Program-made: the position numbers and the translations under genes
Notes under the pieces: generated by a model
What the model saw: the letters and a program-made list of their open reading frames with translations, nothing else
Databases searched by the model: none
Told to the model about the DNA's origin: nothing
Source of the DNA: Macrolepiota albuminosa
Lineage: Eukaryota; Basidiomycota; Agaricomycetes; Agaricales; Agaricaceae
DNA length: 64,000 bases
Reading direction: 5' to 3'
Assembly: GCA_027475525.1 (NCBI GenBank)
Contig: JAMWFC010000114.1
Location: 810,580 to 874,579, forward strand
Part shown: positions 1-64,000 of the stretch, one piece after another
How positions within the stretch are numbered: the stretch's first letter is position 1
Layout of the letters: each line of letters starts with the position of its first letter

Positions 1-3000
1 GGCCACGAGGCTTTTCCCCTCACGTACAAGTGAGTACGCTACGGACACCTCGTCCAAGGCTGGCTGGCGATATGCTGGGTTGACGGTCATCCATCTCTGG
101 TGCGCATTTTGTGCACACGTGGCTGCCACCAGCTCGTTTCACTCTTGCGGCATTCGGGGGTCGTATGCCCAGTCATACTCTGGCAGGGGGGCTGGTCGCT
201 CCCATAGGGACCGTGTGTCCCCCTCTCCTGAGGCTTCCGTCTCTCGGATGCTGTCTCTCAAGTCTTCCAACTTAACTCGTGAGGCCGTAGGTGGACATAC
301 ATCCACTGAGTCCTCCCGTTGTCTCGCCTTTTGATGGCGCTTGTCTGGAGGCTTTGCGCCTCGAACATCAGGAGCGATTATTCGCTCGTTGCTCCTCTTG
401 GAGGCTTGATACTCCTCCTCACTCATCATTACCACGTTGTGGTCTGCGCTCAGTCCAGGCATAGCCTGCACTTCTTCCTCCACATCCTCCACAGCTGGCA
501 CTCTGCGCCGGCCAAGTCATGGAGAGTCCTTGCGTTTCTCCGTAGTGCGGTGACGTCACAGACGATTATCAGTGTTGTCTGCTGTAGCTCGCTCGGCTGG
601 GATCACTTTCCCATTCACTAGCACCTGACAATGGTCAAAGTCTAATATGACTTTGTTACGCCGCATGAATGGCGTTCCCAGTATCATATCGTAGCGATCG
701 AAGTTCGCTACATCCATGTATTTCTGGCTACGTGAGCCCGGCGCTTGGACAGTCACATTTGTCCCATACTGCACCATGGCTCAGCTCCCTATGGTGCCCA
801 GCTGTAACGCCAATGGCGTATCCAACTCCTGCACGGATATTCCGTACACATGGGCGAACTGGGGCGTTATGCCCGACGTAGTACTCCCAGAGTCCCATAG
901 GGTCCATGCCTTGTGGCCGTCTATGTCCACATATGATACCAGGCACTCCTTGTCTGCTCGTTTCAATGTAGGGTGCTGCAAAGTGCCCTCTGCACGACGA
1001 AGAGTCACCTTCTTCATCTGAACCACGTTATTCTGTTCGGGATCATTTGTGAACGGCCAATCCGTCATCGCCGCTAGGCACTCGGAGTCGCTGTTGCGAC
1101 TGTAGTACTCATTGTCATAGACGTCATCATATACGTCGACTGTGACATACTCCTCCCCCTCCACGACCACACTCTCGGGCTCAGCGCCCAATGCCTCCTC
1201 TGGGGGCTCCTGGTCGTTTGTGGGGTGCTCTGCCTCAGACTCGGCAGAAACATCTCCGTCACTCCCACTCACGGCTGCAGTATGTGCAGCTCGAAGGTGG
1301 GTGCGGGGTGTATACCCCTTCCTCGGGGCTCCCAGCTTCACGGGGCAGTTGGTAGCGTAGTGGCCTGGTTGGCCACACGCAAAACAAGTCCCCGTCTGAC
1401 CTGGTGGGTTGGCCGGTTTGAAGTCCGGCCTTGGTTTAGGACGGTCCCCATCCAGCGCCCGATCTGGGCGTGGGCAGCTCCGCCCTCGGTTCACCGCAGG
1501 GGTTCTGTGTACAACAAACCGTGTGTTGCGGTCATGGTCCAAATTGGTCTTTTTAGCCAGGAAGGTCCCCACATGCTGACCCTGTGAGGGTGTCCCACCA
1601 GGCGGTAGTCGCCTGGGTCCTCCTTTGTGTCCACTCCGATGCTCGTAGTGGTTAGCAGTCTTCAGAGACTGCTCATACCTGATGGCATATGCCACAAACT
1701 CTTCTACATCGTTGACTTCTGGGGACAATCCGTCCTCATGTATCAAATAGCAGCGCATGTCCGCTGGAATGCCATCCAAGAACGTTTCGAGCATTGTATA
1801 CCCATCCGGGTATACTGCCATGTTCTGGGCATGGTCATTAAGGGTATCATAGAACCCTTGTACTCCCAACTTCTCGGTGTACTTGGCGGACTGGAAGTCC
1901 CGCCTTGCATCCTGGAGCGTTGAGGGGTGTACGAATCGATTGTACAGTCCTGTAAGGACTCCCTTGAACATCCAGTCATATTGGACACGGTTGACGTGCA
2001 GTACTGCCCATCGAAACCATCCCATGGCCTCTCCGGCCAAGAACTCAGGAAGAACAAAGATTCGTTCTCGTTCCATACAGTCGCCTCCGTATAAGCACAT
2101 GGCAAGATGGGTGCATACATCCATCGCCCAATCTTCCAGGTCGCTGAACTTGGACGCGCCCGTATAGGCACAAATGTGCCTACTGTCTGCTTTATGCAGC
2201 TTCACTCCATCTGGTAACCATAAGGTTATGCCCAGGGCATCATCGACTACTCGATGCAGGTGATTGTGCATGGCTTCATGATGCATTCAAATGGCCTCCC
2301 GCTGACCTGGGGATCTAGTCGCCAAATCAGCGGCATGGGGAAGTGACTTCCCTCGTCCACCTTGCGGAGGATGTCTCGAGCCTCCTCAACTGTGGGCATA
2401 ATTGCCCTTGTCTTGAGGAATCGACCTAGGGCCGTCATCCCGGCCATTACCAGGGACATCACGTCTCGTGGCGCCATCTCAATAAAGGAAGTCTTCTCGA
2501 TCATGATCGTTGCGCTGCCCTGGAACTGGAGAAGCTTGATTCTCCTGACCCTGTGTGACGAATTGACGACGCATCTCGTCAATGGGCTTAGTGCCCTCGA
2601 ATACGATGCCCTGATCGTTGATAAGGGACTGTCCCTTAGTCCTGAGGTCACCATTGCGCATACGTTGATATGCGACTCTGTCGCTCAACGCTTCGGCCAT
2701 GGGCACGTGCGGCATCACAGATGCCTCGCTCTCCACCTTGAGCACGGTACTATCGTGCCCATCCGGACCTGACATATCTGTCCTATGGTTGTGGTTACGC
2801 ATGTGTGGGAGCTCCTCACGCCACCCTTGTCCTGCTGGAGTATAAAAAGTACTCACCGGTCTTACTTCGGGCACTTCTTGCGCCCATGCTAGTGCCTCCA
2901 CTAGCTTGATTCCGACGTCTTGATTGCGTCATGCCAAGCATTCCTTGGACGTGTGGCTCCAGGGGGTCAAGACCCCCAATTGCCGTGTGGCCTTCCGCTG

Positions 3001-3717
3001 CACATACATTTGCAGCTCCATCGTGAGCACTCTCACCATTAAATCAGTATATTTTGTACTGAATACATTGGGCACTTCGTGCCCTTGTCGCCTAAGTGCT
3101 ACTATATGGGCTGACGCGTAGCGCTCGAGTCGCGCTTGGGTGGTGTATTTCATCACCTCTGGGTGCAAGTCCCAGAACACCTGCAAGCGCACGGTGTACG
3201 CAGTTTTCAGCCGCTGTTCCTCTGCTCTGGCGTCGTCGTCACTTGACGACTCCATCACCTCCTCTGGAAGTTCTACCACCTCCGGAGCTTCCTCCACTGC
3301 TGGTGTGCACGGGAATCAGTTTTCCGCGCGAGATACTTCAGGCCTTGCAGCCTCCTCCGGTACCTCCTCTATGCGGGCTTCCGCCATCTTAAAAGGCATT
3401 GAGCCCGCGGTGGACCGCCTGGTCCCACTACTCCGGCTCGCAGGGAGGGCTCTCCCAGTCCGTACTGATGACTCGGCGTCTCCTGGGGCACCATAGGCGC
3501 CGGTTGACTGTCGGCCGTCCTCTGGGGGTTCTTTGGAAGCCAATCGGCTAGACCGTCACAGTCCTCCTGGCAGCTGCGTAACTGGGGGCATTAATCCCCC
3601 GGGCATCTTGTCCTGGAGGCGTTGCGGACCGTCCTGCTGTGAGCTTTCAGCTCTCCGGGCCTCGCTCTCATTCCCGGCCAGGTCGGTATCCAACGCCACA
3701 TAGCGGACTACGCTACA
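1..3717 (-). mobile_element. Ty3/gypsy LTR retrotransposon, 5' part (gag and protease), cut by window edge
   Basis: The minus strand carries a Gag with a CCHC zinc knuckle followed by an aspartic protease. The reverse transcriptase and the rest of pol would lie to the left of base 1. The right edge is inferred at 3717, where KDZ transposase coding sequence stops and a TG (minus-strand TGTAGCG) begins. I could not delimit a separate LTR, so 3550-3717 may be LTR, leader or both. The element appears inserted into the KDZ remnant at 3718-4424. The internal sequence is decayed by TGA stops and two frameshifts. Confidence 0.8.
139..3543 (-). pseudogene. Gypsy Gag-protease reading frame, decayed
   Basis: Read from about 3543 towards 139. 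The N-terminal part is acidic and proline-rich. Residues encoded by 2286-1600 look like the retrotransposon Gag capsid domain (tryptophan- and leucine-rich helices). The zinc knuckle CFACGQPGHYATNCP lies near 1330-1400. A retropepsin-like site with LWDSGST lies near 880-905, followed by the second protease lobe DRYDMILGTPF near 670-700. One frame is kept almost throughout but is stopped by TGA at 3556-3558, 3316-3318, 2929-2931, 781-783, 556-558 and 517-519. There are frameshifts between about 2580 and 2490 and at 2281-2289. All listed stops are TGA and fit mutated CGA (Arg) codons. It would have packaged and processed the element's RNA; it is now non-functional. Confidence 0.78.
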
Positions 3718-4424
3718 GATATGGAGCTGCAGGGATGAGGCCGCGTTCAATCAGAGAGGCAGCAATTGTCTCGCTTCTCTAAAGCATGGGTACATCTAGA
3801 GGATAAGTTTCTGACAGACATCAGAAGGTTATAACCATATACAAAGAGTGTATAACTCACCAAATAAGTCAACAACCTGAATAACCCGTGTCTCCTGAAT
3901 TACTGCACTTTCACTCAAGGGAGCTGCAAGCGCCTCTCCTGACACTCCGCATGCTTTACTCCATCTCAAATATGCATCAACCATTGCATTCAATTGAGTG
4001 GTAAACCCAAGGTTTTGATGGATATTCACATCCCGACGGGCATGGTAGTCTTTTTGTCTTCTTCATGGCCGTAGCTCCTCTTCAAGAAGCTCTTGAAATT
4101 CTCCACCCGCATGACTCAGATTGATTGAGTCCTGGCCATTCATGACAGCGTCGATGTCAACCCAGTCTGTATTGTCTTGGTCTCGACTATTGTCTTTAGA
4201 AATGTCTTGAAGTTCATTGAGTAATTTTTGCCATTTTTCGTCCCATGCTAATGTTTTTAGTGAATACTTCAGACAACAAAATACAGAGAATATTATGCAC
4301 CTTCCTGATGTTCTCGTAGTTCCTTGTTCTGACGCACTTGGAATGCACGTAAGCCTGACCAACTGAGTGTTTGTACAGAATTTGAAGACTCTCCACCAAA
4401 GATCTTGAACTTTCCCTTGGTCGT
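3718..4424 (-). pseudogene. KDZ transposase N-terminal remnant
   Basis: On the minus strand an acidic leader with SHAGGEFQELLEEEL (about 4074-4140) is followed by a basic stretch (KDYHARRDV), then a segment around 3860-4000 with MVDAYLRWSKACG and IQVVDLF. After an intron (GTGAGT donor near 3876) comes ETYPLDVPML and then SETIAASLIERGLIPAAP near 3740-3780. From memory this order (SHAGGE leader, arginine-rich patch, AYL-W, VVDLF, RG-(I/Y)-P) is that of the N-terminal half of fungal KDZ transposases. A TGA sits at 4063-4065 in the arginine-rich patch. The catalytic half is missing because a gypsy element replaces it at 3717. The gene lies head-to-head with the TET/JBP gene to its right. Confidence 0.65.
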
Positions 4425-5391
4425 GTTGGGATGGCACGTAAGTATCCTGTTGCCTTTCCTTCTGGTCACTTCTAAGGGCCTGAGCAGGAAGAGTTACCCG
4501 GTGGTGGACAAGGATGGTAGAGTAATCACCGTTCTTGTAGGCCAGCTGCAGGACAACACCTACGGTGCCTCTGTCAAAGCTGCGTACAACACCATTATGC
4601 GTGGGGGTTTGGCTGCACACTTTCAACGAGACAAGATTTACCATCGCCACGGCACTTATCCCACCATCCATGTTGGCATTTCGCATGGCAAGGGGACCAT
4701 ACGGCCGGTGAAATTTGATAACGGCCAACATACTGCATTGGCTGACAGCCTTGTTGCTGACCCCAATATTCAACGCCTGGCAGCTTTCATGAGCGGTATG
4801 TATACCTACATAAACAATGTGTAAGCATATCCATCTGAATATCCATCTTTAGCTAGCTTTCAAGGGTGGGCTCCAAAGCTTTATAATTACTATTGCGAGC
4901 GCCTTGATTCTCTCCGCACCCATATGCCAACTCTATACCATATCTTTCCTCACAGCATTTTTCCAGCAGCAACGTTCAATATTGGCCCCAGAGTTTGGAC
5001 ATATCGTCACCGTGATGTTTTGAACTGTCCATTTGGGTGGTGTGGCATTCAGGCCCTTGGACAATTTAATCCAGCTAGAGGGGGCCACCTCATTTTCTGG
5101 GACCTCAGGATATATGTAGAGTTTCCTGCTAGATCCCTCATTCTTTTACCATCTGCTACGATTTCACATTCAAATATCCCTGTTCAAGCAGGAGATACTT
5201 GTGCCTCTTTTACTCAGTACTGTGCTGGTGGATTGTTTTGATATGTTGATAACAATTCTCGAACAGAGGGGGAGTATTGGGTGGAGGATCCTGCGGGGTA
5301 TGAGAAGATGTGTTTAGCAAAGGTATTGCATTGGGAAATGGGACTTAGTCTATTCAGTAAAATTGAAGATTTTAGAAGACCAGTTGTTTAG
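4425..5391 (+). pseudogene. TET/JBP-family 2OG-Fe(II) oxygenase, 5'-truncated copy 1
   Basis: Remaining exons are 4485-4795 and 4853-5391, separated by a 57-nt GT-AG intron. The first coding exon is deleted. The core double-stranded beta-helix is present: the His-x-Asp iron motif in WTYRHRDVLNCPFGW (His codon 5008-5010, Asp 5014-5016), then GGHLIFWDL, and the distal His in ATISHSNIPV (5167-5169). The family usually has Arg in the following ASFTQY segment to hold 2-oxoglutarate; here the codon is TGT (Cys, 5200-5202). A TGA at 5239-5241 interrupts the frame after AGGLF, where Arg is expected; about 49 further codons run to TAG at 5389-5391. This family oxidises 5-methylcytosine in fungal DNA. 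This copy cannot be functional. Confidence 0.85.
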
Positions 5392-5554
5392 CCTGGTGTT
5401 GTGAATGAATCATTTGGTTGTACTCAATTAACAAAATGTGAAAAGTGGTGCAGTCAAATGATTTGACAACATGCAATTTGGATGACCAAACACAAACTTG
5501 TATGTAAACCTTGAGCTCAATTTTGGTCTCTCATGGATAACTTTCACATAGAGA
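5392..5554. other. TET 3' flank, nothing recognised
   Basis: This AT-richer stretch follows the TET stop codon and lies outside the inverted-repeat homology. It is duplicated at 11133-11295. No gene or RNA is apparent. Confidence 0.5.
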
Positions 5555-6331
5555 CATCACAACGGTACGTGTCATATGTTGTACGGGAGCCCGCTTTGTG
5601 CTGTACCATACGTGTCCAGCGGAGTCCGCTACACTGGAGCGGAGCAGTCCCCACAGTGCCGTAGAATACAGAGCCGCGGACGTGTCACAATGTGCTGTAT
5701 GACACGGTCCAGTGGATCGATAAAAGGCAGGCACACACATGCGCATGCAGGCCCGGCGGATGCCAGCAGACACTAGCGGACGTCAATGTGCGTCAGCGGC
5801 CGCCGGCGGGCATCAGCACACGAGTGAAAACCTCCTCCATTGGCAGACTTCATGGCATGAATAAACCCTCCTCGAGGTTCCCCATTTCCCTCCCCTCTCC
5901 ATTCCTCCCCGCAATAACTCGAGGCTGCGTGTCTCCCCTTCCATCCTTTTCCCACCCCCGACGCCAGCATACGTCCACGAAAGGGCCCTGAAAATCTACG
6001 CAGGCCTATGCAAGCCACCAGCGGACATCCACGCAGACGTATGTCGACGGACTCAAACCTACGCGGGCCCTCCCAGGCCTGCGCAGGACACCAGCGGACA
6101 TCCACAGAGGCCTACGCAGGTCCACGGAGTCTGGTTGGACCAAGGAAAAAAGTAACTTCGTCTTGCCCGCCGTATGCCTGTGGGGGGAAATCGAACCCCC
6201 GGCCTTGGGAAAGCCTCCAGCAACGGAACGCACATTTAACCGTTGCACCACAGGTCCGTTACTAACGGATAGATTCAAAGGTCGGATAACACAATGAATG
6301 GATGCCCACCTATGTTTCCGCAGGTTCCTGT
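5555..6331 (+). repeat. Third copy of the outer part of the inverted arm
   Basis: Identical by eye to 11296-12072 and nearly reverse-complementary to the right arm up to 25006. It is dense in variants of AGCGGACATC and GACGTCAGCGG and contains the class II tRNA-like unit at 6175-6257. It ends at 6331 where the duplication stops. Confidence 0.85.
6175..6257 (-). other. tRNA-like unit with long variable arm
   Basis: Read on the minus strand, CCTGTGG near the start pairs with CCACAGG at the end (7 bp). The A-box-like stretch is TGGTGCAACGG and the B-box is GGTTCGATTTC inside a G-rich T-arm. A GGCTT...AAGGCC hairpin stands where class II tRNAs have their variable arm. A possible anticodon loop ATTGCTG would give UGC, but that stem is weak. 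It is more likely a tRNA-derived repeat than a working tRNA. Confidence 0.4.
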
Positions 6332-6769
6332 GGTTATCAGGTTACTTATTTCGCCCCACTTATGCTCTGTTAAGCTGGACTCTGCACACTTGATATTCAG
6401 GGTGGCTATTTTCAGGGCTCCTCTCTGTGGCGTTTTTGTTCTCTGTGCCTGCATTCACGCTTGGGTGTTAGGTGTTGCATTGCACATTCTTTCCATTGGT
6501 CTGCTATGACCATACCCAGTGTTTCCAGGATTGTCCCCAGGTGTGGAATTCTGTGTATTTCTGACTGTTCTGGCTCATCCCCATTGTTCTGGGTCAGACA
6601 CTTCTGTCATGTCTTCTGCAGTATTTGTGTCTGCTATGGCTCGCTCGGCCTGTCTCATTGTGGGCTCCTGCCTCCGTAACTCCGGCGTGGGTCATTAGAG
6701 GGCTGAACCTATACACTCAGCGCGCATGGATGACAGGGTATCCGGCTTTGTCACTGCTATTCTTGTTGT
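6332..6769. other. No feature recognised
   Basis: Sequence between the end of the duplicated block and the family X gene. Short open frames here have no recognisable domain. Confidence 0.5.
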
Positions 6770-7691
6770 GAGTTGGTGAGGAAGTCAGATAAGAACATCA
6801 CCTACTTCGATTCTCTAGGCAGGCGTACATCTCAAACTTGGCCAGAACATCGGTGTAGTCTAGCCTCAAGACCTCTGAAAAGAACCTCATGACAGTATCA
6901 TCTGAAGTGGCAGTAAAGGTGGTGGTGGTATCTTCGGTGTGACCTCAGGAAAAGAAAGCAAATGAATGAACACCTGTACGAAGAAAAAGGTTTCTCATCT
7001 GCACCATAGGTCAGTGATGGAGAAAGACGTGTAAGATGAGACCATTCCACCTCTGACGTGATTGCCTTGATGTTTTGGTGTGCGTCAATAGCCGAAGCAT
7101 GATTGCTGCAATGCAAACCCTGCAATTTGAGGGCACGATGTTCAGCAAGATTATCAATAAGTTCTTTCTGGTGTTGCTTGCTCATCTTTGAAGGGTCCAA
7201 CTCTGGATCGTTGTTGACATGCTGTTGGATATCTTTGAGTTTCAAATGATATCCAGAAGCACGACCTGACATTGTAAGATCATGAGATGAGGAAGTAAGT
7301 CACTGGAATAAAGCTCACCTTCATTTAACACAGTGGCCTTATAGTGAGTGATTGTATTCATAAGCGACGGGCAACGTGCTGATGCGTAGTTTGAACTGTG
7401 AACTATCATCTTCTTGACGCGTTCCTGGTCTACCAAAAAGCGCTCTGCCGTCTGTTTAATAAACTCCTCCTGGTCGGCAAGATATTTTGAGACGGCTTCT
7501 CGAACAAGATCAAGGTTTTCCTTTGTGTTCTTCTTGAGAAGGGTGTGAGTACCCATTGATGCGTCAGACTGTGAGCTTGACTTGGAGAGACGAAGACGCT
7601 TGGGTTGAACAGGTCTGTCAGGATTACGAGAAGCCCAAGTCATGGATTCGGACCCGAGATCATCATTGAATTGGACAGAACTAGGCATCAC
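6770..7691 (-). pseudogene. Family X hypothetical protein (basidiomycete repeat-associated), left copy
   Basis: Exon 1 (7691-7319) encodes a segment with QSDASMGTHTLLKKNTKENL and FLVDQERVKKMI. A 53-nt intron (7266-7318) joins it to an exon from 7265 with LKDIQQHV, SKQHQKELIDNL and ASAIDAHQNIKAI. The last exon (about 6965-6790) reads EDTTTTFTATSDDTVMRFF and LDYTDVLAKFEMYACLENR. It resembles hypothetical proteins that I recall as common in Agaricomycete genomes, of unknown function. There is no catalytic motif; the C-terminus of the intact relative is lysine-rich. A TGA replaces the Trp codon found in the relative at 26482-28209. It is divergent from gene Y, with about 285 bp between the coding parts. 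Confidence 0.6.
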
Positions 7692-7976
7692 GTCTGTAAT
7701 GTACTGGCTTCTTTGGTGTTCTCCAGTGCTTGTTGATTGTCAACCTGATGTATGAGCATGGAAGCAGTCACGTGTGGTTCAGACTTTGTGTTGAAACCAT
7801 TCTCTGTCTAACTTTCGTTACACTTTCCTTCTCTTTCCCTTTCGTTACTCTTTCCTTCTCTCTTCTTGCATCTGCTTCCCTTTTGGATTCTGAGTACAGA
7901 TGCATTATTCAACCAAGAGTGCGTTTTTTAAGCCATCTATGTATGTGATTTAATTTACTTCTTTCACTCTATCAGG

Positions 7977-8937
7977 GTCTACGTCGTCGACTCCTCGACA
8001 AGTATCTAGTACCACAGGTTCAGCAAAAACTAAGAGCATCAATGAACCTCTTACAAACCTTGACGATGTCTTTGCATCAGCCAGGGTACAGCATCTGCAT
8101 GGAAGGCCAGATATCTTTGAGCCTGATGACCCCACATTATGGAAGAAAGTTGCCTACGTTGTGTATCGTGGGCGTAAAACCGGTATATTTGAGACATGGT
8201 AAGCATTTTTTTCAAAACTTATTCTTACTTTGCCTATGTAACCGCTTGAACAGGCCCGCTGCCGCACAGCAGATTCATGACCTTCCTGGAGGAAAGAAGG
8301 GCTGGCTTCAAGGCTACTACAGCTATGACGCCGCCATCAAAGCATGGGAACATGCTATAGCAAATGACCTAGTAACTGAGATCAACGAACCACCTGCAAA
8401 TGTATCAAACGGCCCCTTTCACCCTTCTAAGTCTCACCCTTGCCGAGGTCTTTCTCAACGCTGCCAAGAAATGCCCAATGGACATCAAACGCACTCTTCA
8501 TCTCCACCCCCTCAACTTGCCGAGGTCTTTCTCAACGCTGCCAAGAAATGCCCAATGGACATCAAACGCACTCTTCATCTCCACCCCCTCAACTATCTGC
8601 CTCGAAAAAATACCAAGTCCACGTCTCCTCACCTTGCTCAATCCTGGTTCCTTCTCTGCCCAATGGACATCAAACGCACTCTTCATCTCCACCCCCTCAA
8701 CTATCTGCCTCGAAAAAATACCAAGTCCACGTCTCCTCACCTCGCTCAACCCCGGTTCCTTCTCATCATCGGCAGCCTGCGCCTGTATCAGATGATGAGG
8801 ACATGTTTTTGTCTGACTCAGATGACTCCATTGCATCAGTTCCATCCATGACTGCATGTTTTTGTTGTACACCCACATCCTCAGTAGCTCCTCTTCAAGA
8901 AGCTCTTGAAATTCTCCACCCGCATGACTCAGATTGA
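7977..8937 (+). CDS. Family Y protein with viroplasmin/RNase H1 N-terminal-like domain, left copy (probably partial)
   Basis: The exon from 7977 (after an acceptor AG) reads VFASARVQHLHGRPDIFEP, then VAYVVYRGRKTGIFETW. An intron at 8199-8253 follows, then HDLPGGKKGWLQGYYSYDAA and IKAWEHAIANDL. The pattern Y-V-V-x-R-G-x-x-x-G-I-(F/Y)-x-x-W...G...G(Y/F)x(S/T)...A..AW is that of the small nucleic-acid-binding domain at the N-terminus of RNase H1 and in caulimovirus viroplasmin. The serine/proline-rich tail is interrupted by a 77-bp duplication (8439-8592) and holds an in-frame 108-bp repeat (about 8549-8765). Homology to Y ends near 8884, where the KDZ remnant begins, so the last codons before TGA at 8935 are probably foreign. 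The N-terminal exon was not found. Confidence 0.55.
8439..8592. repeat. 77-bp tandem duplication
   Basis: Units 8439-8515 and 8516-8592. Removing one unit makes the family Y frame upstream continuous with the serine-rich tail downstream. Confidence 0.95.
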
Positions 8938-9444
8938 TTGAGTCCTGGCCATTCATGACAGCGTCGATGTCAACCCAGTCTGTATTGTCTTGGTCTCGAC
9001 TATTGTCTTTAGAAATGTCTTGAAGTTCATTGAGTAATTTTTGCCATTTTTCGTCCCATGCTAATGTTTTTAGTGAATACTTCAGACAACAAAATACAGA
9101 GAATATTATGCACCTTCCTGATGTTCTCGTAGTTCCTTGTTCTGACGCACTTGGAATGCACGTAAGCCTGACCAACTGAGTGTTTGTACAGAATTTGAAG
9201 ACTCTCCACCAAAGATCTTGAACTTTCCCTTGGTCGTTTTTCGTTGGTGGAGCATGGATACAGTGCCACGGTACTGGTTACTACCAGCCACAGTTTTCAG
9301 ACATGTGATCACACACGACGTGTCTTCCATGTGATCATGAAAAGTTTTCACTTGTTTGCGACTATTCTGCCCCTCGATATTGTGTAACACACTTGGTGAG
9401 TGGTTTGCTTTCTGCTGCTCACCGCCTCCCTCTCTACAGCACAC
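8884..9444 (-). pseudogene. KDZ transposase N-terminal remnant, second copy
   Basis: The part 8884-9237 is the same sequence as 4071-4424. Here the upstream exon also survives (about 9120-9400, minus), reading through GGESSNSVQTLSWSG and VRQNKELREHQEG, and is joined across a short intron to AWDEKWQKLLNELQDIS and SHAGGEFQELLEEEL. At 8884 the gene ends abruptly against family Y sequence. It is head-to-head with the TET gene that starts near 9610. Confidence 0.5.
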
Positions 9445-9609
9445 TTGGTTCCTTTAGGGATCACCCCTGGGACCAAGAAAACAAGTGCGCTGTTGAGTTT
9501 GAGACAGCAAGCAGCCAGTCATGTTTATTTGTGCAATCTATTGATTATGGTCTTTGCAGGGTCTGCAACTGCAACATTTTGCATGCGTTCAGTCAGTACC
9601 TTGCCATTC

Positions 9610-11132
9610 ATGATACTTAAACTTACTCCACTGCCGCAGACACGTTCAGGTGCCGTATTTTCACCCTATGATCTCATTTCTATCTACTGCTTGGACAGTG
9701 TCGACTTCCCCACCCTCCTCCGCAACTCCCTGGCGGACGAGGCCACCTGCTTCGAGGATATTGAAACATATGACCACCCACGACGCTCTTTTTCACCAAT
9801 GCCGGCCCCTGACATAGAACAATTGCTGCCACGTATGCCGACACCCATGCTGGATGAGGGACCAACGCTCCCGTGTCTTTGTACCATGACCCTCCATGAC
9901 CAAACGCCCTTTCATAGCACCAACCGTTGCCACGTCAAACAGCACAAAAAACGTGCAGAACACATTGCCAAGGAAGGACACGTCCCACACAAACGGACCA
10001 TAGAACGTTATCAGTATGACGCCCTGCCCATCTACACTGATCTCAATACTATGTCCCTTCCCGTTGCCAAGGGCGCTTATCATGCCAAGAATGGCGGAAG
10101 TAGGCGTGGAGACAAGAAGGCTTGGACGCCGGAGGAGCTTGCTGCAGAGGGGTTATCGCTTGTTCGTTGGGATGGCACGTAAGTATCCTGTTGCCTTTCC
10201 TTCTGGTCACTTCTAAGGGCCTGAGCAGGAAGAGTTACCCGGTGGTGGACAAGGATGGTAGAGTAATCACCGTTCTTGTAGGCCAGCTGCAGGACAACAC
10301 CTACGGTGCCTCTGTCAAAGCTGCGTACAACACCATTATGCGTGGGGGTTTGGCTGCACACTTTCAACGAGACAAGATTTACCATCGCCACGGCACTTAT
10401 CCCACCATCCATGTTGGCATTTCGCATGGCAAGGGGACCATACGGCCGGTGAAATTTGATAACGGCCAACATACTGCATTGGCTGACAGCCTTGTTGCTG
10501 ACCCCAATATTCAACGCCTGGCAGCTTTCATGAGCGGTATGTATACCTACATAAACAATGTGTAAGCATATCCATCTGAATATCCATCTTTAGCTAGCTT
10601 TCAAGGGTGGGCTCCAAAGCTTTATAATTACTATTGCGAGCGCCTTGATTCTCTCCGCACCCATATGCCAACTCTATACCATATCTTTCCTCACAGCATT
10701 TTTCCAGCAGCAACGTTCAATATTGGCCCCAGAGTTTGGACATATCGTCACCGTGATGTTTTGAACTGTCCATTTGGGTGGTGTGGCATTCAGGCCCTTG
10801 GACAATTTAATCCAGCTAGAGGGGGCCACCTCATTTTCTGGGACCTCAGGATATATGTAGAGTTTCCTGCTAGATCCCTCATTCTTTTACCATCTGCTAC
10901 GATTTCACATTCAAATATCCCTGTTCAAGCAGGAGATACTTGTGCCTCTTTTACTCAGTACTGTGCTGGTGGATTGTTTTGATATGTTGATAACAATTCT
11001 CGAACAGAGGGGGAGTATTGGGTGGAGGATCCTGCGGGGTATGAGAAGATGTGTTTAGCAAAGGTATTGCATTGGGAAATGGGACTTAGTCTATTCAGTA
11101 AAATTGAAGATTTTAGAAGACCAGTTGTTTAG
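9610..11132 (+). pseudogene. TET/JBP-family 2OG-Fe(II) dioxygenase (predicted 5-methylcytosine oxidase), copy 2
   Basis: Exons 9610-10178, 10226-10536 and 10594-11132 sum to 1419 nt, a multiple of three (472 residues with one internal stop). The introns are 47 and 57 nt, GT-AG. The ATG at 9610 is a guess; an upstream exon is possible. Exon 1 carries basic stretches (KQHKKRAEHIAKEGHVPHKR) and ends in EELAAEGLSLVRWDG. Exon 2 has VDKDGRVITVLVGQ. Exon 3 holds the oxygenase core: YRHRDVLNCPFGWCGIQALG (iron-binding His and Asp), FWDLRIYVEFPARSLILLPS and SHSNIPV (second His). The expected 2OG-binding Arg is Cys (TGT, 10941-10943) and TGA replaces a likely CGA at 10980-10982, about 49 codons before the TAG. 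Family members act on 5-methylcytosine in the nucleus. Confidence 0.85.
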
Positions 11133-11915
11133 CCTGGTGTTGTGAATGAATCATTTGGTTGTACTCAATTAACAAAATGTGAAAAGTGGTGCAGTCAAAT
11201 GATTTGACAACATGCAATTTGGATGACCAAACACAAACTTGTATGTAAACCTTGAGCTCAATTTTGGTCTCTCATGGATAACTTTCACATAGAGACATCA
11301 CAACGGTACGTGTCATATGTTGTACGGGAGCCCGCTTTGTGCTGTACCATACGTGTCCAGCGGAGTCCGCTACACTGGAGCGGAGCAGTCCCCACAGTGC
11401 CGTAGAATACAGAGCCGCGGACGTGTCACAATGTGCTGTATGACACGGTCCAGTGGATCGATAAAAGGCAGGCACACACATGCGCATGCAGGCCCGGCGG
11501 ATGCCAGCAGACACTAGCGGACGTCAATGTGCGTCAGCGGCCGCCGGCGGGCATCAGCACACGAGTGAAAACCTCCTCCATTGGCAGACTTCATGGCATG
11601 AATAAACCCTCCTCGAGGTTCCCCATTTCCCTCCCCTCTCCATTCCTCCCCGCAATAACTCGAGGCTGCGTGTCTCCCCTTCCATCCTTTTCCCACCCCC
11701 GACGCCAGCATACGTCCACGAAAGGGCCCTGAAAATCTACGCAGGCCTATGCAAGCCACCAGCGGACATCCACGCAGACGTATGTCGACGGACTCAAACC
11801 TACGCGGGCCCTCCCAGGCCTGCGCAGGACACCAGCGGACATCCACAGAGGCCTACGCAGGTCCACGGAGTCTGGTTGGACCAAGGAAAAAAGTAACTTC
11901 GTCTTGCCCGCCGTA

Positions 11916-11998
11916 TGCCTGTGGGGGGAAATCGAACCCCCGGCCTTGGGAAAGCCTCCAGCAACGGAACGCACATTTAACCGTTGCACCACAGGTCC
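11916..11998 (-). other. tRNA-like unit with long variable arm, second copy
   Basis: Exact duplicate by eye of 6175-6257, carried in the left inverted arm. Confidence 0.4.
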
Positions 11999-12169
11999 GT
12001 TACTAACGGATAGATTCAAAGGTCGGATAACACAATGAATGGATGCCCACCTATGTTTCCGCAGGTTCCTGTATGGATTTTTTGAGGTGGAAGGGGGGTG
12101 GCATACCTCCCAAAAAAAAAGAGTTTTCGTGGCCTGAAAGGGGTGTTGGCATCAGCAGCCATCAGCTGG

Positions 12170-12425
12170 CCATCAGCTGGCCATCAGCTGGCATCTATCG
12201 GAGTTCGTTGGCAGCCGTCGTGACCCGCTGGCATCCGTCAGCATCCGTCGGCATCCGTCGTGCATCCGTCGGCATCCACCGGATATGGCAGCCGTCGTGA
12301 CCCGCTGGCATCCGTCAGCATCCGTCGGCATCCGTCGTGCATCCGTCGGCATCCACCGGATATCTGCTGGTATCCGTCGGAATCCACGGGAATCCGTCAG
12401 CAACCCCCAGCATCGTCCAGCATCA
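12170..12425. repeat. GCATCCGTCG-type short repeats
   Basis: Many near-copies of a 10-mer GCATCCGTCG and of GGCCATCAGCT occur in succession, on the opposite strand as CGACGGATGC in the right arm at about 23960-24150. Dense short repeats just inside inverted ends are typical of transposase-binding subterminal repeats, but this role is inferred. They do not encode a convincing protein. Confidence 0.7.
12209..12362. repeat. 77-bp tandem duplication
   Basis: Units 12209-12285 and 12286-12362. The matching position in the right inverted arm (about 24000-24110) has a single copy. Confidence 0.95.
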
Positions 12426-12483
12426 AGGCGGGAGAGAAGGAAATGGGGTGCGTGGGTGTCCACCACATGGGGTGGCGTCTCAG

Positions 12484-12700
12484 AGAGCGTGGGGGGTGGC
12501 GGAAGAGGGATGGGGGTGGGGAGAAAGAGGAGGAAGGGGGAAGGGGAGGAGCGTGGGTGTCCGCTGGTACCCCAGCGGACGTCAGGTCAGGGGGGAGGAG
12601 GGAAGCGGGGTGCATGTGGTGGACGGGGGTGGCGTGTGAGGTAGTGTGGGGAGTGGAGAGGATGGCACTGGGGAGAAAGAGGGGGAAGGGCGGAAGAGGG
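12484..12700 (+). other. Purine-rich, G-rich tract
   Basis: The plus strand is almost free of pyrimidines for long runs, with many GGG and GGGG groups, and could form G-quadruplexes or triplex DNA. The same tract appears as C-rich sequence at about 23590-23930. Confidence 0.6.
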
Positions 12701-12716
12701 TGCGTGAGTGTCCGCT

Positions 12717-12738
12717 GTCCGCTGGCATGCCAGCGGAC
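12717..12738. repeat. 22-bp perfect palindrome
   Basis: GTCCGCTGGCATG followed by CCAGCGGAC reads the same on both strands. It recurs at 23553-23574 in the right arm. It may be a binding site for a dimeric protein such as the transposase. Confidence 0.85.
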
Positions 12739-12796
12739 GGTAGCAGACGGTAGCTGACGTCGGCATGTGAGCCAGCTGATGTCAGCGGTGCAACCA

Positions 12797-12872
12797 GTCC
12801 CAGTGGTTCAGTGGAATATTCATTTATTGATATTCAATATTGTGTACAGTGGTGGGTTCTACTCCTACTTCA
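12797..12872 (+). other. tRNA-Gly-like unit
   Basis: A-box-like AGTGGTTCAGTGGAATATT and a T-arm-like GTGGGTTCTACTCC. It belongs to the GGAATATT family of tRNA-like units in this window and is mirrored in the right arm near 23355-23432. Confidence 0.4.
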
Positions 12873-13257
12873 CCTTAACAGGGACTAATGCTGTGTTTTT
12901 ATATGGGTGCATTTTTGCTCTACATATACATTGTACTGACCTGGAGTATGCGCCTGTGGTAGTGGATCTGACCAAAACTCTAGGAATTACTGAAGCGAGA
13001 TAGGATGGAGGAGTTGACACATGAGATCATTCCAGCGCTCATGACAAGTGACGATACACCAGGGCTGACTACTTTTTTTACAAAGATCAGCACAGAGGTA
13101 GTCAGCCACAGTGCATCATCAACTTGTCATGAGCACTGGAATGAACACATGCGCGAACTCGTCCATCTTATGCCACTGCAGAAATCTCTGGAGTTTTCAA
13201 CGGATCAAATTCATGACGCTAGCAGACGTCAGCGGCCTGCTGCTATTATATAATGTG

Positions 13258-13335
13258 AACTAGTGGGAGTCGAACCCACTTCTTGTGCACAATATGAAAT
13301 ATCAATTGATGAATATTCCATTGTACCACAGGCGC
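13258..13335 (-). other. tRNA-Gly-like unit
   Basis: Minus strand GCGCCTGTGGTACAATGG at the 5' end matches the start of fungal tRNA-Gly genes, and a B-box-like GGGTTCGACTCC stands at the 3' end. Acceptor pairing is poor. The mirrored copy is at 21888-21968. Confidence 0.45.
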
Positions 13336-13840
13336 TTGCTACAAGTCAGGACGGTGTTCATGTAGTGCACAAACGGACCTATACAGAATTTGAACGGATA
13401 GAGATTTTACTGCAACTGGTGCATCTGTATTGAATTGACAATATTAGACTGATATTTATTTACACCATAGAAGTATACAGGAAAGAGGAAAAGTACAGCG
13501 GTGGGTTCTACTCCCTCTACTCCACCTTAATGGGGTCTAATAGTGACAATGGAATATTGAGGGGCGGGTTGGACTCCTGCTAGTGACAAATATTTTAATA
13601 GGGCCTGTAAGCCCTAATAAAATATCCGTTCATCACTCGCTAGCATCATCAAGTTGATCCATTAAAAACGCTAGAAATTACTGAAGCGGGTATGGGTTGG
13701 ACGAAGTTGCGCATAGTCACGAGATCTGGAATGACCACATGCGCAAAGACGATCAACCCATGCCACTGCAGAAATCTCTGGAGTTTTAAACGGATCACAT
13801 TAATGATGCTAGCGGACATCAGCGGCCTGCTGCTCTAATA

Positions 13841-13920
13841 TGCACTAGCAGGAGTCGAACCCACCTCTTGTGCACAATATGAAATATCAATTTATCAATA
13901 TTCCATTGTACCACAGGCGC
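13841..13920 (-). other. tRNA-Gly-like unit
   Basis: GCGCCTGTGGTACAATGG at the 5' end and GGTGGGTTCGACTCC in the T-arm. The acceptor ends pair only partly (about 4 of 7). Confidence 0.45.
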
Positions 13921-14119
13921 TTACTTAGAAGGGGGTCAAACCTGCCTGTCAGTGGCCTATGGTAGTTGATCTGACCCACTCAATTTTCAGTATTGTGTGG
14001 AGTGGCAGGTTTGACTCCCCTAGTCCAGACTTCCCTAGTCCACCATAATGACGTATAATGGTGTCTTTTTATACTGCTGCATTTTTGCCCTAGATGTAAA
14101 CTGTACTAATTTTTGGTAA

Positions 14120-14200
14120 GGACCTGTGGTCGAATGGAATATTGATACATTGATATTTCATATTGTGCACAAGAGCCGGGTTCGAATCCCACTAGTGCAC
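14120..14200 (+). other. tRNA-like unit
   Basis: GGACCTGTGGTCGAATGG, then GGAATATT, and a B-box in GGGTTCGAATCCC. It is of the same size and order as the neighbouring tRNA-Gly-like units. Confidence 0.45.
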
Positions 14201-15036
14201 GTCATTAGACATGACATAACTTTGTTTTACTAATTGTTATTTACGTCTATATTCTTTCTACTGCCCAATTCGAGGGTTCGAGTCCCCCTTGTGTAATCGT
14301 TGAAGAGTGTGTTGTTTTTTGCATTCATGAGAGTGGCATAATGGAACAAAACAATGGGACGGTTAATCTTAGTGGACCTGAGTCCTGTCCAAACTAATTG
14401 AAATGTCTGTAGTAAAGTGCTGTAGCCTAGTACACAATACTAGAGTGATATTTATGTATAATCCACAGAATGTCCTGTGGTCTAGCAGAATATTGTCAGT
14501 TTATGTTCCTTCTAGTGCACAACTGGAGGTAACGGATCAAACGGATTTATAATGGATTCGTCAGCGGCACAACGGGACGGTTAATCTTGACGAAAAATAA
14601 CCAACGGAAAAGCCAAGAATTATAGTAACTAAGGATTAAATTACTCGTCCGATGTGTATTCCTCCTCTTCATTAGATTCATGTAATGTGTCTGAATAGAA
14701 CAAATCCTCATGAAGCAGGTAGTCTGCTGTCAAAAATGCAAAGTCGTCCGGTGTATATGGCCCTTGAGGTCTGGGAAGTGTGATGTCTTCATACTTTGCT
14801 ATCAGGCCTGACGATGAAGATGGTGAGGGTGACTCTGACATATCAACAGACACATCATCAGTACGACCAGCTTGATTGAAAGGGCCAATGGGCCTACATT
14901 GACCATGTTTTGCTCTAGCGCAAAATTCTTGTTCTGTTGAAATAAATTAACTATGATTACCAGTGCCAAATTATACTCACGTTGTTGATACAATTCATTA
15001 ATTCTTCTCTGATCCTCACGTCGAGTCATACGTGAC

Positions 15037-15190
15037 TCATATTCCTCCCACTCCCGGACATTGTTACCAGTAGGTAGGGTTGGAGAAGGAGATTGTTGGA
15101 AGGGAGAAGACGGTCATATTCCTCCCACTCCCGGACATTGTTACCAGTAGGTAGGGTTGGAGAAGGAGATTGTTGGAAGGGAGAAGACGG
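15037..15190. repeat. 77-bp tandem duplication
   Basis: Perfect units 15037-15113 and 15114-15190 in the KDZ C-terminal tail. Confidence 0.97.
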
Positions 15191-15534
15191 ATTTGAAGAG
15201 CCGTTACATCAAAAAGCGGTGGAAGATTTTCTTCGTCATCGGCTGCCATGCCTCCATCCGTCTCTTCTGCCGTCACAAGAAATAGCGGCGGAAGGTTTTC
15301 TTCGTCCTCGGTCGCCATACGTCCGCCGCTCCGGACTTCCGTTTGTCCACCGTCACCGGCCGCCACGGTCTCCACGTCCATCTCCTCTTCCGCAGGAATG
15401 AACAAAGGGGGTAAATCATTGTCTTCAGTCTCCTCTTCTGCAGGAATGAACAAAGGCGGCAAAGATTCGTCTTCCGTCTCCTCTTCCGCAGGAATGAACA
15501 AAGGAGGGATACCCTCTAAGTCAGGGTCACTAAT

Positions 15535-15688
15535 GGATGGATTAGGGATATCCACCTGGTCGTCGTCAGTTTCCCCCAGCTCCCTGAATGTCCCACGGAC
15601 ATGAGCTGCTGGGATGGATTAGGGATATCCACCTGGTCGTCGTCAGTTTCCCCCAGCTCCCTGAATGTCCCACGGACATGAGCTGCTG
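15535..15688. repeat. 77-bp tandem duplication
   Basis: Units offset by exactly 77 (match 15535-15613 with 15612-15690). A further, imperfect longer copy of the same KDZ segment lies at 15735-15870 and has a different spacing. Confidence 0.95.
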
Positions 15689-16167
15689 GGCGGAAGGAAG
15701 TTGGGATGCCGGTTGAACCACAATGCGAGAGAAGTCAGGGTCACTAATGGATGGATTAGGGATATCCACCTGGTCGTCGTCAGTTTCCCCCAGCTCCCTG
15801 AATGTCCCACGGACATGAGCTGCTGGGGCGGAAGGAAGTTGGGATGCCGGTTGAACCACAACGCGAGAGTTTTCCATTGTAGGGCCATACACCAGTCCAG
15901 GTTTACTCTGACTGTAGAGGTGGTGGAATGGATGTTGTGCATTCGAGGGTTCGATATGTGTCAAGGATGGCCATTGGGGAGAGTCGACATCAGGGAGAGT
16001 GGTAGGATGCGCCATGGAGAGGCAGTCTTGAGGATCAGGCTGCTCACCATCAATACTGTTGGTATGGGACTCGATGCCTGTCAATTGGCCCGTCCGAGCA
16101 GGATCCACAGACCTGGCAACGGAACTGACAATGGAAGCAGCAACGGACTTGCTGCCAGCAAACAGGT

Positions 16168-16321
16168 GGATCATATCATTGGCCGTTGGCACATGTTCCG
16201 TCCTATCCAGCGACCGCCACTTGTCTAGGGCTAGAAGCGTCCGCGGATCATATCATTGGCCGTTGGCACATGTTCCGTCCTATCCAGCGACCGCCACTTG
16301 TCTAGGGCTAGAAGCGTCTGC
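16168..16321. repeat. 77-bp tandem duplication
   Basis: Units 16168-16244 and 16245-16321 with one C/T mismatch near the end. It splits two KDZ coding blocks that otherwise join. Confidence 0.95.
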
Positions 16322-17787
16322 TGGTGGCCCCTGGTGGATCCGCTACCTGCAAACACACGGAGCAAATCGTCTGGTGCTGGGACGGACACCAATCCATCGG
16401 ATGGCAATGTCATGGGCGGCCGGCGGTTGCATGCCAAGAAGCTTTCAAGAGAGTGGAAGCCTTGCTGATGTACGAGAAGGCAATGCTCCAGCGTTTCATT
16501 GCTTAAGACCTGAACATCCTCTCGGCCAATGTGGTTCCACCAATCACAGCCATACAGATTTCTAATAAGACCTTGACAGCCATCAACAAACTCCAGGATC
16601 TCTGTGGGCAAAGTTTGCTGATTTTGGAGAGGGAAAAATCGGCTCATGCTTTTGATAATGTCTGGGACATTGCAGACCACATTATTCTCTGCAATGAATT
16701 CCCGAAGGGCTTGCAGGAGCCTTTCAATTTGAATCAAGCGCAGATTGCGCTCTATCATTGTTAATGGTGAGACATTACCCATGATCATAGATGGGAAGGA
16801 GATTTCAAAATCTTCTGGAACAACTACATCCGTTGGTTCAAGGTTATCCGCCGGCGGTACCAGCGGATCCGCTGGTTGTCCATCTTCCGCCATTTCATTG
16901 TCGTCAAAGGCTCCAGGAACTTCATCCGGTTCCAGGGGGGCAGTCCGCCTTCCACCAGCAATGAACCCGCTCCTGTCCTGAGAAGCAGCAAGGACATTGA
17001 GTTGAACCCTTAATATTTCTCTTTCCGCCTCGATCTTTTGCCGATCATCATTGCTTGCATGCCAATTCAAACGGCAAACCTGGTCCTGAATTGCAATTCT
17101 GAGCTTCCAATTAGTGAAATAGTTTGGGCCATCAGCAATACACCTTACTGCTGCTCCTCAATGTCAAGGGCAAGTTGAATCCAGAAGGAATGAATATCCG
17201 TCGCTGCAACATCCGTTGAGTGGTTTCCACTGTCTGCTGCCATTCGGTCTTCACTTGCACTATTGAAGGTCATTGTACGAGCTTTCAGAATATCCATTGC
17301 TTTACGGTTTCCCTCCTCTCTGAGCCTTTCTGCCTTAGCTATTCCGGCTTCCCAGCTTGTTAGTAAATCCATTGATATTCTGACGGATCGCTCGGTGAAA
17401 TATTGAACGGCTGCATCTCTCATCTCAACAGCAGTCCTGTACTTTCAACATAGGAATGGAACCATGTCAAGCAGCTTCTTCCAGTTTGAGTCACACATGT
17501 GATCATCAAGGATTTCTGCCCGATGTGCCAAGGTAGCCGTACGGGCCATCTGTGAGACTTCATTTAGTGTAGACCAGAGACTTTCAATTATCTCCCCAGC
17601 CAAATGACCGGCCCCAGGAATGAAGGATGGGGCAAAGCAGAAAAAACAATCCTCCTTATGCCCATGGACATGAAGAAGTCCTATTGCAAAGTCCACGAGT
17701 AGATTATCTGGCAGGACTTCTCCGGCCTCGGCAAGCCGTTCAGAAAATTTGACACACCACTGGCATGCTATGTCATATACCAGTAGG

Positions 17788-17941
17788 AGACGCTGAATCC
17801 CATCCATGTTGGTCGTCTTAACTGCCTGTGTGATGGAAAAGTCTGTGTAAACCTGGCCTTCACCAGACGCTGAATCCCATCCATGTTGGTCGTCTTAACT
17901 GCCTGTGTGATGGAAAAGTCTGTGTAAACCTGGCCTTCACC
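17788..17941. repeat. 77-bp tandem duplication
   Basis: Units 17788-17864 and 17865-17941, immediately upstream of the KDZ YDIACQW block. Confidence 0.95.
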
Positions 17942-18015
17942 ACAGGTCAAGTTTGTTACACTATTAGGAGCAAAGCAGCCGTGCCGTGTACATGCCGTTG
18001 CAACAATACCAGTAA

Positions 18016-18169
18016 TGTCGCATGACTTGTTCATCATCAGGGCCTTTTCAATAGCTTTGAATGTGTTTTCACAGGCAGCTCCCTGGACAGCCTGTCGCAT
18101 GACTTGTTCATCATCAGGGCCTTTTCAATAGCTTTGAATGTGTTTTTACAGGCGGCTCCCTGGACAGCC
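18016..18169. repeat. 77-bp tandem duplication
   Basis: Units 18016-18092 and 18093-18169 with two transitions between them. It lies between the DGNF and YDIACQ blocks of KDZ. Confidence 0.93.
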
Positions 18170-18959
18170 GGAGGTCCAGCAGACGGCCGACGGACAGGAT
18201 TGAATTGATGAGCGGACAGCGGACAGGTAGAGTTAAAGAATGTCACTCACCGTTGGCTGTTCCTTTGCACGCTTGAGATAGTGGGTGAGCTCATCCCTCC
18301 TGGCCATCATACCACCGCCTTCTGAATGCCATACATCATGAGCAGGATTAGAATGTCGGACGTGATCCGCCTTGAAGTTGCCGTCCATCATTAAAGAACG
18401 ATTGAACTTCCACCAGACGGGATCTTCTTCCCAGTTGGATGGAAGATTGACTCCTGGTTGGGGACAAGTTGGACAGAATATTGCAAGTTCACCACGGTCC
18501 GGCGCCATGGGATGCCTCGATTCATCATGGCCGAAGCCTGCCCACTTCAACTTCTTCAGCCACCGCCATGAACGAGAAAGTCGTCATAGCTCGCGGTAAA
18601 GGTTATCCACCTCACCAGAAGATGCAATCGGGGAAGTTATTCTTGCAATTTTCTGCCAGTACTGGTAGGCGGATGCTTTGCACTCTAGATTTGTCAGACG
18701 GAAGTCGTCCAGCACAGCCGTTGTAAAATATGTTTGTGTCCGATCAAATGTACTGGGGACCAGCTGCGAGCGGATGGTATCCTCCACCAAGACATCCATC
18801 CCAGAACACTCACATGAAATGACAGTGATGTAGTGTACTCCAGTTGTGTGAACAATCCGTTGTATTGGATTCCCAAAGCAAGCCTTCCGTCTCTCAGTAA
18901 GCCGACTGGATGATCGGGTCCATTGCATCGGCAGCCGACTACTTCGGGAGTTGCTGCGA

Positions 18960-20825
18960 GCCCGTCCCCTTGGGCCAGGGAGAGGGTCCTCGGCAGGGAC
19001 TGGGACGGAAGATGGTTGAGGGGGTGACGGAGATGTTCGTGCGGGAGTTGTCCCTGAGGATGTTTGTTGAAGCGGGGATGGAGCGACGGTGAGAGCGGAT
19101 AAGTCAGCGGCGTGATGGGATTGGTCAGTGGCGAGGGCAGAGGTGTCATCAGTGGGAACGGATATGTCAGCAGTGGCAGGGGATTGGTCAGCGATGGGGT
19201 CAGGAGTGGTTTCTTCCTCTTCAACACAGTGGGAACGGATATGTCAGCAGTGGCAGGGGATTGGTCAGCGATGGGGTCAGGAGTGGTTTCTTCCTCTTCA
19301 ACGATGGGTCCAAGTCCACTGTGCCCTGTTGGATGCACTGCCACATCATCCTGAGCTGACGGACTGGAGGGACAGGTAGAGATGTGAAGTTGATTCTGCA
19401 AAGTGTCAACCACACCCCAAATATTGCGGATCTGCTCTTCCATCTGACGGATACGTCCGGCGTGGTCTTCAAGTGTCTCACCCACAAGAGAAACATTCGT
19501 TTGCAGGGTTTCTATGCGGCCACCGAGCGTGTTGACCTGAGTCTGGTAGCGACGGAAGAAGTCCTCAATACGCGGTAACCAGCTCACCTCAGCCATGACA
19601 AACCCGTCCCGCACCTGCTCCCCAACATTCCGCAATGCTTCCTGGAACCCATTCTCCATCCTGTCCAAATGGCTCTCCACCCCTGCCATTACACCAGCCA
19701 CAATGTCCTCACTGTGACTAGACTCCATTGCCCGCTCCTTGCCCTTTCCCTTGACCGGAAGAGGGTCCGCTGGGCGGTTGGAGGTCGACGGTTGGGATGG
19801 ACGGACGGACGGTTTTGATGGTCCCGCGATTGGACTGGTTGGTTCATCTGCTAACTATTGGTTAGCTATTTGAGCAGGAAAAGAGTTTCATACCGTCATC
19901 ACTCTCAATAATTGTCACTGACTTCTTTCTCAGTGGTTTTTTCCCCTTTCCCTTGTTGCTGGGCTTGACGGTTTTCTTGACAATCGTCAGGCTGCATGTT
20001 CGTTTGCGAATGAGCCAGCAGGGATCGCATGCGGTGCCGCCCTTTGTCCTGACACACTGTAGCCGCTTACTTGCGCAATATTGGCAAGGGGGGTTGATGT
20101 GCTGACCCTCGCGACGAGGTGCTGTCCTCAGATACCTGCCCAACAGCATCCCTCCAGTAATTTCCCCCTTTGGTATTCTGCCCTCTTGTTCTTCCTCTTC
20201 CTCTTCCTCTTCATCCTCATCCTCATCCTCATCCTCCTGCTCCTTCTGTCAACAATAGGTACCAGGAGGAGGTTGACCAATATAGGTCACCCGTTTTGGC
20301 TTCTTGGGATTTGGCGACGGACCAGACAAATCTCCTGCCGCTGGAGGACTCGGTTGTTTTCTCTTCTTCAGAATCGGTGACGGACCAGACGAATCTCCTG
20401 CTGCTGGCCTATGACCTATCCGGTCTTCTCGTGCCGGTGCCGTCGACGGACCAGCCTCAGTCGTTCTTTGCCCCCACTTGGTTCCTCCCCCCTTCCGCTC
20501 CTCTGGGTCCATTTCTTTGCAGCGTCCTTCAACCGCCTGGTCATATCCTCGTCAGAAAGCTTGCTCTGGAGTAGCGGGATAACTTTGTTGATGAAACTTC
20601 TCCTGGCATCAAGGAGGAGTTTCTTGTCATTCTTGATGTCCCTAACCTTGAACCACATGTCAATCTACAGGACGACTATTAGTGCATGTCTATTAGGCAG
20701 GAGTGCTTGTATCTTACCAGGTCCTTCTGCTGTGCTTTGAGTTGTCGCAGGTCTCCTCTGAGAGCAAGGTATAATACTCGAACATCCGCGTCAACGACCC
20801 GTTGGTGGAGTTCTTCGTTAGACAT
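18960..20825 (-). CDS. Zinc-cluster and coiled-coil protein upstream of the KDZ transposase (function unknown)
   Basis: Starts at ATG 20823-20825 with MSNEELHQRVVDADVRVLYL. A GT-AG intron (20665-20717) leads to IDMWFKVRDIKNDKKLLLDA. A proline/serine- and acid-rich linker includes a poly-Asp/Glu run (20190-20240). Then come eight or so cysteines in the pattern C-x2-C-x6-C...C-x2-C-x6-C (PCQYCASKRLQC and ACDPCWLIRKRTC, about 19990-20080), resembling a zinc-binding cluster. After another short intron a coiled coil (about 19690-19400) with RIEDFFRRYQTQVNTLGGRI and a Ser/Pro/Thr-rich tail follow. I recall similar proteins as frequent, unnamed Agaricomycete repeats. The tail is frameshifted by a 77-bp duplication at 19150-19303 and runs into the KDZ gene with no clear stop. 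DNA binding is an inference from the cysteine pattern only. Confidence 0.5.
19150..19303. repeat. 77-bp tandem duplication
   Basis: Units 19150-19226 and 19227-19303 in the Ser/Pro/Thr-rich tail of the coiled-coil gene. Confidence 0.95.
20190..20246. repeat. Trinucleotide-rich microsatellite in coding sequence
   Basis: CTT/CCT then CAT/CCT hexamers repeat on the plus strand. The minus strand encodes alternating Asp/Glu runs in the coiled-coil gene. Confidence 0.75.
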
Positions 20826-21021
20826 GGCGGATGGAGGATTAAAGAAACGGACGAGAACTTTACATGAAGCAAGTTCTGAAAATAGATATCATGTGACCCT
20901 GTTTAAATTACAAAAGAAGTTTGATTTATTGCTTGACAAAACCTTACTTTGTTTATCTTACAGTTTAGTAAATAACAATTAGCTAAGCAGGTCAAAAATT
21001 GCAGAGGTCCTAATGTTTATT

Positions 21022-21100
21022 GCACTAAGCAGGAGTCGAACCCACCTACTGCAACACACAATAAACACCAATAGATAATATTCCACTAGACCATCAATGC
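21022..21100 (-). other. tRNA-Gly-like unit with paired acceptor stem
   Basis: The 5' end GCATTGA pairs over 7 positions (two G-U) with the 3' end TTAGTGC. The A-box-like stretch is TGGTCTAGTGG and the T-arm GTGGG-TTCGACT-CCTGC pairs with wobbles. The anticodon region is longer than in a standard tRNA, so an intron or a degenerate arm is likely. Confidence 0.5.
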
Positions 21101-21236
21101 TTACTGTATACTGCTATAGTCTAAATAGATATCATGTCACTATGTTTAAATTAGGACCTTACTTTGTTTATTATACTGTGTAGTAAATAACAATTAGCTA
21201 AGCAGGTCAAAAATTGCAAACGTTTTAATGTTCATT

Positions 21237-21315
21237 GCACCAAGCAGGAGTCGAACCCACCTACTGCAACACACAATGAAGACCAATAGATAATATTCCA
21301 CTAGATTATCGATGC
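21237..21315 (-). other. tRNA-Gly-like unit with paired acceptor stem
   Basis: GCATCGA pairs with TTGGTGC. Compared with 21022-21100 the fifth pair has changed from T-A to C-G, a compensated change. The T-arm is conserved. Confidence 0.5.
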
Positions 21316-21435
21316 TTACTGTACACTGCTATAGTCTAAATAGATATCATGTCACTATGTTTAAATTAGGACCTTACTTTGTTTATCATACTGTGTAGTA
21401 AATAACAATTAGCTAAAAACAGTGAGACGAAAATG

Positions 21436-21513
21436 CACTAGTAGGAATCGAACCCGTCTACTGCAAGACATAATAAAGACCAATGAATAATATTCCACTA
21501 GACCACCAATGCT
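21436..21513 (-). other. tRNA-Gly-like unit
   Basis: GCATTGGTGGTCTAGTGG at the 5' end is very close to tRNA-Gly. Six acceptor pairs form with the 3' TAGTGC. The B-box is GGGTTCGATTCC. Confidence 0.5.
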
Positions 21514-21595
21514 TACTTTACATTGCTATGATGTAAATAAACATCAGTCTATTCTTCTGTGTGTGGTCAAAAATATTTGAGTTCGATCTCAATGC

Positions 21596-21672
21596 ACTAG
21601 GGGGAGTCGAACCCACCTAATGCAAGATACAAGGAATACCAATGAGAAATATTCCACTACACGACAGACGCT
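21596..21672 (-). other. tRNA-like unit, degenerate
   Basis: GCGTCTGTCGTGTAGTGG at the 5' end and GTGGGTTCGACTCC in the T-arm. Only part of the acceptor stem pairs. Confidence 0.4.
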
Positions 21673-21887
21673 TCATGTATAATGCTATGGTGTAAATCAA
21701 TATCAGTCCAATATTCCGCTACAAACCATGGTTTTCCTCTTTCCTGTATACTTCTATGGTGTAAATAAATATCAGTCTAATATTGTCAATTCAATACAGA
21801 TGCACCAGTTGCAGTAAAATCTCTATCCGTTCAAATTCTGTATGGGTCCGTTTGTGCACTACATGAACACCGTCCTGACTTGTAGCA

Positions 21888-21968
21888 AGCGCCTGTGGTA
21901 CAATGGAATATTCATCAATTGATATTTCATATTGTGCACAAGAAGTGGGTTTGACTCCCACTAGTTCA
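21888..21968 (+). other. tRNA-Gly-like unit
   Basis: Mirror copy of 13258-13335, starting GCGCCTGTGGTACAATGG and containing GTGGGTTTGACTCCCAC in the T-arm. Confidence 0.45.
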
Positions 21969-22002
21969 CATTATATAATAGCAGCAGGCCGCTGACGTCC
22001 GC

Positions 22003-22988
22003 TGATGACGCCCAAATCGAGCTGGGCACTGCGTGGACTATCACTAGTGCAGCTACTTAGCCGATATAGCTTTGGGCGTGCTAAGTGTGTGAGAGAGTCC
22101 CGGACAGGTCCCAGAGAACACACGGTAGGCAAGAGGTTGGTGGCAAGGAAAGTGGATAATTGGAGGCACTTGCGTAAGGCTCCAAAATGTGGCTACAGGG
22201 CGCTAAAAGTCGCTAAGGGGGAGTGCTAAGAGCGTGGGAAAGTCGCTAAGAAAGGCGCTAAGAGGTGCGGGAAAGGGTCGCTAAGAGGCGCTAAGTGTTA
22301 GCACCTAGAACGTGATAATAAAAGGATGAGATTGCTTAGCGGATCTAAGCACGAAAGCCAAGCCGTAGTTGCAAGGCGCTAAAGAGAGAGAAATATAGAA
22401 AACTAGAGCAGAGTCCCCTTGCTTGACACGGTCAACAAGAGGTAGTCTGTTGCGTATGGAGACCAAAATGTTGGGATACGATCCCTACTGCCAAATTGAT
22501 TCCCCGTACTACTAACAAAAAGTAGGTATTTATAGTAAAGAAAGTTAGCCGACGCTAAGAGGTTAAGCGCCGCTAGAGGGTGGTGAACTGATAAAAATGT
22601 AAGTAAATGTGGTGAATTGAATTGTATAGTAAAAAAGGTCCATAATGATGCTGTCACGGAAATACTTCATCATTTTCCTTTGTAAGCGCTGCCACTGGCT
22701 AAGAGCATTATGCCAGATTGACTGATGCCAAGTGTCTGTGTAAATGGGTAGCCTCGGAGTGCAAGTGGCAAGGTGCGGCGAGGTGTCAATAGTGGTGTGA
22801 AGAATAAGTGGTGCCATAAAAAGTGGTCTGAGAGTAATTGGAGTCTGTAGCTGCGAGTTATTAGTGTAAAAATATGAGAAAAATAGCGCTGGAAGCGCTA
22901 GAGCGTGGCGCTTCTGGTGGTACTAGTGGGCCTATATGAGGTGCGGGTATTGGTGCGATCTGTAGCCAGCCACGATGCAGGCTCATCA
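22003..22988. mobile_element. Solo LTR-like insertion in the right inverted arm
   Basis: The left arm shows the uninterrupted target. The insert begins TGATGACGCC and ends GGCTCATCA (TG...CA with short inverted ends) and is flanked by CCGC on both sides (21999-22002 and 22989-22992), as expected for a 4-bp target duplication. The interior has many GCGCTAAG motifs and no long coding frame. It is most likely a solo LTR of a retrotransposon not otherwise present here; a short-TIR DNA element with a 5-bp CCGCT duplication is the alternative. Confidence 0.65.
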
Positions 22989-23388
22989 CCGCTAGCGTCA
23001 TGAATTTGATCTGTTGAAAACTCCAAAGATTTCTGCAGCGGCATAAGATGGACGAGTTCGTGCATGTGTTCATTCCAGTGCTCATGACAAGTTGATGATG
23101 CACTGTGGCTGACTACCTCTGTGCTGATCTTTGTAAAAAAAGTAGTCAGCCCTGGTGTATCGTCACTTGTCATGAGCGCTGGAATGATCTCATGTGTCAA
23201 CTCCTCCATCCTATCTCGCTTCAGTAATTCCTAGAGTTTTGGTCAGATCCACTACCACAGGCGCATACTCCAGGTCAGTACAATGTATATGTAGAGCAAA
23301 AATGCACCCATATAAAAACACAGCATTAGTCCCTGTTAAGGTGAAGTAGGAGTAGAACCCACCACTGTACACAATATTGAATATCAAT

Positions 23389-23542
23389 AAATGAATATTC
23401 CACTGAACCACTGGGACTGGTTGCACCGCTGACATCAGCTGGCTCACATGCCGACGTCAGCTACCAAATGAATATTCCACTGAACCACTGGGACTGGTTG
23501 CACCGCTGACATCAGCTGGCTCACATGCCGACGTCAGCTACC
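23389..23542. repeat. 77-bp tandem duplication
   Basis: Units 23389-23465 and 23466-23542. The left arm has this sequence once (about 12770-12840). Confidence 0.96.
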
Positions 23543-23552
23543 ATCCGCTACC

Positions 23553-23574
23553 GTCCGCTGGCATGCCAGCGGAC
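23553..23574. repeat. 22-bp perfect palindrome, right-arm copy
   Basis: Same palindrome as 12717-12738. Confidence 0.85.
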
Positions 23575-23652
23575 AGCAGACACTCACGCACCCTCTTCCG
23601 CCCTTCCCCCTCTTTCTCCCCAGTGCCATCCTCTCCACTCCCCACACTACCT

Positions 23653-23806
23653 CACATGCCACCCCCGTCCACCACATGCACCCCGCTTCCCTCCTCCCCC
23701 CTGACCTGACGTCCGACGTCTGCTACGTCCACATGCCACCCCCGTCCACCACATGCACCCCGCTTCCCTCCTCCCCCCTGACCTGACGTCCGACGTCTGC
23801 TACGTC
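23653..23806. repeat. 77-bp tandem duplication
   Basis: Units 23653-23729 and 23730-23806 in the C-rich tract. It is single-copy in the left arm. Confidence 0.96.
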
Positions 23807-24303
23807 TGCTGGGGTACCAGCGGACACCCACGCTCCTCCCCTTCCCCCTTCCCCCTCTTTCTCCCCACCCCCATCCCTCTTCCGCCACCCCCCACGCTCT
23901 CTGAGACGCCACCCCATGCGGCGGACACCCACGCACCCCGTTTCCTTCTCTCCTGCCCTGATGCCGGATGATGCCGGGGGTTGCCGATGGATTCCCGTGG
24001 ATTCCGACGGATACCAGCGGATATCCGGTGGATGCCGACGGATGCACGACGGATGCCGACGGATGCTGACGGATGCCAGCGGGTCACGACGGCTGCCGAT
24101 GAACTCCGACGGATGCCAGCTGATGGCCAGCTGATGGCCAGCTGATAGCTGCTGATGCCAACGCCCCTTTCAGGCCACGAAAACTCTTTTGGGAGGTATG
24201 CCACCCCCCTTCCACCTCAAAAAATCCATACGGGAACCTGCGGAAACATAGGTGGGCATCCGTTCATTGTGTTATCCGACCTTTGAATCTATCCGTTAGT
24301 AAC

Positions 24304-24386
24304 GGACCTGTGGTGCAACGGTTAAATGTGCATTCCATTGCTGGAGGCTTTCCCAAGGCCGGGGGTTCGATTCCCCCCCACAGGCA
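24304..24386 (+). other. tRNA-like unit with long variable arm, right-arm copy
   Basis: Best-preserved copy: CCTGTGG pairs with CCACAGG immediately after the T-arm GGGGG-TTCGATT-CCCCC, and the B-box is GGTTCGATTCC. The anticodon stem remains weak (possible UGC loop). Confidence 0.45.
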
Positions 24387-25006
24387 TACGGTGGGCAAGA
24401 CGAAGTTACTTTTTTCCTTGGTCCAACCAGACTCCGTGGACCTGCGTAGGCCTCTGTGGATGTCCGCTGGTGTCCTGCGCAGGCCTGGGAGGGCCCGCGT
24501 AGGTTTGAGTCCGTCGACATACGTCTGCGTGGATGTCCGCTGGTGGCTTGCGTAGGCCTGCGTAGATTTTCAGGGCCCTTTCATGGACGTACGCTGGCGT
24601 CGGGGGTGGGAAAAGGATGGAAGGGGAGATGCGCAGCCTTGAGTTATTGTGGGGAGGAATGGAGAGGGGAGGGAAATGGGGAACCTCGAGGAGGGTTTAT
24701 TCATGCCATGAAGTCCGCCAATGGAGGAGGTTTTCACTCGTGTGCTGATGCCCGCCGGCGGCCGCTGATGCACATTGACGTCCGCTAGTGTCCGCTGGCA
24801 TCCGCCGGGCCTGCATGCGCATGTGTGTGCCTGCCTTTTATCGATCCACTGGACCGTGTCATACAGCACATTGTGACACGTCCGCGGCTCTGTATTCTAT
24901 GGCACTGTGGGGACTGCTCCGCTCCAGTGTAGCGGACTCCGCTGGACACGTATGGTACGGCACAAAGTGGGCTCCCGTACAACGTATGACATGTACCATT
25001 GTGATG

Positions 25007-25372
25007 CCCTACCCTGTAACTTTTGCTACACCTTGAAATGCTTAATCATACTGATCGAAAGCCATGCTTTTCTATTGTCCAATGATACCATTGGATAGTC
25101 ACAGGGGTCCTTCTAGCGTATCATATTGTATTTCAATGAATCTCAATTGAGTATGAACTAGTCATTTTGAAATGCAACTTGTTTTTCTTCTGATTTTGAC
25201 AAAGTCCTCAACTTCACTTTAAGAAATTGGTAAAATTCACAAAAGCAACTCAACAAGCAGCTCATGGACTCAAAACTATAGACTTGTAAGTACAAAAAAT
25301 TCATGTCAATGATGTATTAGAACGAAAAAAACTACAAAACACCAAAGCTACTGATTAAAATATGGATACAAG
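25007..25372. other. No gene recognised
   Basis: AT-rich spacer between the right inverted arm and family Y'. By symmetry with the left side a TET gene might be expected here; none is seen. Confidence 0.5.
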
Positions 25373-26399
25373 TCAGTCGCATGAAACCTCGCCTTCCATA
25401 TAACAGCGTGTAAAGATCATTGCTGCAGATGCCAATCCTGTAGTCCAAAAAAGTGCAGGGCTAGGGTGTTGACCAATGGCAGCGGCTGCAGCATTTCTAT
25501 GAATTAAAGATTAGTATACAAACAGGCAAAATTGACAAAAGTATGGACCATCCTTTGTAGATACCTGGCATCGCGCCTCGAACAACCACCCAATGACATT
25601 CTTCATCACCAATCTCTGTCTGAGTAGAATGCGTGGTCAAAGATGAACTGGCCTGAGAATGCATCAGGGATGTTGATGAAGAAGCCTTCAAAAAGGCAGA
25701 GCGCTTTGAAGACATGTTTGGCCACTTGATAGGCTCAATAAAGCCATCAGACAGGTACATATCGTTATCGTCAGTGGTGAATTTTACAGACTGTTGAGTG
25801 CTGAAGCCTCTGTAAGGTCTTGGAGACCGCTGATAAGATGGTAGAGAAGATAGATCATGATCGGTCAAATCATTGTTGTTGTCGCCTTGCTCGTATTGTA
25901 CTTGTGAAGTGGAAGATGATCTGAGAAGATGTTTTGATGCACTTGGAGTCGAGTCTTTGACGGCCTTTACCAAGTTATTTGCAAGAGCATGCTCCCATGC
26001 CTTATCAGCAGCTTTGCGGCTATAATAGCCCTGCACATATGCTACCTTTCTCCGTAGAGTCGGGTCATTTGGTTCAAAAATATCAGGCTTGCCACGTAAA
26101 TGTTCCTTCTTTGCTAGCTCAAATGCATCATCAAGCCTGAGATTGCTCATGTTGGGAATTTTAGTGTTCTTGCTCTTTGCCGGAGAAGCTGTAGAAGCTC
26201 CCAGTAATAAGTGACAAAAGAGACAAAAATTAGATAGACATACTAGGCGGAGACTAAGCCTGCTTACTCCGGGGAGTTGATTGTGTATCTGGTAGACTAA
26301 GAATAATGTTAGTGAATTGGGTGTGAAAATTTCCAAATAATATACCTTGTGTTGGGAGAGAATGCATTGTAAAGCAATAAGTAAAGGAGAGAGAGACAA
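25373..26399 (-). CDS. Family Y protein, right copy
   Basis: Read on the minus strand: RLDDAFELAKKEHLRGKPDIF and TLRRKVAYVQGYYSRKAADKAWEHALANNL match the left copy. A serine-rich middle follows, and then ECHWVVVRGAMPGIYKGW with the last exon from 25496 (GQHPSPALFWTTGLASAAM) ending in TGA at 25373-25375. The intron between them is about 50 nt. This copy keeps the W-V-V-x-R-G...G-I-Y core at its C-terminus, so the family may carry two such modules. The start is uncertain: ATG near 26148 (MSNLRLDD) or an upstream exon. It is divergent from family X', with under 100 bp between them. Confidence 0.5.
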
Positions 26400-26828
26400 A
26401 AATGAGAGAAGACAAGAGAAAGAAGAGGGAAAAAGAGAAAGGAAGAAAATGAAAATGAACTATTCGTCTTTAGAACGTTGATTGTTGAGAAACACTCATG
26501 TGATCTTGTTTGTTTCTCATGAACACTTGAAAAACACCGATAAATCTCACAAAGCCTTGACACTGTTTGACCCAATGCCAGGACTTGCAATTGATGCTGG
26601 GGCTGCTGCTTGGGCAGCATGTAATTCTGATCAACCTATTCAACTGCCACGTATACGTGCTTCTCAGCTTAATACACAATCTGATGCATCTATTGGTACC
26701 GGCACACTCTTGAAGAAGAACACAAAAGCAAACCTTGACTTAGTCCACGATGCTGTCTTTACATATCCCAAGAATCAAGATAAATTCATCAATGGACTGG
26801 CACAACAGTATCTGGTAGACAAAGAACG

Positions 26829-26982
26829 GGTCAAAAAGATGATAACTCATGGTTCCACTTATACTTCGATGCGTGGTCCCTCTCTGTCAAATGCTATATT
26901 TCATCGGTCAAAAAGATGATAACTCATGGTTCCACTTATACTTCGATGCGTGGTCCCTCTCTGTCAAATGCCATATTTCATC
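26829..26982. repeat. 77-bp tandem duplication
   Basis: Units 26829-26905 and 26906-26982 inside the first X' exon; one C/T difference. Confidence 0.96.
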
Positions 26983-27441
26983 ACAAGGCTAAAAAACTGA
27001 ATGAGGGTAAGTAAGCTTGTTTCTGTAGTCTTGTAAAGAAAACTTTACAACTTTCAGCCTGTGATCATGGTGAGCGTTTAATGCTCAAAGATATCCAAGA
27101 AAATATCAAAAATGACCCACAATTGGACGTGTTCAACATGACCAAGGAGCACAAGAAGGAACTTATTGATAAGCTTATAGAATATTGAACTCTTAAATCA
27201 CAAGGAATGCATTATAATAACCGTGCATCAGCTATTGATGCACATCAGAATATCAAGGCCATTATGCTTGAGGCAAGCTCATGTATTCTTTATATGAATT
27301 GATTACTCATAGACTAGTAATATAGATGAAGAATCTTTTTCTATGTACAGGTGTTCGTTCTTTTGCTTTCTTTTCCTGGAGCCATGTCAAAGACACCACT
27401 ACTACATTCACTGCCACTTCCGATGATACAGTAATGAAGTT

Positions 27442-27595
27442 TTTCCCTGAGGTTCTCAAGCTTGATTATGCAGATGTGCTTGCCAAGTTTGAGATGTACT
27501 CCTGTCTTGAAAACCGCCTTTCCCTGAGGTTCTCAAGCTTGATTATGCAGATGTGCTTGCCAAGTTTGAGATGTACTCCTGTCTTGAAAACCACC
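27442..27595. repeat. 77-bp tandem duplication
   Basis: Units 27442-27518 and 27519-27595 inside the X' exon encoding VLAKFEMYSCLEN, so that block appears twice. Confidence 0.96.
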
Positions 27596-28239
27596 ATATG
27601 TTTTATTGGCTTACTTTCTCATATCTAGCTGATGATGATGCAAGGTGTAATAAAACCAGAGACACTACTCTCAATTCATGCTGAGTGTACTGCCCTCATT
27701 TTGGATGGATTGCGCAAGTTTCAAATACTATGTACTTGTCCTTAGAGTCTAACTATCCAACAGATTTAATTCTTGGGAACAAGGCTATAAAAATGAGCTA
27801 CGTGAACTACAAGACAATAATTGTTGAGAAATATCATGTACATCTTGTCAGTTAGCCATCGCGGATAGTGTTTGGCAGTCCCTCAAATATTTCAACCATA
27901 GACAATGTTCGGCTTTTGCATTCCACCCTCAGCAATGGCCAGTGTAAGTGGATGTTTTTTATGGCAGAGGAACGGAAGGAACACAGTCAAAAGCTAGCAG
28001 AGGCGCATAATGCAGGGATCATCATTGGAAAGAAGAGGAAAGAACGTTCAGACAAGGGTAAACCAAGAACAAAGGGGAAAGGAGGACAATTGAAGAAGAA
28101 GAAGAAGACATCGCAGCTGCCTTCGGCATCCACAAACAAGAGTGTAGAGTTGGCTAATAATGAGGAGGGTGAGTCACCCAATGATGAGTCCGACAATGCA
28201 GACAACTAGACAATACTGTATGTTTCTTTTAATCATTCA

Positions 28240-28430
28240 ACTCTCAAATTTTTCTTGTGCGCTTGCGCACACAGGTAATATATGTTGTTATGAGCCCTAC
28301 TATATACTATATACTGCTTCTTGACTGCTTCTTGATGCCAGGTTTCCTAAATTTTTCTTGGTCATTCAAGCTTCAAATTTTTCTCGTGCACTGGCACGCA
28401 CAGATAATATATTTACCATGTAAATACTAC
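28240..28430. repeat. Two imperfect copies of an AT-rich stretch
   Basis: A segment with CAAATTTTTCTTGTGC, a GCAC-rich core and GGTAATATAT at 28245-28280 recurs at 28372-28412 with substitutions. Confidence 0.6.
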
Positions 28431-28494
28431 ATTATATAAAGAACTATTAATTTCCTGTGTCTTATTAGATGTGAAAAGTTCAAGAATGTTCTTG

Positions 28495-29239
28495 ACGTGC
28501 CTTGGCGCTCACCGGCAGGAGTTCCAGGTTTTTTCCAAAGTTTTCCGGTAGAATTTGAAGGGGAATGTGTTCTCATCATGTGCAACAATGAGCAAAAGGG
28601 CAGGAGCAGCAGGCAGCATTATATCCAATGAGGACCCGACGTGATATTGGTAATGCAGTGTCTCCGACGTTTACAACGTGCCTCAACGCTCACCAGCAGG
28701 AGTCCCAGTCTTTTTCCAAAGTTTTCCAGTAGAATTCGAAGGGGAATGTGTTCTCATCATGTGCAATAATGAGCAAAAGGGCAGGAGCAGCAGGCAGCGT
28801 TATATCCAATGAGGACCCGACGTGATATTGATGATGCAGTGTCTCCGATGTTTACAACGTGCCTCAACGCTTACCAGCAGGAGTCCCAGTTTTTTTCTAA
28901 AGTTTTCTGGTGAAATTTGAAGGGGAATGTGTTCTCATTGTGTGCAACGATGAGCAAAAGGTCAGGATCAGCGGGCGGTGTTATATTCGGGCAGCTCTGA
29001 TGAGGACCTGACGTGATATCAGTAATGCAGTGTTTTCAACATCTACAACGTGCCTCAGCACTCACCGGCAGGAGTCCCAGTTTTTTCTGAAGTTTTCTGG
29101 TGGAATTTGAAGGAGAATGTGTTCTCATCGTGTGCAACAATGAGCAAAAGGGCGGGAGCAGCGGGCAGCGTTATATCCGATGAGGACCCGATGTGATATC
29201 GGTAATGCAGTATTTCCGATGTCTACAACGTGTCTCAGC
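28495..29239. repeat. Tandem array of four units of about 181 bp
   Basis: ACGTGCCT-type unit starts fall at about 28495, 28676, 28857 and 29048, with the next boundary near 29228 (spacings 181, 181, 191, 180). Units share GTTTTCYGGTRGAATTTGAA and GGAATGTGTTCTCATC and differ by scattered substitutions, many of them transitions. It is a minisatellite; no coding sense. Confidence 0.88.
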
Positions 29240-29425
29240 ACTTCTGAGTCAACAGTCTCAAATAAAAGTCTGAGAAATATCATGGTATTATCAGAGGAAG
29301 CATGTAGTTAAGAAAAACACACCTAACTAGGCATGGAATACTAATTATATTTCATGCCTAATTAGGCCTGATAAGCGGTAGCCACAGGTGTTAATCAATC
29401 ACCTTCTTGACACTCTACCACTATC

Positions 29426-29745
29426 ATGCAACCTATTTCTGCTGCCAATCACTCTTCTGTTGCTTCTTTCCTCAATAAGGGGTATTCTCAGCATCAAATT
29501 CAAGCAAAAACTGGCCTGAAAAAGGGCACTTATAGGGAGAATCAGCAAAGAGCTGGAGAGCAACAAAGAGAATCATCCTGGAGGTCATCTTTTCAAGCTT
29601 ATAGCATGGGACAAATAGTCTATTATTTATCAAATTACTACAGGAAAGCTAGATAATGCTGTTCAAGCCACACAGTTTATTAATTCTGTCATTTCCAATC
29701 TTATTAATCCTCAGACAGTCAGAAATACATTGAAGGAGGCATCTC
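29426..29745 (+). pseudogene. Tc1/mariner transposase N-terminal fragment
   Basis: NHSSVASFLNKGYSQHQIQA and KTGLKKGT form the first helix-turn-helix of a Tc1-like transposase. A shifted frame then reads GKLDNAVQATQFINSVISN and NPQTVRNTLKEA, the second DNA-binding helix set. It stops where family X'' sequence begins. There are no inverted ends and no catalytic part. Confidence 0.6.
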
Positions 29746-29857
29746 AAATTTAGCTAACACCTCTGCATAGTCCAACCTCAAAATCTCTAGAAAGAACTTA
29801 ATTATGGTATCATTGGAGGTGGCTGTGAACAACATCATAATGTTCTTTATATAGCTA

Positions 29858-30862
29858 CAGTGGCTCAAAAAACTGTCTCAATGTTTCATACTTTTTGAAA
29901 GATGACATTGGCATGAAGGATGGGAAGTACATAAAATTCTGATTAAATCATATAAAATACGATGGCATCATAGCTACAAAATGAATCTAGGTTTATGTAA
30001 TCAAATCAAAACTGGAGCAATAGCCATTTTAAAATATTCACTCATTGGGACAGTTTTTAATGTTTAGCTTTGAGCATAGGAACTTTTCTCTTGGTAGCAG
30101 ACCAATACCCCTCCTCCTTCAACACATTCCAGACAGTCTTGGAAGAGACAGGGTTGAAAATGATGTTGTTGATAAAAATTAGTGGCCTGGACAGCTGTAT
30201 CAAGTCTCCCAGTTGAGATTTGTTGATCAATAGCCTGTTTATCACATGGAGTAAACTAAGCAGGATGGCCTCCAGGATGGTTTTCCTTGTCCATCTTCAA
30301 CTCTCTACCAATCCTCCTAGTAGTAGACTTCCCTAGACCAGTTTGAGCCCCAATCTGACCAGAGAATACCCTTGAGCAAGAAAAGAAACAACAGTAGAGT
30401 GTTGTGCAGAAGGAATAGGTTTCATGATAGTGGTTGAAGGTCAAGATGTGGTTCAACCAGCTTGAACTACTCCCAAATATATCTAAACATGGTCACATGA
30501 CTTTGTTTATATTCCCACATGCAACCTACTCTTTATTTCTGAGTAAAATAGGGATAAACCTGAAAAATTAGAGATGCTCAAAAAACTGTCCCAATGAGTA
30601 AATATTTTAAAATGGCTATTGCTCCATCAGTTTTGATTTTAAAATTAGAGATGCTCAAAAAACTGTCCCAATGAGTAAATATTTTAAAATGGCTATTGCT
30701 CCATCAGTTTTGATTTTGATTACATAAGCCTAAATTCATTCTGTAGCTACGATGCCATAGTATTTTACATGATTTAATCAGAATTTTACGTACTTCCCAT
30801 CCTTTATGCCAATGTCAACTTTCAAAAAGTATGAAACATTGGGACAGTTTTTTGAGCCACTG
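29858..30862 (-). mobile_element. Tc1/mariner deletion derivative
   Basis: Ends are CAGTGGCTCAAAAAACTGTC and its reverse complement, flanked by TA on both sides (29856-29857, 30863-30864). Inside, the minus strand encodes only the N-terminal DNA-binding part (IGAQTGLGKSTTRRIGRELK near 30300-30360) and SSKTVWNVLKEEGYWSATKR near 30090-30130. The DDE catalytic region is deleted. The long TIRs run about 200 bp. It is non-autonomous and inserted in family X''. Confidence 0.88.
30564..30717. repeat. 77-bp tandem duplication
   Basis: Units 30564-30640 and 30641-30717 in one Tc1 TIR. The equivalent TIRs at 34690 and 58120 are single-copy. Confidence 0.97.
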
Positions 30863-31145
30863 TACATAAGAAGAATGTAAACAATTAAATACTAATATGA
30901 AGATAGAGATTTTCCATCTGTGTGCTAAAAATTGGGTAAAAAGTAAAACACACTATTTGTAGGGAGAATAGCTTACCTCTTGAGTAATAATGAATATGTT
31001 TTTATAAGTGTCAATTGCTGAAGTATGGTTTCTTGCATACAATCTTTGAGACTTGAATGTTTGATATTTTACAAGTTGATTGATTAGTTTTTTTTTCACT
31101 GCTTGCTCATAGTTAATGGGTCCAGGTCAAGATCTCAGGTAATAT

Positions 31146-31683
31146 TTTAGTATATAACTTGGTCAGTGATAGTTGCAGTAATATTGACAGGTAATCAGAA
31201 GACAAGCCATGCATGTATATTGGAAACACACTCAAAGCCTGCTTGAAAGCTGTACAAAGTGCACTTAATCAATACAATACTGTTGCTTGCACTCTTTCCC
31301 CCCATATCTCCCAACATAAAGTAAATCCAACTAACATACAAGAGTGGTGGTTTGACTCCCATAGTAGGCAATATGTCATGCAGTAGCAGTTGAGCACCAC
31401 AAATGATGAAGTTGGGTGAGAAACATTGCTAGCATGTGGTTACCCAGGACATAGGAGGGTATCACCAACCAGATGCATCAGGTTTACTTTATGTTGGAAG
31501 ATATTCCACTAAGCTTCACAGCTTAGTGGAATGTCTCCCAACAATCTTAAGCTTTTCTGGGATGTTGTAGTGGAATATGCATTTCTTGCAGACTTTAACC
31601 TGCTATCAGACACACATGCATAATTGCCCTTGGACTATATCTGCAGCACAGATACTGATGGATGATAATTCAAGATCCAGTGC
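31146..31683. other. Non-coding stretch with inverted repeats
   Basis: No gene seen. CCAACATAAAGTAAA (about 31313) and its reverse complement (about 31484) flank a segment that also contains a B-box-like GGTTTGACTCCC near 31350. Confidence 0.5.
31503..31532. repeat. 13-bp stem, 4-nt loop hairpin
   Basis: ATTCCACTAAGCT and AGCTTAGTGGAAT are perfect complements around TCAC. It could be a fold-back element tip or chance; it is not followed by a T run, so it does not look like a Pol III terminator. Confidence 0.7.
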
Positions 31684-32024
31684 TGTTAGAAGTTATGACC
31701 TAGAGCACATGAGTAAGTAATGGGACCTCAGTCTCGTATACTTGACTCAGTTAAGCCTACCTAGAGCACATGAGTAAGTAATGGGACTAGGTAAGCTATT
31801 AGTATTGTGTCCGTTATTTTAAGTATGTAGTTGCTTACCCTCAGTCTCATATACTTGACTGAGGGTATGTATGACGTCCAACAGTTCATATATATCTGTA
31901 ATTATGGTGTATCAGGGTAGCGAGTTAATATCGAGAGAAAGGTATAATGAATCATATTGAAACTAAGTTGTCCCTTGCCGGGCATCAAGAACTCGACGCT
32001 TACAGTGTTCAGCAGCACTTAACA
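31684..32024 (-). repeat. Copia 3' LTR
   Basis: 341 bp, differing from the partner at 38916 by about seven transitions, nearly all CG in the other copy and TG or CA here. It contains an internal 61-bp-spaced repeat of CCTAGAGCACATGAG. Confidence 0.92.
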
Positions 32025-32071
32025 CTCCTCCTCACCATAAGTGGTGCACTCCTCCTCGCGTGGAATTGTGG

Positions 32072-32653
32072 TTAAGCCATGCCAAGTATTCGACGGAGTC
32101 TGGAGAATTGAGGCAAGGGGAGGGGTTTTGTAAAAAGGTCAGCAACGTTGTCCTTCGTATTGATGTATCGTACTGTGAGTTCCTTTGATGCCATGCATTC
32201 ATGAAGGAAGTGGTATTTAATGTTGACATGTTTCACATGTGAGTGTAGTAACGGGTCTTCTGACAAATTTATTGCAGCATTATTATCACACATGATCGTT
32301 GTTGCGTCCTGTGGGCCATAGCCAATCGCCTGAAGGAGGGTTCGTAACCATATGCATTCCTGTGCAGCCTCAAATGCTGCCATATACTCAGCCTCACAAG
32401 AGGAGGCTGCCACAGTCTTTTGTTTTCGTGATGCCCAGGAGATAATTCCAGAACCTAAGGACCATGCATAGCCCCCTACACTCCGCCTGGTATCCAGGCA
32501 GTTCACCCAGTCAGAGTCAGTGAACCCAGCTAGAGTGATGGGGGATGTACCTCCCAGGCGCAATTGAAGGTCTTTCGTCCCCTTCAAGTAACGGACCACA
32601 CAAATTGCCGCATTCCAGTGAGTCAGTAAGTATGAGTCAAAGTATTGGCTCAA
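32072..32653 (-). pseudogene. Copia RNase H domain
   Basis: FTDSDWVNCLDTRRSVGGYA, SSCEAEYMAAFEAAQECIWL, IMCDNNAAINLSEDP and HVNIKYHFLHECMASKEL followed by DNVADLFTKPL are the standard blocks of copia RNase H. Catalytic Asp, Glu and Asp positions are visible. It ends at a stop near 32072. Confidence 0.88.
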
Positions 32654-33395
32654 CTGTTGAACTGCGTACTGAATATCAGGTCTTGAAGATATTGCGAGCT
32701 ATATTAGACTCCCTACAAGTCTCTGATATGGTATCTTTGCTATATCCTCACGTTCCTTCTGCGTCATCTTTGTGTAATCTGCACGACGCAACTTGAGCCC
32801 AGGTTCCATTGGTAACAACAAGGGGTTAGCATCATGCTGACCAAACTGTGTGATTAGTCTGTCAATGACTGGCATTTGTGAGAGGTATACTGCTTGATTT
32901 GGTCTATCCCAGTTGATAGCTATCCCAACAATTTGTTGTGGAGTCCCCAAGTCTGTAATTGACCAGGTGTCTTGCAGCTGGGACTTGAAATGCTCATTCG
33001 CCTGTCTTGAGCTTGCGATTGCTAGGAAATCGTCTACATGTACTGCCGCCACAACTGTCCCGTGACTCGATTTCCTGTAATATACGCACGACTCACATGC
33101 CAGACGTGTAAACCCCCACTTCCCAACCATGTTGTCATTCAAGGTGTGATTCCATATTCTGCCCGCCTGTTTCATCCCATAAAGTCCCCTTTCCAGTTTG
33201 CATACATACAGTGGCTCAAAAAACTGTCCCAATGTTTCATACTTTTTGAAAGATGACATTGGCATGAAGGATGGGAAGTATGTAAAATCCTGATTAAATC
33301 ATGTAAAAATACTATGGCATCGTAGCTACAAAATGAATCTAGGTTTATGTAATCAAGATCAAAACCAATAGAGCAATAGCCATTTTAAAATATTC

Positions 33396-33549
33396 ACTCA
33401 TTGGGACAGTTTTTTGAGCATCTCTAATTTTTCAGGTTTATCCCTATTTTACTCAGAAATAAAGAGTAGGTTACTCATTGGGACAGTTTTTTGAGCATCT
33501 CTAATTTTTCAGGTTTATCCCTATTTTACTCAGAAATAAAGAGTAGGTT
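33396..33549. repeat. 77-bp tandem duplication
   Basis: Units 33396-33472 and 33473-33549 in the left TIR of the Tc1 element. Confidence 0.97.
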
Positions 33550-33648
33550 GCATGTGGGAATATAAACAAAGTCGTGTGACCATGTTTAGATATATTTGGG
33601 AGTAGTTCAAGCTGGTTGAACCACATCTTGACCTTCAACCACTATCAT

Positions 33649-34666
33649 GAAACCTATTCCTTCTGCACAACACTCTACTGTTGCTTCTCTTCTTGCTTAA
33701 GGGTATTCTCTGGTCAGATTGGGGCTCAAACTGGTTTAGGGAAGTCTACTACTGGGAGGATTGGTAGAGAGTTGGAGATGGACAAGGAAAACCATCCTGG
33801 AGGCCATCCTGCTTAGTTTACTCCATGTGATAAACAGGCTATTGATCGACAAATCTCAACTGGGAGACTTGATACAGCTGTCCAGGCCACTAATTTTTAT
33901 CAACAACATCATTTTCAACCCTGTCTCTTCCAAGACTGTCTGGAATGTGTTGAAGGAGGAGGGGTATTGGTCTGCTACCAAGAGAAAAGTTCCTATGCTC
34001 AAAGCTAAACATTGACAACTACAGCTTAAATGGGCTCAGAAGCATCAGAACTGGACTATAGAAGACTGGAAAAGGGTGTTGTGGACAGATGAGACAAAGA
34101 TTAACAGGATTGGGTCAGATGGGAAGCAGTATGTGTGGAAGCTACAAGAAGAAGACATTTCAGACTGAACAACTACACCTACTGTGAAGCATGGAGGAGG
34201 GAATAATCTCATGGTATGGGGCTGTATGAGTTGGAATGAGGTAGAAAAGCTTGTAGAGGTGGTGGGGATCATGAATGCAGAGCAGTGCTCTGAAATTTTA
34301 GATGATGGAGCAAAGGAGAATTTTGAGAAGTTGGAGATGGAGGAGGGTGCCCACTACTTTCAACAGGACAATAACTCCAAACACAACTCCAAGAGGGCTG
34401 ACAAGTGGTTTGAGGACAGCAACTTTAATGTCCTTTGGTGGCCAGCCCAATCCCCTGATCTCAACCCTATTGAACATCTCTAGGAGTACCTCAAAGAGCA
34501 ACTTAGGCAGTATGAAACACCTCCTTATGGTGTGCATGAATTATGGGAGAGGGTTGCAAAGGAGTGGGATGAAATACCACCAGAGGTATGCCAAAGACTA
34601 ATAGAAAGCATGCCTAGAAGGATTCAAGCAGTTATCAAAGCAAATAGAGGACATACAAAGTACTAG
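33649..34666 (+). pseudogene. Tc1-like DDE transposase
   Basis: Begins ATG at 33649 (KPIPSAQHSTVASLL) with a TAA where CAA is expected and a 1-base loss soon after. It continues with IGAQTGLGKSTTGRIGRELE. The catalytic part has WKRVLWTDETKINRI, MVWGCMSWNEVEKL, HYFQQDNNSKHNSKRADKWF and WWPAQSPDLNPIEHL, giving the D-D-E acids in DET, QQDN and NPIE. A TAG follows HL where TGG (Trp) is usual. It ends at TAG 34664-34666. It would cut and paste the element at TA dinucleotides; as read it is inactive. Confidence 0.85.
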
Positions 34667-35156
34667 ATACTAAAATTAGAGATGCTCAAAAAACTGTCCC
34701 AATGAGTGAATATTTTAAAATGGCTATTGCTCCATCAGCTTTGATCTTGATTACATAAACGTAGATTTATTTTGTAGCTACGATGCCATAGTATTTTACA
34801 TGATTTAATCAGGATTTTATGTACTTCCCATCTTTCATGCCAATGTCATCTTTCAAAAAGTATGAAACATTGGGACAGTTTTTTGAGCCACTGTAGTTTT
34901 CCTTGCCCAGTTCTTCAAAGTCCCTTGGTTGCTCCATGTAAGTCGTCTCCTCCTCAGGCAATATGCCATGAAAAGCCATTTTAATGTTGACTTGCATAGT
35001 GTCCCAGCTCTGCGCCGTAGCAAGGTGGAGTAGGATGCGCCAGGATTCTGTGCGAGCTGTCAGTGAGGTAGTCTTTGTATATTCTTTTCCGTAGACTTGA
35101 TTGAAGCCCTGCAGAACATGTCTTACTTTGAACCGCACAATGTTACCCTTTTCATC

Positions 35157-36283
35157 TCATTTGAGTGCAAATACTGGACGGCCACGGTGTACTCTGTGTC
35201 CCACAGGCACCTCTTCTCGTGGTATCAGTTTGTATACACCCATTTCTTTCAACGATTTTAGTTCATCTTCATAGGCTGCCTTCCATCTTTCAGCATCGGG
35301 AGATTTTTGAGCTTGATTCCATGTTTTCGGTACTTTGGGATCAATATCAGCAGCATCTATCCCTACTTTGTCATCGATTTCATTTAATGCTGCTAGGGCT
35401 CGATTGAGATCAAGGTCATTGTTTATTGTGGCAGGTACATCAACATTGTTTTCACAATGAAGTTCCTGAATTAAACATTGGCGCTCTGATCTTGCCTCAC
35501 ATATCCGCTCAGCTAACTCTTTTGATTCTCTTACTGCTCGTTGCACCGCTGTCTCAGGTGCCTCATCAGGTTTACTCCTCGCAGTTGGTACTGAAACGCA
35601 TGTCAACCTTTGTGGTTGATCTGGGATTTGTTCAGCAGCTTCATTTTCATGGGCATGCTGTTCATGAGGCAGTGGGTCTACAGGTATGTCTGGTTTGTCG
35701 TACATTTGCTCTGCTTCTCTGGTCATGGTAGGATTAGGTACTTCATCGTCATCCGGTACTATAAAGGGCTGGTCTGCTGCTCCTTTTGAAATGGTCTGTA
35801 TGGAAGGCGTGTCCATGGGGGGGTGTTTGTAGGCTCTGGCGGCAGTGCAGTTGTAGTTAGGTCAATTGCATTGTGATCATCCTGGTGTTCAATAAATCGA
35901 ACGTGGTATGTGCTGTATACCCGTTTCAATGTTCTATCGTAGCATTGGTATGCCTTAGCCTTGGGATCGTAGCCTATCAGCACACACTCTATTGATCTTT
36001 CATAGATCTTGGGGTTGTGCTTGCCTAAAATAAGGACAAAGACTCGGCATCCAATTTCACAAATGTAAGAGTAATTCGGTTTTCTGCCATACCATAACTC
36101 ATCAGGTGTGACGTTGTTCACTGCTGAGGTCTTTGTTTTACCGTGTAGGTGAGCTGCCGTCATATAGAACTCATCCCAGAGGGATGTCGGACATTTTGCG
36201 TATAATCTCATTGCAATACTCTTTCCCATAAGAGTCCTGTGCATTTTTTCGACACGTCCAAGGTGAGCTGAAGTGTATACCAC
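35157..36283 (-). pseudogene. Copia integrase C-terminal part and linker
   Basis: 36283-35800 encodes MHRTLMGKSIAMRLYAKCP, TPDELWYGRKPNYSYICEIG, ECVLIGYDPKAKAYQCYD and YSTYHVRFIEHQD, the GKP-type integrase tail of copia elements. A frameshift near 35790 leads to an acidic linker and ALAALNEIDDKVG, then WKAAYEDELKSLKEMGVYKL at the start of the reverse transcriptase. Confidence 0.85.
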
Positions 36284-36670
36284 GCCATGCTGTGTTGTGA
36301 TTCCTTGAGAATGATACCACAGTTCATTCTCTCTGGCTATAATTTTGGAGTCATTTCCTGAACGAAGTATTCCAAGCTTTAGTCCGGTTTCTACTTGTCA
36401 CGCTAATATCCATGCTTTTAGCTCACTGAATGCATCACTCTTCAGTTTTAATGGGATAGACCAGGGTTTATTCGTGTAGTCATCCACTATGTTCATGATA
36501 TAGTTATTCCCGGTCCGTGATGTAACATCCTGCTTCCCTGTCAAATCGACCCAAACAATTCCCAGTTTTTGTGTAGCCCTATGCCCAACTCCTTCCTCCC
36601 TGATCTTGGGGACAGGTGTCCTTGCCTGTTTGCCACAAATGCATTCGTCACATTTTGGTGGCTTGGAAGG

Positions 36671-36824
36671 GAAACTGGATGGCATACCTTTGATCATGCC
36701 TGATTTTGCCATGTCCAAGATCGTCTGGTAGTTGGCATGACCCAGTCGAAACTGGATGGCATACCTTTGATCATGCCTGATTTTGCCATGTCCAAGATCG
36801 TCTGGTAGTTGGCATGACCCAGTC
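36671..36824. repeat. 77-bp tandem duplication
   Basis: Units 36671-36747 and 36748-36824. The second unit is read out of frame in the copia polyprotein; collapsing it restores GHANYQTILDMAKSG in frame. Confidence 0.97.
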
Positions 36825-37017
36825 AGCGGTGCCATGTAACAGCATTGGGTGATGAATAGACGGCGAGAGCAGATTCGTTATGAAGATTCAATGCATACAA
36901 ATTCTTCATGGGTAAAAGAGCTCCGTTTGCAACTAATTCATTCATAGTCTTTCTGAATAATGTGGCCCCCCTGTCGCCAAACATTGTGAAAATGCCAACG
37001 TTCTTCGCGAGCAGGCT

Positions 37018-37171
37018 GATTGAGAGCAGTCATACGGTAGCCTTTGGGACATATAGTGCATCATTAAGTGTCAAGTATGAGCCGTTTTCTACACGATTGA
37101 GAGCAGTCATACGGTAGCCTTTGGGACATATAGTGCATCATTAAGTGTCAAGTATGAGCCGTTTTCTACAC
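37018..37171. repeat. 77-bp tandem duplication
   Basis: Units 37018-37094 and 37095-37171. Collapsing joins LYVPKATV to SLLAKNVGIF in one frame. Confidence 0.97.
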
Positions 37172-37361
37172 ATAAGCGCATCTGACCAGTTGCTGTTGCC
37201 GCTATTGCTGATCCACCCACTCCTCGGATGGGCTTATGGGTAATAGGTTCTAACGAGATGAAATTGTGGGGGTTTGGAGAGATATGAACAGTAGCGCCTG
37301 AGTCTAAGTAGAATGAGCATACATCAACTATAGTGGTTGCGCTGGAAAGTGTGGTTTTGGT

Positions 37362-37515
37362 GGTTGTGTACTCCTTCCAGTCAACGCCAGTCTTTGGCTC
37401 CTCCTCCAGTGTAATCCATGCGTCGACCTCAAGGCTTTGGTTGTGTACTCCTTCCAGTCAACGCCAGTCTTTGGCTCCTCCTCCAGTGTAATCCATGCGT
37501 CGACCTCAAGGCTTT
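37362..37515. repeat. 77-bp tandem duplication
   Basis: Units 37362-37438 and 37439-37515 at the gag/protease junction. A 1-base discrepancy remains at its edge. Confidence 0.97.
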
Positions 37516-38718
37516 TGCATCTGCAAGGGTTCCTGGGACCTCATTGGATGCCAGGCCTGCAAACTCGGCCTTTGTAGGTGCTCCACAGCCTTTCCAGCCT
37601 GGCTAGTGACATAGGCTGCCAAAGCATCAGAATCACCTTCGATTGTGAAGGCTGAGCCCCCAACAGGTGTTATTGTGAACTTTGACACATTCCTCTTCTT
37701 ATCACGGTTATCTTTTTGTGCCTTATAATGGGCAAGCCTTGCTGCCTTCGCCTCCTCTAGTGTCTTTCCGGCCATCCCGCCACCCTCTAAAATACACCAC
37801 GGCTTAGTGTGGCCTGTGTATACCAGGTGCCCACGTGATTTGCAACTGTCGCAAACCAGGTCATCCTGTCGGTTACTCACACGCGCTGCCAAGGCGTTTG
37901 GCTGTGTATCATGCATCCCTCTGTCTGTGGCATAGAGTGTCTGTTTGTTTTTGAGGAATTGGCGAATATCATCAGGTCCGTACGGCATTGCCGCTGTTGC
38001 TGCTGCGAGGTCTCTGGAGATGATGGAGTGCACGTTTGCATATAGCAAGTTGTCAGACAGGGAAGACAGCGCTGCAATAGATTGTAGGAGTTCCTTTGTC
38101 ACTTCTGCACGTTTGCATATAGCAAGTTGTCAGACAGGGAAGACAGCGCTGCAATAGATTGTAGGAGTTCCTTTGTCACTTCTCGACGTCAAACACACGA
38201 TTGATCTTCTCAAAGATCCTGTCTATTGTTTTGGTGATAGGTTCCGCAGGGGAGCATTTCGTAGTTAATGCTTTCTGTAGCAATCGGACTTGCTGAACCG
38301 GCCCCGCACCACCATGCCTCGCCTGTAGGTACTCCCAGAGGGCCTTAGCATCGATCGTGTTGTCAGCCAGATTACGCTCAGATTCAGAGAGACCCAGCAT
38401 CAAGAATGAACCTGCGAGACAATTGTTCAACTGCCAGTTATGGTAGGCTCGTGGCTCGTGTAACTTGTGTGGGATATTAGGGGGGTCGAAAACATACTCA
38501 TATAAACCGCTCATGGTGAGTTCGAGCCTCATAAACTTTGACCACGGTGTCCACTTTCTGTCATCCTTAGCAAGCATATCTCCAGTATATCGAAGTGAAA
38601 TCTTAATCTGGGAAATAATAGGGGTCAAATTATCAACACGACGCATCTCGGTCGCTGCAGCATCAGTAACCGTCGGGGGTGATGGGCTAGTATCAGTTGG
38701 GGGTTGGGTAGGAGCCAT
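37506..38718 (-). pseudogene. Copia Gag
   Basis: Starts at ATG 38716-38718 (MAPTQPPTDTSPSPP). SKFMRLELTMSGLYEYVFDP, NCLAGSFLMLGLSESE and ALWEYLQARHGGAGPVQQV are UBN2-type Gag features. After the 77-bp duplication at 38029 it continues with SIISRDLAAATAAM and a Cys/His cluster (CDSCKSRGHLVYTGHTKPWC, about 37790-37860). A 1-base loss near 38176 separates the two halves even after collapsing. Confidence 0.82.
38029..38182. repeat. 77-bp tandem duplication
   Basis: Units 38029-38105 and 38106-38182 in gag. Confidence 0.97.
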
Positions 38719-38915
38719 AGTTGGATCAGATCAGGTAAGGATAACGGCCAGTACAGGGTAACTCGTGCCCTGCAAACAAACAACACACGTTGCTACGCAG
38801 TAATCAAAGCAGAAGATATCAGGCAAAAGCCAGTCAGGGTCGGATGCAATTGGGTCCACACAGAAAAAAAATTGGTCGTTAACTTCAGTATGTGAAGCAG
38901 CACTCTCCCATAACC

Positions 38916-39256
38916 TGTTAGAAGTTACGACCTAGAGCACACGAGTAAGTAATGGGACCTCAGTCTCGTATACTTGACTCAGTTAAGCCTACCTAGAGCA
39001 CACGAGTAAGTAATGGGACTAGGTAAGCTATTAGTGTTGTGTCCGTTATTTTAAGTATGTAGTTGCTTACCCTCAGTCTCGTATACTTGACTGAGGGTAT
39101 GTACGACGTCCAACAGTTCATATATATCTGTAATTATGGTGTATCAGGGTAGCGAGTTAATATCGAGAGAAAGGTATAATGAATCATATTGAAACTAAGT
39201 TGTCCCTTGCCGGGCATCAAGAACTCGACGCTTACGGTGTTCAGCAGCACTTAACA
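38916..39256 (-). repeat. Copia 5' LTR
   Basis: 341 bp and richer in intact CG dinucleotides than the 3' LTR. The element's leader and gag start at 38718 lie directly downstream on the minus strand. Confidence 0.92.
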
Positions 39257-39261
39257 AGTGC

Positions 39262-40251
39262 ACACATGAGTTGAAATACAATGGCTTGTCACATAGATCT
39301 ATGATATAGAAGCATATCTTCAGGAAAAAGAAAAGACTATGGAAGCTGAAGATCATGCAATCACCCATCAGATATTTTTACAGCAATAACATGTTTATAT
39401 GTTCAACATTTTCCAAAGAACATTGTTCCCTCCACCCAGTGAGTACAAAGCCCTAAGTTCGAGTCATCTCTCGAACTTCAGGTGTGTAGATTGCTTTACT
39501 TATGTCTGACTTGATTTCGAACTTCAGATTGACTTCAGATTACTTTGATTGTACCATCTATAACTTCAACACAAAGTTTATCCGTCAAGCTGCGACAACC
39601 ATATGACTTAAGATTTATCATAATATTTTTCTACAAAAATAAATTATAATACAGGGCAGCCATACAAACACATTGCAGAGGCTATGGCGCCACAGATGAC
39701 AATTTATTGGCGAAGTCTGAAATCATTGTCCTTATGTTATTCTTTATGATAAGCTGATCTAGATGTGTAGGTACCCGTAAATTAGCAGTCAACCTCAGAA
39801 AGCATGTCCTATCTTGAAAAAAAGCCTGGGTCTCTCACGTTCGAAATTCAAGGCTAAAGGCCTGCATCTGTTCTTGGTCTTGGAACTTCTGTAATTTTTT
39901 GTAGACTTCTGTAATTCTCTCTTGACTTCTATCGTCCAAAATCCAGTACTTGATAAGCAGAGAAGGAGCTGAACGAAGCAAATAATACGTTGGATAGTTC
40001 TCAATCAGGAAGACATCGAGTTAGAAGTCGAGAGTAAAGAGTCCAACAAAGGGAAGGTCAATGTCCAAGTACGCTAGTGAAGAGTTTTTTCAAAAAAAAT
40101 CAAAGCTCATATTACATACGCGGCTGGTTACTAGTACTATATCCTTGTATGTTTGAATTATATGTGCCTGATTTTTTTTTCAGTGCAGGCAGAAGGTCAA
40201 TTGGAGCTTGGTAACATACCGTTTTTATACAGTGACAAGTACATTCATCAA
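39262..40251. other. Intergenic, nothing recognised
   Basis: AT-rich, with short direct repeats such as CTTCAGATTGACTTCAGATT near 39523. No domain was found in the short open frames. Confidence 0.5.
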
Positions 40252-42212
40252 TTAATATGGTACAGTATTCTTAACCTCTTCATAGCGTTGAAGTGAAACA
40301 CAACCTTGACCGTTGACGCACTGTGCTACGGTATTTGCGATGTCCTTGCCTTCGAAATAAGCTCCCTGTAAGTATCCTTGAAGTGGAGCACGATGTCAAT
40401 TGAACCCGGCGAGTTTACAAAGAAGGAAAACACGGACCATAATAATCTTGACTGGTGCCTTCGCCAGCGAAGTAAAGTCTTCCTACATTCGCTCTAAAAT
40501 TATCGTGGTGCTGCCTCACAAAACTGGGAGGCCAATTCGAGTACGAGCCACGGTACAGTGGGTCGTTGTGCCAGCGATGGAACTTGAAGTCCAGAGGCTC
40601 GGGTATGGTGATACCAGGATACATAGTTCTGAGTACATCCATGGTTTCAGCCTTCACTTCTGCGTCGGACAAAGCTTCAATTCTTTCCGAGTAATCACCC
40701 TATCGTACGTAATTAAGTGAGATTGTTTTTAACTGCAAAAGAGACTCACGGTGACCGTTACAAAGATTATTCCGGATCCAGGCATAAAGCCCTCCTTGTC
40801 AAGGCTTTGCCATACGGGATATCGTCCACGTTCCGTATCCGCATAAAGACCGAACTGTATGTGCGTATTTCGGATCAGGACATCTGCGATGCAGTAGAAT
40901 TAGAAAAATGGATCCTGACCTCGGTGTCGAACCAAAACTTTTCTGGGAACTGGAGGAATATTTTCGTATACGTTCCCATCGTCATGCTTGAGATAGCTTC
41001 TACCTTGAAATCTGAGGAATCGATTATCTAGGCTAGATTGCACCGATAATAAGTGGGGTAAACGCACCGGGGAAATTAGGTTGGAACTTGACGTCGTCGT
41101 TCTTGAGAACACCAAGACTGAATGTGCAGATGGCATAATCTGCAGAAATCGAAGACCCATCGCTGAAGACAGCCTTGACACCGGACTCTGACCATTCGAC
41201 GACATTGACAAGGGTATTAAGACGAAGTTGTTTCGGTTGTAGGAAAGTCATCGCTTCCTGCTGAATGAACGTCTTATAGCCACGTTGATCTATGCTCAAC
41301 ATGTTATCGTCGGAAAATCCACCTGCTTCTGGTTCGAAAGTTAAGTTGGAGTTCTGATGTGTGGCGCGTGAGTTTGATATTGAATTCCTCATCACTAGCA
41401 GAGTAAACTCACCCGTGCAGTGGCAATTCCGGATGACTGAAGTGGAGTCTGAGCATATTCCCAATCAAACTATGACCAATCATAAATCAGCGAAGGATAT
41501 GGTAAGATAGGCTCACTTACATTCATATACTCGGCGGCCATCTCGCGGGCATTGCGAGGTCTTTTCCCAATGTAATCGTATGTACTCCTGGCTGTTAAGT
41601 CCACCAGGTTTTTAGACATGCGTTCACCTAGATAGCAAAGGGCGATGATCAATGTCAACATGCGATACTGTGAATAATTGAACTCACCAGTATAGTTGAC
41701 ATATTCATCGAAATTATTCACAGCTGCATTGAATAAATCCACATAGTCTGCTTCGCCGGTCTCATCAAACGTTGCTACCACCATAGAAAATCAGCTAAAA
41801 AAACGAGGCGTCCGCGGACCCACTCACTCAAACTGCCGTAAAAGTCACTAATATGGGTTTGAAGCCCATGTTTTTTTGCCAACTCCCAGATAGGATTGGT
41901 TGGTCCATTACCCGTCTGCGTTCCCTGTATCCAATTCGCCCCAACCTCGACAACATGACCGCCAAAGGGCGTGCTATGCAAACGACCGCCGAGTTCGTCC
42001 CGAGCCTCGACAAGGACAAAGTCATCGATGCCTTGCTCATGCAATGTGCGAGCCGCAATAACGCCTGCCACGCCACCTCCCAAGATGAGGACTTTCGTCT
42101 TCGACGTTGTGGAATTGACCCTGGCATACTGATTTGGGATGACGGAACCATCTGCGAAGCGAGAACCGACCAGGAGAAAGAAGGGAGTGAGATGCTTCAG
42201 GTGCAAATGCAT
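40252..42212 (-). CDS. Flavin amine oxidase (polyamine oxidase-like)
   Basis: Nine exons: 42212-41828, 41774-41688, 41627-41521, 41469-41413, 41353-41068, 41011-40920, 40854-40750, 40699-40438 and 40376-40252. All eight introns are 50-65 nt and GT-AG. The exons sum to 1506 nt, giving 501 residues and TAA. Hydrophobic LKHLTPFFLLVGSRFADG near the N-terminus suggests a signal peptide. The Rossmann FAD site is VLILGGGVAGVIAARTL followed by LVEARDELGGRLHS. GANWIQG, the middle substrate-domain segment TYTKIFLQFPEKFW, and the C-terminal FAD-binding GRLYFAGEGTSQDYYGYLQG are typical of polyamine oxidases. It oxidises amines with release of hydrogen peroxide; the substrate cannot be read from sequence. 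Intact, unlike its surroundings. Confidence 0.93.
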
Positions 42213-43361
42213 GTCTGTGCTATTTGCAAGAGATCCTGAGGGCTATGAGGCTTGGACGATGTATCGGCCCAGTATTTATATCATGAAAGCAATATTTGGG
42301 GTACTTGCGAATGTTTCTCAATGTTAGCAGGTTACCCACCAATTGTCTGAGAGGCCGGCCGATTTCCGGAGATTTCTGCCCTGGAAAGCCGTAGTTAACG
42401 AGACCATCCGAGTTCCTTGGATCATATGTAGACTTCTGTTAAGGTCGCCGAACAGAACCATCCGACTCGGGTGGATCACAACTCTTGTGAGTAGATCTTC
42501 CAAGAAGGCCATAAGGTTCCCGTGGATCAATGTACGCCCCTTGTCTTGCGAGAATCACTCCCTCCGAGACACTTCGTAGCATAGCTGGTACGCAATCTAT
42601 GCTCTGCGTGTGTGTACATGGAGGCCTTGGCTATTCGTTCGCGGGCCGCTGCAGCGATCCGACCCGCTTCAATCCTATCTTTCGAGCCATAACGACGAGT
42701 TTCAGTCTGGCTGCCGTTGTTGGTCCAGAGAGGCGAGAGTTGACCTAGGCGTTTTGACACAATAAGAGTGGTCCTTAATACAAATGTCTCAAGATAAACA
42801 ATGCACAAGCAGTAGATGCAATAATTCATAAATTCGGCAAGATCGAACATCCATCCTTTTAATGCTTTTCACTGTACCTGAAATATGTCTTAATCTCGGA
42901 GGCAATGCAAAGGGCTGCATGGTGAGAATCGGCCAGCCTACCCACTTCGTGACTTCTTTAGAATAAACGTTTAAGACAGTCATTCCGCGCGATCGAACGC
43001 GATCGTTCCTTCTTGAGAAGAGGACTTGTAATCTGAGATGGGTACGAAGCATGGTCGGGCGCTTAGTGTGACGGAGTACTTCTGAACCATCCAGCTGGAG
43101 GCACCCAGATGAAGAATTGTTATCGCCAAACATGGATGAATCGAGGTCACGATATGTTTATGACTAGTTGAACACAGTGCTAAAAACTAACGTAAATATC
43201 GCAAGACAAAGAAATGGGACACTCGATTGTGTAAGATTGAATCTATCGAATGAAAGTACATGTGAGATGTTGAAGAAATACCCGCCGTCATCAATCGCTC
43301 CTGTCTCTGTCATCGCAACGTCGTATGAACATCATCTCATGCTCGTCGTGTCTTTTCCTAC
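42213..43361. other. Intergenic, no gene recognised
   Basis: Open frames of 60-115 codons exist on the minus strand (for example 42789-43133), but they lack recognisable domains and typical intron joints. I do not call them genes. Confidence 0.5.
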
Positions 43362-43935
43362 TTAAAACATGGAACCCTCCGGGGGCTGGGGGAGTTTCCT
43401 GTTGTTGAGGGATGCCATCTCCCTGTACGAGGGAATTCAGACTGGATTGAAGAGGTTAAACGGAGAAACGTACTTCCTTATCTCCACCAGTACGGTCTCG
43501 ATGCTACTATTACGGGACCACGAAGCTAGCACAGCAAGGTTGTGCGGATCGACTCTTCCATTTGCCTGGTTGACAAAAGGAAGGTTGACGCGCGAAAGGA
43601 ACTGGACTTGAGGAGGCGCGTCAGGATAGTTCTCGCCACATATGATCTTGAGGCTATAAATACGGTTTTCATGGACAGTCTTTTCAAGAAAGTTTCGGTG
43701 GTACAGCCTGAAAAGACAAAGGAGAACATACGTGGCCTGGACCGATAATAGTACCATTCCAGTTACTCATCATGATATCGTCACTGTCTTCAAGGCCATA
43801 CGAACACGAGCCATCGCCAATGCCCTTCTCACCCTTTTCAAGTTCTTCGAGTAGTCTAAAGTTGCGTGGGACTGATATCGGTGGGTGTCAGTTAACAAAA
43901 ACAGGTATAGACGGACTCAGCTTACCCTTGGCCAT
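43362..43935 (-). CDS. MMS2: Ubiquitin-conjugating enzyme variant Mms2 (UEV)
   Basis: Four exons: 43935-43926, 43871-43732, 43679-43474 and 43422-43362. The introns are 51-54 nt, GT-AG, and the total is 417 nt (138 residues plus TAA), the usual Mms2 length. It starts [20 protein letters not shown], then [63 protein letters not shown] and ends [11 protein letters not shown]. The E2 fold lacks the active-site cysteine, as in all UEVs. With Ubc13 it builds Lys63-linked ubiquitin chains in error-free post-replication repair. The 10-nt first exon carrying only MAK plus one base is unusual but matches the family start. Confidence 0.95.
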
Positions 43936-45225
43936 GGACGATCGAGGAGATGGGAGATCAGATAGATGTAGTTATTGGATAAACAGACGTCAATAATGCG
44001 TTCCTGACCACCGGACCCATATGTCTTTTTTAATTCTCTCATCGCTTGGTCCTCTGCTCAAAATCCGAATAGCGATTTATCCTGTGAGTCTCGTGTTTGA
44101 GGTGTTAGTTGCGGAAAGCGACTGGCTCGGAAAGTAAGCAAAAGAAAATTTCCATAGCGCTAAGCGCTAAGCGCGTCAAGGTCAAAACTCAATCTCTTGA
44201 TCAGACGCCCTCCCGTTAATATTCTAATAAACATGTCCCAACAGGCCTCAAGATGGCTAAGAAGGAGCGCTAATGTGTACTCTTATCTTGGATACATTTC
44301 AACATTGGCAACGTTGTTGTAAAATGTGGACCTTTCCGGTGTCCCTACCTTAGAATGCGAATATCTGGAAGGAGATTGGAGCAATCTGGGGAATTTCGGC
44401 AATTTCAATGGCGCCTGGGACCAAAAATACAAGCTAAAAACACAAAAAAGGCAGAGTGTCCTGTCAGTCTCGGAGAGGTGTGTATGCTGGTGAAAAAGGA
44501 CTGTCTGTTGGAAAGTTGCAGAGTATTTGTCTGTGATTCTAGCTTTAACTCCTTCGGAGGATCTGAGTAATCAAGGAAGTAGCTTCGAACGTATAAACAT
44601 AGGAAGCCATCCTCCGAATCGGTTTGATGTATCATTCTTGCGGGATTAACGGTCGCGTCGGTGAGTTTGTTTTATCCCGACATGAGAAAGATGAAGAAAT
44701 GGAAGTAGTACAGGATTATCTATAATATGGAACACTAGGAGTGTGCCAATATAAAACCTGCTGATGTTGAGATCGTTGCCGACAGTTATTCGGACCCTGT
44801 AGTTTTTTCGCTGCACACAACGATGGTTCAATACCGCATCCAAAACCTCTTAAATAATTTGCAAACAAACATGAAGTCCAACAATCCAAACCACAGTATT
44901 CTAGCGGCAGAACCATGCAGCGTGGATTGACTCATCTCGCTTTTTCAGCGATGCGCACAAAAAGGTCAGGTCAAGGTTTGTCCTTAAGAGGATGTTCTCT
45001 TTATACTGACTTGCTTTCATGTAAGACCTGGAAGGTCACGGAAATACCCCTTCTCGCTTCTCGATCATTCCCAAATCAAATCTGAGCTCGCTGCGTGTCT
45101 GCCTTGAATATTTGACAAGTGGTATACTTTTAGAGCAACTAACGTAAGTCATTCAGACAAGTCGAGTCGCAAGGCGAATATTTATGAACATACAACTAGT
45201 GATGCACCGGCTACTACCTTACAAG
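43936..45225. other. Intergenic with possible decayed terpene-synthase 5' exons
   Basis: No complete gene. Around 45030-45142 one plus-strand frame reads RKYPFSLLDHSQIKSELAAC and IFDKWYTFRATN before GTAAGT, reminiscent of a terpene-synthase N-terminus, but a TGA lies between. No Asp-rich DDxxD/DExxD motif was found. A repeated AGCGCTAAGCGCTAAGCGCG lies near 44157. Confidence 0.35.
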
Positions 45226-46077
45226 CCCAGAAATGGGCGGATATATACAAGCAAGCGTTCAGACAGACGCTCAAAGAGAGCGAAGGACCTGCAGGAATCA
45301 TTAAACAGTTGCGTAACTTGAGATAGCTTTGCGCTTCAGTAACTTACGCATATCCATTGCAATAGTTCTGTTGACCAGGTGTTAAATGCTATTGAGGACC
45401 CTTACCGGTCACATTTGGTCGAAAACAATGTCTTTCTTGCAGAAGACATGGTGAACGAAGCTGTAGATCGTGAAAAGCCTGATACCGGACTCACTTTGGA
45501 GACATATGTGAAGGCTCGAAGAGACACGATTGGTGCTCGTCCATTTTTTCATATCGGGCGCTGGATCTATGGAATAGACATGACTCATGAGGTCCTGACG
45601 CATTCTGGGATTCTCAAAATAGAAGAACAGCTCTCCAACCTTATTTTTCTTGCAAACGTCAGTCATGGTTTCATTCAAGTTTCAACGTCACGATCCCTGA
45701 ATGACAGTGTTTCCTCACAGGACCTTTATTCATACAAGAAAGAATTCTTGACCTGTGGTGCACACCACAATGTTATCACGGTTGCTCTCAGAGATCCTGT
45801 GACGGGGCTACATGAGACTGACAGGCAAGGTGCAATCGATTACACCTGTAACAGGTTTTTCCAAGTCCTGGCAGACTTTGAACATCAAAGGAAAGCATTG
45901 CCATCATTTGGAGAGAGCGAAAATATGAAAGCTGCGATGTATATTGAGGTAATGATGGACATCGTCGTTGGAACTATTCAGTGGAGCCTCGAATGTGAGC
46001 GCTATGGGCATTTTCAAGTCGTCGGGACTACAGAGGCCCCAAATTGGGATGTCATCTTTGATATGGATCCACTCTGA
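45226..46077 (+). CDS. Terpene synthase (class I, sesquiterpene-synthase-like), 5' end incomplete
   Basis: The main exon 45379-45657 and the exon 45721-46077 are joined by a 63-nt GT-AG intron (45658-45720). The join creates FLANDLYSYKKE, the NSE metal-binding motif N-D-x2-S-x3-E. ARRDTIGARPFFHIGRWIYG carries the upstream sensor region, and ECERYG near the C-terminus is the conserved RY-like end. An upstream exon (45226-45308) encodes KWADIYKQAFRQTLKESEGP, but the phase of its junction to 45379 does not match, implying a 1-base defect or an exon I could not place. The Asp-rich motif that binds the first magnesium is not seen. Product identity cannot be deduced. It may be a pseudogene. Confidence 0.6.
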
Positions 46078-47794
46078 TTGTTGATGAGAGCGATGTTGGG
46101 GAGAGCGATGTTGGGAATACAGTTCACTTAGTTGCTAACCTGTATACTTTTTTCGCTTGTTATTGACATCACACCTCAGCGTTTAGCTCTTATTCAACTT
46201 TTGTTCTTTATGTTCCATGGAATGGACTATTCTAAAAAGCAAGAAAATCATTGATTTGCATTTCTATTCACTTATGTTAATATATTGTCTAAAATTCTCG
46301 TGAAATGCATTCAGTATCCGTCTAATTACCCATGTCCACAATGTTTAATTTGAACAGATGAGATTTCACAAATTGGTGGAAAGTTTGATCGACATCGGAG
46401 ACAGGAACGGCTGCAGGTAGATGATGAAACTCACCAGAAACATGTTGAAAATGTACACTGAAAATTATTTGAAAAAGGATACACACATGAAAGTACTGTA
46501 GTCACTACTTGAATATGGATCACTTACTTCATCTCATGTAAGCTCACAGTTTTTGTAACTGATGATACTAGGCTAATGGTTCTATAGAATGCTTTTTCCA
46601 TTTGTCTCGGTCCCCTTGGATTTGACTTTCACAACTTACTCTGTTCTGATATTATGCATGAATTTGAAATTTGAAATTGGAGTTTTTGCAGCAGTACTCA
46701 AGCACTGCCTCTGCATTCTATATGCTGCAGGAAATGACTCTATTCAAGAATTGAACAGGTGGTTATTTTTTTTTTAGTGTCTACAGCATCTCAACATATT
46801 CACATCTTCCAGCATGCTGGGCAGAATGAATTTGTTAGCTTTGAATTGCCCACAAATTGAAGAGGTTGGACCTCCATGTACCAGGAAAGAAATGCATTTA
46901 TACACAAATTCCAGTACAAACTGAAAGACAGTATGGGACTCAATGATTATTGTCATAATACCCACTAAACCTCCCTTCTGTAGCTGACTGCCAGGCATCT
47001 ATGGAGAAATGCCTGGGTGGTTGAGGGATGCAGTTTGAACCCAGAGCTCCTTGCTGCATTATATCAGCAGAAGGCCACTTAAGTTGTTTTGGACTTGTAT
47101 GATGTGCCACTACATCCTCTCTGAACAGGTGGTTATTATTGATATTTTCTTATGAGTTTATAACTAATCATGCCTTGCAGATTTCGAAATATCCCAACAT
47201 TTGGACATAATTCAATCCAAAAATTCTCAAATGGTGTAGTATGATTAAAGAAAGTAGCAGCATGGAACTATGAAGATATCTTTCAGGTGCATAAACTATG
47301 TTTTAAAGTCCATCTCACTGAATAACATTAATGAGTAACTTATTATTCAGTGTTCAATTCTTGCTTTCAAAGATCTACTCTCTGAACTATATAATACTGA
47401 TTTGATTAATTCTTTCTTTGAATTAGCAATGTGCCATGCCCTTGCAAAGCTGAACATACACACAGAGTCAACTCTGTTGAAATTATTTGACAAAAGACCA
47501 CCACACATACTAAGTGACTGGCCACCCTCCAAACTATTCACACTTATCACATATGCTTTGTCTGGCCATCCTGGCCAAAGAGCATTGTGTGTTGCACATG
47601 CATATATAAAGAGAGCCTTGTTCAGACAGCACCCTCAGTCAATTATATGAGACTAAGGGTGAGTACTCATATTTATTATACAACAACTACCATAACTTAC
47701 TGTACACCTAGACTAACTTTTAGTCTGATCTTAGGTACAGTGTGTTGAAATGTCATAGATGTGACAACATGAAGAGTCAAAAGTAATACCATGC
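46078..47794. other. AT-rich intergenic region
   Basis: No intact gene. 47341-47650 (plus) reads ILAFKDLLSELYNTDLINSF and LAMCHALAKLNIHTESTLLK, which resembles a block found in other basidiomycete transposon-associated proteins as I recall them. I treat it as a possible transposon fragment only. Confidence 0.35.
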
Positions 47795-48250
47795 TGTCAG
47801 GAGACTCCTCATTTCTTCCTTCTTTCACTCCCTATCCCTTTACTCTCCTTTCATTCATTTCCTCATTTTTTCTATCATTCTCTCATTTTGCTGTTTCTAT
47901 TCTCTCAACACTATTTGTTGGTACTATTCTCAGCCTTTGAGATGCTCTGGTTCTTCAGCTATCATTCAGACAAGTGTGGGCCCTTCAGCACTGCTTTCAG
48001 ACTGCTTATATAAGCTGGAGTTTGCCTTTCTGACTTCCAAAGTCTGGAGTTTTCCTGCCTTATTTGCACAGTTGTTTGTTTAGGCAATTTTTGAGTTTTT
48101 AAGATTTTGTTGTATTGTACAGTTGTTTCCCATGCTTCAGAAGCCCCAGAAGTGTCCAACCTGGCATAGGGAATCCCTAGACTTGTTCTCTTTGGATCTC
48201 CCTCTGCCAGCTGTGTGACTGAGCCACAGCCTCTAGAGGTTGCCCTTACA
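47795..48250 (+). repeat. Chromoviral gypsy 5' LTR
   Basis: TGTCAGGAGACTCCTC at the start and TTGCCCTTACA at the end. A TATA-like CTTATATAAGC lies at about 48004. It lacks a segment of about 55 bp that the 3' LTR and the solo LTR have. Confidence 0.85.
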
Positions 48251-48364
48251 GCAGAACAAGTCTCTACATTTCGGTCTGGGAGCCCCTTTCAGCCTGCTTG
48301 AGCCCTCTCTTGACCTTTTAGATCACTCCTCCACTGGATTACTCCCTGCCCCTCTGTTGCTTCT

Positions 48365-49505
48365 ATGACCCAACTAGCCCTCTCAGACACTCCCCTGGAT
48401 GCTTCTGCCCCTCAGGATGATGCTTGGGGTTACTTGCTTGCTCTGGAGACTCAGGTGCAGACTACTCAAGCTTTCCTCACCCTCCACACTACCAAACTTG
48501 CTGGATTATATCAGGCCACAGACACCATCTCCCATTCCCTTCAGGCCCTCTTAGAGCACCTCCCTCTCACTCCTACCCCTCTCTAGGTGCCTCCAGCTAG
48601 GGCTGACATACCTCCAGTCCCTTGCTTTGGGGCCTCCCCCCCAGTTCATGCCAATATTCCTCACCCAGCACTTCCAGATGCATTCAATGGTGACTGAGCC
48701 ATGGGTGAGCACTTCCTGCAGTCATGTGTCACCTATATTCAGCTCAGTGGTGAGGCTTTCCCTTCTCATGCTTTCAAGATTGCCTGGGTTCTTTCCTACA
48801 TGAAGTCTGGGCAAGCTTCAACCTATATGCTATGAGTTTTTGACGCCCTGGAGGAGTGGAGAGTTTTGGAAGTTGGGATCAGTTGGAGAAGGAGTTTTGG
48901 ACAGAGTTCTTCCCCTTGGACCCTGCTAAGGTAGCAGCCCTCACTCTCCAAGATCCTCATTGATATGAACAGTAAAAGTGGATTTTAGATGAGTATACCA
49001 ATTCCTTCAGAGCTCTTGCTGAACAGGCCTGCTACTCTGATGGTCTTCAGCTCTGTCTCACCTTCCAAGATGGCCTTCTTTCCTCTTTCATAGACCAGAT
49101 CAACAGCATGGCTGAGGGACAACTTGACAACATGAGCATTGAGTCCTGGTATCAGGTAGCACATGATCAGTGGCAGCTCATGGAGTTATGACATAAGCTC
49201 CATCATGGACCTGCTTCTTGCTCCACCTCACAGGTATCTTTCCCTGCTCATCATTCTATCTAGCCTCCCCTTCTATCTCACACTCCACCCCCAGCTCAGA
49301 TACCTGCAGCATGTCCTCTCCCTCTTGGAGTACCTATGGATATTGACGCCTCTCATCAATGTTCCTCTCTTCCTCTCCTCTGCCGTTGCTGTGGAAAGTC
49401 TGATCACTTTGCTCAATATTGCCTCCAGGGATTGGAGGCATGCTATTTCTCAGCCTTAGAGCAGGAAGAGCTTCTTCTCCAGCTTCTTGCTGCCCAAGAC
49501 ATTTG
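48365..49505 (+). pseudogene. Gypsy Gag with zinc knuckle
   Basis: Starts ATG 48365 (MTQLALSDTPLDASAPQDDA). A leucine-rich capsid region follows in changing frames, and a zinc knuckle reads CRCCGKSDHFAQYC near 49380-49425. It is interrupted by TAG, TGA and frameshifts, including a TAG where the first block ends at 48586. Confidence 0.7.
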
Positions 49506-49939
49506 AGGAAACCCCTCCTCAGATATACAGACTGAAACAGAATTGGAGGAGTCCTTGGGTTCTGTAGAGGCTGTAGCAGAACCATTGGAGCAGTCCTTTG
49601 GTCCTGCAGGAGAGAGTTTTCAATAGAGTGATGGATAAGTTGTATGCCTCTGCCACCTAGTGCTAATTGGTTCACATGTCTATCAGTAGAATCTTCTAAT
49701 ATATTTCTCCCTGTTCATGATTATTCTCTGATTGAAACTGTAAGCACCCCCTCTGATGTACAAAACACTCCTTTGGTCCAAGCCTCAGCTAAGACCTCCT
49801 CTTCTCCTCCTCCTGTCTGATGACCACATGTCCCAGCTTGGGAACAACACCTTCCTTATTGCTATATTGTTGCCTCCACTCCTTCTTCCAATTCTCTGCA
49901 TCTGAATGGGGAGATTGAGACAACTGACACTCAGCAGAC

Positions 49940-52900
49940 TCAAGCATCATAGCTCTCTTGGACAGTGGTGCTACTAGACTTTTCCTGGACACCAATTATG
50001 TGGAACAACACCAGCTCACTACCTGACCCCTCTCTCACCCTATTCCAGTCTATAACATCAACGGCACACTCAATGAAGCTGGATCCATCTGCTCAGTGGT
50101 GGATTTAGTCCTTTGTTATCAGACTCATTCAGAGCATGCTGTCTTTGCAGTCACCAGCCTAGGAAAGCAGGACATAATACTTGGGTTCTTCTGGCTGTGT
50201 GATCACAAGCCTGACTAGGCCAAAAGTCAGGTAAGTATGAGCCGCTGCTCTCAATGGTGTTCCACATGTACCAAGGAAGTTAGAGAGGAGCATAGAGAGT
50301 CAGTCTGTGCACATGCTCCCCTTTGCAGACCTTGACCTACTGGATTCTCCCCCCTTGGCATTCCCTTATAGAGAGGCCCTTTATGAGGATGTTTGAGGGT
50401 TTGAGGTGTAGTGAGTGAAGCCCAGATGGAAGATGGATGTGAGGGTGAATTTAGGTGTGCTCCTGACCCAGACTCCAGATAAGGCTATTGAGACAGGTGA
50501 TAGGATTTATGCAACTACATTATGACTTCCACCAACTATAGCAGAGATTAGAGCTAGCCAAACTACTTCCCAGTGGCTAGCTCAGGCATTTGCTGCTAAC
50601 TCTGCTTCTAAGTCATTCCAAAATGCAGTTCCTCATCACCTGCAAGACTTTGAGGATGTTTTCTCTATGGCATCATTTGACTCCCTGCCTGAGCATAAGC
50701 AGTGGGACCATGCTATTGAGCTCATGCCTAATGCTGAGCCCTCTAGCTGTAAGGTCTATTCTCTCTCTCCCAGAGAACAGGATAAGCTTGATGCCTTTTT
50801 GCAAGAGAATTTAGACTCTGGTCACATCTGCCCCTTAAAGTCTCCAATGGCCTCTCCAGTCTTCTTTATCAAGAAGAAGGATAGATCTCTATGTCTGGTT
50901 CAAGACTATCAAGTCTTGAATGTGATGACTGTGAAGAATTGCTACCCCTTACCACTCATTTCAGAGCTTGTCAACAACCTCAGAGGTGCATGCTACTTCA
51001 CCAAGTTGGATGTCTGCTGGGGCTACAACAATGTGCACATCAAAGAAGGTGATGAGTGGAAGGCAGTATTTCAAACAAATCATGGACTCTTTGAATCTCT
51101 GATGATGTTCTTTGGCCTCACTAATAGCCCTGCCACCTTCCAGACCATGATGAATGACATTTTCTGAGATCTTATAGCAGAAGGTGTTGTGTATGTATAT
51201 CTTGATGATATCCTCATCTATACCAAGACTCTAGAGGAGCATCATTGGATTACATGCATTATACTGGAACATCTTCACCAATACTAGCTCTATTTTAAGC
51301 TAGAGAAGTGTGAGTTTGAGCAGACTAAGGTCAAATATCTTAGACTGTTGTCTCATGGAATGGCTGAGATGGACCCAGTCAAGGTGGCTGGTGTGGCACA
51401 GTGGCCAGAGCCTAAGAACAAGAAGGAGGTTCAGGCCTTTCTGGGCTTCACCAACTTCTACTGGAAGTTTATTCAAGATTTCTCACACCATGCCTGGCCC
51501 CTCTTTGATCTCACCACTAAAGACACTCCTTGGCGCTGAACATAGCATAGCAGACAGCCTTTGATGCCCTCAAACAGGCCGTCACTTCAAAGCCTGTTCT
51601 CCTATTTCCAGATGATGACTCTCCTTCCATGTTGAAGCCAATAGCTCAGAGTTTGCTACTGGAGCTGTCCTCTCTCAACAGTCAAAGAAGGATGGTAAGT
51701 GGCATCCTGTAGCTTTCTACTCCAAAAGTCTCAATGCCATGGAGTGAAATTATGAGATCCATGACAAGGAGATGCTAGATATCATTCAGTCATTTGAGGA
51801 GTGGTGGCATTTTCTTGAGGGTGCTAGGCATAAATTTGAGGTGTGAACTGATCACAAGAACTTAGAGTACTTTTGAATAGCCAAGAAACTTAACCATTGA
51901 CAGGCTTGATCGTCCTGGTATCTGGCCAACTTTGACTTCTCTCTACATCACAAACCTGGATGGAGCATGGGCAAGCCAGATGCACTTTCTAAATGAGCAG
52001 ACCATGGTTCAGGAGCTAGCAACAATGACAATATTATACTCCTAAAGCCAGAACTGTTTGCTATCTGTGCTCTAGAGAGTGTGGTCAGCCAGGGAGAAGA
52101 AGTGAGCATCCTTTGAGACATCTGCCAAGGTAACCAGGAGGGTGCTCAAGAAGATCTGGCAGCCAAGGCAGCCCTGGCCTTGCATGCTCAAGAGAAAACT
52201 GGAGTAAAGTTTGTCTGCACTAACAAGTGGTCTTTGGAAAATGGTCTTCTCATCTTTTGGGAGTGCATTTATGTTTCCAACCTGCCAGACCTCCAGAGGC
52301 AGATTGTAGAGCAGCATCATGACTTTTGAGCTGGTCTCCCAGGATTACTAGTGGCCTCAGATGTTATGGTATATTGGCTCCTACACCTCCACCTGTGACC
52401 TCTGCCTTTGGACTAAGCCTTATTGCCAGCCTCCTATGGGACAGCTTCATTCTTTGCCTATTCCAGCTGAGTGTTGGAGTGTGGCCTTGGTAGACTTCAT
52501 TGTCAAGTTGCCAGACTCTTATGGATATGATGCAATCATAGTGGTAGTAGATCTCTGTGGAAAGCATGCTCATTTTATTCCAACACATACTACTTGCTCT
52601 GCTATGGGTACCATTAATCTGTACTGGAAGCATGTCTGGAAACTCTATGGGTTGTCAAATGCCTATGTCTCAGACTATGGACTCAGTTTGTGGCAGAATT
52701 TATCAGAGAACTGTATCACCTCCTTCATGTCAAACTCCACACTTCCACAGCCTACCACTCCCAGTCTGATGGCCAGACCAAGCATGTCAACCAAGGGCTA
52801 GAACAGTACCTCTAGCTTTTCTGCAATGAATGACAGGATGACTGGAATGACCTATTACTAGAGGCAGAGTTTCAATACAACAATCATGTACATGCTGCCA

Positions 52901-53520
52901 CCCAGATGTCTCCTTTTCTTCTAGATACTGGTCAACACTCTCAGATGGGATTTGAGCCTTGTGGATGATCTTCAGAGAATAAAGCTGTCAACAAGTTCAT
53001 AGATTAGATGAAGGCAGTCCAGGAGGAAGCCAAGGCTGCTTTAGCTAAGGCAAAGGATGTCATGGCCCACTACTATGATCATGGACAAACTCCAGCCACC
53101 AAGTACAAGTCTGGAGATCGAGTCTATCTGGATGCCTCTGACATTGCTACTACCAGACCTTCTCAGAAGCTCTCTTATTGCCATCTAAGACTCTTTCCTA
53201 TAGTAAAGCAAGTAGGCCCACTAGCCTATTGACTCAAGCTGCCTAGTGAAATGAGTTGACTCCATCCAGTCTTCAATGTGGTGAAGCTCTCTCCTGCACC
53301 AGAGAATCTGATCCCAGGTCAATGCCCACAGCCACCCCCACCTCCAGTTTTGGTAGACAACCAAGAAGAGTACAAAGTGGAGCAGATCCTAGACAGCCAA
53401 CTCTTTAGCAACAAGCTTTAATTCAAGGTCAAGTGAAAGGGCTATGGAATTGAGAACATCTTCTGAAAGCCACAAGAAAATGTCCATGCCCCTGCCTTGG
53501 TTCAGGAATTCTATCAATAG
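49940..53520 (+). pseudogene. Gypsy pol: protease, reverse transcriptase, RNase H, integrase, chromodomain
   Basis: Protease: LLDSGATR near 49956. Reverse transcriptase (50667-51240): IELMPNAEPSSCKVYSLSP, FFIKKKDRSLCLVQDYQVLN, YFTKLDVCWGYNNVHI, FGLTNSPATFQTMMNDIF and, after a TGA, VYVYLDDILIY with the catalytic Asp pair. RNase H and connection (51340-51900): VQAFLGFTNFYWKFI. Integrase (52360-53230): CDLCLWTKPYCQPPMGQLHS, VALVDFIVKLP and DAIIVVVDL. Chromodomain (about 53360-53520): VEQILDSQ, then KGYG after stops. Chromodomains guide integration to marked chromatin. The whole frame is dead. Confidence 0.85.
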
Positions 53521-53636
53521 CATCCCAATGCTTCTTAGGCAATCAGAGACCTTTATTCTCTTTCCAAGGTAGACCAGGCTATTCAGAACTACTTTTATCC
53601 AGCATGTCAAGATACCGCACTCTAGAGGGGGGGTAA

Positions 53637-54119
53637 TGTCAGGGAACTCCTCATTTCTTCCTTCTTTCACTCCCTATTCCTTTACTCTTCTTTCATTTAT
53701 TTTCTTATTTCTTCTATCATTTTCATTTTGCTGTTTCTATTTTCTCAACATTATTTGTTAGTACTATTCTTAGCCATTGAGGTGCTCTGGTTTTTTAGCT
53801 ATCATTCAGACAAGTGTGGATGGAGTTTGCCTTTTTGACTTCCAAAGTCCAGAGTTTTCCTGCCTTATTTGCACAGTTGTTTGTTTAGGCAATTTTTGAG
53901 TTTTTAAGGTTTTGTTGTACTGTACAGTTGTTTCCCATGCTTTAGAAGCCCCAGAAGTGTCCAGCCTGGCATAGGGAATCACTAGACTTGTTCTCTTTGG
54001 ATCTTTCTCTCCCAAGTGAGTAGTTATTATAATATTGTCAGTATATACTCTAATACACTTTGGATCTTCCTCTGCCAGCTGTGTGACTAAGCCACAGCCT
54101 CTAGAGGTTGCCCTTAAAC
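53637..54119 (+). repeat. Chromoviral gypsy 3' LTR
   Basis: Starts TGTCAGGGAACTCC. Compared with the 5' LTR it lacks about 38 bp around the TATA region and has a 55-bp segment (about 54006-54060) bounded by TTTGGATCT repeats. Confidence 0.83.
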
Positions 54120-55487
54120 ATGCACACATCACGCATGCATCTCTAGTCTTGTTTATACATCTCTGAGAGAGTGACATACTTACAGATATTCTTACATACT
54201 CATACTAACAATCATAGGTACTTAAATCATTATATTTATACAAGTTATCCAGGTGTTTGTTGCATTTAAACAGTATTGTTGTGAACTAGAACTCTAACAC
54301 AATGCAATATAGTCAATTATACAAGACTGAGGATTAACTAATAGTCTGATCTTAGTGTGATCTTAGGCTTGATTTCTAACAAACTCTTTGAGATCTTGAC
54401 AACACACTCACACAACTTGGCCAGGAATTCCAATACTTCAAAAAAACACCTTGCACTGATTATGTTACATGGGAACTTCCAAGTAAAGTTGCTGCTCAAT
54501 CAGAAGTCAAAATGCAGAGTGGTAAAAAGAGTACAAAGATCAAAAATCTTTACAAAAGCAACAAAAATCAAGAATCCATGAATTGAATCTCAAGACAATC
54601 AAATTGCATAGTCTTGGTTACTACATTGAGTGTATTAGATTGCATAAAACCACAGATAATTATTCAATTCAAACAGTGACTTTAAACTTTAATTATAGTA
54701 TCTCTGCCACAAGTCTGACAGCTTTTTTTTTTACAGAAAGAATTAGCTTATCACCAAGTGAGACAAATTTTTCCTGTTATTCAGAAAAGTACCTATATAC
54801 TTGGAATTGCAAAGTATGAACATTGACAGCAGATTTTTAATTGCATGAAAGTGAAAGCCCCAACTTCAAAAAAAAGTAACAAATAGAAGCAACATTGTGA
54901 CAATGATTTTATGCCACTTTGGCTTCAGTTCAATGAAAGTAAATATTTGCTCAATAGCTCTCCACAGCATCATCACATCATTGCACAAAATGTCTAATAT
55001 CTTCTCATACTTCTACAACAGCATGTAAAATTTCTTTGTCCACTCAGCACCAGTGCTTGTGCTTGTGCTCCTAGTAAAAAAGACAAGAATTATAAATTTT
55101 ATAATGTTAGAATGTAAGATTCTTGTTTGCCCTACTCTGTATACTTTGAATAATGTGCTTACCAAAAACCTAGGTTTGTCAACTGAAATATGGTGATGTG
55201 CTTTTGTAGTGGTGGTATTGGCCACAAATCTACTCACAAAGCAACCAACACATTCTTATTAGACAAACACAGAAGTAATATAGCCCCTGTGCATGCAAAT
55301 ACCACTAGTACTACTACTAGTGAAACAATGAACTTGGAAAGACAACAACAGCTCCAAGTTGATGCAGAAACTAGCAGTGCACTATGGCTTTAATACAGAA
55401 AAGAGGAAACTCTGACAGATGAAGAAGAGGATTATGGCTATGAAAACCCAATTTATATTAACAGCTTCAAATTGAAGAGTCAGAAAG
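54120..55487. other. AT-rich region, no gene recognised
   Basis: Only short open frames without domain similarity. It lies between the gypsy element and a solo LTR of the same family. Confidence 0.5.
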
Positions 55488-55612
55488 TGTCAGGGGACTC
55501 CTCATTTCTTCCTTCTTTCACTCTTTATTCCTTCATAACAGCTTCAAATTGAAGAGTCAGAAAGTGTCAGGGGACTCCTCATTTCTTCCTTCTTTCACTC
55601 TTTATTCCTTCA
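55459..55612. repeat. 77-bp tandem duplication
   Basis: Units 55459-55535 and 55536-55612. The unit straddles the boundary between flanking DNA and the solo LTR, so it is not an LTR-internal repeat. Confidence 0.96.
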
Positions 55613-56086
55613 TTCTTCCTTTATTCATTTTTTTTTATTTCTGCTGTCATTCTTTTACTTTACTGTTTCTATTCTTTCAACACTATCTATTAGTACTATT
55701 CTTAGCTCTTGAGGTATTCTGGTTCTTTAGCTATTATTCATACAAGTGTGGGCCCTTCAGTACTGCATACAGACTGCTTATATAAGCCAGAGTTTGCCTT
55801 TTCTGACCTTCAAAGTCTGGAGTTTTCCTGTCTTATTTGTGCACTTGTTTGTTTAAGCAATTTTTGAGTTTTTAAGGTTTTGTTGTACTGTACAGTTGTT
55901 TCCCATGCTTTAGAAGTCCCAGAAGTGTCCAATCTGGCATAGGGAATCTCTAGAATTGTTCTCTTTAGATCTCTCTCTGTCAGATGAGTAGTTATTATAA
56001 TATTGTTAGTATATACTCTAATACACTTTGGATCTCCCTCTGCTAGCTGTGTGACTGACCCATAGTCTCCAGAGGTCATCCTTACA
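55488..56086 (+). repeat. Solo LTR of the chromoviral gypsy family
   Basis: TGTCAGGGGACTCCTC at the start and CATCCTTACA at the end. It has both the TATA segment (CTTATATAAGCC near 55777) and the 55-bp segment that the two element LTRs each lack one of, so it is closest to the full-length LTR. It includes a 77-bp duplication. Confidence 0.8.
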
Positions 56087-56516
56087 AAAAGTGACAAATC
56101 CAGAAATGACTTGGACAACAATAAATGTCAGAAAAACAGTGATGATTGTTTGAATGACAGATTGGGCTCTGAGGATAGAGAGGAAAATGCTGAGGATCTT
56201 GAGGATGAATGGAGCTATACAGAATTGTAACTTAGATAAACACATTGAAGTCATTGTATTATATTAATTATTTGAGGCTATCCTTGCCTTACATCTGAGA
56301 TACCTGGAAATTAACATGCTATATAGTACTAGTTTTCTGTTAATGAAATTTCTCTGACTTACCTTTCTATTCTCATCATGCCTGGTGCATACTCAGCTGG
56401 CAGCATCTTATATACTGTTAAGTATGGGCCATTGCAAGCATGGAAATCTCAAGATCTTTAGCATTGACTAATTATATATAAAACAAATAAACAAATGCAT
56501 TTTCATAAATATTATC
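56087..56516. other. AT-rich spacer, no gene recognised
   Basis: Lies between a solo LTR and a truncated LTR; no coding or RNA feature seen. Confidence 0.5.
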
Positions 56517-56811
56517 AAAAGACTCCTCATTTCTTCCCTCTTTCACTCCTTATTCCTTCATTTTTCCTTCATTCTATTATTTTTTCTGTCATTCTTTTAC
56601 TTTACTGCTTTTATTCTTTCAACACTATTTATTAGTATTTTCAGCCTTTGAGGTACTCTGGTTTTCTAGGTATTATTCAAACAAGTGTGGCCTCTTCAAT
56701 ATCGCATACAAACTGCTTACATAAGCCAGAGTTAGCCCTTTATTTGTGCAATTGTTTATTTAGGCAATTTTTGAGTTCTTTAAGGTTTTGTTGTCCTGTA
56801 CAGTTGTTTCC
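56517..56811 (+). repeat. Truncated LTR of the chromoviral gypsy family
   Basis: GACTCCTCATTTCTTCC through ACAGTTGTTTCC matches the LTR up to the point where the copia-like element begins (TGTAAGACC at 56812). The remaining LTR part was not found beyond the copia element. Confidence 0.7.
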
Positions 56812-57119
56812 TGTAAGACCTAAAACACAATAAGTAAAATTCTGTATACATGTAGCAATTAGAGTCCAGCTATAAAAGAAAAAGGAAAAAGAAGAAGTCA
56901 CAGCCTCAGTATGTGTGTCAAGAGACAAAGAAGCAACTGAGGTATGAATTAGTCTGACATCAGTTTAAATAGTATAGTACATATAAGTCTTGTAAAAAAG
57001 CAGACTCTAAAGTCCAATACAATTTCATTTGCAAATAAGTAGAGAAGGAATGTATACAAAAAAGAAAAATTATTGATGAACCAGGCCCAGTTCAGATATA
57101 AATCAGTAATGAAGAATGT

Positions 57120-57929
57120 GAAGCAAAGTCTTTGTTATAATGTCAGCCACTATGGTGTCTATGAAAATCCACATTGGTTTGAAAGAACCAGTCTGAATGT
57201 GTTCCTGAATAAAATAATAATAAATGTCAATATGTTTTGAGCAGAAAGAAGTGGCCTCAGAGGTTCATATGTTGATTGCGCTTTTGTTGTCACACAAAAG
57301 CAGGAATGGGATGGAGATGAGGAGACAAAAAGAGCATAAAAGTTGCCAAATTCAAATGCTTTCACATAAAGCATGAGTCAACAACATATACTCAGCTTTT
57401 GTCAAGAATAAAGCAACTGTAAAGCTTCTTTGAGGACCTATCCTGTTCAACATGGATGCCCAGATAAAGCATTGTGAGACTCATATCAATAACGTCAAAA
57501 TGTTCATTCAGTTTCCAAATAAGCCATTCATATAAAGGAATAGAGTTGGTTGCATTCAATCCATCATCAACATGAAGACAGATAATGATGAAAAGGGCCA
57601 GAACTGTCATCTGACATTGAGATAGTAGGATCAGGAGGAGAAGAAAAATAACCAGTAAAAACTGCATGATCTATATTACATCAGAAGAGGCCCAGATTGT
57701 GCAGAGCACAATGGATGGCCTCATACCATTTGTGAGAGGATTGCTTGGGGCCATATAAGGCACAAAGGAGGCAATATGTAGTTGATTTATTAGCTTCAAA
57801 GAAGCCCAGAATTTGTTTACAGTAGACTTTATAGGAGAGAGGTGCATTTAGAAATGCAGTTTTAACATTGAAAGTAAAGAGATAAATGTCATGTTGGATT
57901 GCATATGCTAGGAGTAAGTGAATGCTCAT
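57120..57929 (-). pseudogene. Copia-like reverse transcriptase and RNase H part
   Basis: IYLFTFNVKTAFLNAPLSYK (first Asp region changed to Asn), CLLCALYGPKQSSHKWYEAI, IICLHVDDGLNATNS with the catalytic DD, and MLYLGIHVEQDRSSKKLY. A decayed RNase H end reads SKHIDIYYYFIQEHIQTGSF and VADIITKTL near 57130-57230. Confidence 0.8.
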
Positions 57930-57950
57930 TATTCAAGCCACCAGAGCATA

Positions 57951-59142
57951 CAGTAGCTCAAAAAACTGTCTCACTGTTTCATACTTTTTGAAAGATGACA
58001 TTGGCATGAAGGATGGGAAGTACCTAAAATTCTGATTAAATCATGTAAAATACTATGGCATTGTAGCTACAGATCATGTTTAGCATTATATGATTTAAAT
58101 CAAAACTGATGGAGCAATAGCCATTTTAAAATATTCACTCATTGGGACAGTTTTTTGAGCATTTCTAATTTTTCAGGTTTATTCCTGTTTGAGTCAGAAA
58201 CAAGGTAAGTTGCATGTGGGAATACAGACAGAGTCATATGACCATGTTTGGATATATTTGAAAGTGGTTCAAGTTGGTTGATCTACATCTTGATCTTCAA
58301 CCACCATTATAGAATCTATTCCTCCTGCACAATGCTCTACTGTTGCTTCTATTCTTGCTCAAGGGTATTCTCTGCATCAGATTGGGGCTCAAACTGGTCT
58401 AGGGAAGTCTACTATTGGGAGAATTGATAAAGAGTTGGAGATGGACAAGGAAAACCATCCTGGAGGCTGTCCTGCTAAGCTTATTCCACATGATAAACAG
58501 GCTGTTGTTCAACAAATCTCAACTAAAAGATTTGATATAGCTGGCCAGGCCACCAATTTTATCAACAACATTATTTCCAACCCTGTCTCTTCCCAGACTG
58601 ATGGGTTGGAATGGGGTAGGAAAGCTTGTGGAGGTGGTGGAGATCATGAATGCAGAACAGTATTGTGAAATTTTGGATAATGGAGCAAAGGAGAGCTTTG
58701 AGAAGTTGGAGATGGAGGAGGGTGTCCACTACTTTCAACAGGACAATGACCCCAAACACAACTCCAAGAGGGCTGACAAGTAGTTTGAGGACAACAACTT
58801 TGATGTCTTTTAGTGGCCAGCCCAATCCTCTGATCTCAACCCTATTGAATATCTCTGAGAGTACCTCAAGGAGCAACTTAGGCAGTATGAAACACCTCTT
58901 CATGGTGTGCATGAATTATAGCAAAGGAGTGGGATGAAATACCACCAGAGGTATGCCAAAGACTAATTGAAAGCCTCCTTCAGTTTTGATCTAAATTACA
59001 TAATCCTAAATGTGATCTGTAGCTATGATGCCATAGCATTTTATATGATTTAATCAGGATTTTAAGTACTTCCCATCCTTCATGCCAATGTCATCTTTCA
59101 AAAGAGTGTATGAAACATTGGAACAGTTTTTTGAGCCAATGT
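57951..59142 (+). mobile_element. Tc1/mariner element, decayed and internally deleted
   Basis: TA flanks (57949-57950, 59143-59144) and inverted ends CAGTAGCTCAAAAAACTGTC and its near complement. The plus strand encodes LAQGYSLHQIGAQTGLGKST, IGRIDKELEMDKEN, then after a deletion VGKLVEVVEIMNAEQY, GVHYFQQDNDPKHNSKRADK and NPIEYL. About half of the middle transposase is missing relative to 33209-34893. Confidence 0.87.
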
Positions 59143-59198
59143 ATATGGTGCCATAGTCCTTGGGTCTCTGGCTAAAGCCCTGAGCTACTAAGCAAGCT

Positions 59199-59352
59199 TT
59201 TTTTTGGCCACAAATTACAGATCTTTCAAGATCAAGCTTAAAAGCATAGACCCAGCAAACTACAATTGGTCAATGTTTTTTTGGCCACAAATTACAGATC
59301 TTTCAAGATCAAGCTTAAAAGCATAGACCCAGCAAACTACAATTGGTCAATG
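59199..59352. repeat. 77-bp tandem duplication
   Basis: Units 59199-59275 and 59276-59352 within the decayed copia-like pol region. Confidence 0.95.
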
Positions 59353-59960
59353 ACCTGGAGGTAGAGGTGTGACTTGAAAAACACCATTAGCTCAAAGACT
59401 GTCATTTTACATTGCATGGCAGCATGCCAGATGTCTGCATCAGGTTGATGAATGGCTTCATTATAGCTTTTAGATGGTTTAGAAGTGTCCAGTAATCTTG
59501 ATAAATGTGTGGGAAGAGATCAGGACCATGAGTGAGTAAAGCTTTGAATTTCATTATCATAGCATACTCAATACTTGCTGAGTCATCAAAATTAGTAGCA
59601 AAGGATTCAGCAGCTAATAAGCTTGCAAAATCAAAAATGGCAAGAGAGCTCTGTTTGAGGAGAACATGACAAGCATCATAGTTTGCACAATAATGAATTA
59701 GATGGGCATTACATTCAGCTAGCTCTTTGGCCTTTGCTTTTCATCATTTGAATGATGGTGCAATGAAGATAAGTAGGAAGAGAAGTGGGTGAAACAGGTG
59801 AAGAACATGAAGAGGAATTGAGTGAGGCTGAGAAGGGAGGACGAGAAGCAGAGATTTGGGAAGGAGTTGACAATGGCCAAGATGATGAAAATTGTGTAGG
59901 AGAGGAAGAACATATAGGTGGCATACAAAGAAGTCTTAAAGAAGAGGATTGCTGAATCTG

Positions 59961-60769
59961 TTAAGAATAAAGTTGGCCAGGAGTATTTTCATCAAAGATG
60001 ACATTATGAGAAAAGAAATATTTTCCATGCAAATTATGGACTCTGTATCCCAGCTTATATTTATCATACCCAACAAAAATAGCCTCAAAACAACGTGAAG
60101 ATCTCTTGGCTTTTATCTCACCTAGATAGAAAACAAAACACTGACAACCCCAGACTCTAAGGTGTGACAAATCTGGTTTTTTGCCCTCTATAATAGAATA
60201 TGGCATGTTCAAAGCAGGAAGTATCAAGGTTGGAAGATGATTTCAGAGATACTGGGCAGTAAGCATTGTGTCTCCTAAAAAAAAAAGCAGAAGGCCAGCC
60301 CAAGCCATAAGAGACTGAGCAGTGTCCTCAATAGTACAAATATAGTGTTCTGCTTTGCTGTTTTGTTAGTGTGCATAAAGAGCTGTATGTTGATGAACTA
60401 TTCCTCTAGATTCAAGATAGGTCTGAAATATGTCTTCAACAAATTTCTTTGCATTATCAAATTGGATAGATTTAATTAGATTACCAGACTTAAGTTGCCA
60501 ACTAGCCTCAATGCACTTAAAGTGGTTGAGAGCCTGTGAATGTGCCAATAGAAGAGCGGTACTCTCATAATTCAAAAAATTATTAAGCAATGAATAAAAA
60601 AAAAAGAGTGTGCATGGCCATTTGAAAATAAAGTGGAAAAAGGACCACATGAGTTCATGTGAATAAGTTCACAAACTTTTGTGGCATAATGTTGGAAATT
60701 ATTGTAAGGATGGGCTGGACACTTTTCAAGAATGCAAGGGATGCATTTGTTGTTGGTAAAAGATTCCAC
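59961..60769 (-). pseudogene. Copia-like integrase
   Basis: From 60769: CIPCILEKCPAHPYNN and KVCELIHMNSCGPF (zinc-binding and first catalytic region), then ASWQLKSGNLIKSIQFDNAK and ESRGIVHQHTALYAH, and KKPDLSHLRVWGCQCFVFYL with CFEAIFVGYDKYKLGYRVHN at the C-terminus. It is broken by stops and frameshifts. Confidence 0.8.
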
Positions 60770-61536
60770 ATAGTCAATCCCAGTAGCATAGTTCTTAGTC
60801 AGAATATCATATGTTACATCCTGTCCCAGATGACCAAAACAATGATGTTATAATTTGGAGGTTACAATGACATTTGGAAAAAAACTTAAAAAAGAAATAA
60901 GTGCCAATACTGCAGAAAATAAAACATTCTTGACTGGCAAAACAAAATCACAAAAGAGAAAAGAAAGATGATGATGAACAGTGGCTTGAAGGAAGGGACC
61001 ATGCAGTGATTTCAAAAAAGAAGGGAAAAAAATAGAAGTGGAGTTTTTTTTTAAAAACTAATTTTAAGTCATTTTTCACCATGGAGCTGACAAAAAGGAG
61101 ATTAATAGCAATGTATGGTGAATGGAGACAATCTTTGAGTACAATAATTATATTCTTGCTGTCAACATAAGTCTGAAAATGTGCCTTGCCCCTTTTGAAG
61201 GTTTTTAATACACTACAATTCACAGTTTCAACTAGAGTTGCATCAGAAGAGTTGTAAGAGTATGTGAGTAGTGTAGCCAGAGTCAAGTAATGTGTTGAAA
61301 CAGTTGAAAAAAGAAGCCAAAATATGTGGCTTTATAGAATGTAAAAAAGTCAGAGTAAGGAGAATCTAAGGACTCATGTTGCATGGTAACATAGGCAGTG
61401 AAATGCATGTCATTGTTGTTGTCTGCAGGTGATATATCTAATTCTTCAATTTTGTCAATAAAAAGTACTGAAGCGGGTAAATGCTCTGTGTCCACAACTG
61501 CAGCATTAGCTTGAAGATGTAATCAAGGATTGTCAC

Positions 61537-62300
61537 AATGATTTTTCATCCCTCCACTCTTTGACCAGCATTTGTCAATTGTATGTCCATACATATTACA
61601 GTTTGTGCATTGAATATAATTACAGGTTGCATTGATGTTCACAGAAGATGTGTTTGTCATGTTGTCATTAGTTGTTAGCAGAGAAAACATTGATGGTCAT
61701 TAAAGCTCTTGAATGATTCAACATATTCACATGTCTTTTGTCAGCTACGATATTAAGAACATAAGTAGCCAGTAGGTCAAAGTTATAGAGGCCATCAGGG
61801 CCAGCAATCTCTTATGAATAATGAACTTTTTTTTAAGTATCTCCCAGGCATTGCCTTGAGTAGGAAGACCATCAACAAATTTTTGAATGTGTTGCCACAG
61901 AGTAAAGTCTTAAAGAGTCTCTGCAAATTGGTGAACTGTGATGTGCCATTGTTGAATATAGATATTGACTGAGTTTAGAGCTGCCCTAAAATTGAATACT
62001 TTAGCTTTCATGAACTCTACTGCAGAAGCACTGCCTACTTCAAATTGCTCTCAAAGAAAAGATAAAAAATCATGCAATATACAAATAGAAAGGTTGTAGA
62101 GACCATCATGTTTAGGTAGTAAGGAGTCTCAAATTTTCTGTGAGAGATGCCCCACTAAACAATGCTCCACTATGTTATCATTGTGCCAAAAATTTAGTAG
62201 GCCTCAGCCTCATCTGAGATGAAATCAAAATCATAGTAGGGAGGATTGACAAGTTGGATCGCAAAGATCCTCAACTCTAGGAATTTTGCAGATATGTCTA
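61537..62300 (-). pseudogene. Copia-like Gag remnant with zinc knuckle
   Basis: CTNCNMYGHTIDKC (C-x2-C-x4-H-x4-C) is encoded at about 61560-61605. Upstream, decayed fragments such as WHITVHQFAETL and KFVDGLPTQGNAWEIL resemble UBN2-type Gag. Confidence 0.6.
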
Positions 62301-63333
62301 TGGAGACTAATGCTAGTAATGATCTGAATGACCATGGATTTCTATGATACCTACTCTGTAGCTAAGCAAAGAATCAGTATAGTAGCTAATGATGAATGTT
62401 TTGTATCACCAAGTGGAACTTCAGTATAATAAGTTAGAAAGGTAAAAGCAGAAGGAGTAGATAAAGAATAATAAGAAACTGGTTGTTGAAAAACCTTGTG
62501 CAGCATATGATTTGAGACAGGAACATTGTTACTAAGAGAAGGAAAAGAATGAAACTGATTGGATGTATAAGTATCAGGACGAATGTTGGTTGGAGAAGTT
62601 ACATAATTTAGGTCAGAGTATACTGAGTAGGAAGTATGAGATCTGAAGAGTAGTAAATTTATGTTTTGTAATTGAATTGAAGGTGGATATGGAGAGGAAT
62701 GAAAATATTCTGGATGCACAGAATTAGGACAAAAACTCATGTAAGGTATATCATGGTGAGACATGAAAGAGGATTGGTGATTCAAAAAAAGTTCTGATTC
62801 TGTGGAGGTGGTAAAAAAATTAGTTGTTTGTTGATATTGTAAAATGTAAAAGAAGGAGAGGGTAGAACAGAGGGTGGTTGTACTGGACAACAAGAAGATG
62901 GAGCATGAAAAGATAGAAAGCAATTTGTTTGTAGTCAATATAATTGGGAAGTATTAAAAAATCTATTGTTTTGAAAAGTAGCTGAAGATGAAGCATTAAA
63001 GATATTTAAAACAAAATTAGAAGAATGAGAATACAGCATCAGTGATAGGTTCTTTGATCATTGAGTTGTTCAATCAAGTCCTAGGATGGCCAGAGGCAGA
63101 TAATACTTTATCAGGATTGGCAGACTATAGATGTTGAGAGGATTGTTGATCTCCACTTGGAGAGGAAAACATGATCAAAATTAAGTGACAAAAAATGCCA
63201 ACAACAATCAATGATATAATGAGTGACAATGAAAAGATTGGTGATGTGGAGGCAGCCACACGTTATAGAAGACAAATGAAAAAGTTGTTTCCACTTTGTA
63301 TATACAGATGGTCATAAAAGAAAGCTCATAATC
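62301..63333 (-). other. Copia-like leader region, unassigned
   Basis: One 195-codon serine/threonine- and phenylalanine-rich frame (62938-62351) has no recognisable domain. It may be the decayed start of gag or an element leader. Confidence 0.3.
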
Positions 63334-63520
63334 TGTAAGATCTAAAATACAATAAGTAAAATTAGCCTCAGTATGCATGTCAAGAGATGAAGAAGCAACT
63401 ATATTATATATCAAAAATACAATAAGTAAAATTCTATATACATATAGCAATTAAAGTCTAGCTATAAGAAAAAAAGAAAAAAGAAGAACTCACAGCCTCA
63501 GTATGCATTGATAGAACCCT

Positions 63521-64000
63521 ACACAGGCTAGGCACATTAATAGCATGCTTAGCATCAGCTTTAGACACCTTGCTGTGCTCATTCCAAACTTGGTGCATAC
63601 AATTTATCTATTTTAGGCCTTACTTAACAGCCATGCATGGCAAGCAATGGAACTGATCAATGATAGTGCTGGTGGCAGCTGGAATGACAGATGACAGCTG
63701 ACAATCATGCTATTAGCAAGCACTGACAGGTGGCATCAATCAACCAGCACATGATATAGCTAGCCAACAATAGCACTTACAAATTGGGAATAATGGCATT
63801 TATTCACGACAAATAGCTTGGTGTTTTACCCTGGCACCACAATGGCACTCTTCCTCGGTCAGCTAGATAGCTTTTTTATTTCATTTCTCATTATTTAATT
63901 TAATGCATGATATTTAATTACATTTTTTACAGTTCACTACTCCTTGGCAACCCCTTAGCCATTTAGCAACAGGAAACTTATTTTTATTATAAATACTTAT
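63521..64000. other. No feature recognised
   Basis: Sequence after the last copia-like repeat, to the end of the window. Confidence 0.5.

Follow-up and report, generated by a model that had tools for sequence, protein, structure and literature searches.

Organization of the locus

The window analysed here is the whole 64,000-nt stretch of Macrolepiota albuminosa DNA at JAMWFC010000114.1:810,580-874,579 (assembly GCA_027475525.1, forward strand). It contains most of one KDZ transposon of ~10.5 kb, now spread over 39 kb through insertions and referred to below as the outer element, with genes for a KDZ transposase, a TET/JBP protein and two further proteins, X and Y (Table 1). A second KDZ element, the inner element, is inserted within it.

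Table 1. Features of the window and their coordinates
Feature	Position	Strand	Remarks
LTR retrotransposon (probable), right part	1..3717	-	~10.35 kb; 100-N gap; begins in L029
N-terminal part of the outer element's own (CxC1-type) KDZ gene	3718..4435	-	95.8-96.7% to C11, C100, C102
TET copy 1, 3' part only	4413..5388	+	duplicate, 99.8% identical to copy 2; has an in-frame stop
Duplicate of first 787 bp of inner element	5545..6331	.	behind TET copy 1
Fragment of other subfamily (C45/C47 type)	6708..8883	.	95-98% to C45/C47
Outer KDZ N-terminal part, second copy	8884..9277	-	alignment to C11 and self-comparison
TET copy 2, outer element	9547..11129	+	in-frame stop at 10980
TAACTTT, left target duplication of inner element	11279..11285	.	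C11 continuous across
Inner KDZ element, CACATAGAGA...CTACCCTG, CA..TG ends	11286..25016	-	7-bp duplication; sits between TET and X
Left long inverted arm, inner element	11286..13492	+	
Inner CxC2-type KDZ gene region	14644..19243	-	catalytic core 17448-18583; reading frames interrupted by 77-bp duplications
Zinc-cluster ORF, inner family	19865..20248	-	
Right long inverted arm, inner element	21732..25016	-	
TAACTTT, right target duplication of inner element	25017..25023	.	
Gene X, outer element (RNase H1 hybrid-binding type)	25379..26150	-	limits from C11 alignment; 145-bp deletion
Gene Y, outer element (family unassigned)	26571..28206	+	start from C11 alignment
181-bp tandem subterminal repeats	28495..29237	.	
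Right TIR, outer element, ending ...CCACAGGTG	28891..29390	-	partner L029:208-708, C105:800808-801308
TTAATCAA, right 8-bp target duplication of outer element	29391..29398	.	left copy immediately before C105:800808

The outer KDZ gene is interrupted by a probable LTR retrotransposon with TG..CA ends and a 5-bp duplication (GATAT). Self-BLAST detected no LTR pair for this insertion, and the 'LTR-type' label is based on its ends and duplication together with zinc-knuckle and weak aspartyl-protease matches. As the original prediction stated, N-terminal remnants of the KDZ gene stand head-to-head with TET at both copies; each falls within a stretch 96-97% identical to the intact copy C11. Divergent X/Y pairs were likewise found on both sides. 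They belong to different subfamilies, with Y proteins 57% identical, and the left pair is a fragment of C45/C47 type (Y on the minus strand from ~7739 downward, 94-95% identical to C45/C47; X on the plus strand at ~7949-8850). Misassembly may account for the left TET duplicate, and we consider the chances even that the duplicated TET and KDZ N-terminal part and the C47-type fragment (4413-8883) are assembly or haplotype joins rather than real. The duplicate stretches are 99.7-99.8% identical, and 77-bp tandem duplications, probably an assembler artefact that also breaks reading frames, run throughout the assembly (19 exact ones in the window and 30 across ten other 20-kb loci); the listed ones, however, do not begin at any of the junctions (4413, 6331 and 8883), and a very recent real duplication would also appear identical.

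The inner element

The three KDZ motifs of the original prediction, MDGNF (18236-18583) and YDIACQW with GEIIESLW (17448-18124), were all located on the minus strand in a region matching Pfam KDZ (8.7e-27 and 3.8e-10) and CxC2 (1.2e-15), but they come from the inner element. The long inverted arms reported with them also exist (identity is 90-99% over their five longest blocks), but they belong to a different element from that of TET, X and Y; they lie within the TET element and were therefore rejected as its ends. The inner copy in the window contains no TET match.

All of these genes had been read as possible parts of one large mobile unit. A single composite transposon of more than 24 kb, moving whole with KDZ, TET, two X/Y pairs and the zinc-cluster gene, would place every part in one 25-kb stretch, as observed, and the arms do resemble ends. 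We nevertheless give that reading almost no credence, as C11 is continuous through both inner-element junctions, where the 7-bp duplication lies, of 582 candidate matches to the inner arm 40 were scored, 37 of them outside the window and three within it, and distinct inner-element sites have 7-bp duplications of their own (5/5, read by eye). Several nested elements are present instead, and the window copy resembled a much larger unit because other mobile elements have split it open.

The zinc-cluster gene, also proposed as possible cargo, keeps company with the inner KDZ, which argues further against a composite unit. Of its 30 best loci, 16 have one of the 55 best inner-KDZ loci on the same strand at a distance of up to 8 kb, whereas one of the 30, the window itself, is within 10 kb of a Y; among the 55 inner-KDZ loci, three, including the window, are as close as 10 kb to a Y. 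The gene thus belongs with the inner KDZ family, and these counts reject it as cargo of the TET element.

A 7-bp duplication and CA..TG termini are given for Kyakuja elements, and Kyakuja-1_LB and -2_LB are stated to be without TIRs (PMC12730594). The inner element has the same duplication length and termini in the window and at the five distinct sites; unlike the LB families it has inverted arms of 2-3 kb, and we therefore term it only Kyakuja-like. A sixth inner-element site has flanks identical to those of one of the five.

Ends and copies of the outer element

Mapping of ends by empty sites and target duplications, as had been suggested, was successful for the outer element. The left end lies at C105:800808, beyond the window, and the right end at window position 29390; the 8-bp target duplication TTAATCAA flanks both. 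Perfect 8-bp duplications were found in six copies, including that of the window, and empty-site paralogues for all three insertions tested; no perfect duplication was found at five of the ten fetched loci (C100, C47, C86, C89a and C89b). Compared with the empty site L054, the left flank of the window has 10 extra bases, and other empty sites align to this flank with several gaps. The ends read CACCTGT(A/G)GCTACC, one C45 end being CACCTATAGCTACC, and the inverted repeats, measured in C11, C73 and C106, are ~340-500 bp long and in the C11 type are composed of 181-bp tandem repeats. The order TIR-KDZ-TET-X-Y-TIR is present in the relatives C11, C102 and C106. The C11 exon of the outer KDZ matches Pfam PF18758 over the cut-off (5.2e-45), and its CxC1 match (0.0013) is below the CxC1 cut-off. 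TIRs combined with 8-bp duplications (six copies) are Zisupton-like terminal features; both Zisupton and the Dileera-type Zisupton-1_PGr are credited with 8-bp duplications (PMC12730594). We conclude with considerable confidence that the outer element is a cut-and-paste transposon of the KDZ superfamily with a fixed gene order of two divergent pairs, KDZ<->TET and X<->Y. Its copy in the window is dead: the retrotransposon, the high-copy inner KDZ element with its long inverted arms and a stretch of rearranged DNA have split it.

Linkage of X, Y and TET to the transposase

Recurrence at fixed positions beside KDZ, which had been proposed as a test for TET, X, Y and the zinc-cluster gene, was found for the first three. 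At 22 of 34 Y loci, against 0.3 expected, an outer-type KDZ is present within 8 kb, always in the same orientation (22/22); X lies within 4 kb of Y at 23 of the 34, divergently in each case. The association of TET with KDZ is looser than that of Y, with a listed KDZ of the outer type no more than 8 kb away at 8/22 TET loci and no more than 16 kb away at 10/22. The original prediction had named as contrary evidence KDZ loci lacking this cargo together with X/Y pairs mainly far from KDZ genes; among the matches listed, 42 of 64 outer-type KDZ loci are indeed without a Y within 10 kb, but the Y genes are not, for the most part, distant from KDZ.

At 12 of the 34 Y loci, the window's own two Y genes included, the surrounding 8 kb contain no listed KDZ of the outer type, which could suggest that X and Y are ordinary genes of the host, brought near KDZ elements by chance of segmental duplication. 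We regard this as very improbable given the single geometry at 22/22 loci, the enclosure of X and Y by ends and 8-bp duplications at different target sequences, and subfamilies near or at saturation at synonymous sites. X and Y were thus rightly proposed as further cargo, inside transposons bounded by target duplications; the zinc-cluster gene was not.

The TET gene

The predicted TET/JBP core was recovered at both copies, which are 99.8% identical duplicates, by motifs at 4825-5238 and 10566-10979, and each copy has an in-frame stop where C11 stays open. Neither single TET exons nor the joined C11 TET protein gave a Pfam or PDB match, and the identity was established through homologues, which we take to belong to the order Agaricales. 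Of the 20 relatives aligned, four match Pfam Tet_JBP (3.4e-5 at best), and the 26 best PDB matches of the predicted model of one relative, P0014, are all chains of CcTet, NgTET1, CMD1 and TET2. The gene is accordingly assigned as a TET/JBP dioxygenase by its putative HxD...H iron ligands and predicted TET fold. C11 TET carries HRD and SHSN, and H346 and D348 are invariant across the 20 relatives, ruling out a PE-type TET (HxE). CcTET is described as a close relative of the AG type (PMC12730594). The outer-element TET has HxD, but neither one TET sequence nor the 20-sequence profile, compared with CcTET chains only, found such a chain at E<=1.

TET can be lost from the outer element, as in copy C73, which has KDZ, X and Y only and in which a full-length TET query finds no TET. 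This query was applied to the ten fetched loci. At C45 the TET core is missing, and matches are limited to query residues 5-73 and 395-491 at C86 and C89a and to 34-73 and 395-491 at C89b; these three skip residue 367, and HRD is therefore missing. At the remaining loci absence was judged from a 138-residue query and the KDZ-Y spacing, which is 3150-3921 bp at 13 of 15 loci without TET (5626 and 6579 bp at the others) and 4078-5615 bp at seven loci with TET.

Genes X and Y

X is predicted to carry the hybrid-binding domain of RNase H1. Like RNase H1 N-terminal and Cauli_VI proteins it matches PF01693, at 34.7 bits against a curated cut-off of 21 for the protein joined from C102 exons and at 31.5 bits for the database protein P0010 alone; Pfam reports no other domain, so that X has no RNase H catalytic domain. 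Hybrid-binding domains bind RNA:DNA hybrids. The right X of the window is missing 145 bp relative to C11, within the first hybrid-binding domain. For Y, no Pfam family was matched by more than one of eight members, the best hit of a PDB profile search was 0.059, and the model (pLDDT 48, low confidence) gave no fold match (best E 4.1); matches of so poor a model, the only one, were set aside as meaningless.

Comparison of subfamilies suggests purifying selection on both genes, and constraint is relaxed among recent copies (dN/dS 0.27-1.6 between close copies, one pair undefined). The relaxed ratios, and a putative function for X and Y, would suit a pair of passengers, acquired once by an ancestral KDZ element and bringing it no benefit. 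We think this unlikely, since X and Y are kept in the TET-less C73 and look constrained between subfamilies.

A likely mode of action can be proposed. KDZ would bind the end repeats and move the element, and TET would oxidize methylated bases of element DNA and so counter silencing. X, with its hybrid-binding domain and a second similar stretch, may bind RNA:DNA hybrids or small-RNA duplexes on the transcribed element, shielding the element or guiding TET. Y, probably helical and with a lysine/arginine-rich tail, could be a nuclear partner of KDZ or X. X and Y are more central to the element than TET, given that a copy with both of them but no TET was able to insert. A more far-reaching reading, which we rate as rather unlikely, is a transposon lineage with a three-part counter-silencing kit, in which TET would oppose DNA methylation, X, as a hybrid-binding protein, would oppose an RNA-based layer, and Y would be a dedicated nuclear partner; the RNA-side pair X/Y would then be the more essential part.

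Relation to known elements

TET-bearing KDZ transposons of fungi were reportedly treated by Iyer et al. in 2014. Such Kyakuja/Zisupton/Dileera (KDZ) DNA transposons have been described in fungi (Kojima, 2025; PMC12730594), and the outer element shares with them a KDZ transposase and a TET/JBP gene in one transposon of a mushroom-forming fungus; compared with the elements in the available text, it adds X and Y in fixed order and inverted repeats built of 181-bp repeats. The terms 'viroplasmin', 'RNase H' and 'accessory' are absent from the main text of that account. Further cargo is also carried by TET-bearing IS3EU families (an alpha-kinase; conserved gene order is noted for IS3EU) and by PHISTA (a third protein), but these have other transposases and other cargo and are mostly from rust fungi (PMC12730594). 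TET-bearing KDZ transposons are thus known already, and we found no report, in the literature searched, of X/Y cargo in them. The C11 copy sits in a multicopy repeat that, judged by its motif, is presumably a Helitron. In Pleurotus ostreatus, a 12.2-kb helpo1.3 Helitron copy similarly contains 10.7 kb of additional DNA flanked by TIRs, with the PF01693 gene capE and the putative transposase capF, interpreted as Helitron gene capture (PMC4289320).

Fungal TET genes are debated as tools of transposon escape. The unit described here is delimited to the base, backed by empty sites, and carries two additional conserved genes, one of which has a predicted RNase H1-type hybrid-binding domain. As C73 is a natural TET-less but otherwise complete copy, the contribution of TET is directly testable within one genome.

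Recurrence of a KDZ–TET–X–Y cassette

The pieces described in the original prediction (KDZ, TET, X, Y and a zinc-cluster protein) were present in open frames of the window, the central gene of which matched KDZ and CxC2 in Pfam. The window corresponds to C105:810580-874579. The best protein relatives belonged to Lyophyllaceae (Termitomyces, Blastosporella, Tephrocybe, Tricholomella and Hypsizygus), from which the host is most probably a member of this mushroom family. X carries an RNase H1-type hybrid-binding domain (PF01693, viroplasmin) and Y is its neighbour. Searches of the same genome (100.1 Mb in 129 contigs) listed 22 matches to TET, 35 to X, 37 to Y and 130 to the KDZ of the outer element, which merged into 22, 25, 34 and 64 loci, respectively; the following counts refer to these listed matches, which were limited in number, so that absences are tentative. 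Outer-type KDZ lay within 8 kb of Y at 22 of the 34 Y loci, in every case on the opposite strand and the same side (22/22), against a chance mean of 0.33 and maximum of 3 when loci are placed uniformly at random, contig limits being ignored. X was found within 4 kb of Y at 23 of the 34, always divergently (23/23), with a spacing of 323–638 bp in 21 pairs and of 1001 and 3179 bp in the other two. The predicted recurrence of X and Y at fixed positions relative to KDZ was thus borne out, and for TET it was borne out in part: TET lay within 4 kb of Y at 11 of the 34 loci, ten of them with the same geometry (the eleventh, which departs from it, is the window's rearranged left side), but only eight of 22 TET loci had an outer-type KDZ among the listed matches no more than 8 kb away, compared with 19 of 25 X loci. 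Viewed from the 64 KDZ loci, Y lay within 10 kb of 22, X within 10 kb of 19 and TET within 8 kb of eight.

Nei–Gojobori counts, with codons mapped approximately via tblastn, gave dN of 0.12–0.56 between subfamilies and dS of at least 1.1, near or at saturation, so that the corresponding dN/dS values where dS was finite (X up to 0.35, Y up to 0.18) are rough. Close copies gave higher ratios (0.27–1.6, one pair undefined), as would be expected if copies decay.

Ends, target duplications and empty sites

Element ends were set by comparing relatives on contigs C11, C100 and C102 and then by reading the junctions. The C11 and C102 elements have ends CACCTGTGGCTACC and inverted repeats of approximately 500 bp. 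A scan of ten fetched loci for these ends with an 8-bp duplication recovered C11, C102 and C45 and added C106 and C73, that is, five matches among 1217 pairs (0.019 expected; offset controls 0/12020); C100, C47, C86, C89a and C89b gave no match in the same scan. The outer copy of the window begins at position 208 of the left-flank sequence L029, with TTAATCAA directly before it, and ends at 29390, with TTAATCAA directly after it. Joined flanks of the C11 element run unbroken at C110:4904712 (240/240 identities) and in many further copies, those of C102 match C126:1796586 at 92%, and those of the window align across the junction at 40 listed places (best 91%); among these, locus L054 is ten bases shorter than the occupied site on the left, where others show several gaps. 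Applied within this genome, the check proposed originally yielded both the ends with their 8-bp duplications and empty paralogues for all three elements tested.

Separately, copies of about 2 kb with inverted end repeats of the outer element were seen at C81:482900-485650 and C81:1039300-1042050. They are probably non-autonomous derivatives, and the two likely represent one insertion in a duplicated stretch, since their left flanks look alike.

Coordinates and properties of elements and other features (window positions unless a contig is named)
Feature	Location	Strand	Size	Remarks
Outer-type element	C11:805419-815906		10.5 kb	8-bp duplication CTAGCAAC
Outer-type element	C102:499412-510164		10.75 kb	8-bp duplication GTCTTAAG
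Outer-type element	C45		7.9 kb	8-bp duplication TTTGCCGT
Outer-type element	C106			8-bp duplication AGGACGAG; end-pattern scan
Outer-type element	C73		7.4 kb	8-bp duplication ATCTTATC; end-pattern scan
Second interruption of outer copy	4413-8883			99.8% TET duplicate and start of inner element
Third interruption of outer copy	11286-25016			Second KDZ element, both ends present; TAACTTT on both sides
Copia-type retrotransposon	32072-38730	minus		gag, pre-integrase, SH3-like and RVT_2 pieces
Terpene synthase C-terminal domain	45343-46074	plus		Terpene_syn_C_2, 2.1e-15; among transposons
RVT_1 reverse transcriptase piece	50526-51164	plus		9.8e-14; repeats nearby at 48.0, 53.8 and 55.8 kb

Nested insertions and the inner KDZ family

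Relative to C11, the outer copy of the window is interrupted three times. The first interruption is a 10.35-kb insert ending at 3717, where C11 is continuous; it has GATAT on both sides, TG..CA ends, and zinc-knuckle and weak protease matches. Within the second, approximately 370 bp separates the start of the inner element from a 2.2-kb piece that belongs to an element of the C45/C47 type and carries Y and X in reverse order, and the whole stretch may be either a recent duplication or an assembly join error. At the third, C11 is continuous from the base matching 11285 to that matching 25017. The proposal of one large mobile unit is contradicted by this continuity and by the duplication flanking the inner element; the window holds nested elements.

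The arm of the inner element matched 40 scored sequences, out of 582 candidates, at 96–100% identity, three of them inside the window. Six fetched end pairs at five distinct sites, spanning 5.6–16.8 kb (e.g. C67:192556-209335 and C114:4304665-4314791), all had CA..TG ends and 7-bp duplications (GCTATTA, CTGACAT, GCTGTTA, CTGAGCC and TTGGATA). In these features the family is Kyakuja-like, but it has very long inverted arms and is present in high copy. The zinc-cluster gene, originally suggested as possible cargo of the unit with TET, belongs with the inner KDZ: when the best 30 of 151 zinc matches were paired with the best 55 of 151 inner KDZ matches, 16 of the 30 had an inner KDZ on their own strand no more than 8 kb away, whereas one, the window itself, had Y within 10 kb. 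Distance from zinc gene to KDZ core was 5.3–6.2 kb in 15 of the 16 pairs and 2.0 kb in the window. Against a clean split, Y lay within 10 kb of three of the best 55 inner KDZ loci (the window, C89 and C14). Those at C14:1352735-1358165 and C89:2092784-2102808 may be nested copies or a second association.

Assembly

Exact 77-bp tandem duplications numbered 19 in the window (e.g. at 8439, 12209, 15037, 17788, 36671 and 59199) and 30 across ten further loci of 20 kb each, where all other periods of 30–159 bp together gave two by the same rule. They are probably an artefact of assembly with k=77, resembling contig overlaps that were left unmerged. They break reading frames because 77 is not divisible by three, and so would harm gene models.

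Gene content and proposed roles

TET-bearing KDZ transposons are already established (PMC12730594). The text of that paper nowhere uses the terms viroplasmin, RNase H or accessory, and the literature searched yielded no description of KDZ elements carrying an X/Y pair. In Pleurotus ostreatus, the Helitron copy helpo1.3 is reported to contain a PF01693 gene beside a putative transposase between TIRs, read there as gene capture (PMC4289320); this insert may be a nested KDZ-type element like the present one, and offers a lead.

The ends of the element enclose all four genes, and its copies have repeatedly inserted, leaving 8-bp duplications. Judging from its family, KDZ would catalyse cut-and-paste movement; the fold of TET suggests oxidation of 5mC or 6mA on DNA, perhaps the element's own; X, from its one domain, may bind RNA:DNA hybrids; and Y, divergently paired with X and basic in its tail, might be conjectured to partner X or KDZ. 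TET is optional. The C73 element has both ends, its duplication, KDZ, X and Y, and a search for TET there gave no match at 1e-4; C86, C89a and C89b retain only the two ends of TET and lack HRD; and C45 has lost the TET core through a deletion of approximately 305 bp relative to C47. These copies indicate that an inserting copy can itself do without TET, at least where TET may be supplied from elsewhere.
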